This document shows, one piece after another, positions 1-29,983 of a stretch of 29,983 nucleotides of DNA. Made by a program: the position numbers and the translations under genes. Positions within the stretch are counted from its first letter, which is position 1. Each line of letters begins with the position of its first letter. This DNA comes from a virus. The notes under the pieces are model-generated. The model was not told the DNA's origin. It searched no databases and worked only from the letters and a program-made list of their open reading frames with translations. The stretch is taken from positions 1-29,983 of IMG/VR virus record IMGVR_UViG_3300010391_000071, one strand, 5' to 3'.

Positions 1-740
1 CAGCCCGAAGAGGCCGGTACCATAGGCCCCTTTTTGTAGGCTGCAGAGATGACAGGGGTGACTACTTCTTGCTCTATCTCTTCCCATAGGGACTGACTGA
101 ACGTGATGGCGTGCTCCTTGAACTCGCCTGCGTTCTTGTTCATGTAGAAGATAAGCGCGTAGGGAACGTCTGCCAGCTTCATGTAGAAGTGTGACTGGCG
201 GACGTGGTCTTCCATAGGCTTGGCCTGTACCTTCTCCCAACCAAAGCTGCCGCCCTCCTTGATGGACTTCATCTCAAGGACGAAGCGATAGTGCTCAAAG
301 TTGAAGACACCGTCGGCGCTGCTCTTGATGTACCCATCGGCGCTCTTGAGGGAAACCTCCTTCTGGAACTGGTCCCCGTACATGGCTTCGAACCATGCTT
401 GGTGCATGTCATGCAGAGCTGTGCCCATGTCCCAGGTCATCTGCATCTTCTGGTTGTAGGCTTCGACGCCTGGCTTCACCTCGTTTGTGCACTCGTAGTA
501 GAGCTTGAGTAGACAAACGCCCTTCTTAGAAGCAGATGAAGGGTGGATGCCTAGAGACCTGGTCTTCTCACGTCTGAGGTGGGTGACTACCTCGGTGGTG
601 ACTTCGGTATCGGCCAACCACTTCAGGTAGTTGCAGAGGTCCTCCTCCACGGTTACCTGGGACAGGTAGTGCTGCACCAGTTCGAAGTTTCCCTCGATGG
701 CCTGCTGCAGTTCCCCTATCGTACGAACGGTATCAAGCAT
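1..740 (-). CDS. Cas4/RecB-type PD-(D/E)XK nuclease (C-terminus beyond window)
   Basis: Reading leftward from ATG at 740, the frame stays open for 246 codons to the window edge, so the C-terminus is missing. The translation carries the signature of PD-(D/E)XK exonucleases of the Cas4/RecB type: an SSAS segment with a nearby Cys (residues about 68-76), a GTALH motif (H110), SADG with D143, EMK with E156 and K158, and a QSHFY motif with Q182. In this family these residues bind the catalytic metal, and the enzymes process DNA ends. A strong Shine-Dalgarno (GGAAGGAG) lies about 6 nt before the ATG. The start overlaps the end of the upstream resolvase-like gene by 8 bp, so the two are probably translated together. 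Next to a RecA-like gene, a role in recombination or end processing is likely. Whether it has the Cas4 iron-sulfur cysteines cannot be judged without the C-terminus. Confidence 0.8.
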   Translation of the reverse strand, partial: MLDTVRTIGELQQAIEGNFELVQHYLSQVTVEEDLCNYLKWLADTEVTTEVVTHLRREKTRSLGIHPSSASKKGVCLLKLYYECTNEVKPGVEAYNQKMQMTWDMGTALHDMHQAWFEAMYGDQFQKEVSLKSADGYIKSSADGVFNFEHYRFVLEMKSIKEGGSFGWEKVQAKPMEDHVRQSHFYMKLADVPYALIFYMNKNAGEFKEHAITFSQSLWEEIEQEVVTPVISAAYKKGPMVPASSG

Positions 741-1230
741 CCGGTCTCCTTCCGGACTCGTGCATCAGCGTTTCGTAGACCCACTCGGGCATGATGACGT
801 ACCGCTTCGCCGGTGACTCCGACTGGAACTCGACATCGAAGGCTGGCAGCTCACCCGAGCCCGCCTGTGCCTCCAACTTCTTCAGGTCCGCCAGCTTCAG
901 GGTGTAGGAAGACGCACGGGTGAACTTGCACTCGCCTCGGTACTTGCCGACGTTCCGTACATCCCCCTCGAACCCATCCCTGGCCCCGGAGCCTGGCTGT
1001 CTGTGCCCTCCTTCTCGCACGGCCACTCTCCTCTCCTGCTTCTTGCTGCGCTTCGTGTTGTCGGTCTCCCGAAGCTCCAGCCTACGCCCGTGCTCGTTGA
1101 GGTCAGCATTGCAGTACAAGCATGGGTAGGGCAGGCCCGCTCTCGCCTTTCGTCTGGCGTTGAAGACGAGTGGGTCGACCAGCGTTCTGGCCCCACACGA
1201 GCCACACTCGAACAGGATCCCGCGCTTCAT
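733..1230 (-). CDS. Zinc-ribbon protein with Holliday-junction-resolvase-like PD-(D/E)XK domain
   Basis: The product has 165 residues. I chose the ATG at 1230 because it overlaps the stop of the RecA-like gene as ATGA; a GTG six bases upstream is an alternative. The N-terminus has a zinc ribbon (C9, C12, C37, C40). The rest matches the pattern of phage Holliday-junction-resolvase/endonuclease proteins: a KKQERRVA segment (E66), GGHRQPGSGA, then EGDV with D90 and GECK with E100 and K102. These are the usual E, D and ExK metal-binding residues of the PD-(D/E)XK fold. Such enzymes cut branched DNA during recombination or packaging. It lies between a RecA-like recombinase and a Cas4-type nuclease, which supports a recombination role. 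The zinc ribbon is an addition to the minimal nuclease. Exact substrate specificity is inference. Confidence 0.72.
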   Translation of the reverse strand: MKRGILFECGSCGARTLVDPLVFNARRKARAGLPYPCLYCNADLNEHGRRLELRETDNTKRSKKQERRVAVREGGHRQPGSGARDGFEGDVRNVGKYRGECKFTRASSYTLKLADLKKLEAQAGSGELPAFDVEFQSESPAKRYVIMPEWVYETLMHESGRRPDA

Positions 1231-2606
1231 CGGCACCTGATTGAGAGACCCGATGCCCGAAGGCAGCCATCACGGAGCATTGCTTCGAGTTCCGGGTCGT
1301 TGACCACCTTTTCGGCCAAGGCCTCATCGCCTTGAGCGCGCACGATTATCTTCCCGTCCTGGTCTTTGACGGTGCGCCAGGCGCCCCCGATCTCGATGAT
1401 GCCAGTGGCTTTGGCCACTTCGACGAGGTCCGTGATCTTGTCGGCGCCGCCAACGATTGCCCCGTTTGCCACGTCCTTCCAGAACACAGGGTCATGAACG
1501 TCCTCACCGCCCTGTTTGAAGAAGTACCAGTTGAACTCCCCCTTGGCGCCGTCGTGGGTACCGGCTTTGCCCTTCTTGATGCCCCACTTCACGATGCGCC
1601 CGCTCAACTCGGAGTGCTTGGTGTCCTTCCAGAGGGGCTCGCCTTGCTTGAACTCTACGTTCACGAGCTGAGCGTGCTCCCAGGACTTGGCCCCAGCTGC
1701 AGGTCTGGTGGCATTGGGAACAGGACCTCCGATCATTGCGCGCACCTGGTTGATGCCCAGGATGGTGGTCTCCAGTAGGCTCCCATCAGGCAGGTCGTTG
1801 ATGAACTTCGGGCCCATCTTCGTTTGCCAGAGAGTGATGATGCCGGAGCTTCCACCGTAGTGCTTGTCACTGACCGACTTCTCGTCCTGCTCGGGTGTGA
1901 GTAGGGAACCCAGGGAGTCGACGATCATGAGCTGGCATCGGCTGCCCAACTGGTCAGCAACCTCGAGCGTGCTCTCCAGCATGTCGCCGCCGGTTGATCC
2001 GCCCAGGAAGATGACTTCTCCTATCTGGTAGGACAGGTCGGCTCTCTCCTCCTTGGTGAATGGTGGCAGCCCGTTGCTCACCCGTATGTTCTCGTATTCC
2101 TGGATCTGCTGCTCGGAGTACGCCACGCAGAAGCCTGACATCCGCATAAAGCCGATGTCTCCCCGGAGCTCGCTGATGCCCAGGGCAATGATGGCCTCGT
2201 CTCCGTAGTTCTTCTGGATCTGACCCGCCACACAGAAGCACATGTGGGTCTTGCCTGATGACCGCGCTCCAAATACTTGGGATGCACCACCAGCGGGGAA
2301 TCCCCCGCCTAGTGCCAGGTCAAGCCCTAGGATGCCGGTAGGACGCCGCAGGAAGTACGGTGTCTTGTACTCCTTGGCACTGCGAACCTGGACCTTGCCC
2401 CGGTACTTCGGGCTGGCGTTCATCATCTTGATGAATGCTTGAGCGCGCTCCGCTGCGTTGATGCCGTCCGTTGGTGGAGGAGAAATGAAACCTTCTCGGG
2501 CGGTCTTGTCCGCCATCTCCGACGCGGGTGCCTTTTTTGGTTCAGCCCTTGGCTTTGGGGAAGGGGATGAGCTTGCCTTGGTCTTCTTGATCTTCACGTT
2601 TGGCAT
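1227..2606 (-). CDS. RecA-like recombinase
   Basis: The product has 459 residues from ATG 2606. It has a Lys/Pro/Ser-rich N-terminal extension of about 40 residues and then a RecA-type ATPase core. RRPTGILGLDLALGGGFP is followed by the Walker A motif GARSSGKT (113-120), a Walker B-like CQLMIVDSLGS with D230, and a GINQVR strand (284-289). RecA/UvsX-family proteins form ATP-dependent filaments on single-stranded DNA and catalyse strand exchange. The start is uncertain. The open frame extends to 2696, and the first 65 bp overlap the 3' end of the preceding zinc-ribbon gene. A start at ATG 2516 (MADKTAREGF) would avoid that overlap but has no well-spaced ribosome site. Its stop overlaps the next ATG. 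The two nuclease genes downstream suggest one recombination operon. Confidence 0.85.
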   Translation of the reverse strand: MPNVKIKKTKASSSPSPKPRAEPKKAPASEMADKTAREGFISPPPTDGINAAERAQAFIKMMNASPKYRGKVQVRSAKEYKTPYFLRRPTGILGLDLALGGGFPAGGASQVFGARSSGKTHMCFCVAGQIQKNYGDEAIIALGISELRGDIGFMRMSGFCVAYSEQQIQEYENIRVSNGLPPFTKEERADLSYQIGEVIFLGGSTGGDMLESTLEVADQLGSRCQLMIVDSLGSLLTPEQDEKSVSDKHYGGSSGIITLWQTKMGPKFINDLPDGSLLETTILGINQVRAMIGGPVPNATRPAAGAKSWEHAQLVNVEFKQGEPLWKDTKHSELSGRIVKWGIKKGKAGTHDGAKGEFNWYFFKQGGEDVHDPVFWKDVANGAIVGGADKITDLVEVAKATGIIEIGGAWRTVKDQDGKIIVRAQGDEALAEKVVNDPELEAMLRDGCLRASGLSIRCR

Positions 2607-2919
2607 GTTGTTTTCTCTGGTCGAACCACCCCCATATGTTGTGGCGGGCTTCGGCCTCGTCCTTGAATGGCCCGTGAGGGTCTTCATCGAGGTCACCTAT
2701 CAGGTAGACCCCTTGTGAGTTCTCGGTAGTCAGTGGCAGCGGGCCAAGGTATTCGACCCGTGGAGAGCAGCACTTGGGACAGAAGCTGCTCAGGCTTCCG
2801 ACGTCAGACCCCAGGAAGTAGACCTGGGGCTCGTAGATCAGTCCACAGTTCCGACAACCGTGGACCTTTGGCAGCTCAACGCTTTGAGTGCCCTTCCGAT
2901 TCCAGAGGCTCTGTGCCAT
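2542..2919 (-). CDS. Zinc-ribbon protein of unknown function
   Basis: The product has 125 residues from ATG 2919 (MAQSLWNRKG). Two CxxC pairs (C22/C25 and C47/C50) form a likely zinc ribbon. An acidic segment follows (GDLDEDPHGPFKDEAEA), then a charged tail ending KLIPFPKAKG. The reading looks genuine to its end even though the last 65 bp are also read in another frame as the N-terminus of the RecA-like gene. The start is uncertain: the frame is open further upstream (ATG 2940 is possible), and the nearest Shine-Dalgarno-like GGAG is rather far from ATG 2919. It overlaps the upstream small gene by 44 bp. I do not recognise a named family. DNA, RNA or protein binding through the zinc ribbon is the only hint of function. 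Confidence 0.6.
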   Translation of the reverse strand: MAQSLWNRKGTQSVELPKVHGCRNCGLIYEPQVYFLGSDVGSLSSFCPKCCSPRVEYLGPLPLTTENSQGVYLIGDLDEDPHGPFKDEAEARHNIWGWFDQRKQHAKREDQEDQGKLIPFPKAKG

Positions 2920-3067
2920 GGACAGGACAGGCTCCAGCATCGTCAAGCACGTGGTGACAAGTCGGGCAACGACCCGGCTTGCCGGCTTGCTCTGAGGCTT
3001 GCTTCGTCTTCTCGTCATCCAGCTCTCGCACTTTCTCGGGGTCGAGCTCTACTCCGTACTTGATCAT
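2876..3067 (-). CDS. Small zinc-knuckle protein
   Basis: The product has 63 residues. The N-terminal half is charged and probably helical (DPEKVRELDDEKTKQ). A Cys/His cluster follows, with C34, C37, C47 and H50 in the arrangement CPTC-x9-CPVH, a plausible single zinc site. A GGAG lies 8-11 nt before ATG 3067. The gene overlaps the end of the HNH gene upstream by 53 bp and the next zinc-ribbon gene by 44 bp, so three consecutive small genes overlap in different frames. No family is recognised. The clear Cys pattern and ribosome site argue that it is translated. Confidence 0.6.
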   Translation of the reverse strand: MIKYGVELDPEKVRELDDEKTKQASEQAGKPGRCPTCHHVLDDAGACPVHGTEPLESEGHSKR

Positions 3068-3527
3068 GATGGTTCTCCAACTCGTGTGGGCAGTACCCGT
3101 AGACGCCGCGTGAGAAGTTACAGTTCATGCACAACGGGCGAAAGCCCTTCTTCGGAAACCCATGCTTCTTTAGCCATAGGTAGATAGTCCGTACATTTCC
3201 CAAAGATCTCCGGTGTGCGGCCCCATCTCCTTTTACGTGGTCTATGGTCAGGAACTCTATGCGGGACTCTCCGCAACAGGCGCATGCCTTCCCATAGATC
3301 TCAAAGACCTCCTCTTTCAGCTTGCGCCTATTCTCGGATTGGGCCTTGGAAATCCTGGTCTTGTTGAGGCGCCACCAAGCTAGGTTGCGATCTAGGCAAA
3401 CACGGCACTTGACCTTTCCTTCTTCGGGCCTTCTTGATCCGCATGCGGGGCAGAGGCCTAGTTTCTTGTAGTGGGCATAGCGGTCAGACATGCTACGAAG
3501 TTGCTGGTCGTGTCGGGCGTAGGGCAT
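3015..3527 (-). CDS. HNH endonuclease
   Basis: The product has 170 residues from ATG 3527; ATG 3491 (MSDRYAHYKK) is an alternative, and neither has a convincing Shine-Dalgarno. The N-terminus has a zinc-ribbon-like set (C26, C29, C41, C44). The HNH core follows: CACCG (C82-C85), the catalytic IDHVKGDG (D96, H97), and PLCMNCNFSRG (C133, C136, N137). The region between, with YLWLKKHGFP, resembles many free-standing phage HNH genes. These enzymes nick or cut DNA and are often homing endonucleases that spread themselves among related phages. The weak translation signals, the hairpin just upstream and the overlap into the next gene fit a mobile gene inserted into the replication operon. A packaging or repair role cannot be excluded. 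Confidence 0.78.
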   Translation of the reverse strand: MPYARHDQQLRSMSDRYAHYKKLGLCPACGSRRPEEGKVKCRVCLDRNLAWWRLNKTRISKAQSENRRKLKEEVFEIYGKACACCGESRIEFLTIDHVKGDGAAHRRSLGNVRTIYLWLKKHGFPKKGFRPLCMNCNFSRGVYGYCPHELENHHDQVRSRARPRESARAG

Positions 3528-3543
3528 GACCAGTTCTTATCAT

Positions 3544-3565
3544 GGCTAGTCACACCTTACTAGCC
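3544..3565. repeat. Short inverted repeat between HU-like and HNH genes
   Basis: GGCTAGT and ACTAGCC form a perfect 7-bp stem with an 8-nt loop in the 48-bp gap between the HU-like gene's stop and the HNH gene's start. No T-tract follows on either strand, so it does not look like a strong intrinsic terminator. It may modulate expression of the HNH gene or mark its insertion boundary. Confidence 0.45.
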
Positions 3566-3575
3566 TCTTGCGATG

Positions 3576-3863
3576 TCATACCTTCTTGGTCTGACATTGC
3601 ATCCTCCTGCCTCGGTAACGCCTGGCCGGAAGGAAGCGTAGCTTCCATCCAGCCGGGGTCTTGGAGCCCTTGAGAGCCCCTGTGCCGACACGTGCCCTGG
3701 CCCTTTGCCACCGGAACGTGCCTAACCCACGGACTTTCACCTCGCCTCCTAAGTCTATGACTTGGGCGAGCTCCTCGATAGCTTCATGGACAAACCCGCC
3801 GGCCAGGGCTGCAGGAACCCCATGCCGGCGGGCTATGTCCTTGATGATTTGCCCTAGGGTCAT
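3576..3863 (-). CDS. HU/IHF-family DNA-binding protein
   Basis: The product has 95 residues, the usual length for an HU subunit (about 90). The N-terminal half fits the helical dimerisation body (MTLGQIIKDIARRHGV, then HEAIEELAQVIDLGGEV). The VKVRGLGTFRW strand corresponds to the conserved HU segment with the pattern GFGTF. A basic arm follows, and the tail ALKGSKTPAGWKLRFLPARR fits the family C-terminus. HU proteins bend and compact DNA and assist replication or recombination. The ATG directly follows the TAG stop of the polymerase gene, so it is probably translated by coupling to the polymerase. The ribosome site (GAGAAG) is weak. Confidence 0.82.
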   Translation of the reverse strand: MTLGQIIKDIARRHGVPAALAGGFVHEAIEELAQVIDLGGEVKVRGLGTFRWQRARARVGTGALKGSKTPAGWKLRFLPARRYRGRRMQCQTKKV

Positions 3864-6239
3864 CTACTTCTCGGACCAGTTTTGAGCAACTTTGCCATCG
3901 GCAGGGATAGGGACTAGCAGCGGGTCCTTGTCCTTAACAAAGGGGTGCTCCATGCACTCCAGCACGATGGGCAGGGCAGCATCAGCATTCTCCTCTGGTA
4001 CCTGCAGGATGAGCTCGTCGTGCACTTGGTTGAGCATCTCTACCCCCATGGTGTTCAGTACTCGGCTATTTTCGATGCGCAGCATCGCTCCCTTGGTGAT
4101 ATCGGCAGCAGAGCCCTGGATGGTGGTGTTGACCGCCTGCCGTTCAGCCTCAGACTTGAACCGGTAGTTGGAATGGTTGATGTCCTCCAGTCGCCGGTAC
4201 CGCCCACACAGGGTTCGCACGAACCCGAACTTCTTGTCATGGCCAGTCCTGGTGAGTGGCTGGGTCTGCCCAGGCCTCCAGCTTGGAGCGTCCTCCCACC
4301 CCATATCCCAGTCGTATACCTGACCATCCTCTAGCAGCTGGTTGTTCCTGTCCGTGGGCCTGCTGCGTGGCCTGGAGTCCTCTCCAGTGAACGATGACCC
4401 CCCACTGGACCAGAAGGTCTCCGTTTGCTCCATGCTCTCCTTACAGAGCGTGGGAATGGCCACCATATACTGCTTCACCCCAGGGAATGTATCGAAGTAC
4501 GCCTGGATCTTCTCAGCGGCTATTGACTGCCGAGCCACCAGGATAATGGCCTTCTCCATTGTGAGCAGTGGGTTGTTCTTGATCGCCCGCGCGATGCGGC
4601 CACTGAGAGTGCGGCCTTTCTTCCTGTCCAGGATGCTGGCCGTGACCTCCTCGCGTTCGAGTTTGGCAATCCTTTTCTGGATGTCCTCTTCCGGGATGTC
4701 GATCTGCTGCGCGACTCGGGGTGGACCAGCACCGTAGATGATGCCGAACCCGATGGCCTTATTGTCCTGGCGTAGCAGGAGCAGCCACTTCTGCCGGTCG
4801 GTCAACTTGCTCTTGTCCTCCTCTTTCTGGTTCTTGGCTTCGACAACTTCCTCGTAAGTCAAGCCAGGGACCATTCGGGAAACGGTGAAACAATGCAGGT
4901 CCTTGCCCTCGCGGATGGCTTGAATCATGGCCTTGTCTCTCGACATGTGCGCCATGATGCGCATCTCCAACTGCAGGTAGTCGGCCACGATCAGTCTGTG
5001 CCCAGGTGGTGCAACGAACGCCTTCCGGATTCCGAACTCGTCAGTGTCCACACGAGGGAAGTTCTGGGAGTTGGGGACGTCAGTAGAGAATCGACCAGTA
5101 ATTGCACCGAACTGGTTGAAGTTCGGGTGGATGCGCCGGTCCCCGTAGTACTCGGCCAAGTTGATGAGCAGCTGCAGGTATGTGCTCTTCGTCTTGCTGA
5201 TGCTTCGATGCCGAACGATCTTCTTGGCAATCTCGATACCTGTTGCCTCTAGAAGCTCGAGTACCTCCGCATCTACTGATGGCCTGTTGCCCTTGGTGAG
5301 TTTGACGGGCTTGAGTCCCAAGCCCCCGGACTCCTTCGTACCGAAGAAGAACTTCGTGAGCTGCAGGTTCGAGCTGATACTGATGGGCCTTCCGGCGAGC
5401 TGGTTGATCTCCTTCTCGATGGACAGGACTTCTTCATCGATGGTGGGGATCTGGGACTTCAGGTAGTCGAGGTCCAAGTACATGCCTCGGCGCTCCATAC
5501 GCCACAGTACCTCGGTCATCTCCTTTTCCATGTTGAGGTAGTGGTCCCACAGGCTGTAGCCAGGTGAGATGAGCGCTTCCTTCAGGCGGTCTCGCACCCA
5601 TTCCACCGTCATGAGGTGGCAGTAGGCGTCGTACGAGGCGTAGTCCGCCACCTGGTCCCGATAGCCGTCGTTCACGAGGTCCACTAGGGAGTACTCGAAC
5701 TCCTCAATCTTTCGCCCGAGCCGGTCTCTGTTAGGAAACAGATCCTTGTACTTGGTCATGGCCAAGCCACACCAGTCAGGTGCGCAGACCTTCAAGCTCT
5801 TGGAGCGGCGGTTCTCGTCGTGCAGGCTGGCCAGGGCTAACCCGTCAACAACGTTAGCGTTCCAGATATTGATGCCGCTGTTCCACGAGACATGTGCGTC
5901 GTACTTGGCGTTCCAGCAGGCCAACCAAGCCTTTGGATTCTCGAGTAACGGAGCGAAGTACTGAAGGTACTCACCGGGAATGCAGAATCGAAAGGCCTCC
6001 TCGTGGTAGTAGAACGCCAAGGACCAGTAGACAACCGTGTCCGACATCCAATCCAGAGGGGACCTGTTGCCGACCTTGAACGGCATCTTCTTGCCGTGGG
6101 TTTCAGTGTCGAACCCTATGAGGTCTCCAGGTTCCTCAATCAGCTTGCGCAGAGACATGTGTAGCAGGTCTTGGGCCTGTTCATCTGTCTCGATGTACGT
6201 GGGTAGTGGTACCCCAATGTTGAACTGCCTACCGGACAT
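3864..6239 (-). CDS. polA: Family A DNA polymerase with 3'-5' exonuclease domain
   Basis: The product has 791 residues. ATG 6239 has a well-placed GGAG; the longer open frame starting at 6266 has no such site. The proofreading domain shows Exo I (DTE at 44-46), Exo II (N110 to D114) and Exo III (Y200 to D204). The polymerase domain shows TGRFSTDVPNSQN (381-392), motif A DYLQLEMR (420-427), motif B with R490, K494, F498 and Y502-G, and motif C QVHDE (738-742). Phe at 498 matches E. coli Pol I F762. No 5'-3' exonuclease domain is present, as in T7-like polymerases. The stretch between motifs B and C is much longer than in E. coli Pol I, with extra segments at roughly 522-574 and 605-670. This is the likely replicative polymerase, encoded next to primase and helicase. 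Confidence 0.95.
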   Translation of the reverse strand: MSGRQFNIGVPLPTYIETDEQAQDLLHMSLRKLIEEPGDLIGFDTETHGKKMPFKVGNRSPLDWMSDTVVYWSLAFYYHEEAFRFCIPGEYLQYFAPLLENPKAWLACWNAKYDAHVSWNSGINIWNANVVDGLALASLHDENRRSKSLKVCAPDWCGLAMTKYKDLFPNRDRLGRKIEEFEYSLVDLVNDGYRDQVADYASYDAYCHLMTVEWVRDRLKEALISPGYSLWDHYLNMEKEMTEVLWRMERRGMYLDLDYLKSQIPTIDEEVLSIEKEINQLAGRPISISSNLQLTKFFFGTKESGGLGLKPVKLTKGNRPSVDAEVLELLEATGIEIAKKIVRHRSISKTKSTYLQLLINLAEYYGDRRIHPNFNQFGAITGRFSTDVPNSQNFPRVDTDEFGIRKAFVAPPGHRLIVADYLQLEMRIMAHMSRDKAMIQAIREGKDLHCFTVSRMVPGLTYEEVVEAKNQKEEDKSKLTDRQKWLLLLRQDNKAIGFGIIYGAGPPRVAQQIDIPEEDIQKRIAKLEREEVTASILDRKKGRTLSGRIARAIKNNPLLTMEKAIILVARQSIAAEKIQAYFDTFPGVKQYMVAIPTLCKESMEQTETFWSSGGSSFTGEDSRPRSRPTDRNNQLLEDGQVYDWDMGWEDAPSWRPGQTQPLTRTGHDKKFGFVRTLCGRYRRLEDINHSNYRFKSEAERQAVNTTIQGSAADITKGAMLRIENSRVLNTMGVEMLNQVHDELILQVPEENADAALPIVLECMEHPFVKDKDPLLVPIPADGKVAQNWSEK

Positions 6240-6255
6240 GCTTGCTCCAAAGAGA

Positions 6256-6289
6256 AGGAGGTGCACCAGCTAGTGCCGGCGCACCTCCT
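6256..6289. other. Hairpin upstream of the DNA polymerase gene
   Basis: AGGAGGTGC (6256-6264) and GCACCTCCT (6281-6289) form a perfect 9-bp stem with a 16-nt loop, in the 62-bp gap between the zinc-ribbon (SSB candidate) gene and the polymerase gene. On the minus-strand transcript it is followed by a pyrimidine-rich stretch (TCTCTTTGG) and then by the polymerase ribosome site. It could be a partial terminator, an RNA processing site or a translational control element. One arm is itself a perfect Shine-Dalgarno sequence with no start codon at the right distance. Confidence 0.55.
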
Positions 6290-6301
6290 CAGTTGGTAGT
6301 G

Positions 6302-7522
6302 CTATTCCGCAGCGACTTCTTCATCAGCCACTGCCTCGCCCCCGTCCTCAGTGCCCTTGTCATACTTCGCGTAGCGGGCGGCACCACGCGCAACGGCATT
6401 GAAGGGGTTGGCCTTCCCGATGATCTTGCACTGGTCATCGGTGGACGGGGCCTTGAGCAGGTAGTCTAGGTCCACCGGCTTCTGGAAGGACTCCGCGACT
6501 TGGGCGGCTCGATCATCGTCTCCCTGGAACTTCGGGTCGAAGAGCCTGGGATCGGGCTCCTGGATGAGGTGCGCATCGATGAGGAGGCGCTTCTCCTTCT
6601 TGTCCCCGGTCACCCTGACGGTGAGCTGGCAGTCGAAGACGCTGAAGGGCTGCACTTCACATCCTTCGGTCGAGCAGATGCGGGTCGGCTTGAGGAACCC
6701 CTTGTGGCCGCACTTGCACTTGTACGGCTCATTGCTCTCCTCGTAGATCTTCGGGTGTTCGGTGTAGAAGGCGGTCCAGCTCTTGCCACACTTGCCGCAG
6801 GTTGCCTGGCCTGACTCCGTGTTCAAGCCAACGTCGTCACTGCCGCAGTCGCAGAACGTCGAGACATCCACTACCATCTTGTCGCACCCTCCGCAGACGA
6901 AGCTGGTGACGTAGATGGTCCCACCGCACTTGCAGTAGGTATTCTCGATGCGCTTGTGCAGATCATGGAACGAGTGCCGCCACTGGCCAGGGCTGATCTC
7001 CATGTAGAACCTCTGCCTGAAGACCTTCGGCCAGCCATCTCGGCAGTACTGGCACCCTCGGCCCAAGCAGCGCCACCGTTCCTTGTGGGTGCCTTCCTTG
7101 GTTTGGTTCTCGACGTCGACCAGGTGGAACTCCTCTTCGATCCACCCTGACACGGCGTAGTACACCTTGGCTGGGAACTCGGCCAGGTTGGCGTCCGGGG
7201 CTACATTGACCAGTCCGTAGGCCGCCGGGTTGATGTAGGCATCCACGACGCACTGGTCGCCCCGATCTACCCCGCACTCGATGAATGCCCCCCTCTTGGC
7301 CTTGCCCTTGCCGGGCAGGAAGTGCCGCTTGCTGGCGCGGAAGGGGAACTCCTTGCCCGACGTCGGGTGGACGTAGGGCTTTTCAGGCCTGCCGAAGTGG
7401 ATCTTGGTCGGCACTTCGGAAGGCCTCCATAGCAGGCCCCACTTCTTACTGCTGGCTCCGTGCCCGGACTGTCGATCTTCCTCCAGGCTGTCGTCCCAAC
7501 TGTCGTAGTTCTCTTCTGACAT
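6302..7522 (-). CDS. Multi-zinc-ribbon protein, candidate single-stranded-DNA-binding protein
   Basis: The product has 406 residues. ATG 7522 follows a strong GGAGG ribosome site. The N-terminus is acidic. A central part holds KKWGLLWRPSEVPTKIHF and RCLGRGCQYCRDGWPKVF, resembling the layout of phage single-strand-binding proteins in which a Cys cluster precedes an aromatic strand. Residues about 197-288 form a series of Cys pairs (197/199, 210/213, 224/226, 242/245, 269/271, 283/288), which suggests two or three stacked zinc ribbons. The last 20 residues are acidic (GTEDGGEAVADEEVAAE), like the protein-interaction tails of SSBs. It lies between primase and DNA polymerase and no other SSB candidate is visible, so SSB is a reasonable inference but not proven. 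The gene starts 77 bp inside the primase gene. Confidence 0.6.
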   Translation of the reverse strand: MSEENYDSWDDSLEEDRQSGHGASSKKWGLLWRPSEVPTKIHFGRPEKPYVHPTSGKEFPFRASKRHFLPGKGKAKRGAFIECGVDRGDQCVVDAYINPAAYGLVNVAPDANLAEFPAKVYYAVSGWIEEEFHLVDVENQTKEGTHKERWRCLGRGCQYCRDGWPKVFRQRFYMEISPGQWRHSFHDLHKRIENTYCKCGGTIYVTSFVCGGCDKMVVDVSTFCDCGSDDVGLNTESGQATCGKCGKSWTAFYTEHPKIYEESNEPYKCKCGHKGFLKPTRICSTEGCEVQPFSVFDCQLTVRVTGDKKEKRLLIDAHLIQEPDPRLFDPKFQGDDDRAAQVAESFQKPVDLDYLLKAPSTDDQCKIIGKANPFNAVARGAARYAKYDKGTEDGGEAVADEEVAAE

Positions 7523-8540
7523 GACTCTTACCTCCAACACGTTGTGAGTTACCGAGAGCTGCTTCGAGCTCTATGACGATGAGGTCATCCGGTTGGGCTG
7601 TCTCATCACAGTCCTCTGGATATGAGACCTCATAGACTCCGAACGTACTTGCTGCGAGCCTCTGGCACACGCGGGCGCTACCTTTTCGACCAGGCTCGTT
7701 GTTGTCTAGCAGTACGAAGGTCTCCACACCCAGGCTCCTGACGATTCGTTCCTGGTTGGGGGATATCCGTGCGCCCATGAGGGCTACAGTGTTGATCCAG
7801 CCGTTCTGGACCAGCCACAGCGCAGCCTTGTAGCCCTCGACAATGATGAGCTGCTCTTGACCTCCTTCGTTCTTCATGAGGCGCTCGTAGCACCTGTCCA
7901 GCCTCCACAGATGGTCACGCACGCCCTCGTTGGTGTAGTCCGGGTACCATTCCCCTAGCTCTCCCAGCACCTCCTTTCCGTCTATGACCCGACGACCACT
8001 GTAGATGAGGTACTTGGGCTCTTCCCCAATCATCGTGGCCCGACCCGAGATACCAACTAAGTTGCCGAACAGGTCCCTTATGGGGAAAGTTACGCGGTTA
8101 TTGCGCCTGTCATACCCAATCTCGTGTTCCTGCAACACGCCCTTGTCAAACCCAGCTTCCACCAGGTCCAGGGGCATGAAGTCGAAGACCCCGAGCAGGG
8201 CGTCAGGGAGCAGGTGTTCGCCGGCGAACGGCTTCCTGGCCTTCCTGCGTGCCCTGGCCTTATCCACCTCAATGGTCTTCTTCGCTTCCTTCTCGGCCTC
8301 CTCTAGCCGGGCGTCGAAATGAGCCGTGCTAACCCCCAGCTTCTTCAGAAGCCACTTGAGCCCACCTCCATGCTCACCACAGGTGAAACAGCCCCAGTTC
8401 CCTATCTGTCGATTGACCCAGAACGAAGGCATGGACTCGTGCCCTCCTTTGTGGAAAGGGCATGCGGCCGAGATGAACTCGTCCTTGACCCGGACTCTCT
8501 TGAGGTATTGCTGGGCGATCTCGTCAGCAAGGCTGCTCAT
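7446..8540 (-). CDS. dnaG: DnaG-type DNA primase
   Basis: The product has 364 residues. A CHC2 zinc finger stands at the N-terminus (C27, H30, C51, C54), a primase core follows, and then a TOPRIM domain with VEGYKAAL (E235) and LLDNNEPGRKG (D279). In DnaG proteins the zinc finger recognises template and the TOPRIM residues bind catalytic metal for RNA primer synthesis. The usual DxD of TOPRIM reads D-N-N here, so the second Asp is Asn. The protein lacks a C-terminal helicase-binding domain of bacterial length. Its start overlaps the helicase stop as ATGA, a common coupling for replisome partners. Its last 77 bp overlap the start of the SSB candidate. The last 35 residues (after about residue 330) look unconserved. 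Confidence 0.9.
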   Translation of the reverse strand: MSSLADEIAQQYLKRVRVKDEFISAACPFHKGGHESMPSFWVNRQIGNWGCFTCGEHGGGLKWLLKKLGVSTAHFDARLEEAEKEAKKTIEVDKARARRKARKPFAGEHLLPDALLGVFDFMPLDLVEAGFDKGVLQEHEIGYDRRNNRVTFPIRDLFGNLVGISGRATMIGEEPKYLIYSGRRVIDGKEVLGELGEWYPDYTNEGVRDHLWRLDRCYERLMKNEGGQEQLIIVEGYKAALWLVQNGWINTVALMGARISPNQERIVRSLGVETFVLLDNNEPGRKGSARVCQRLAASTFGVYEVSYPEDCDETAQPDDLIVIELEAALGNSQRVGGKSHVRRELRQLGRQPGGRSTVRARSQQ

Positions 8541-11347
8541 TTCATCCCCGAGTTTGCCAGGGCCTTGTTGAAGTCCGACGCGGTCTTTGGCTCCGCTCGT
8601 TCCTTCTTGGCGGGGGTGTCGTCGTCCTTGTCGTCGATCTTCATCCAGTCCTTGATGCGCTTCATGTCTGGCTTGTCCGTGATGAGGCTGAAGTTGTAGG
8701 ACGGAATGGCCTTGATTGTGAATGCCTCCAGTGTGCCCTCACGATTGCCACCCATCACCAGTGCTAGCTCCCCACCTACCCTCTTGATGCCTGCCTCTGC
8801 GGAGAGCTTGTCCATCAGGTAGGAGTTCACCGTTCTCTTATCATCTACCTCTGACACTCCTAGCTTGATGCGGGGGAGCCTACGTCGGATGGGACTCGGG
8901 GCTGCTTTTGCATCTCGTAGTACCCGTACGAACTCCTCCTCGTAGTCCTCCTCATGCAGTCCGATGTAGCCGGGGCTCTTCAACACGCGAATGATGAGGT
9001 CGGCCTCCCTGGCTATGACGTCAGCATCTGCTAGGTCGGCCAGCGTGTTGCCGTAGGTCTTCTCACCAAGCCGATTGGCTTGATGCACCGCGACGATGGG
9101 CAGATGGACGTCTTCTGCATAGGCCTTCACGTCTTCCGCCATCGTTGCCACGCGCTGCCACCGTACCGTGATCTGCTCCGACCGCAGGGAGTCCATGTGG
9201 TAGAAGCTGTCCAGGTAGATGACGTCAGGCTCGAACTCTTCCACCTTCTCCTTCAGCCCCTCAAGACTCCTCGGGGCCTGCCTGCCGGCCAGCATGAGGA
9301 GATCCCGCATCCCTGCTGCAGCCCCTCGTCTCAGATCGTGCTTCACCCTGCCCGTGGTAAGAGACTCGAGCACGGCAAAGCAGTGCTCCCTCATCTTGGG
9401 TGGAAGCAGCCCCTTCTTAAACAGCTGGTAGTCAACCCGTGACAGCAGGGTTGCAAGACGAAGCCCCAGCTTGAGCGGGGACATCTCCTTCGACCAGATC
9501 AGGACCCGCTTGTTGTGGTTCAGGTAGTCGACGGCGGCGCAGTAGAGCAAGATCCATGTGTTGTGGACGACGAAGCCCTCCACAACAAAGTTCGGATCTT
9601 GCCCGTCCTCGATGCAGATGTCGTAGCAAGGCACTTGCCCGATTGGGGTTATGCTCTTGATCCTTTCCCAGGCAATGTCTTGGTTGGCTACATTTCGCAG
9701 CTCATCGGAGTCAAACGCCTCAGCCAGCTTTGTCAGCAAGCGCCTGCTGATCCGGCCGGACTGAAACAGCTTGGACTTATCCATCTTCGAGAGGCCAGAC
9801 TTTGGCCACTCGTATCCTTGCTTGGCTGCGATGATCGTGGACTCCAACTCCTTGGTCCACGGGATGGCGTCGGTGTTGACCCTCGTGGGCCCAGTGACGA
9901 CACCGAGCGTTGTGAGGGCCTTTCTCTTCCTTTCAGAGCTGAGGAACGGGCCCACAACCCTGTCAAGGGTCTGAGCGTCCTTCTTGGTGTAGACCGTCAA
10001 GCTGTAGGCTTCCGTCCCGTAATTGGTTGTGGCCTGATTCGCTCGGGCTCGAATGCCGAACCTGAGAAGGAGGTGTTGCAGATCCCCGATGAGCCCCTGG
10101 CTGGCGCTCTCCCATCGGACCACCTTCTTCACGTGGCCATCCGTATCGAGATAGCCCGCGATGAATGCGGCAATCGACTCCCGACTAGAGGTGAAGACTG
10201 CTCTGGGAATCCGCTTCTCAGGACCCTTGCTGCCATGGATCCCTAGATCCTTGAGTAGAGTGAGCACCTTGTTGTGCTTCTCTGTTGCCTCTCGACGGAC
10301 TCGGAACTCGATTGGCCGAGCCCCTACCGTGAGCACACAGTTATGACGAGCAGCATGCCTTCTCAGAGCCTGTAGGACGTCCTGATCAGCGCGAGTGTAG
10401 TTCCCGTCGCCTACCAACAGCCCTAGTAGATGCGCATCCTCGGGAGTTACTTGGTCTTTGTCTGGGCTCCATTCGGGCAGAGACCTAGCGGTGGCGACGT
10501 GGTTCCCCACTCTCAGATCCTTGATTCTCCGGTACTTGCCTCCTGGAACCATGTAGAGATGGTCCTTGCTGGTTCGGAGCCGCAGTCCGGACTCCGTCAC
10601 GACCTCCACGCTGTCTTTGGTGCCACTTACCACTCGCCTGGCCTTGGCCATGCGGATACGGCCGGTGGTCTCTGTGAACGACGGTGCCTTACAGAGCTCA
10701 GGTACCTCTTCGATAGGCAGCAGGGCTCCGTCTGGCATCATGACGCGCTGCCCTTCGCAGACGCACTTCATGCTCTTCATGCGGCCGTAGAACACCACGA
10801 AGTCACCGCCACGCTTGCCGAGCGTGTCCTCGGTCAGGCACTGCCAAGGCCAGGGAACCCCGAAGATGGCCCCCGTCTGGGCACCCTCGTAGTGCTCCTT
10901 GGCCATTGACAGGATTTCCTGGACACCCATCCCATTGGACTGCTCACCGGTATTGAGCTTGACCTCTATCTCCAACAGGCGCTTCTTCAACACCTGGATG
11001 GCGTTGACCGGGTCTTCCTCGACGAGCTCCTTGAAGTACTCCGACATCGACCAGACGTCGGACTCGAAAGCCTTCATCTTCAGTTCGTCGATGAGTGCTG
11101 TGAGCACCCCTTCCTCGTCCTGACTTGTGGCCGTAAGCGTGAACGCTGGCCACCTCTGGCGGACACGCTGTATTGTGGGCAGAGTTCCATTGGTATTTGG
11201 GTTGTACCAGTGCTGCTTCAGGAACCTGAAGATCATCCTGGAGTCGGGGTTGAGGAAGTGCTCTTCACATAGGCCGCGCTTCACCACCTCTTGAAACGAC
11301 CCGCTCTTCAGTACCTTCGTGAGAACACGATCCTCTAGTGCTGCCAT
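8537..11347 (-). CDS. dnaB: DnaB-type replicative helicase interrupted by an intein
   Basis: The precursor has 936 residues. Removing the intein (residues 195-596) leaves a 534-residue helicase. The N-terminal part (1-130) fits the DnaB N-domain. The RecA-type motor follows, with the P-loop split by the intein: GRMKSMK before it and T after it. Walker B is PDVIYLDSFYHMD, and the H3/H4 segment is PIVAVHQANR. DnaB proteins are hexameric 5'-3' helicases that unwind the fork and recruit primase. The rebuilt P-loop is GRMKSMKT, in which the Gly of the usual GK(T/S) is Met. The start at 11347 is preceded by GAGAGG. The C-terminus is Lys/Asp-rich. The primase start overlaps its stop. An accurate annotation must report mature helicase and intein separately. 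Confidence 0.93.
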   Translation of the reverse strand: MAALEDRVLTKVLKSGSFQEVVKRGLCEEHFLNPDSRMIFRFLKQHWYNPNTNGTLPTIQRVRQRWPAFTLTATSQDEEGVLTALIDELKMKAFESDVWSMSEYFKELVEEDPVNAIQVLKKRLLEIEVKLNTGEQSNGMGVQEILSMAKEHYEGAQTGAIFGVPWPWQCLTEDTLGKRGGDFVVFYGRMKSMKCVCEGQRVMMPDGALLPIEEVPELCKAPSFTETTGRIRMAKARRVVSGTKDSVEVVTESGLRLRTSKDHLYMVPGGKYRRIKDLRVGNHVATARSLPEWSPDKDQVTPEDAHLLGLLVGDGNYTRADQDVLQALRRHAARHNCVLTVGARPIEFRVRREATEKHNKVLTLLKDLGIHGSKGPEKRIPRAVFTSSRESIAAFIAGYLDTDGHVKKVVRWESASQGLIGDLQHLLLRFGIRARANQATTNYGTEAYSLTVYTKKDAQTLDRVVGPFLSSERKRKALTTLGVVTGPTRVNTDAIPWTKELESTIIAAKQGYEWPKSGLSKMDKSKLFQSGRISRRLLTKLAEAFDSDELRNVANQDIAWERIKSITPIGQVPCYDICIEDGQDPNFVVEGFVVHNTWILLYCAAVDYLNHNKRVLIWSKEMSPLKLGLRLATLLSRVDYQLFKKGLLPPKMREHCFAVLESLTTGRVKHDLRRGAAAGMRDLLMLAGRQAPRSLEGLKEKVEEFEPDVIYLDSFYHMDSLRSEQITVRWQRVATMAEDVKAYAEDVHLPIVAVHQANRLGEKTYGNTLADLADADVIAREADLIIRVLKSPGYIGLHEEDYEEEFVRVLRDAKAAPSPIRRRLPRIKLGVSEVDDKRTVNSYLMDKLSAEAGIKRVGGELALVMGGNREGTLEAFTIKAIPSYNFSLITDKPDMKRIKDWMKIDDKDDDTPAKKERAEPKTASDFNKALANSGMK
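9560..10765 (-). mobile_element. Intein in the helicase P-loop with LAGLIDADG endonuclease
   Basis: This is an in-frame 402-residue intein (precursor residues 195-596). It starts with Cys (CVCEGQRVMMPDG, splicing block A), has a TSKDHLY block B (residues 259-265) and ends VVEGFVVHN, followed by Thr as the first C-extein residue. Inside are the two LAGLIDADG helices, LLGLLVGDG (D314) and FIAGYLDTDG (D401/D403), so the homing endonuclease appears intact. It sits exactly between Lys and Thr of the Walker A motif, so the helicase should be inactive until splicing. Cys1, the terminal His-Asn and Thr+1 are all present, which predicts splicing competence. Confidence 0.92.
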
Positions 11348-11350
11348 AGG

Positions 11351-11692
11351 CTACCTCTCCTCTCCGAGTCCTTTGGGAAGCCCATCTTCCGACTCTGCAC
11401 CTCGGACTACCGGGGCCATTGGCCCAAATGGCGTCAAGACGCCACCTTCGAACACGACGTCCCCGAAGTCCTGCTCAGCGCATTTCAGGAACTCAATCAG
11501 TGCCTCTATGGTCTTGGGGCTAAAGGTCTTGAATGGGCACGACCCGTACGTGGTCTTGGTCGTGCTGTTCAGGTAGACCATCAGCACTTCGGCGGTGGGT
11601 ACTACATCCAGATCTGGCCTGTACTTGAAGGAGCCTTCGATGGCTACGACTGCATCGAAGGCTCCTGGGTTGGTTCCATCCCGGACGTACAT
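11351..11692 (-). CDS. Hypothetical protein
   Basis: The product has 113 residues from ATG 11692, with a GGAG ribosome site at normal distance. No known family is recognised. The sequence is mixed alpha/beta, starting VRDGTNPGAFDAVVAIEGS and containing LDVVPTAEVLMVYLNSTT and a Phe/Pro/Gly-rich C-terminus. It sits between the gene at 11696 and the helicase; its TAG is three bases before the helicase ATG. This tight packing indicates co-expression with the replication genes. Confidence 0.65.
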   Translation of the reverse strand: MYVRDGTNPGAFDAVVAIEGSFKYRPDLDVVPTAEVLMVYLNSTTKTTYGSCPFKTFSPKTIEALIEFLKCAEQDFGDVVFEGGVLTPFGPMAPVVRGAESEDGLPKGLGEER

Positions 11693-11695
11693 CGT

Positions 11696-12181
11696 CTATC
11701 TCCGGAACGACGGGGGCTGTACTCCCGGCTTGGCGGCAACCGCTGGGGGCTTGACGTTCGCCCTCGGCGGACTGGAGACCTTGCCAGGCTGTGCTGGTAT
11801 GGCCCCCGAGTGGGCATCCCGGTCCTCCTTCATCTTCTCCAGGTCCTCGTTGACCAGCTTCCGTGCTAGCGGCTGGATGATGTTGTGGGCTGCGTTGATG
11901 GCATCCTCGCTGTTGTTGCAGGTAGCAGAGACGCTCACGAACGCCTTTGCCGTGCAGTAGTCCTTGTTGTGGCTGAGTTCTGCACCCACGGTGACCTTCG
12001 CTTGGGCGTCCCCAATGTGCGCTTCGAGTGCTGCCATGTAGACCTCCGGGATGGGGTGTTGCTGACTCTGTTCTCTGGTGGTGACCTTCCCGTCCTCCTG
12101 CTTGACTGTCCACCCACGCATGCGGGTGACATGATCGACCAGGCCGACGTCGTGGACTTCGACCACTGCTTCGTTCTCCAT
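11696..12181 (-). CDS. Hypothetical protein
   Basis: The product has 161 residues from ATG 12181, preceded by TGAGG at good distance. The middle (about 60-115) reads as a folded domain with an AKVTVGAELSHNKDY segment and a following helix ending LARKLVNEDLEKMKED. The last 30 residues are Pro/Ala/Lys-rich and probably disordered (ANVKPPAVAAKPGVQPPSF). No named family is recognised. It is one of three consecutive unknown genes between the glycosylase and the helicase. Confidence 0.65.
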   Translation of the reverse strand: MENEAVVEVHDVGLVDHVTRMRGWTVKQEDGKVTTREQSQQHPIPEVYMAALEAHIGDAQAKVTVGAELSHNKDYCTAKAFVSVSATCNNSEDAINAAHNIIQPLARKLVNEDLEKMKEDRDAHSGAIPAQPGKVSSPPRANVKPPAVAAKPGVQPPSFRR

Positions 12182-12188
12182 GTAGACC

Positions 12189-12773
12189 TCAGATCTTGGG
12201 GACGGAGACGGCGCAGGTCATCTCTTCAACGTCCTTGAACGCCGGCTGGAATGCCTCTGCGTACCCAGGACGTTGGGCAAACCATGCGAGAGCCGCTTCT
12301 CGATTGAGCCCGATGGCAGACACGATGCCGCTCGTCAGCATCTCGTCGAAGACCTGGAGTCGGTTCTCCAGGGTTGCGAGGATCCTGGTGACCTCCTCGT
12401 CGTCGTAGCGGGCCTTGCTGAACTTCGGCTGGGCCTTGAAATCGCCGATGGACTGCTTGATCTTGGCGATGAGGGGCTTGGCCTTGGCGACGGCCTCCAT
12501 CACGATGTCTTCCTGCCGCATGATCTCCTGCTTCGCGATGTTGGCCTCGGGGAAGTTCTTCTCCCAGTCCTCCTTCATCTCAACGAGCATGCGCCTCTGG
12601 AGCTCGAAGTTCTCGACTGCCGCCCTTGCTGCAACGACATCCGGGTCCTCCCTCCGCTGTGGTGCAGCGACAGGCTTTGGCAACCCAGTCGGCTCAGGCT
12701 TGGGAACAGCCACTGCTTGTGGCGCCGGCTTCGGGTTGGCTCTCTTCACGTTTCCGATTGCTGGCTTGACCAT
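12189..12773 (-). CDS. Hypothetical protein with Pro-rich N-terminus and helical core
   Basis: The product has 194 residues from ATG 12773, preceded by AGAGGAAG. Residues 1-40 are Pro/Ala/Lys-rich (low complexity). Residues about 45-160 are strongly helical with charged heptad-like spacing (AAVENFELQRRMLVEMKEDW, RILATLENRLQVFDEML), consistent with a coiled coil. A short C-terminal domain includes AALAWFAQRPGYAEAFQPAF. No family is recognised. Such proteins could be replisome or nucleoid adaptors, but nothing in the sequence decides this. It starts one base after the glycosylase stop (TGACATG). Confidence 0.62.
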   Translation of the reverse strand: MVKPAIGNVKRANPKPAPQAVAVPKPEPTGLPKPVAAPQRREDPDVVAARAAVENFELQRRMLVEMKEDWEKNFPEANIAKQEIMRQEDIVMEAVAKAKPLIAKIKQSIGDFKAQPKFSKARYDDEEVTRILATLENRLQVFDEMLTSGIVSAIGLNREAALAWFAQRPGYAEAFQPAFKDVEEMTCAVSVPKI

Positions 12774-12774
12774 G

Positions 12775-13548
12775 TCACTTCCTCTCGAATCTCGGGACGG
12801 TGGCGTACTCGTGCTCCATGGTGGTCAGGTACTTCTTGATGTGCTTGAGATCCTCGAAGGTTCTCTGTGTGACCCCATCGGGTGGGAACTTCTGGTTCTT
12901 CTCGTCGTAGCTGTCCTCACGAAGGAGGTACGATGGGTGGAGAATCGGGATCATGTCGTACTCGAGATGTACTTCCCGCTTCTCTGAGTCCTTCTTAGGG
13001 AAGACGTGACCTGGAACTTCAGTGCTGTTTCGGTCACCCATCAGCTTGGCTGACACGTGCGGAGAGCTGAACACAACACCTCTGTGCTCAGTGATTGCCC
13101 AGTCCCTTCCTCTGGCTAGCGCCTTCAGGGAGACCTTGCCCACAGGCACTACGATCCACGGGTCCACGATGTATATGATCTGGTGGACACGGGGCATGCA
13201 CGCGTCCCGTTCCACGACTGACGGGTCCCGGTTCTTCCCCTTGTCGTCCATGGGCCGGCACGCTACGAGGTTGGTGACGTAGACATCCTCCCACTTGATA
13301 CCTGCGCTGTTCAGTAGGCTACGGAGCAGCTGGCCAGACACCCCACAGAAGGGCTCACCAGACGAGTCTTCCTCCTCGCCAGGCCCTTCACCAATGAACA
13401 GCAGCTTCGCATCAGGGTTACCCATCCCGAAGACGACGTTCGTTCGTGTGGCGCCGAGAGGACAGACCTGACAGTCCTTCCACTGCTCATAGATGCGGAA
13501 GAGCTGCTCCTCTTTCCACTCTCGACTCCAAGGCTTGAGCTCGCTCAC
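12775..13548 (-). CDS. Family 4 uracil-DNA glycosylase
   Basis: The product has 257 residues with a GTG start at 13548, chosen because GTGA overlaps the stop of the gene before it. Motif 1 reads FIGEGPGEEEDSSGEPFCG (51-69), and a HPSYLLR motif lies near residue 207. Four Cys suited to the [4Fe-4S] cluster of family 4/5 enzymes are present: C26 and C29 (CQVCPL), C97 (NLVACRP) and C117. These enzymes excise uracil from DNA and start base excision repair. In a phage this can protect the genome from deamination or remove dUMP during replication. A roughly 40-residue insertion before HPSYLLR (around residues 165-205) is longer than in many family members. Confidence 0.9.
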   Translation of the reverse strand: MSELKPWSREWKEEQLFRIYEQWKDCQVCPLGATRTNVVFGMGNPDAKLLFIGEGPGEEEDSSGEPFCGVSGQLLRSLLNSAGIKWEDVYVTNLVACRPMDDKGKNRDPSVVERDACMPRVHQIIYIVDPWIVVPVGKVSLKALARGRDWAITEHRGVVFSSPHVSAKLMGDRNSTEVPGHVFPKKDSEKREVHLEYDMIPILHPSYLLREDSYDEKNQKFPPDGVTQRTFEDLKHIKKYLTTMEHEYATVPRFERK

Positions 13549-13985
13549 GGGGTCTTTCTAGGTGGTGGTAGAGGTCCACCAACTAAGTGCAGCCCCGCAG
13601 CGGTTGCGGACAGGCGAGTCTCTGTCTCGACTGCCTGCTCGATCAGGTCCACGACCTGCTTCTTGCAGTCGTCACTGTTATCACCTGGGAAGTACCAGGA
13701 AGAAGGTATGACGTGGAGCTCCCGGAGCGGCCCGTTGAACAGATCGATTGGTAGAAGCATCAGCATCTTGGAGAGGCCAACGATGTTGCCCCTAGTGTCC
13801 ACACTGGGCGTTGTTTGACTCACGAGGTTGCGGACATCCTGCAGCTTGATTGGTAATCCTGCTTGGCCTCGTTCCTCCAGGTACTTCTTCGGGTCGAGAT
13901 TGGGCTCTTGTGGCACCCAGCCTAGGCATCTCTCCCCGTGCACCGCTGTGACTACGACAAGTCTCTCCCAGTCGATGTCCTTCAT
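13545..13985 (-). CDS. Hypothetical protein
   Basis: The product has 146 residues from ATG 13985. I chose this start because it overlaps the helicase stop as ATGA and has GGGAG just upstream, although the frame is open further up. The first half (VVVTAVHGERCLGWVPQEP) resembles a small beta-barrel-like start. The end is Pro/Arg-rich (GGPLPPPRKTP). No family is recognised. It is translationally coupled on both sides: to the SF2 helicase upstream and the glycosylase downstream. Confidence 0.65.
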   Translation of the reverse strand: MKDIDWERLVVVTAVHGERCLGWVPQEPNLDPKKYLEERGQAGLPIKLQDVRNLVSQTTPSVDTRGNIVGLSKMLMLLPIDLFNGPLRELHVIPSSWYFPGDNSDDCKKQVVDLIEQAVETETRLSATAAGLHLVGGPLPPPRKTP

Positions 13986-15382
13986 CTTCTCTCCCATGTC
14001 ACCCTTTCGTAGGGGTAATCGAACCTGCGTAGGACAGCCCTCAGACCACCGCACGACCTGATGCAGCACGCGAATGCCGCGTCCTCGAAGACCCTGACAA
14101 GCGGGGCTTTCTTGCCTTCGAACCTCCTCTGGATGCGGCCCCATGCCTGCTGAAGGTCGTTCGAGTTGCTGAAGGGCGTCACCACGTACAGCGTATCCAG
14201 CGAGGGCTTATTGAGCCCCTCACGTGCCAGCTGGAACGTCCCAAAGATGGGATTTGTCTCACGCAGGATTGGCATACGCTCTTCCTGTGGAGTACCCCCA
14301 GTAATCATCCCTGCGCCTCCACCGAAGTAGCCGTGAAGCAGCTCCACGTGGTTGACGCTGTGGCTGAGCACTAGAATCTGGCGGCCATCCTGAAGATCGC
14401 GGGCCAGGTGCTCATAGATCAGGTTGTTCCGCCACTCAAGACGCCCGAGGTAGGTACGGACTCTCGGAATGCTGATGTCGTCGTTGCGGTCCACCACGAG
14501 AGGCCGGTGCTTGGGCGGCATCTCCCACTTCAACAGGTGAAAGACCGAGTGCGGAACGAGTTCTTGTGTGAGGTTGCTGTGGATGACCCTGCCTAGGTGA
14601 TACTGGTAAATCACCTCCAGGCCGTCCGTCCTAGACGCTGTTGCCGTAAGGGAAAACCTCCTCCCAAAGAACAGGTCTGCACTGAGCACGAAGACAGGGG
14701 CGCTCATATGATGCCCCTCGTCATAGAAGACCAGACCGAACCGACGCCGGAACTCCATGGGCCACAGCCTGCTCGAGAGCGTGTGCACCATGGCCAGCAC
14801 GATTGGGTGGCCCTTCCAGTCCTGATTAGGTCCTTGCAGGGTGCCCACACTGTGGACACCCAGGTGCCGGACAATCTCTTCTCTCCACTGCTCTAGAAGA
14901 GCGGTGGTATTCACGACGATAATCGTCGGAACCTTGAACGCGGCAGCAGCCTTCAACGCAATGACGGTCTTGCCCTTTCCGCAAGACAGGTTGAGGGTGC
15001 CGCTGAAGTTGTTCAGGAGAGCTTCGTACGCAACGAGCTGCTCTTCGTCGCGGAGCTCTATGTGGTCGTCGATGCGCACCGTCTCGAATACCGGAGGTGG
15101 CACAGCTACGAACTCACACTGGAACTCGGGGTACTGTTCCAGAGGAAGGAACTCTCTCGGTACGATCACATGGGTATCTGTCTCATCCCAGAGCCTCAGC
15201 AACTTGGGCTTCGAACCAATCGGCTCTCCGGTGACCTCATCCAGAATCGGCTCCTCATCATTCAATGTGAACGTGAGTGCCGCCTTGATCACCGAAGTGT
15301 TGATGAAGCACTTTGGTAGCAACAGGTTGTTGGTGAGGTACGCCTTGTCACGGTCTTTCGCGACATAGCGGCACTCTGTCAT
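13982..15382 (-). CDS. Superfamily II DNA/RNA helicase
   Basis: The product has 466 residues from ATG 15382 (GGAG upstream; a TTG at 15394 is the alternative). Helicase motifs appear in order: a Q-like RDEEQ (111-115), motif I SCGKGKT (133-139), motif Ia VNTTALLEQW (157-166), motif II DEGHH (221-225), motif III LTATA (245-249), motif IV region ILVLSHSVNHVELL, and motif VI QQAWGRIQR. The first 105 residues form an extra N-terminal domain. The layout resembles the UvsW/XPB-like group of SF2 helicases, which in T4 resolves branched DNA and R-loops. The role here is inferred, not shown. The gene begins two bases after the stop of the HTH regulator. Confidence 0.88.
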   Translation of the reverse strand: MTECRYVAKDRDKAYLTNNLLLPKCFINTSVIKAALTFTLNDEEPILDEVTGEPIGSKPKLLRLWDETDTHVIVPREFLPLEQYPEFQCEFVAVPPPVFETVRIDDHIELRDEEQLVAYEALLNNFSGTLNLSCGKGKTVIALKAAAAFKVPTIIVVNTTALLEQWREEIVRHLGVHSVGTLQGPNQDWKGHPIVLAMVHTLSSRLWPMEFRRRFGLVFYDEGHHMSAPVFVLSADLFFGRRFSLTATASRTDGLEVIYQYHLGRVIHSNLTQELVPHSVFHLLKWEMPPKHRPLVVDRNDDISIPRVRTYLGRLEWRNNLIYEHLARDLQDGRQILVLSHSVNHVELLHGYFGGGAGMITGGTPQEERMPILRETNPIFGTFQLAREGLNKPSLDTLYVVTPFSNSNDLQQAWGRIQRRFEGKKAPLVRVFEDAAFACCIRSCGGLRAVLRRFDYPYERVTWERR

Positions 15383-15383
15383 G

Positions 15384-15794
15384 TCAGACTCCAAGCACGG
15401 ACTTCAGGATCATGGCTATGCGTTTCTCCATCACTGCTCTCACCGGCTCCTTCACCTCTATGCCTGCTTGCTTCAGCACGAAGACCGTCTCCGTCCTGAT
15501 CCTCTTTGCCAGGGCATCGCAGTCTACTGCAGGGGTCTGACAAGACGGGATACCCACTTGCTGGGCCTTGGCCTCATTGCGCAGTTGGATAAGCGTGTCG
15601 GCTGCCAGCTTGGAGACGCCTGTCTTCTCAAGGATCAGCTTCAGTACAGCCAGACTGGGAATCCTCTCCCCGGTCTCATATTTCCGGTAGCCGCCTTCGC
15701 TCAAGCCCACCTGGTAGGCGAACTCCTCCTGGTCAGGCCATCGTGAGCGAACCCGTAGGCCTGCGAGTGCGGTGTGCAGGGGGTGTAGTGCCAT
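15384..15794 (-). CDS. XRE/Cro-type helix-turn-helix regulator
   Basis: The product has 136 residues with a strong AGGAGGAG ribosome site before ATG 15794. Residues 8-62 form a Cro/C1-type HTH: LAGLRVRSRW, then QEEFAYQVGLSEGGYRKYETGERIPSLAVLKLILE, with the usual recognition-helix and turn pattern. The C-terminal half (about 70-136) is helical and unassigned. It is the second gene of the leftward block, where early regulators are commonly found, and it lies 515 bp from the divergent control region. It could repress its own operon or control the timing of the two arms. This is inference. Confidence 0.8.
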   Translation of the reverse strand: MALHPLHTALAGLRVRSRWPDQEEFAYQVGLSEGGYRKYETGERIPSLAVLKLILEKTGVSKLAADTLIQLRNEAKAQQVGIPSCQTPAVDCDALAKRIRTETVFVLKQAGIEVKEPVRAVMEKRIAMILKSVLGV

Positions 15795-15822
15795 GTCTCC
15801 TCCTACTCACAATCTATGTACC

Positions 15823-16308
15823 TCACTCCGGGCGCCGCTTCCGGAAGAAGTTAAGGGCCATTTCGAAGAAGCCCTCTCCGGCACCCCAGGATGAGACCTT
15901 GAGAAACCTCCTGAACAGTCCGTCCTTTGGGTTGAGCTTCAGCGGCTCAGGTTGAATGGGCTGCTGTACTAGTAGTGGCTCCCCTGGCTGAGGCCCGTAG
16001 TCCTGCATCACCATCACCCGGTTCTGCAAGACTTGCCTGGTTGTAGTCCCTGGCGCTACAGAAGTGCGCATTGGAACCTTCGCTGGGGACCTGCCGGGGT
16101 ATATGATTCTTGGAGCAGACCGGGCGTTGCCGTGTGTTAGAGGCGCACACTCCTTCTCCAGAACACAGGCAGTACAGTCAGGGTCACCGTACTCATGACG
16201 GATACTGAAACAACAGTTGCCATTCCTGCTCGAATGCGCCGGGCAGTAGTCACAGCTCCGGTCGCGGTCTCCGTTCAGACACTGGCCAATCAACACCTCT
16301 TCGTTCAC
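15823..16308 (-). CDS. Cys-rich hypothetical protein
   Basis: The product has 161 residues with a GTG start at 16308 and a very strong AAGGAGG ribosome site. The first 60 residues carry eight Cys (10, 19, 22, 32, 33, 45, 48, 54) plus His, likely one or two zinc sites. The middle is Pro/Gln/Arg-rich. The C-terminus (GLFRRFLKVSSWGAGEGFFE, then MALNFFRKRRPE) could be an amphipathic membrane- or protein-binding helix. No family is recognised. It is the first gene of the leftward block, so it is probably made early and strongly. Confidence 0.65.
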   Translation of the reverse strand: MNEEVLIGQCLNGDRDRSCDYCPAHSSRNGNCCFSIRHEYGDPDCTACVLEKECAPLTHGNARSAPRIIYPGRSPAKVPMRTSVAPGTTTRQVLQNRVMVMQDYGPQPGEPLLVQQPIQPEPLKLNPKDGLFRRFLKVSSWGAGEGFFEMALNFFRKRRPE

Positions 16309-16416
16309 GGGCTAACCTCCTTAAGGTTAGGGTTCAGGATACTTATGCCGGGGATCCAGGGGGTTTTTCGTTGACCCCGTAGGCCCGAAATAGCTACGGT
16401 TTCTAGTGAGGACGGC
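16309..16416. promoter_or_regulatory. Divergent control region with inverted repeat
   Basis: This 108-bp spacer separates the leftward replication block from the rightward virion block and must hold start signals for at least one of them. CCGTAG (16377-16382) and CTACGG (16394-16399) form a 6-bp inverted repeat with an 11-nt spacer, a plausible operator or hairpin. TTGACC (16371-16376) could be a -35 box for the rightward genes, but the best -10 at suitable distance (TACGGT) is poor. A run of five T at 16364-16368 sits in a G-rich context. No clear sigma-70 promoter is visible for the leftward genes; a phage-specific promoter is possible. Confidence 0.45.
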
Positions 16417-18834
16417 ATGAAGAAGGTCAAGACCTCAGGAATAGCCGAGCGTGTCGGCAGGGCGGGTGCCGAAGGCGTCATGGAGGGTGTCCGCGCCCGC
16501 CTCGGCCCTATCCTTGAAGAGCAGGTTGGCCCGTTCTGGAACAGGCTACACAAGGAACTCCCTGGAACTGCCCGTGAGACTGTTCGACAGGCTGCTGAAG
16601 AGGCCAAGGACATCGGTAGCCGAGCTATCAGAGGTGTCAGCTTGCCCGCCGGCCTTGGTGCAGGAGCAGGGGCACTCACGGCTCCAGAAGGCGAACGGGG
16701 GGAAGGCGCACTTCGAGGTGCTGCGGGCGGCTTGGCTGGTAGCCTGGTCGGGGCAGCTTGGGGGCACAGTCTTCCGTCGGCAGCGGGTCGCGCGCTGACC
16801 CTCGGGGGAAGTACTCTAGGTGGCGCTGGCGCTGGGGCAACACTGAGGCACGGGAACAAGGAGAAGCCCATGAAGAACAAGTACGCTGGTGTCGTTCTCG
16901 ACGCTTACGACGACATGGGCGCAACCTTGAAGGTCAAGTTTCCCACTCTCGAGTCCCTGCCCGATATCATCAAGACTGCCGATGTACGGCCCATGGAGAA
17001 GCTGGGCAACGAGGACTTCGCACTCATCGCGCTCGACGAGGGCCACGTCCTTCGCAAGTACGCTTGCCACGACGCGGGCACCACGGCGATGTCCGTCGTC
17101 TACTTCATGGAGCATGGGGACAAGCTTCCCGAGAATGCCCAGAAGCTGGCTGCGGTCAATCTTGTCCAGGCCTGTCGGCGCTTTGACATCAGACCGCCGG
17201 ATCTCCTAGTGAAAACTGCCGGGCTTGTTCCTGAGTTGCGGAACATGATCGCAGGGGCTTTGGGGGGCGGTGTTGGGGAGGCAGCAATAAACCCAGACCT
17301 GAACCTTCGTGATCTTGGTATCTCTTTGGCAGTTGGTGCCGCGACTGGGCTGCTACCAGTCCCAGCAAACACCATGATGAGGGCTCTGGGAGGGGCCATG
17401 GTTCCTGCTGTTTCCCACGCTGCGGGAAACACCATGTCAGGAGGAGAGAAACGCTCCACTGGCACTATCGGTGGGGGTGGCGCAGTAGGCAACCCAGAGA
17501 AGGAGAGCCAGAAGCTGGCAGCAGCCAACCTCGCCCGTGCCTGCATTCGCTTCGACCTTGACCCGCCTGAAGCGCTGGTGAAGACGGCTGTCTCACCGGA
17601 GTGGGTCAAAGGGACGGTCGCACGATGGGCCCCAAAAGCTACGCGCGAAGCAATTCTGTCTGGTCCGGCAGCGTTGAGACGCCACACTACTCGACTAATG
17701 TCAGCGGCCGAGAAGCACTCTCCGCAGGCAGGCGCTAAGCACGAGGCACTGGCCCACCAGCTCCTGGGGCAGTGGGGGGTTGCGAAAAGCTACCGGCACC
17801 CAAAGGAGCTAGCGGCGGCTCGAGAGACACTGCTGGCAAGAGGTTTTGCCCCCGCCAAGGTGGCTGCGGCCCCCTCGGGTGGCGAGAGCCAGAAGCAGGC
17901 TGCAGACATCATCGCTGGCGGCAAGGCCGACAAGAAGACCAGCAGCGACTTCTCACCAAAGCAGATGGAGATGGGGAAGAAGGTCGAGAAGGAGCACACG
18001 AACAACCCACAGGTCGCGGCGGAGGTGGCCCGCGTTCACCTCGAAGAGATCCCCGACTACTATACGAGGCTCGACAAGATGGAGAACGAGGCCAAGCAGG
18101 CGAACGTGGTGGACATCACAGGCAAGCGGCCGACTCCGAAGGTCAAGGTCGCCAAAGCAAGTGGGCCTGAGGATTACGCTGTCATCCTCGATGGCAAGGG
18201 CTACTACCCCATCCACACCTGGGACCTCGTGAAGAAGGCCGAGGTCTACTACCAGGAGGAGAAGGGTCGGATGCAGCCAGAGGTCCGCAGGCAGTACGCG
18301 GTCAAGCTCGCAGACAAGGCCGCATCGATGGGCTACCCGCTAGACCCAGACGTCCTGGAAGCCGGTGCCACAAGTTGGGCCCCGAAGGGTCACTTGAAGG
18401 CGGCGGTTGAGATGCGCAAGATCGCCTGCCAGCCAGGCACTGGAGACCGCAAGTTCCTCGACGAGCTCTTCGAGAAGCGTGCCAGCATCGACCCACCCAC
18501 CTACGCCGAGGTGCTACGCCGCTTTGATGTAGAGCACGGGCTCGACAAGGGCTGGGACCACGTCATCCTAGACCCGTGGGCTTCGACCTTCGGGCTCAAC
18601 AAGACGGCTGATGTGGTGTGGGAGGACGGCGCCGATCGGGTGACCAACGACCAGCTAATGTTCCTTTCCCAGAACCATGCTGCCTTCAACCGTGACTTCA
18701 CTGAGGAGTTCCGCAAGGAGTTCCAGAAGGACCCGGTGTCCATCTTCGAGTCCCTACCTCTACCCCAGAAGCGCATCATTGCCAGGCTGGCGGCTGACTT
18801 CCCACACCAGAGTGAGATCACCCAGAGCCGCTAG
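16417..18834 (+). CDS. Probable virion protein with internal repeat and possible second start
   Basis: The product has 805 residues from ATG 16417 (GAGG upstream). Residues 1-150 are Ala/Gly-rich with glycine-zipper-like stretches (GLGAGAGAL, GGLAGSLVGAAWG, GGSTLGGAGAG). An in-frame ATG at 16870 has a perfect AAGGAG six bases before it and could start a 654-residue product (MKNKYAGVVLDAYDD). A 28-residue motif occurs twice (241-268 and 364-391), with 19 identities; a Gly-rich hydrophobic segment lies between. Later parts are charged and helical, including SGPEDYAVILDGKGYYPIHT (about 585-604). No named family is recognised. First place in the head-gene block and co-orientation with the portal gene suggest a structural or internal virion protein. 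Confidence 0.7.
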   Translation: MKKVKTSGIAERVGRAGAEGVMEGVRARLGPILEEQVGPFWNRLHKELPGTARETVRQAAEEAKDIGSRAIRGVSLPAGLGAGAGALTAPEGERGEGALRGAAGGLAGSLVGAAWGHSLPSAAGRALTLGGSTLGGAGAGATLRHGNKEKPMKNKYAGVVLDAYDDMGATLKVKFPTLESLPDIIKTADVRPMEKLGNEDFALIALDEGHVLRKYACHDAGTTAMSVVYFMEHGDKLPENAQKLAAVNLVQACRRFDIRPPDLLVKTAGLVPELRNMIAGALGGGVGEAAINPDLNLRDLGISLAVGAATGLLPVPANTMMRALGGAMVPAVSHAAGNTMSGGEKRSTGTIGGGGAVGNPEKESQKLAAANLARACIRFDLDPPEALVKTAVSPEWVKGTVARWAPKATREAILSGPAALRRHTTRLMSAAEKHSPQAGAKHEALAHQLLGQWGVAKSYRHPKELAAARETLLARGFAPAKVAAAPSGGESQKQAADIIAGGKADKKTSSDFSPKQMEMGKKVEKEHTNNPQVAAEVARVHLEEIPDYYTRLDKMENEAKQANVVDITGKRPTPKVKVAKASGPEDYAVILDGKGYYPIHTWDLVKKAEVYYQEEKGRMQPEVRRQYAVKLADKAASMGYPLDPDVLEAGATSWAPKGHLKAAVEMRKIACQPGTGDRKFLDELFEKRASIDPPTYAEVLRRFDVEHGLDKGWDHVILDPWASTFGLNKTADVVWEDGADRVTNDQLMFLSQNHAAFNRDFTEEFRKEFQKDPVSIFESLPLPQKRIIARLAADFPHQSEITQSR
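17137..17589 (+). repeat. Internal protein duplication (two copies of a 28-residue motif)
   Basis: Copy 1 is nt 17137-17220 and copy 2 is nt 17506-17589. Shared core features are QKLAA, NL, AC, RFD, PP and LVKTA, at 19 of 28 positions. Each copy ends just before a more variable segment. The copies lie 123 residues apart, with a hydrophobic Gly-rich stretch between, as if one module had been duplicated or a membrane-like segment inserted. Confidence 0.75.
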
Positions 18835-18843
18835 AGGAGCAAC

Positions 18844-19230
18844 ATGAACGCCTTAGTCTTCAGGGGCTTCATCGACGAGCTTATGAAGATTGCAGGCTTC
18901 GCGTCCGAGGTGACGTCAGAGGCGGCAAATCTAGCCAAGAGGGTCTACCAAGCCAGGAAGGGCAGCTTTGCTGGGCTCCCCACGAACACAATCAAGGAGC
19001 TCGAGCATTACATGGCCCGGCCTCAAGGGCTTCATAGTTCCACTCAGCTATCCCAGTCGGCAGTGAGCCCTGCTGCGACCCCTGAATTCCTGGCGCGTAT
19101 CAGGGCCCAGAACGCGGCTTCCCAGGTAGCTCGGGCACGACCACCTGTGACCGCACCACAGATGCCGAAGCCACCGGTAGCGAAGCCGGCTGTTGCGACG
19201 CCCAAGATGGCAATACGGAGCGCCGCATGA
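18844..19230 (+). CDS. Small Pro/Ala-rich protein with N-terminal F-x-DEL-x-KIA motif
   Basis: The product has 128 residues with GAGGAG five bases before ATG 18844. The N-terminus contains FIDELMKIAGF (residues 9-19). A similar motif occurs at the N-termini of the genes at 20090 and 24337. A helical middle follows. The C-terminal half is Pro/Ala/Lys-rich and probably disordered (RPPVTAPQMPKPPVAKPAV). No family is recognised. Its stop overlaps the next ATG as ATGA. A virion-associated role is inferred from position. Confidence 0.68.
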   Translation: MNALVFRGFIDELMKIAGFASEVTSEAANLAKRVYQARKGSFAGLPTNTIKELEHYMARPQGLHSSTQLSQSAVSPAATPEFLARIRAQNAASQVARARPPVTAPQMPKPPVAKPAVATPKMAIRSAA

Positions 19231-20105
19231 CAGAAGCTGGGTCGATGGCTAAGTGGGGTCTGGATATCTCGAAGGCCCCAGCCCCGGTGCAGGCGTCGCT
19301 GGAACCGATCATTCGGTTCTTCAGTTTCCATGACGCCCACCCAGTGGCGCTGACCCTGGTCCTGATGGAGAAGTTCGGTACTGAGTGGTTGGAGTGGGAG
19401 GCGGACACCCTCAAGCGGGAGATTCTCACTACGTTTCGGGCTACCTCCGTCAGTGAGCACAACTGGCAGAAGATTCAGGCCGTGCGAGTGCTGACTTCGA
19501 CGATGGGTTTCTGGAGCGAGTGGCACATCTTCGAGAAGATCATCCAGGCGCTGAACAACAATGTCCCGAGGTTCGATATCACCCAGCGCTGCACCATGGC
19601 TCAGCTCATGGCGGGGGTCGACATCGCGAACACCATGCGCAAGGAGACCTACGGGGACGAGATTTCCCGATACGTCGCGGCCTGCGCCCTCGATGAGGGG
19701 GTCATCTATCTGCCAGCTCCCTTGGACTTCGCCAGCGAGGTGCTGTCTGAGCCCTCCTATACCTGCAGGGTCTGCGGGAATGTCGACACGGACGATCTAG
19801 ACGGCCGATGCGACTTCTGCACGGCGAGATTCCTGGACGACCACCCCCTGAACATGAAGCCGGCCATTGGAGTCCCAGCGAGTGCTGGCACCAGCGTCGA
19901 CTACTACTTGAAGCGTGACCCCGCCCCGGTCGAGACGAGATTCCTTGAGCTCAAAGAGAAGGGGCCTGAGGCACTCAAGCTAGACGAGAACAAGACAGAA
20001 GATGTCCAGTCAGCAAAACTCATGGTAGCGTACGAGTACATGCAGCTGCGCAATCGACAACTGGCTGAACAGCTCGAGGAGCTGAAGTCGTGGGTGACCC
20101 ACTGA
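19227..20105 (+). CDS. Zinc-ribbon protein in the head-gene block
   Basis: The product has 292 residues from ATG 19227 (GGAG upstream). The first 170 residues are mostly helical and Trp-rich (EKFGTEWLEWEADTLKREIL, STMGFWSEWHIFEKIIQAL). A zinc ribbon follows: C180, C183, C195 and C198 (CRVCG to CDFC). The tail is a charged helix (AYEYMQLRNRQLAEQLEELK). No family is recognised. The position two genes upstream of the portal suggests a role in head assembly or packaging, but the sequence does not show which. Confidence 0.68.
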   Translation: MTEAGSMAKWGLDISKAPAPVQASLEPIIRFFSFHDAHPVALTLVLMEKFGTEWLEWEADTLKREILTTFRATSVSEHNWQKIQAVRVLTSTMGFWSEWHIFEKIIQALNNNVPRFDITQRCTMAQLMAGVDIANTMRKETYGDEISRYVAACALDEGVIYLPAPLDFASEVLSEPSYTCRVCGNVDTDDLDGRCDFCTARFLDDHPLNMKPAIGVPASAGTSVDYYLKRDPAPVETRFLELKEKGPEALKLDENKTEDVQSAKLMVAYEYMQLRNRQLAEQLEELKSWVTH

Positions 20106-20995
20106 GCGAACAGAGCCTGGAGTCGTTCAACAACGAGCTTCAGAAGCTGGCCCAAGGTGGGTTCTTCCGCCAGGCTGGCAAGTTCGTATTGAATAGGCTG
20201 CGCCGCCCCAAGGAGTTGGGCTTGGGTGCTCTTGGGCAAGTTGGAAGAGTCACTCGTGGGGTCTTCGAAGGCGGGGACAAGGCCCTTGGAAGGATCAGAC
20301 ACCCACTTGAAGGGCTAAGAGCGGGGTGGCGGGAGTCCTCACCAGTAAACGTGATGAAGGACAAGGCGAAAGAGCTCGGCCAGAAGCTGGAAGGGCGTGA
20401 CTTCTCGATACAGGAGGCGGCCCAGCATCTCAAATCCAAGATTCCCCCCAAACCCGCCGACCGGTCACTGTGGAGCCGGGTCAAGACAGGCCCGACTGAA
20501 GCAGAGAAGTCCTACTCTGCAGCTCAGGAATCGCACGACAAGTTCATGCAGGGCGGTGGGGAGCACCTGCTTGGCACGAAACCAGGCACGGGACGAATCA
20601 AGGCAATAGCAGAAGAGCTATCCCGCCGGGGGTGGACAGGTGCAGGCCCCAAGACGAAGTATCTTCCAGGGGGAATGAAGAGTTGGAGTGTGCTGCCGGT
20701 AGGCTTGGAGATACCGAGTATCGTAAATGCCCCCGCCCCAACTCCTACAGGAGAAGGTGGTGCGTTGGAGCAGGGTCTTGGCGCTCTTGGCGGTACGGCG
20801 GGGTTCATAGCCAGTACAGGAGTTGGCCTGGTGCCCGGCGCTGCCATGTGGTACGGGGGACAGAAGGCCGGTTCCCGACTAGGCAGGGTACTGGACCGGA
20901 TACGGGCTGGGGCCCCTTTGAGAACTGCTGTGAGTGCACCATCCCCGCAAGAAGCTGCGGAGCAGCTACAGACGATCCAGCAGCACTATGGGTGA
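20090..20995 (+). CDS. Gly-rich probable virion protein with N-terminal targeting-like motif
   Basis: The product has 301 residues with a GTG start at 20090 and GAGGAG seven bases upstream, inside the previous gene (16-bp overlap). The N-terminus has SLESFNNELQKLAQGG, matching the F-x-(D/N)-E-L-x-K-(I/L)-A motif of its neighbours. The middle is basic. Residues about 228-265 form a glycine-zipper-like hydrophobic segment (GLGALGGTAGFIASTGVGLV, then PGAAMWYGG) that could insert into a membrane. No family is recognised. Internal or ejected virion proteins of other phages often have such segments, which makes that an option here. Confidence 0.68.
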   Translation: MGDPLSEQSLESFNNELQKLAQGGFFRQAGKFVLNRLRRPKELGLGALGQVGRVTRGVFEGGDKALGRIRHPLEGLRAGWRESSPVNVMKDKAKELGQKLEGRDFSIQEAAQHLKSKIPPKPADRSLWSRVKTGPTEAEKSYSAAQESHDKFMQGGGEHLLGTKPGTGRIKAIAEELSRRGWTGAGPKTKYLPGGMKSWSVLPVGLEIPSIVNAPAPTPTGEGGALEQGLGALGGTAGFIASTGVGLVPGAAMWYGGQKAGSRLGRVLDRIRAGAPLRTAVSAPSPQEAAEQLQTIQQHYG

Positions 20996-20998
20996 TAG

Positions 20999-23900
20999 AT
21001 GATTGACGCCCTGACGTTCGGCCCTGCAGGCGGCCTGCGCTTCTCCAGGAACACTGGCCGTTCCATGACCAGTGAGGCCCTTGGGGCCATCCGCTACCCC
21101 TCGCCCTTCTTCGACATCGCGCACACGTATCTGCCGTCGTCCTTCAAGACGATGCTCAGGTGGTGCCGCTACTATTACCTGACGAACCCGATTATCAGTG
21201 CGGTCTGCTCGAAGATGGCAGAGTACCCAGTGACGGACCTCGTGTTCGACACCGAGAACGAGACCCTTCGCAAGCAGTGGGAGTACTTCTTCCACAACGT
21301 CCTCAAGTTCAAGATGTTCGAGGTCGAGGCTGGGCTCGACTACAACGTCTACGGTAACGCCCTCATCTCGATGGCCTTCCCGTTCCAGAAGCTGCTTATC
21401 TGCAAGCACTGCAACCATACGGCCCGCATCGAGAAGCAGAAGTATATCTTCCGCGAGTACAAGTTCGTGGGTGAGTGCCAGAGGTGCGGCAACCATCAGG
21501 AGTTCCAGGTCCGCGACCACTACGTCCGATCGGTCCGTGACATCCGACTGATTCGCTGGAACCCAGAGTACATCACCGTCCAGCACAATGAGGCCACGGG
21601 CGAGAGCCGGTACTACTACGTCATTCCGCCGATGCTGGCGAACGATGTGCGCATGGCGAAGCGGCACATCATCGAGCGCATCCCGCAGGTCTTCATGGAG
21701 GCACTGCGCCAGAACAAGGCGCTGCTCTTCAGTCGGGACAACATCTACCACATGAAGCGCCCCACCATCGCCCAGAAGGACAAGGGCTGGGGCATGCCGA
21801 TGATCCTGCCGGTGTTGAAGGACACCTTCTACCTGCAGGTCCTCCGCAAGGCGCAGGAGGCCATTGCCGTCGAGCACATCGTCCCTCTTCGACTGCTCTT
21901 CCCGCAGACGGCCTCACCTGATGCGAGTGTCTACTGCACGTCGCTGGACACCCTAGTCGAAACTCGAGATGGACCTCTGCCTGCGTCGGAAGTGAAGTTG
22001 GGGGACTACCTCAAGTCACGCGTGGGGAGTTGGGAGAAGGTGGAAGCAATCGCGGATCGACCTGTTCGACCCGATGAGACGACCAGAGAGTTCACGGTGG
22101 CCTCCTTGCCCGCCTTCCCGTTCACCTTGTCGGAAGAGCACCCGGTGTGGGCAGCCACCGAACACAACCCTTGGAGCTACGATGGGGTAGGAGAGCCGGA
22201 CTGGGTCGATTCCAAGGATCTGAAGGAAGGCGACTTTGTCCTCTACCCCGTGGGCAGAAAGACCTGGTCCAACCTCGACCTCGATCTTGCTGGATACGTC
22301 AAAGAGCGGGCTTACACCGAGCGGTACATCTACCGTCGCCTGAGCCTAGCCAAGGCAGAGATCTACGAGTGGCTGGAGATGAACGGCTTGCCAGAGTTCC
22401 AACGTGGCGAGCGCGAGACCTTCCTTCAAGACCACAAGTGGGACCTCCAGGATTGGGTCACTGCCCGAAGTGTTTTCACCGAGCAGGAGTCGGTTGACCG
22501 AGTGCCTCGCTACCTCCGGGTGACTGAGGAGTTGGCCTACATCATCGGGCTATACGCAGCGGAGGGCTTCTCGAATGGGGACAGTGCCTCTTTGGCGCTC
22601 AACTCCAGCGAGACCAATCTTATGGACCGGATGGACGAGGCCCTGATGTCCATTGGAATGGGCGCCCCTACTCGTCATTTCCACTCGACGGACAAGGGGG
22701 CGACTTACGCCACCAACGACGTCATCTTGGGCGAGTTCCTGAAGAACGCCTGTGGACATGGGGCGGGCCACAAGAAGCTTCCCCGGTTCATTATGGAAGC
22801 GCCTGACGGCATTGCTCTAGCTGCCTTGGAGGGCCTGTTCTCGGGGGATGGGTCCTGCACGTTCACAGAAGCCACCTCAACGGTAGGACTGGTCACCACT
22901 AGCCCGTCACTGGCTGTAGGGTCTCGGCAGCTACTTCTTTCCATGGGGTACATCCCCACTATCAGCAAGCGCGCGCCCAAAGAAGGCAGCTTCGGAATCA
23001 GCGACTCTTACGAGGTTCGCTGCAGCGGCGCGCAGGCTGAGTCGTTGGCAGGAGCGTTCGGCTGGCCAGTCGTGGGCAAGACTCGGGTGAAGAATGAATG
23101 GAGCGGCTGCGGGTTCATCCGGGACGGCTATGTCTACCTGAGGGTCAGGAAGGTCGCAGAGCGACCCGTCTCTACCGTGCGTGGCTTCCAGATGGCGGGG
23201 GACAAGTCCTTCTGTGTGGTGGGGGTGGCAACCCACAACTCGACGGTCAACCTGACCCAGTGGCGTGACAAGATCGAGCAGGAGATCGTTCGCTGGAGAC
23301 TCGACAACAACTACATCCCTCTCCTCCCCATTCCTGTAGGCCAGCAGACCCTCGGCGGCGATGGTCGTGCCCTCATGCTGGCGCAGGAGTACCGGGTGTG
23401 GTGCGAGCACATCATCTCCGGCATGGGCGTTCCCATCGAGTTCTACTTTGGCGGGATGCAGTTCTCAGGCAGCAACGTCTCGATGCGTATCCTCGAGAAC
23501 CACTTCCTTGACCAAAGGACCCAGCGTAAGCAGCTGGTCACCGACTTCATCATGCCTAACGTCTCAGCATTCATGGGCTGGGAGCCGGTGCCGTGCCACT
23601 ACAAGCGCTTCAAGATGGCTGACGACCTGCGGCGCAGTGCCCTCTACCTGCAGATGAACCAGGCTGGCAAGCTGTCCGACAAGTCCCTGATGGAAGACAT
23701 GGACTGGGATGCCGTCAAGGAGTCCGAGATCATCTCCATCGAGCAGAAGCGCGTCCTCGAGAACCAGCGTTCCCAGGCTCTCGCACAGGCAGGCATCCAG
23801 GGTGAAGCACAGCTCGTCCAGGTGAAGTACCAGATGCGCGGCCAGAAGATCATGATGGAGCAACAGGTTCCGCCCATTGCCCCGGAGGACCAGAAGATGC

Positions 23901-24340
23901 TCCAGGAGCAGGGTATGGCCGCAGCGGGGCAGCCTGGCGTGGCCAGCCCAACAGCGATGGGCGCACAGGGCAACTCCCAGATGGCGATGATGAACCGGGC
24001 AGGGGCTGTCCCACCCATGCCGTTCGCCGGCGAACAGCAGGGCCAAGAACAGGGACAGGGGTCAGCAGCGGCTGCAGGTGGGGAGTCTCCACTGGTCGCT
24101 AACCAACCAGCCCAGATGGATATCTTCACCGTGGCCAACCAGGTAGTCGGTTGGCTCAACCAGCTGCCCGAGCATGAGAAGCAGAAGGAGCTCGTGCAGA
24201 TGCAGCAGGCCAACCCACAGCTCTACTCTATGGTTCTGCAGCTGCTGCAGCAGAGCCGTGGGGCCAACAAGAACTCGGCTGCCATGCCATTGCCTGAGCA
24301 GAGGCCCCCAATGCGCGGCCCGGAGGCGTCATCGATATGA
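20999..24340 (+). CDS. Portal protein interrupted by an intein
   Basis: The precursor has 1113 residues; removing the intein (313-747) leaves 678. The N-extein reads like a portal: TNPIISAVCSKMAEYPVTDL (62-81), FEVEAGLDYNVYGNALISM, and RDNIYHMKRPTIAQKDKGWG. The C-extein continues with the portal stem region and ISGMGVPIEFYFGGMQFSGS, and ends in a Gln/Ala/Met-rich tail. Portals form the dodecameric ring at the capsid vertex through which DNA is packaged and ejected. A zinc ribbon (C135, C138, C160, C163) is inserted near residue 150, which is uncommon. Translation starts four bases after the previous stop, with a weak GGGTGA site. The next gene overlaps its stop as ATGA. Confidence 0.85.
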   Translation: MIDALTFGPAGGLRFSRNTGRSMTSEALGAIRYPSPFFDIAHTYLPSSFKTMLRWCRYYYLTNPIISAVCSKMAEYPVTDLVFDTENETLRKQWEYFFHNVLKFKMFEVEAGLDYNVYGNALISMAFPFQKLLICKHCNHTARIEKQKYIFREYKFVGECQRCGNHQEFQVRDHYVRSVRDIRLIRWNPEYITVQHNEATGESRYYYVIPPMLANDVRMAKRHIIERIPQVFMEALRQNKALLFSRDNIYHMKRPTIAQKDKGWGMPMILPVLKDTFYLQVLRKAQEAIAVEHIVPLRLLFPQTASPDASVYCTSLDTLVETRDGPLPASEVKLGDYLKSRVGSWEKVEAIADRPVRPDETTREFTVASLPAFPFTLSEEHPVWAATEHNPWSYDGVGEPDWVDSKDLKEGDFVLYPVGRKTWSNLDLDLAGYVKERAYTERYIYRRLSLAKAEIYEWLEMNGLPEFQRGERETFLQDHKWDLQDWVTARSVFTEQESVDRVPRYLRVTEELAYIIGLYAAEGFSNGDSASLALNSSETNLMDRMDEALMSIGMGAPTRHFHSTDKGATYATNDVILGEFLKNACGHGAGHKKLPRFIMEAPDGIALAALEGLFSGDGSCTFTEATSTVGLVTTSPSLAVGSRQLLLSMGYIPTISKRAPKEGSFGISDSYEVRCSGAQAESLAGAFGWPVVGKTRVKNEWSGCGFIRDGYVYLRVRKVAERPVSTVRGFQMAGDKSFCVVGVATHNSTVNLTQWRDKIEQEIVRWRLDNNYIPLLPIPVGQQTLGGDGRALMLAQEYRVWCEHIISGMGVPIEFYFGGMQFSGSNVSMRILENHFLDQRTQRKQLVTDFIMPNVSAFMGWEPVPCHYKRFKMADDLRRSALYLQMNQAGKLSDKSLMEDMDWDAVKESEIISIEQKRVLENQRSQALAQAGIQGEAQLVQVKYQMRGQKIMMEQQVPPIAPEDQKMLQEQGMAAAGQPGVASPTAMGAQGNSQMAMMNRAGAVPPMPFAGEQQGQEQGQGSAAAAGGESPLVANQPAQMDIFTVANQVVGWLNQLPEHEKQKELVQMQQANPQLYSMVLQLLQQSRGANKNSAAMPLPEQRPPMRGPEASSI
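21935..23239 (+). mobile_element. Intein in the portal gene with LAGLIDADG endonuclease
   Basis: This is a 435-residue intein (precursor residues 313-747). It starts CTSLDTLVETRDG (block A), has a TLSEEHPVWA block B (H381) and ends DKSFCVVGVATHN, followed by Ser as the first C-extein residue. LAGLIDADG helices are YIIGLYAAEG (E522) and ALEGLFSGDG (D617), each keeping an acidic residue, so the endonuclease may be active. The exteins join as ASPDASVY to STVNLTQW. Confidence 0.92.
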
Positions 24341-24756
24341 ACTCGATTCTCATCAACACCTTCTTCGACGAGCTGACGAAGATTGCTATCGAGTCAGCAG
24401 GTGTAGATCCATTCGCTGGAGACCCCCGTTTTACTGCAGAAGGCATGGCCAAAGCTAGGACAGGAACCCAGCTACAATGGGGTCAGCCACAGGCCCAGCC
24501 ACAGGCCCAGGTCAAGCCAAAACCCATTCAGTACGCACCTACCATGGTAGACCCACAAGCAAGAGTCCCACCACGACAACCAGGCTGGCAAGGTCCTCCA
24601 CGTCAGCCTGCGGCTCAAGCGGCTTCATCAGCGGGGCAGTCAGCTGGAAGGCTGAGGGGTATCCTTGGTAAGGTCACAGGTAGCCGAATGGGACGCTTCG
24701 GCCTTGGTGCGGCTGCACTAGGAGGTGCGGCAGCTCTTGGTCACAGCCTGGGATAG
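24337..24756 (+). CDS. Small protein with N-terminal F-x-DEL-x-KIA motif and Gly-rich C-terminus
   Basis: The product has 139 residues; ATG overlaps the portal stop (ATGA). The N-terminus has NTFFDELTKIAIESAG, again the shared motif. The middle is Gln/Pro-rich, with a short repeat (QPQAQPQAQ). The C-terminus (RFGLGAAALGGAAALGHSLG) is a glycine-zipper-like hydrophobic helix. It is the last gene before the terminator at 24764. No family is recognised. Its build (targeting-like motif, disordered linker, hydrophobic tail) parallels the gene at 20090. Confidence 0.68.
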   Translation: MNSILINTFFDELTKIAIESAGVDPFAGDPRFTAEGMAKARTGTQLQWGQPQAQPQAQVKPKPIQYAPTMVDPQARVPPRQPGWQGPPRQPAAQAASSAGQSAGRLRGILGKVTGSRMGRFGLGAAALGGAAALGHSLG

Positions 24757-24763
24757 CACGGCT

Positions 24764-24786
24764 AAAAAGAGGCCCGAAGGCCTCTT
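24764..24786. terminator. Hairpin terminator between convergent genes
   Basis: An 8-bp stem (AAGAGGCC, 24767-24774, with GGCCTCTT, 24779-24786) closes a CGAA loop, read as TTCG on the minus strand. On the minus strand the stem is followed directly by TTT, making a run of five T with the stem's last bases, as expected for an intrinsic terminator of the leftward genes. The plus strand has a weaker T-rich tail (CTGTTAG), so it may act on both convergent transcripts. Confidence 0.85.
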
Positions 24787-24789
24787 CTG

Positions 24790-25074
24790 TTAGCTCTTCT
24801 TTCCCTCCAGAACCATGTTGGTCTTGGTGATGAACCTGTGCCTACAGGCAGGGCACACCTGCTTGTGGAGGAAGTTGAACTCCTCGCGGACTTGTTTCTC
24901 CACTTCCCCATTGATGGAGTCGCGGAACCGCTCCACGAAGAACTCCTCCATGCACGATGCTTCGGAGCAAAAGTGCCGCTCCTTATCCCCGATCCTGACG
25001 ATGTCAGGTAGCCCCTGTACCACCTTGCCACAGTGGTCACACCTTACCACGCCAGACCTTCCGACGTGGCTCAT
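24790..25074 (-). CDS. Small zinc-binding protein
   Basis: The product has 94 residues with AGGGAG upstream of ATG 25074. Cys residues C12, C15, C36 and C41 (CDHCG to CSEASC) form one likely zinc site, and C74/C77 (CPACRHRF) form half of another. The middle is helical and charged. The ATG overlaps the stop of the preceding gene (ATGA). It is the last gene of its short leftward cluster, ending four bases before the terminator hairpin. No family is recognised. Confidence 0.68.
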   Translation of the reverse strand: MSHVGRSGVVRCDHCGKVVQGLPDIVRIGDKERHFCSEASCMEEFFVERFRDSINGEVEKQVREEFNFLHKQVCPACRHRFITKTNMVLEGKKS

Positions 25075-25628
25075 GGGAGGTACTCCCTGAGATCGGGTGT
25101 GTCTGAGGCCTCTATCAACCGCCAGAGCTCGAGCTTCAGGTCATCCATACACAGGTAGTGCACATGGCCTGTCTCACTCGGGTGGAAGATCGAGAATTCG
25201 CCTCTCGTGCTAGGCGCCATCTCTCCTACTTCGATGAGGACTGCTGAAGACCAATCCTCCATGGGGTACGGCTCAATGCACCTGTTACACAGGCAGCACT
25301 GACCGTCTGGCTTGAGGTTTTTGAGACGCTCTGAGAAGTGGCCATCGTCTCCAGTGATGTCACACTCCCAAGCGCACCTCGTGCACACCCACTTGAGCTT
25401 CCCTCGGTCTTCGAAAGGAAGCTCGATAAACTCTGCACCCCATTTCCGTCGTCGGATACAACCATGCCTTAGTCGGATGGCGCCGGGCCCAGTAAACGCT
25501 TCTCCGCAACTAAGACATGTTCCTACTGACCTAGAGAGGTGTTTGGGAAATGCCCTGACTGCCTTAGGGGCAGTCGGCTTTGCTACGACCCGAGATGTTG
25601 TGATGATCGCGGGCCTTCGTGAGTTCAT
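25071..25628 (-). CDS. Multi-Cys zinc-finger protein
   Basis: The product has 185 residues from ATG 25628, with GGAGG nine bases upstream. The first 30 residues are basic (SRRPAIITTSRVVAKP). Cys/His clusters follow: C38/C41 with H55/C57, then C82/C85/C89, then C111/C112/C114/C117. These suggest two or three zinc sites. The C-terminal part is acidic and helical (LCMDDLKLELWRLIEA). No named family is recognised. A regulator or an RNA-polymerase-associated factor is possible given the divergent rpoB nearby, but this is speculation. Confidence 0.66.
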   Translation of the reverse strand: MNSRRPAIITTSRVVAKPTAPKAVRAFPKHLSRSVGTCLSCGEAFTGPGAIRLRHGCIRRRKWGAEFIELPFEDRGKLKWVCTRCAWECDITGDDGHFSERLKNLKPDGQCCLCNRCIEPYPMEDWSSAVLIEVGEMAPSTRGEFSIFHPSETGHVHYLCMDDLKLELWRLIEASDTPDLREYLP

Positions 25629-25680
25629 AGATGAGCCTCCGCATGAGGCCCACTATAAATCCAGCCAGTATGAGTCTCAT
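25564..25680 (-). CDS. Tiny single-pass membrane protein (38 residues)
   Basis: ATG 25680 has a perfect TAGGAGGA ribosome site six bases away. The product begins MRLILAGFIVGLMRRLI, a short hydrophobic helix with Arg flanks, then YELTKARDHH and a polar tail. It overlaps the next gene by 65 bp in another frame. It might be a holin-like, accessory lysis or membrane-anchoring peptide, but nothing specific is visible. The ribosome site is the main evidence that it is real. Confidence 0.5.
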   Translation of the reverse strand: MRLILAGFIVGLMRRLIYELTKARDHHNISGRSKADCP

Positions 25681-25687
25681 TGTCCTC

Positions 25688-25846
25688 CTAGCTGACCACA
25701 TCCTCGTCGTTGTTCCGCACCTCGTCCTCACTCGACGGAGTGGGGTCGGACTGGGGCTCGTCGGTGGGCTCCACGTTGAGGAACCCACTGACGAGCTCAT
25801 CCTGCACGATGCTGCGGAACACTTCGGTTGAGGTGGGGGTCGTCAT
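25688..25846 (-). CDS. Small acidic protein (52 residues)
   Basis: ATG 25846 is preceded by GGAGG at good distance; the TAG stop lies within the ribosome site of the next tiny gene. The product starts MTTPTSTEVFRSIVQDEL and its second half is very acidic (EDEVRNNDEDVVS, DEPQSDPTPSSEDE). Short acidic phage proteins often bind basic host factors or mimic DNA. No family is recognised. It is the first gene of the leftward cluster that runs opposite to rpoB. Confidence 0.55.
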   Translation of the reverse strand: MTTPTSTEVFRSIVQDELVSGFLNVEPTDEPQSDPTPSSEDEVRNNDEDVVS

Positions 25847-26000
25847 CCTAGCCTCCGGGCTTGGGTCAAAGATTGGGCCTCCGTAGTTCTTATGCCAGAA
25901 GTTGGTGCCTTGCTTTCATGGGTGTAGGATGTCTGGAAACGTGGTACCCATCCATCGCTCAGGCTGCCTCGCGTAGCCCACGACAGTGCTGAGAGGCCTG
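25847..26000. promoter_or_regulatory. Divergent spacer upstream of rpoB with a promoter candidate
   Basis: This 154-bp spacer lies between the leftward small-gene cluster and rpoB. The best plus-strand promoter is TTGGTG (25902-25907), 17 bp, TAGGAT (25925-25930), which would give a leader of about 64 nt. It matches the sigma-70 consensus at 3 of 6 and 4 of 6 bases, so it is weak. On the minus strand no convincing promoter was found. GAGAGG (25991-25996) is the rpoB ribosome site. Confidence 0.4.
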
Positions 26001-29000
26001 ATGGCACACTACTCGCCGGAAGACGCCTTTGAAGAGCTGAAGCAGCGTACCTCCAAGACAATCCAGAACTACTTCCCGATCGAAGGTCGGCAGCACACGT
26101 TGTCTGCCAAGAAGGTCTGGGTCGAGGACAACAAGGGTGTCGACGACATCCGCGATCAGAAGGACGCCAAGGTCAAGGGTCGTAGTTGGACCGTCCCCAT
26201 CCGTGCCGAGCTCGAGCTGAAGGACAACCTGACCGGCAAAATCATCGACCGCCAGGTCGTCAACGTTGCTCAGCTCCCCAAGATCACCCGTCGCTACAGC
26301 TACATCGTTGACGGCAACGAATGGCAGGTGAACAACGTCTTCCGCATGAAGTCGGGTGTCTACACCCGCATCCGGAAGAACGGTGAGCTCACCGCCATGT
26401 GGAACCTGGCCAAGGGCCAGAACTTCCACATGGACTTCAGCCCGAAGAACCAGAAGATGTCGCTTCGCTACGGCGAGGCTCAGATTCCTCTCTACCCGGT
26501 GCTCAAGACTATGGGCATCGATGACGACTCCATAGAGCGCTCTTGGGGCAAGGACATCTTCAGTGCCAACAAGGCAGGGACTGATGAGGTAGCCCTTCGC
26601 AAGTTCTACCGAGCCATACGTGGGTCCAACCCAGAGACTCTGGATGAGGCCAAGAAGTTCATCCTCGACGAGTTCGACAAGTCGGTCCTGCGCCCCGACT
26701 CCACCCAGCTCACTCTTGGCAAGCCCTATGACAAGGTTTCAGGGTCGGCTCTCCTCGATGGCTCTCACAAGATCCTGAGGGTCTCCCGCCAGGAGATTGA
26801 GCCAGATGACCGGGACTCACTCCCGTTCAAAGACCTCCACTCTGCTGAAGATCTCATCAACGAGCGCCTGGAGAAGTGGAAGACCGAGAAGGATGTCAAG
26901 AGGAAGATTGGCAACACACTGGACAAGAACACCAAGGTCCGGGACATCATCAACCCGGATATCTTCGGCAAGCCCCTGCGCCGTTTCTTCACCAGCTCCG
27001 TTCTTTCTGAGCGTCCGACGCAGACGAACCCCATCAGCTTCATCTCGGGGAACCGGAAGACCACTCTCTTTGCACCTGGTGAAGGCGGCATCTCTTCGGC
27101 CCACCAGATTTCTCTCGAGGCCCAGTCCATCAACCCCAGCCACCTGGGCTTCTTGGATCCAATCATGACCCCGGAGAGCGAGCGCATCGGCGTGACGCTG
27201 CAGCTCGCCTCCCAAGTAGTGAAGGAAGGGCACGATATCAAGATCCCTGTCTTCAACATGAAGACCGGCAAGCGGGACATGATCAACCCGTATCAAGCGC
27301 TCAAGTCCAACCTCGCCTTCCCTGACCAGTACGAGTGGAAGGGAGGCAAGCCGACCTCTTTGAAGACCCACATAAAGGTCTCCGACCCCGACGGCACTGT
27401 GACAGTGGTGAAACCAAGCGAGGTGGACTACGTCCTTGGTTCGTCAAAGGGCATGTTTGACCTACCGGCCAATCTGATCCCATTTCTCCAGAACAACCAG
27501 GGCAACCGCACCATGGTTGCCTCTCGCCAGATCGAACAGGCCATTGCCTTGAAGGATCGAGAAGCACCGTTGGTCCAGACCCGCAGCGACAAGCCTTCCC
27601 GCACGTTCGAGCAAGGCATTGGCGAGTTCGTGAGCCACGTCGCGCCGTTTGACGGCACCGTGGAGAAGGTGAAGAAGGACGGCATCATCATCAAGGACAA
27701 GGCTGGGAAGCGCCTTGAGGTTCAGCTCTACGACGACTTCCCCCTGAATGACGACAAGAGTGTTCTCAATAGCACCCCGACTGTGAAGGTGGGCGATTCG
27801 GTGAAGGCAGGGCAGGTAGTAGCCGACACCAACTTCACGAAGGGTGGCGTCTTGGCTCTAGGCACCAACCTGCGTGTCGCCTACATGCCCTGGAAGGGCT
27901 ACAACTTCGAGGACGGTATCGTCATCTCTGAGACTGCAGCCAGGAAGCTAACGTCGGAGCACCTCTTCCGGGAAGGTATCACCGCCGAGAAGAGCCTCAG
28001 GCTCGACAAGAAGAAGTTCCTCTCCTACATGGCCGGCAAGGTCTCGAACGAGCAGGCTGAGAAGCTTGACGATGACGCAATCATTCGTGAGGGTCAGGTT
28101 GTCAACAAGGACGATGTTCTCATAGGTGTGCTCAAGGAGGAGACGATTAGCCCAGACGAGCAGAAGCTCGGGTTGTTCTCGAAGGGGCTCATACGTCCCT
28201 GGAAGCCTCGTGAGATCCGCTGGACGAAGGACGTCCCCGGCATGGTCACCAAGGTGGTGAAGCACGGTAGGGACACTACGATCTACATCCGTGCAGAGAC
28301 ACCGGCAGACGTGGGCGACAAGATCGTGGGGCGGCACGGCAACAAGGGCATCATCACGAACATCATGCCCGATCATGAGATGCCCCATGACAAGGATGAC
28401 AAGCCTGTCGAGGTCATCCTCAATCCAACTGGCATTCCCTGCTACGACGAGGAGACGGAGTTCCTCACGACTGAGGGGTGGGTCCGGGCTCCCGACATCA
28501 AGGCAGAGCACACCTACGCCACGCTCAACCCCAAGACTCTGACTTTGGAGTTCCAGAAGCCCGAAGAGGTCTATCATGTCCCCCACAAGGGCAAGATGTA
28601 CCGAGTCCAGAATCAGCAGCTTGACGTGCTGGTGACCCCAAACCACAAGCAGTTTACGGCAAGGCGGGGCAACCACCTGATGTCTGGACCTCTTGATCTG
28701 GACAACCCGGAGGTGCCGTCCCTATTCGAGCTGAGAGAGGCCAAGGAGATATTCGGGCAGCCTCGCCGGTACCTGAAGGCTGCCAGATGGGGAGGCACCA
28801 GCGAGTTTATGTACCACGTGCCGAACGGCACTCCGGCCTCAAGCGGCCGGCCGGCTGACGGGTTCAACATCAGCGCTCCCCAGTGGGCCGAGTTCATGGG
28901 GTGGTACCTGTCGGAGGGCAGCACCTACTTCAATCAGGCCAACTACGGATATGTAGTCGAGATCTCCCAGAGCAAGGAAGCTAACCCGGAGAAGTACGAT

Positions 29001-29983
29001 CGGATCGTTGCTCTCGTGGAGATGATGGGAGTGAACTTCGAGCAGGCGCCGCAAGGCATTCGCATCAAGCACAAAGGGCTCTATGAGCTGCTCCGGCCCC
29101 TGGGAGGAGCTCGAGAGAAGTACATCCCTCGCTCAGTGCTCGACATGGATTCGAGGCACTTGAGGATTTTCCTGGATGCACTTCTCTCTGGTGATGGATC
29201 GGAAACGTGGGACGAGGAGACGGGCCACTACGGTAACCAGCGCTACTGGACTTCGTCCAAGCTTCTTGCCGACGGCGTACAGGAAGTATGCGCCAAGCTC
29301 GGCATTGCGGCCAACGTGAAGAGAGAGACTCGCCGCGGGGAGGGGGCCTGCTACCACCTGTCGATTAGCGGGAGCCGCGCTGCTCCTTGGGTGAACTGGT
29401 CAGACACTACCAAGCTTAACCAGGTGGAGGAGTGGATCGACTACGACGGGATCGTTCACTGCGCCACGGTCCCCAATGGAGTCCTTCTAGTCCGAAGGAA
29501 CGGCAAGGCAGTCTTCAGCGGTAACACTCGTATCAATCTTGGCCAGGTACTCGAGACCTCTGCAGCCAAGATTGCGGAGAAGACTGGCAAGCCCTACGTC
29601 GTCAACAACTTCGACCCCAAGGTTCCTGACTACACACGGAAGCTGAAGGCGGAGCTGAAAGAGGCGGGCGTTTCGGATACCGAGGACCTCTACGACCCAG
29701 TCACCAAGCGCAAGTTCCCAAACGTCCTGGTTGGGCCCCAGTACATCCTCAAGCTGCACCATACAGCAGAGAAGGGTCTGTCCGTCCGCTCTCGCGATGC
29801 CTACGATTCAAACATGCTACCTGCCGGCGGCGGTCCCAAGGGCGGTCAGACCATGGATGTCATGGGCCTGTACGCCATGCTGGCGCACAACGCCCGCGAG
29901 AACATCCGCGAGATGCAGACCTATAAGTCCGATTTTAACGATGATTTCTGGGCCCAGCTCCAAGCAGGAGATTCGATCCCCAC
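26001..29983 (+). CDS. rpoB: RNA polymerase beta subunit interrupted by an intein (C-terminus beyond window)
   Basis: The frame is open for 1327 codons from ATG 26001 to the window end. Without the intein (814-1175), 965 residues of beta are visible. Landmarks in order, aligned by eye to bacterial beta, are: the protrusion-type YSYIVDGNEWQVNNVFR; the fork region NPSHLGFLDPIMTPESERIG; PANLIPFLQNNQGNRTMVAS; YNFEDGIVISE (634-644); VGDKIVGRHGNKGII (771-785, with K774 and K782 at positions matching catalytic-site lysines of E. coli beta); VEVILNPTGIP; and after the intein TRINLGQVLET, LKLHHTAEKGLSVRS, GGQTMDVMGLYAML and ENIREMQTYKSD. Beta with beta' forms the RNA polymerase active centre. A phage copy implies its own transcription of phage genes. 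It is a single polypeptide here, not split as in phiKZ-type phages. The ribosome site is GAGAGG. Confidence 0.95.
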   Translation, partial: MAHYSPEDAFEELKQRTSKTIQNYFPIEGRQHTLSAKKVWVEDNKGVDDIRDQKDAKVKGRSWTVPIRAELELKDNLTGKIIDRQVVNVAQLPKITRRYSYIVDGNEWQVNNVFRMKSGVYTRIRKNGELTAMWNLAKGQNFHMDFSPKNQKMSLRYGEAQIPLYPVLKTMGIDDDSIERSWGKDIFSANKAGTDEVALRKFYRAIRGSNPETLDEAKKFILDEFDKSVLRPDSTQLTLGKPYDKVSGSALLDGSHKILRVSRQEIEPDDRDSLPFKDLHSAEDLINERLEKWKTEKDVKRKIGNTLDKNTKVRDIINPDIFGKPLRRFFTSSVLSERPTQTNPISFISGNRKTTLFAPGEGGISSAHQISLEAQSINPSHLGFLDPIMTPESERIGVTLQLASQVVKEGHDIKIPVFNMKTGKRDMINPYQALKSNLAFPDQYEWKGGKPTSLKTHIKVSDPDGTVTVVKPSEVDYVLGSSKGMFDLPANLIPFLQNNQGNRTMVASRQIEQAIALKDREAPLVQTRSDKPSRTFEQGIGEFVSHVAPFDGTVEKVKKDGIIIKDKAGKRLEVQLYDDFPLNDDKSVLNSTPTVKVGDSVKAGQVVADTNFTKGGVLALGTNLRVAYMPWKGYNFEDGIVISETAARKLTSEHLFREGITAEKSLRLDKKKFLSYMAGKVSNEQAEKLDDDAIIREGQVVNKDDVLIGVLKEETISPDEQKLGLFSKGLIRPWKPREIRWTKDVPGMVTKVVKHGRDTTIYIRAETPADVGDKIVGRHGNKGIITNIMPDHEMPHDKDDKPVEVILNPTGIPCYDEETEFLTTEGWVRAPDIKAEHTYATLNPKTLTLEFQKPEEVYHVPHKGKMYRVQNQQLDVLVTPNHKQFTARRGNHLMSGPLDLDNPEVPSLFELREAKEIFGQPRRYLKAARWGGTSEFMYHVPNGTPASSGRPADGFNISAPQWAEFMGWYLSEGSTYFNQANYGYVVEISQSKEANPEKYDRIVALVEMMGVNFEQAPQGIRIKHKGLYELLRPLGGAREKYIPRSVLDMDSRHLRIFLDALLSGDGSETWDEETGHYGNQRYWTSSKLLADGVQEVCAKLGIAANVKRETRRGEGACYHLSISGSRAAPWVNWSDTTKLNQVEEWIDYDGIVHCATVPNGVLLVRRNGKAVFSGNTRINLGQVLETSAAKIAEKTGKPYVVNNFDPKVPDYTRKLKAELKEAGVSDTEDLYDPVTKRKFPNVLVGPQYILKLHHTAEKGLSVRSRDAYDSNMLPAGGGPKGGQTMDVMGLYAMLAHNARENIREMQTYKSDFNDDFWAQLQAGDSIP
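28440..29525 (+). mobile_element. Intein in the RNA polymerase beta gene with LAGLIDADG endonuclease
   Basis: This is a 362-residue intein (precursor residues 814-1175) starting CYDEETEFLTTEGW (block A), with QLDVLVTPNHKQFTA as block B. The endonuclease helices are EFMGWYLSEG (E972) and FLDALLSGDG (D1065). Block F/G reads HCATVPNGVLLVRRNGKAVF and ends SGN. The penultimate residue is Gly instead of the usual His; Asn is followed by Thr. The exteins join NPTGIP to TRINLGQ, so it sits in one of the most conserved parts of beta. Confidence 0.93.

Follow-up and report, generated by a model that had tools for sequence, protein, structure and literature searches.

Three LAGLIDADG inteins that look like independent insertions in the helicase, portal and RNA polymerase genes of a phage

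Known inteins and the present locus

Inteins are already known from phage TerL, portal and helicase proteins (PMC5050341), and RNA polymerase inteins from eukaryotes and their viruses (PMC1635734). Those of the mycobacteriophages, whose hosts are TerL, portal, helicase, nucleotidyltransferase and other proteins, are sporadic and sit at active sites of packaging, portal and DNA enzymes; splicing and endonuclease activity have been shown for several of them (PMC5050341). The RPA2/RPB2/RPC2 inteins of eukaryotes and algal viruses occupy six non-allelic conserved sites in the second-largest RNA polymerase subunit, and ectopic intein movement is held to be rare (PMC1635734). In mycobacteria, the DnaBi1 intein (P-loop site b) interrupts the Walker A loop of a DnaB-type helicase (PMC6195587). 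The zeta crAss-like phages have been called unprecedented in the density of their introns and inteins, and reach three inteins per genome (PMC7886860).

The stretch of DNA analysed here (the window), a 29,983-base virus record from IMG/VR, carries inteins with their own LAGLIDADG domain in three genes, those for the replicative helicase, the portal protein and RNA polymerase beta. These inteins resemble the mycobacteriophage elements in their sporadic occurrence, their active-site positions and the kinds of protein they enter, but that work (PMC5050341) names no RNA polymerase host, and identity to the window inteins is about 25%. The RNA polymerase intein is similar in length to the RPA2/RPB2/RPC2 inteins, interrupts the equivalent subunit and, like some of them, ends in Gly-Asn; unlike it, they lie in eukaryotic-type genes (PMC1635734). 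The helicase intein shares the Walker A loop with DnaBi1, although DnaBi1 is a class 3 mini-intein without an endonuclease, whereas the window intein is of class 1 and has one (PMC6195587). While the zeta crAss-like phages have mostly introns (PMC7886860), the window's clade has inteins, eleven of them on a 48.9-kb contig of one relative. Full-length matches to the RNA polymerase intein (27%) are found in Lak-A1, whose record is without annotation, and in Corynebacterium phage P1201, where, unlike in the window, the host is thymidylate synthase.

A literature search of partial coverage returned no phage RNA polymerase intein, and none in an RNA polymerase of bacterial type. Across 84,980 genomes, a pattern scan aimed at bacterial rpoB with Cys at NPLG[VI]P, which is blind to Ser1 inteins and to other preceding residues, gave six matches, none of them in rpoB; a similar viral scan, which would miss the RNA polymerase allele described below (L071) since its preceding residues differ, gave nothing. 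Within the material searched, the intein sites in a phage RNA polymerase of bacterial type appear to be new, and so does the intein density.

Anatomy of the three inteins

The original prediction of three LAGLIDADG inteins stands: each is full-length and in frame within one uninterrupted ORF, and the predicted range, 9560-29525, coincides exactly with the outermost intein junctions. The features are as follows (a slash marks a splice junction).

8537..11347, minus strand: DnaB-like replicative helicase ORF (PF03796, 3.8e-11; phrog_19, 6.9e-28)
9560..10765, minus strand: helicase intein, 402 aa, C1...HN/T (PF14890, PF14528, junctions, empty site, allele in relative G009)
20999..24340, plus strand: portal protein ORF (32.6% to the annotated portal of Salmonella phage Arash)
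21935..23239, plus strand: portal intein, 435 aa, C1...HN/S (PF14528, PI-PkoII profile, AlphaFold, Foldseek, empty site)
25986..29981, plus strand: beta part of an RNA polymerase gene, truncated at the contig end; relatives have this gene as a beta-beta' fusion
28440..29525, plus strand: RNA polymerase beta intein, 362 aa, C1...GN/T (PF14528, TliVMA profile, AlphaFold, Foldseek, allele in L071)

The Cys1, C-terminal Asn and acidic LAGLIDADG residues that had been reported are present in all three. The helicase (C1/N402/T), portal (C1/N435/S) and RNA polymerase (C1/N362/T) inteins thus have the residues of class 1, and Cys1 in each rules out class 3, which is without a nucleophile at position 1. 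The block B histidine, read by eye, lies in SKDH (helicase), SEEH (portal) and TPNH (RNA polymerase). The two LAGLIDADG motifs are LLGLLVGDG and IAGYLDTDG in the helicase intein (acidic residues D/D), IIGLYAAEG and LEGLFSGDG in the portal intein (E/D), and FMGWYLSEG and LDALLSGDG in the RNA polymerase intein (E/D).

LAGLIDADG_3 (PF14528) is above the Pfam cut-off in the helicase (6.6e-13), portal (5.9e-12) and RNA polymerase (8.6e-12) inteins. Intein_splicing (PF14890) passes its cut-off in the helicase intein alone (1.2e-11); the Hint assignment of the other two rests on profile matches to PDB inteins and on AlphaFold models, which support both. Profile (HMM) searches match solved inteins in all three cases: PI-PfuI, TliVMA and a DnaB mini-intein for the helicase, PI-PkoII (6.7e-14) and also gp41-1 for the portal, and the TliVMA intein (1e-10) and AceL NrdHF for RNA polymerase. 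The portal model has a pLDDT of 87.9, with intein endonucleases as top Foldseek matches; the RNA polymerase model has a pLDDT of 81.5 and matches solved inteins. The best matches of the two models are TliVMA, PI-PkoII, PI-SceI and PI-PfuI. Taken together, the motifs and profiles indicate that all three inserts are very probably canonical class 1 mobile inteins.

The helicase precursor of 936 aa would be 534 aa once the intein is excised; the intein-free orthologue in a metagenomic relative (G002) has 538 aa and is 84% identical. The intein, with junctions GRMKSMK/CVCEGQ...VVHN/TWILL, splits the Walker A loop between Lys and Thr. The RNA polymerase intein (NPTGIP/CYDEET...FSGN/TRINLG) ends in Gly-Asn and not His-Asn, an ending also found in eukaryotic RPB2 inteins (PMC1635734). 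By alignment offset its site, NPTGIP/TRINLGQ, corresponds to Pro1104/Ser1105 of E. coli beta. The identity of this host gene is solid, with PF00562 found in the intein-free orthologue; in G002 the orthologue (L045, 1356-7559) is a single 2068-aa ORF in which beta and beta' are fused and both Rpb2 and Rpb1 domains are found, whereas in Arash Rpb1 domain 5 is on a separate gene.

The portal precursor has 1113 aa, 678 aa once the intein (PDASVY/CTSLDT...ATHN/STVNL) is excised. A Pfam search of the window protein gave no clear family. A PHROG portal family, phrog_16240, matches the protein of Vibrio phage D69 (9e-8), Arash likewise has a PHROG portal match (4e-7), SPP1_portal matches one relative (1.1e-4), and for the closest relative of the window the PHROG portal match reaches just 4e-4; the portal identity of the window gene is supported only through such relatives. 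The claim that all three inteins sit at conserved or core sites holds for the Walker A loop and for NPxG[IV]P/[ST]R, but the portal site is conserved within the clade only.

Lineages, empty sites and the shared-condition question

The three inteins differ in length and sequence, as had been noted, and when aligned with each other they are unrelated outside the core motifs. Their relationships were analysed with a maximum-likelihood tree of 31 inteins, all from this phage clade, and by all-against-all BLAST. The window inteins fall into three different clades of the tree: a portal group (100/99), a group of the RNA polymerase beta inteins with one TerL intein (100/99), and a group of the helicase inteins with TerL P-loop inteins (94/91). 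Their allelic partners share only their own site. This agrees with the proposal of separate invasions. A single invader that spread among the three genes inside this phage would account for the shared class 1 type and domain order, and for the weak similarity of the LAGLIDADG regions (E 1e-6 and 2e-4). Such an origin is nevertheless very unlikely, since each intein groups with those that other phages carry at the same site or in the same gene, and alleles are 33-71% identical over their full length, compared with a local similarity of 24-28% among the three. With relatives that are mostly genome fragments as its basis, the comparison makes the three inteins look like independent selfish insertions and not like a shared switch.

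Among annotated phages the nearest are Arash and Vibrio phages D69, D181 and D148; their portal and RNA polymerase exteins are about 27-38% identical to those of the window, and neither of these two inteins is present in them. Metagenomic relatives of up to 88% identity were found, among them G002, whose proteins are 84-88% identical to those of the window. When the 60 nt of window sequence on either side of each intein were joined and aligned with the intein-free G002 gene, the alignments were gap-free over 120 nt in all three cases (106, 106 and 91 identities). Intein-free alleles, which the original prediction had proposed to look for in related phages, therefore exist and show exact, in-frame insertion, and empty sites this clean speak against a sequencing error as the reason for the absence of the inteins.

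Among contigs that cover each site, with rows left ambiguous by the script settled by reading the junctions, the RNA polymerase site (824 in G002 numbering) is occupied in 2 of 89 (the window and 3300033429_000003), portal site 312 in 6 of 87, and helicase site 195 in 2 of 14 (the window and 3300037851_000538); a later scan of the portal family added further carriers at site 312. Most relatives keep these genes intein-free. Among contigs readable at more than one of the sites, no second contig with two of the three alleles was seen, many contigs being fragments and the helicase readable in few.

The alleles differ in the state of their endonuclease. The helicase allele of G009 has 281 aa, with LAGLIDADG motif 1 deleted and motif 2 altered; at its two splicing ends it shares 63% and 74% identity with the window intein, while the exteins are 44-47% identical. 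This matches the homing cycle, in which the G009 allele would have lost its endonuclease and retained splicing. The RNA polymerase allele in L071 is 71% identical to that of the window, and in the endonuclease region of this pair pN is 0.20 against a pS of 0.77, a rough estimate with synonymous sites near saturation, which points to purifying selection on the intein, including its endonuclease. Were the inserts splicing-dead remnants or assembly chimeras, the three genes would be inactivated. The window is a single contig known from sequence alone, yet the frames are open, every catalytic residue is present, alleles at the same sites come from other metagenomes, and there are signs of purifying selection; this is the least probable of the alternatives considered, and remote.

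In the proposed mechanism, which draws on knowledge of the family, the precursor would be translated with the intein inside, and the Hint domain would excise it by means of Cys1, the terminal Asn and the +1 Thr or Ser, and then join the flanks. In related phages that co-infect the cell, the freed LAGLIDADG endonuclease would cut those alleles of its host gene that lack the intein, and repair of the cut allele would copy the intein across. The three inteins would have arrived separately and may have persisted as they are found at positions from which they could not be lost imprecisely without destroying an essential gene. The alleles match such a cycle of gain and decay, in that some endonucleases are conserved and others decayed, while the splicing parts are always kept.

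It had also been suggested that the three inteins depend on a common splicing condition, in which one cue, redox or temperature, gates replication, head assembly and transcription together. All three host genes are expected to be essential and two are hit at catalytic-core motifs; single conditional inteins are known, such as the oxidation-responsive P-loop DnaB intein of M. smegmatis (PMC6195587); and conserved cysteines in addition to Cys1 are present in every lineage. The accessory cysteines are at differing positions, however (C3, C380 and C384 in the helicase lineage, C427 in the portal lineage and C341 in the RNA polymerase lineage), and shared sensor residues were looked for and none found. 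The lineages are unrelated, no checked relative has two of the three alleles, and most have none of these inteins. A common condition is thus not borne out, and coordinated splicing is highly improbable, to the same degree as the single invader. Redox effects on single inteins are possible, because each lineage has those additional cysteines. Independent insertion does not need coordinated regulation to explain the three inteins.

Intein load in the phage clade

The phage clade is unusually rich in inteins. The beta-beta' RNA polymerases of relatives have at least ten intein sites (661, 783, 793, 824, 958, 1382, 1384, ~1790, 1821 and 1825 in G002 numbering); at least four further sites lie in the portal gene, and TerL and a DEAH-type helicase have three and two. 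The 48.9-kb contig, 3300041809_000868 (L160, L211-L213), has eleven inteins. RNA polymerase holds four of them, the portal three and TerL one; the DEAH-type helicase has one with an HNH domain, and a further ORF has two, the last of which is truncated at the contig end. Together the complete inteins amount to 3902 aa, or about 24% of the contig DNA.

A scan for the portal intein family found 19 loci, all within portal genes and at site 291, 312 or 334, which span 43 codons; the scan pattern was built from these same inteins, so that divergent members elsewhere could escape it. Members at different sites are similar over their full length, while matches elsewhere in the phage collection are weak, which suggests that the family may have spread by hopping between neighbouring sites of the portal gene. 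More tentatively, and at somewhat less than even chances, the clade may host gene-bound intein radiations, in which ectopic moves between neighbouring sites in one gene (portal 291/312/334, perhaps also RNA polymerase beta') let inteins build up to eleven on 49 kb, at sites that include the NADFDGD motif and the trigger loop of RNA polymerase. Local hopping is not claimed for the RNA polymerase beta family, whose members are about as distant from each other (24-32%) as from thymidylate synthase or TerL inteins.

In such a clade, many active-site positions of one polymerase occur both with and without an intein; these natural matched pairs can be used to test homing, decay and spread within a gene, and the clade is a source of new splicing elements. 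For annotation, the genes for portal, terminase and polymerase in such phages may be two to three times the expected length.

Several further elements were observed. In the RNA polymerase ORFs of L137, L138 and L090, inteins lie in or adjoin the NADFDGD catalytic motif of beta'. The apparent last residue of these inteins is Asp (VWD/T or /S) instead of Asn, and two start with Ser; splicing in L090 would yield ...FDGN, which makes this junction unsure. The window's own DEAH-type helicase (13982-15394, minus strand) has an intein-free motif II, YDE-G-HH, while those of G004 and G007 have an intein exactly at this motif (YDE/CHH); the window protein has Gly at the +1 position, which could not act as a splicing nucleophile. 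The G004 and G007 inteins (L049 and L053) have an Arg/Glu/Ser-rich stretch between the splicing halves, recognisably common to both, in which the genome scan gave no LAGLIDADG match.

An Rfam search of the window returned nothing, with no group I intron at threshold. A small ORF at 3015-3527 (minus strand) has cysteine pairs and is HNH-like by eye, with no Pfam match. In Vibrio phage D181 a group I intron (L006, 21494-21774; RF00028, E 1.3e-26) splits the RNA polymerase beta gene and adjoins a homing endonuclease gene, while the D69 gene is uninterrupted.

Follow-up and report, generated by a model that had tools for sequence, protein, structure and literature searches.

A 17-residue peptide tag recurs on unrelated proteins in a clade of metagenomic tailed phages, and it is likely to be a modular capsid-targeting peptide that is removed by the phage's own protease, cutting after Ala. 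The tag is a feature of viral proteins, travels with one protease family and one capsid family, and ends in a sequence that is enriched in head proteins. From this we infer packaging and cleavage of the tagged proteins.

Three unrelated proteins in the head region share an N-terminal tag

The window analysed here is a whole IMG/VR contig of 29,983 bp from a tailed phage. One strand carries replication genes (DNA polymerase A, RecA, DnaB with an intein, a DnaG-like primase and UDG), while the other carries the head region, a portal gene with an intein and an RNA polymerase beta-like gene. Capsid and protease genes lie outside the window because the contig ends, and both are known from relatives. 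The window holds three LAGLIDADG inteins in 30 kb, namely in DnaB (8537-11347, minus strand), the portal (20999-24340, plus strand) and the RNA polymerase beta-like gene (25986-29983, plus strand).

The first tagged protein (18844-19230, plus strand; 128 aa) starts with MNALVFRGFIDELMKIAGF and has the motif FIDELMKIA. Its tag, MNALVFRGFIDELMKIA, comprises residues 1-17 (18844..18894, plus strand), with a predicted cut after Ala17. The body had no relatives among related contigs, and the gene was missing between equivalent neighbours in the relative G003; the protein is a candidate for lineage-specific cargo. The second (20090-20995, plus strand; 301 aa, GTG start) begins with MGDPLSEQSLESFNNELQKLAQGG directly upstream of the portal gene, and its motif is FNNELQKLA. 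The tag, MGDPLSEQSLESFNNELQKLA, spans residues 1-21 (20090..20152, plus strand), the predicted cut being after Ala21, and orthologues precede the portal gene in G001-G004 and G007. The third (24337-24756, plus strand; 139 aa), encoded directly downstream of the portal gene, starts with MNSILINTFFDELTKIAIES, has the motif FFDELTKIA and carries the tag MNSILINTFFDELTKIA at residues 1-17 (24337..24387, plus strand), again with a predicted cut after Ala17. Spacing in the first and third tags is that of the majority of the tags collected below. The portal protein between the second and third genes (20999..24340, plus strand) is homologous to the gp204 portal of Salmonella phage Arash, with the intein at about residues 312-747.

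The first-pass annotation had described a common N-terminal motif on three otherwise unrelated proteins. All three motifs were present at the genes it had named, and the bodies proved unrelated, as phmmer gave no match among the three (E ≤ 0.1). PHROGs and Pfam searches returned nothing solid for any of them. Compared pairwise, the window tags have 5-7 residues in common, of which 3-5 use the same codon, a short stretch for judging duplication at the DNA level. The N-terminal location was correct for these three proteins but does not hold strictly, since some large proteins carry the tag internally or at the C-terminus.

The tag is non-random and specific to phages

With the C-terminal extein of the portal as query we found seven related contigs, 27 to 202 kb long, which were examined end to end; their genes were predicted and the N-termini were searched. 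The wider motif search that had been proposed for this DNA gave a result far above chance. Among the 921 predicted genes of the window and these relatives, F.[DNE]EL.K[IL]A occurred 15 times within the first 25 residues and not once in 20 rounds of shuffled N-termini, and it was 25-fold denser there than in protein interiors. At the DNA level, the pattern Fx[DN]ELxK[hydrophobic]A was found in 49/49 relatives, most of which had been picked for having the tag, and the reversed pattern, used as a control, in none of the same 49. The tag was also absent from the complete genomes of six cultured phages (Arash, Vibrio phage D69, phage G, Finch, Stormageddon and I3), and FxDELxKxA was absent throughout the 497-kb genome of phage G. 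Despite the shortness of the motif and the odd match in a conserved cellular protein, these counts refute a chance likeness of short amphipathic N-terminal helices, which is hardly credible as an explanation.

The full tag reads M-x(5-7)-[A/S]-F-x-[D/N]-E-L-x-K-[I/L]-A, with F usually at residue 9, as in at least 103 of 179 tags with an ATG start. Positions 9-17 of such tags are fixed by the search pattern itself, and positions 2-8, outside the pattern, still showed clear residue preferences. As a whole, the tag looks like an amphipathic helix. Some orthologues retain F..EL and K-x-A at altered spacing, and some variants lack the final Ala (KMS, KIG, KIS), which counts against cleavage as proposed here. 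Gene starts in these metagenomic contigs are predicted. Two small acidic proteins that adjoin tagged genes (G005:25553-25765 and G007:65403-65612) start with a variant, SFFDELSxI, with no clear K-x-A, and this is possibly an uncut form of the tag. A search of the open-access literature found nothing on the motif, on DUF5661 or on Arash.

Across loci from an IMG/VR pattern scan and their relatives, we collected at least 205 non-redundant N-terminally tagged proteins of the clade, falling into at least 127 body clusters (E < 1e-3); drawn in this way, both totals are lower bounds. A few of the clusters are probably chance matches, for example tail-like proteins that recur on contigs lacking the protease. 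When contigs were picked by protease or portal instead, the tag was present in 8/9, the exception being the most divergent, G061.

A close form of the pattern gave 36 matches in 84,980 bacterial and archaeal genomes, mostly to short ORFs or to a handful of conserved proteins that recurred. The recurrent matches, which we take to be HslU-like and PhoU-like proteins, fall at an internal Met or at a conserved start. Cellular genomes thus hold no comparable diversity of tagged proteins, and the tag is therefore a phage feature. A host cellular sorting or cargo peptide was considered as its origin and ruled out, since the tag is not on diverse cellular proteins in these genomes.

The tag is a module on diverse bodies

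Tagged bodies with Pfam matches included an SNF2 helicase, a His phosphatase, GNAT plus glyoxalase, InPase, NUDIX and a C92 peptidase. These resemble the packaged and injected enzymes proposed for polyvalent proteins, for which an InPase domain (PF18823) and host-directed or DNA-repair enzymes have been predicted to be packaged and injected (Iyer et al., 2017; PMC5512222). InPase (PF18823) and similar enzymes are common to the two sets. Polyvalent proteins are large and multidomain, and the portion of that source used here describes no shared packaging tag for them, whereas the clade's proteins are separate, often small, and share one. The first-pass annotation had held that the motif on many non-virion proteins would speak against packaging; the tagged enzymes, being of kinds proposed for polyvalent proteins, do not damage the idea in this way.

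Within one SNF2 helicase family the position of the tag varies freely: some members carry it at the N-terminus, some at the C-terminus, some at both ends and some not at all. Pseudanabaena phage PA-SR01 was considered as a cultured source of the helicase body and rejected, its homologue being untagged and in a different head module. Internal or C-terminal tags occur in large proteins such as helicases, a DNA ligase with a LigD_N phosphoesterase domain, and others. If cut, internal tags would split an enzyme or trim a long C-terminus, unlike the capsid-targeting sequence (CTS) of T4, and this speaks against our reading, as does Arash gp217, an untagged homologue of a tagged enzyme that is not annotated as structural. 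The head-region DNA ligases with a LigD 3'-phosphoesterase-like domain (both below the Pfam cut-off) and an internal tag are at G003:27264-29258 and G006:14451-16607.

Six genomes have orthologues of the gene that precedes the portal, with start and tag kept and spacing shifted in two. The six starts (FNNELQKLA, FADELQKMS, FADELEQIKKA, FVEELGELQKEA, FVDELEKQA and FGEELLKEA) keep F..EL and K-x-A constant, with K-x-S once, and the changing spacing between them suggests that the tag has two functional parts. In the slot downstream of the portal, relatives keep the tag on a body that differs from the window's.

Two further observations concern the tagged proteins. A second recurring N-terminal module, MPFKSxAQRR(K/L)FYA, occurs at G003:29268, G005:89272 and G006:764, on proteins that are tagged further in. 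A tagged protein of 175 aa (G006:12372-12899) contains YYHGTSPEAEKSIL, which resembles an ADP-ribosyltransferase fold (compare T4 Alt), and had no Pfam match.

The tag is linked to one protease and one capsid family

We assembled 50 contigs of 60 kb or more that were picked only for having the tag. One head maturation protease family was present in 42/50 and one major capsid protein family in 43/50. In the 48 contigs with a located capsid gene, 147/157 tags were on the capsid strand, a bias that is supportive only, because this strand holds 69-95% of coding bases in five relatives. Gene order was conserved as protease, p303, a small tagged protein, two scaffold-like proteins (so labelled from position and composition alone) and the capsid protein.

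The protease domain forms the first ~250 residues of a protein of 500-1,300 aa, and some members also contain InPase. It matched PHROG 18299, 'head maturation protease', in 16/20 members, as well as Stormageddon gp13, annotated as a capsid maturation protease. His-His (H118, H119) and Ser-Met-Gly (S175) are invariant, and a PDB sequence search with the protease gave no credible match. In one contig (L182:10001-12964) the protease turns intein-like directly after the conserved Ser-Met-Gly-Cys, the presumed active site.

RNA polymerase subunits are encoded beside the portal in tag-bearing phages, and 10/157 tags are not on the capsid strand. Both facts would fit a tag that sends proteins elsewhere than to the prohead, perhaps to a virion RNA polymerase, a membrane or a replication compartment. 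We consider such an address improbable: a small tagged gene is conserved between the protease and scaffold-like genes, the tag ends in the head-protein site described below, and cultured relatives with the same RNA polymerase lack the tag.

K-x-A is a predicted protease site in head proteins

All 400 residue pairs were scored at four spacings in 31 head proteins, a set partly chosen for K-x-A. In these head-cluster proteins K-x-A gave the strongest signal (372 seen vs 140 expected), and outside head proteins its frequency was ordinary (715 vs 696). Because of the way the set had been chosen, we repeated the analysis without selection, using every one of the 17 genes in a head region, where K-x-A again came first (105 vs 52 expected). 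In the head clusters of Arash (46 vs 21) and D69 (51 vs 22) it likewise ranked highest. The sites share the consensus phi-x-K-x-A, with A, S, G or E as the commonest next residues, and the end of the tag, L-x-K-[I/L]-A, matches this consensus. The protease itself has K-x-A on both flanks of its domain, at K30-x-A32 and K245-x-A247. Both are invariant or almost invariant, which would be expected of a protease that releases itself.

An excess of K-x-A was also seen in phage G gp19 and gp21 (L370) and in the head cluster of Finch (L371), in protease and head-cluster proteins, and the site may therefore be common to a wider protease superfamily. In the window, the 805-aa head-region protein (16417..18834, plus strand), with homologues in 7/7 relatives, is rich in predicted protease sites (18 K-x-A seen vs 8.3 expected). 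Residues 515-558 of this protein (17959-18090) form a DUF5661 segment; others are at G001:180181-180399, G003:46202-46468 and G006:33431-33631. DUF5661 appears to be a domain that moves between head proteins, as relatives carry it in a different K-x-A-rich protein.

The tag might do no more than expose a site for cleavage or degradation, leading to removal during maturation, with no part in targeting. Such a role would agree with the probable breakdown, during maturation, of scaffold-like proteins that contain many K-x-A. However, most K-x-A sites occur without the F-x-D-E-L part, and the tag has strict extra residues at a fixed distance from Met, making a role in cleavage only very improbable.

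The predicted site aligns with the capsid cut of phage G

The capsid protein of the clade is homologous to phage G gp27, a major capsid protein of the HK97-fold type (E 3.2e-8), which was its sole PDB match. In 36 capsid proteins K-x-A lies at residue ~25, and in 33/36 it is placed, ungapped, in front of a conserved (I/V)RxxLRE; two of the 36 have over-extended gene starts, and the K-E-A of Arash needs a one-residue shift. By N-terminal sequencing, the mature phage G capsid protein retains 255 of its 282 residues (PMC5646251 Table 1), and the length difference points to a cut after Ala27 (EEGRVALA / QAMANPIR). The PDB chain of gp27 begins at Met1, so that the cut is not visible there. Profile alignment matched Ile34 of phage G with Ile34 of the clade, and ungapped extension put Ala27 on the Ala of K-x-A; the cut position is thus measured in phage G and placed in the clade by alignment. 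The phage G capsid site is A-L-A rather than K-x-A, which counts against our reading.

These data also bear on the possibility that the tag is an uncut helix anchoring proteins to scaffold, portal or shell, with K-x-A as a repeated helical docking motif. The helical appearance of the whole tag and the spread of K-x-A along helical, scaffold-like proteins are compatible with an anchor. It would, however, leave unexplained why K-x-A flanks the protease domain on both sides, why in the capsid it lies where the mature end was sequenced in phage G, and why orthologues keep it despite changed spacing to F..EL. An uncut anchor is therefore unlikely, though it is the strongest of the alternatives.

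Discussion

The preferred reading is that of a targeting peptide cut by the head maturation protease. We propose that residues 1 to about 13, M-x(5-7)-[A/S]-F-x-D-E-L, fold into an amphipathic helix, F and L being on its targeting face, and that this helix attaches to the core or scaffold of the prohead during assembly. The remainder, L-x-K-[I/L]-A, would be the cleavage site, K-x-A being the processing signal and the cut following Ala; this division is modelled on the T4 CTS. A tagged protein would be drawn into the prohead during assembly, and its tag clipped off when the protease matures the head. The freed cargo would remain in the head and probably be ejected into the host with the DNA.

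The CTS of T4 has 10 residues, with residues 4 and 7 for targeting and residues 8 and 10 for processing (PMC9026906). Like the clade's tag, it is a short N-terminal peptide on unrelated internal proteins (IPI-III and Alt, cut by gp21; PMC9026906; PMC7411985), bipartite in its targeting and processing residues, and ending at a prohead protease site, which in the clade is a predicted one. The clade's tag differs in sequence and in length (about 17 vs 10 residues), may also be internal or C-terminal, and is found on more than 100 kinds of body. Its proposed cut follows Ala with Lys at P3, whereas T4 gp21 cuts after Glu. The first-pass annotation had compared the motif with T4's capsid-targeting sequences. 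Such a targeting role gains support from the more than 100 unrelated bodies, from linkage to one protease and capsid, from the K-x-A-matching end and from the alignment of the site's Ala with the sequenced maturation cut of the phage G capsid. The likeness to T4 extends to the design of the tag and not to descent, as no homology to T4's tag was found. Given the cut after Ala rather than Glu and no sequence relationship found, we do not file the tag in the T4 family.

In SPN3US and phiKZ, head, capsid and ejection proteins are cut by the phage protease at an x-spaced tripeptide, A-x-E or S-x-E (PMC5694885; PMC10052503). A single x-spaced tripeptide in head proteins is likewise the predicted site here. 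Their propeptides, unlike the clade's, are mostly longer than 100 residues, share no tag and are cut after Glu. Bacillus phage G is closer, with its capsid gp27 and protease homologue gp19 both homologous to the clade's proteins, gp19 rich in K-x-A and the capsid cut after the aligned Ala, but it lacks the tag and its capsid site differs. Arash and D69 have the same portal, RNA polymerase, protease and capsid families and K-x-A at the top in the head cluster, again without the tag. Since all three share the site or the cut position and lack the tag, the processing site would be older than the tag. We lean, with less assurance than for targeting and removal as such, towards a portable code that evolved independently, made of a helix and phi-x-K-x-A, cut after Ala by the phage's own protease in N-terminal, internal or C-terminal positions, and loading a large and quickly exchanged set of injected enzymes, with the site predating the tag.

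Which phage proteins are packed and injected is usually learned phage by phage, by mass spectrometry. If our reading is true, the packaged and injected cargo of this clade could be listed directly from metagenomes, and the list would take in many small proteins of unknown function together with helicase, NUDIX, InPase, GNAT and peptidase enzymes. In the first minutes, the tagged enzymes may already be acting on the host. The tag would be a second capsid-loading tag beside that of T4, served by a protease of another specificity, and the choice of ejection proteins could be tested directly.

Follow-up and report, generated by a model that had tools for sequence, protein, structure and literature searches.

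A phage contig that ends within a probable single-chain RNA polymerase gene: an intein-bearing β part predicted to continue into β′

The window analyzed here, the entire IMG/VR record IMGVR_UViG_3300010391_000071 (29,983 bases), ends within an open reading frame that very likely represents the 5′-part of a single-chain RNA polymerase (RNAP) core gene, with β joined to β′ without a linker. The β-β′ fusion is shared by tailed phages that form a large, broadly distributed group. No earlier report of fusion in these phages was found in the open-access literature; within that literature, the single-chain nature of the lineage, as well as the new cut sites in one of its subclades, appears to be unreported.

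The β Reading Frame and Its Intein

The RNAP open reading frame extends from 25,986 to 29,981 on the plus strand without a stop codon before the contig end. The start is placed at ATG 26,001 (MAHYSPEDAF), as in relatives, with GTG 25,986 as an alternative, and the β part of the probable single-chain gene accordingly spans 26,001–29,981 (+), open at the contig end. Matches to the Pfam families Rpb2_2 (slightly below the cut-off), Rpb2_3 and Rpb2_6 (1.5e-52) follow one another in bacterial order, the rpoB model of NCBIfam matches at 6e-93, and relatives run in frame into β′; the ordered Rpb2 matches take the identification as β far beyond chance. An inspection of the letters alone (hereafter, the sequence-only reading) had claimed an unsplit β with an intein at 26,001–29,983, its landmarks standing in bacterial order on one polypeptide, and this is borne out, including the start coordinate. 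Its description of β as apparently full-length holds in that the subunit is unsplit, but not strictly, since the window contains 965 β residues once the intein is removed and stops approximately 20 residues short of the β/β′ boundary of the relatives. The compact N-terminal lobe that it suspected is real: the conserved FF lies at residue 329, compared with 505 in E. coli β and 466–496 in Bacteroidota, the offset from E. coli being due in part to the SI1 insertion, which is specific to the E. coli lineage. No overlapping viral contig that extends the window was found, nor any close nucleotide match to it among the phage records searched.

The intein (28,440–29,525, +; 362 aa) interrupts β at GIP^TRINLGQ, the same site as in the relative L034, and intein-free relatives have an uninterrupted GVPTRINLGQ at this position. 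It has the features of a LAGLIDADG intein, namely Cys1, a terminal Asn, a nucleophilic +1 residue (Thr), a conserved insertion site and a LAGLIDADG endonuclease domain (LAGLIDADG_3, 8e-9). The N-extein (26,001–28,439, +) comprises β residues 1–813, with the lobe, the fork and the first part of the double-psi barrel (Rpb2_6), and the C-extein (29,526–29,981, +) carries the second part of Rpb2_6 and reaches spliced residue 965; the Rpb2_6 match is thus in two pieces with LAGLIDADG_3 between them. The predicted intein would excise itself from the RNAP chain. Across the RNAP family there are seven different intein insertion sites, all within conserved stretches, and one of those in L006 is in the trigger loop.

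β Continues into β′ in the Relatives

The four nearest viral contigs (L003–L006) are 78–88% identical to the window over β, and each of them extends the β frame through a complete β′ with the NADFDGD motif, the trigger loop and the second zinc site. The joined proteins have 2058 aa in L004, 2059 aa in L005, 2419 aa in L003 (with one intein) and 2656 aa in L006 (with two inteins, on a 192-kb contig). Along the L004 chain, matches to Rpb2_2, Rpb2_3, Rpb2_6, Rpb1_1, Rpb1_2, Rpb1_3, Rpb1_4 and Rpb1_5 were obtained, the weakest of them below the cut-off; both the rpoB and rpoC models of NCBIfam match this protein, and its best models are two fused β/β′ families.

Three wider scans, whose results overlap, yielded 318, 455 and 377 confirmed related stretches. 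The loci retained from the first two include 116 unique contigs with joined reading frames (107 of them complete), with a median length of approximately 2090 aa from stop to stop when L092, which derives from a metagenome-assembled genome (MAG), is left aside. The same query recovered Bacteroidota loci with ordinary separate rpoB and rpoC, so the search was not blind to separate genes. Every complete clade member, read under the right code, has β and β′ in one frame at the boundary, and no member cut there was found among the sampled clade; the join is thus ancestral to that clade. One candidate for an unfused member (L349) was rejected, being a single frame broken by a TGA only. By homology, the window's own gene almost certainly encodes β fused to β′.

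Junction and Catalytic Anatomy

In the alignment with E. coli, the β end SLGINIELEDE meets the phage KGMGLDI, and β′ resumes at LTDKKVLEMSNG (= LASPDMIRSWSFG); approximately 20 bacterial residues are absent and no linker is added. An AlphaFold model of residues 545–1480 of L004, built from 61 homologues, crosses the junction with a mean pLDDT of 87.9 and a pTM of 0.76, and the junction forms a tight β-hairpin at model residues ~441–454. When this single modelled chain was searched with Foldseek, it matched both β chains (8qti_C and 8gzh_C) and β′ chains (8gzh_D and 9n9q_G) of known structures, and among predicted viral structures no RNAPs other than distant ones were additionally found. In bacterial RNAP, the C-terminus of β lies near the N-terminus of β′, and joining the two is tolerated.

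Residues R678, D814, K1065, K1073 and R1106 of β are invariant in all 115 phage sequences, the window included. On the β′ side, D460, D462 and D464 (NADFDGD) and R425 are invariant in the 114 phage sequences that reach them, the window ending before β′; the trigger-loop H936 is kept in 111 sequences and the cysteines of the second zinc site in 105–107. By contrast, the first β′ zinc domain is absent from all phage sequences that cover its region, and the long insertion that E. coli and Bacteroidota carry shortly after the trigger loop begins is likewise missing. Positions that contact rifampicin are altered, with Thr in place of S531 in 113 of the 115 sequences, mostly Gly, Asn, Ser or Ala in place of H526, and varying residues at D516, which predicts rifampicin resistance. 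The clamp-helix region of β′ aligns, with the residues corresponding to E. coli R275 and E295 replaced, and contacts with σ therefore probably differ from the bacterial ones.

Gene Neighborhood

Upstream of the RNAP gene, at 20,999–24,340 (+), the window carries a portal protein gene (1113 aa) that is interrupted by an intein (LAGLIDADG_3, 6e-12) and whose product is 35% identical to the portal protein gp204 of Salmonella phage Arash. The portal gene is found just upstream of the RNAP gene in five distinct genomes (the window, L004, L006, Arash and D69), which places the RNAP gene within the virion-assembly region. Such a position is consistent with packaging of the enzyme in the virion as well as with its production during infection. 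The minus-strand half of the window encodes a UvsX-like recombinase, a family A DNA polymerase, a primase, a DnaB-like helicase that carries an intein, and a second helicase; no tRNA genes were found in the window. The polymerase had been read as phage-encoded and as a neighbor of a DnaB/primase/PolA replisome. Both statements stand: replisome, portal gene and polymerase share one contig, and relatives of the polymerase are encoded by cultured phages as well as by phage contigs that reach ~200 kb in length.

Moved Cut Points in the Arash/D69 Subclade

Cultured relatives are the Salmonella phage Arash (180.8 kb) and the Vibrio phages D69, D148 and D181. Arash gp206/gp216 and D69 gp261/gp264 belong to the same family as the window RNAP, with 36% and ~32–34% identity, respectively. 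They share with the window's relatives the β/β′ join, the missing first β′ zinc domain and the upstream portal gene. Unlike in the close relatives, however, their first protein stops beyond the active site, a separate downstream gene supplies the C-terminal portion of β′, and sequence divergence around the trigger loop is greater. A scan that started from Arash revealed the Arash-type cut at 10 loci and a three-way cut (~1130 + 385 + 620 aa) at 8, the remainder being too incomplete to classify. In trees, the split subclade is nested inside the joined ones with a weak support of 0.52–0.56, and the alternative topology, in which it is sister to all joined members, is not rejected (p-AU 0.37, 1000 resamplings). 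It is likely that the cuts inside β′ arose after β and β′ had been joined.

Alternative Readings of the Window

The sequence-only reading expected β′ as a gene of its own beyond the window. Taken alone, the window does show β only, and bacteria as a rule encode rpoB and rpoC separately, as at the loci L091, L093 and L160; nevertheless, the same polypeptide continues into β′ in every close relative, and the one-frame boundary in all four relatives at 78–88% identity and in all complete clade members makes a plain, separate phage β very improbable. The arrangement of Arash, in which β and the N-terminal part of β′ are joined while the remainder of β′ comes from another gene, is a real one, seen in Arash and D69 as well as in many contigs of the Arash type. 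It is nonetheless highly improbable for the window, given its strongly supported grouping with the fully joined L003–L006 and an identity to Arash of only 36%.

That the window might be a piece of bacterial chromosome bearing rpoB or rpoBC, a mis-assembly or a decayed gene could be argued from two relatives located in bacterial MAGs (L090 in Actinomycetota and L092 in Cloacimonadota). However, a different contig of the L090 MAG gives a much stronger Rpb2_6 match of its own, as would be expected if L090 is a mis-binned phage contig. The neighbors in the window are phage-like (portal, UvsX-like recombinase, phage-type PolA), its β shares 26% identity with bacterial β, and an open frame with conserved catalytic residues argues against decay. 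Neither a bacterial chromosome or mis-assembly nor a placement within a bacterial rpoB clade was seen, the phage sequences forming a separate clade in the tree. Gene neighbors and tree already refute this origin, and its probability is close to nil. The window ORF as the 5′-part of a phage single-chain RNAP gene is thus the reading that we retain.

How the Enzyme May Work

For the single-chain enzyme, we infer activity, independence from α, use of σ and timing as follows. The two double-psi barrels, one with K1065 and K1073 of β and the other with NADFDGD of β′, would form the usual metal-dependent active center within one molecule, and covalent joining would replace the α-guided assembly of β with β′. 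A search of 13 long relatives, which are incomplete contigs, revealed no phage α gene (the controls matched); the enzyme could also use host α. A clamp-helix region that is present but altered, together with a σ-like factor in some long contigs, Arash and D69, suggests that a phage σ factor or a substitute probably selects the promoters. Among the long contigs, 5 of 13 contain a σ region 2 and 6 of 14 a region 4, and annotated σ genes are present in Arash and D69. Some long contigs yielded no σ domain; in L006, the nearest 192-kb relative, region 2 was not found, and an 88-aa ORF gave no more than a weak match resembling region 4. No σ-like genes were seen in the window, only part of the RNAP family carrying any. 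Phage genes would most likely be transcribed independently of host RNAP.

It is possible, though rather unlikely, that the enzyme is not made after infection but packaged in the virion and injected to transcribe early genes. The gene directly follows the portal gene, and in distant relatives it lies near capsid and other structural genes; a chain of ~230 kDa would, on the other hand, need to pass through the tail, and the σ genes of relatives suit late phage-gene transcription as well.

Relation to the mReC Lineage and Its Meaning

Weinheimer and Aylward (2020) described 97 contigs of multimeric RNAP-encoding Caudovirales (mReC) with deep-branching β and β′ apart from cellular RNAP (PMC7481178). 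In the tree built here, the phage RNAPs are monophyletic with respect to bacteria, on a branch of 1.36; the outgroup consists of E. coli and three Bacteroidota only, with archaea and eukaryotes outside the tree, and the deep-branching position of the clade is therefore taken from the account in PMC7481178. As in that account, the phages here are tailed phages from IMG/VR whose β and β′ are recognized by cellular profiles, carry an NADxDGD motif and form a clade separate from bacteria. The relatives have matches to the rpoB and rpoC models as well as portal and capsid homologues, and the window has β and portal only; the Gp23-type capsid profile PF07068 gave no match in any contig or in any control. 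One joined contig (L221) comes from metagenome 3300017989, which is also the source of mReC1 and mReC3. The clade of the window is very probably the mReC lineage as set out in that paper. The proposal that the window represents a different lineage of phage transcription machinery is therefore correct as regards its separation from bacterial rpoB, but the lineage is not an undescribed one. The difference lies in the architecture: in the description available from PMC7481178, the enzyme is multi-subunit, with β and β′ concatenated, whereas here it is one chain that is re-cut inside β′ in the Arash subclade. The main text of that paper mentions fusion for crAssphage only.

A lineage presented as multi-subunit thus appears to encode its RNAP as one giant chain, and the reading of its trees changes, since β and β′ have one shared history. 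It is about an even chance that the entire mReC-type lineage has a single-chain, α-free core, in which the near-universal β/β′ boundary was erased once and new boundaries within β′ (two-way and three-way cuts) arose in one subclade, preserving a natural series of moving subunit borders. A bacterial-type core that works without α-guided assembly is suggested. Enzymes of ~2060 aa that have the catalytic residues and lack the first β′ zinc domain may be suitable as models of a minimal RNAP core, and the cultured Arash and D69, together with the three-way-cut relatives, make the sites at which an RNA polymerase can be cut or joined directly testable.

Comparison with Other Single-Chain and Phage RNA Polymerases

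Helicobacter and Wolbachia have natural β/β′ fusions, as the names of the NCBIfam models also indicate. The fused rpoBC of epsilonproteobacteria and Wolbachia (PRK09603 and PRK14844) has the same order of β then β′ on one polypeptide, and these are the top-scoring NCBIfam models. By contrast, the phage protein is shorter (~2060 aa vs. ~2840–2890 aa) and, with 601 of 5372 bits, falls far short of their curated thresholds; the first zinc domain is missing from it, and no α gene was found alongside. Natural cellular fusions are also described for Wolinella and Adlerbacteria (PMC11515920).

Among phages, the RNAPs of phiKZ/AR9-type jumbo phages are likewise phage-encoded enzymes of the cellular type and resistant to rifampicin, a property only predicted here, but they distribute β and β′ over several polypeptides each (at least four or five), as opposed to the one chain described here (reviewed in PMC7598289). 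The contrast with this split type drawn in the sequence-only reading is upheld, as the β of the window is undivided and its close relatives have a single β-β′ chain. A paper from 2023 reports one viral RNAP gene labeled “beta and beta prime” that clusters distantly with mReC (PMC10159854). The RNAPs of crAss-like phages and YonO are also phage-encoded single polypeptides. They are reported, in the account given in PMC7481178, to be too divergent for recognizable β/β′ sequence homology, whereas the phage RNAP described here aligns nearly end to end with bacterial β and β′.

Among the relatives of the RNA polymerase (RNAP) gene of the window, TGA is the sole interruption of the fused RNAP frame, in which beta and beta′ share one ORF, at the loci L061:9950-16021 and L349:9920-16042 and in L072 and L219, the last two being one and the same contig. 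The fused frame of L061 contains eleven TGA codons, which fall at tryptophan positions (e.g., YMP*KGYNFED). Since the interruptions consist only of TGA and lie at tryptophan positions, TGA is probably decoded as Trp in the phages of L061, L349 and L072/L219.

The beta frame is disrupted in Vibrio phage D181 (L010:7504-8455) and in L335 (11545-12475), in both cases by a stretch containing a homing-endonuclease-like gene, and may harbor a self-splicing intron. The 30-kb window contig itself contains three inteins, in the DnaB-like helicase (8537-11347, - strand), the portal protein (20999-24340, + strand) and the RNAP (intein at 28440-29525, + strand). A portal homologue of 1953 aa is encoded at L087:3249-9107, its size apparently reflecting two or more insertions. 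The window also encodes an 805-aa protein (16417-18834, + strand) that matches DUF5661 and for which no PHROG family was found.

By binning, joined RNAP genes of phage type occur in an Actinomycetota MAG (L090) and a Cloacimonadota MAG (L092); these are probably phage contigs placed in bacterial bins. In some contigs resembling Salmonella phage Arash, several other genes separate the RNAP pieces (e.g., L289:13376-16490).
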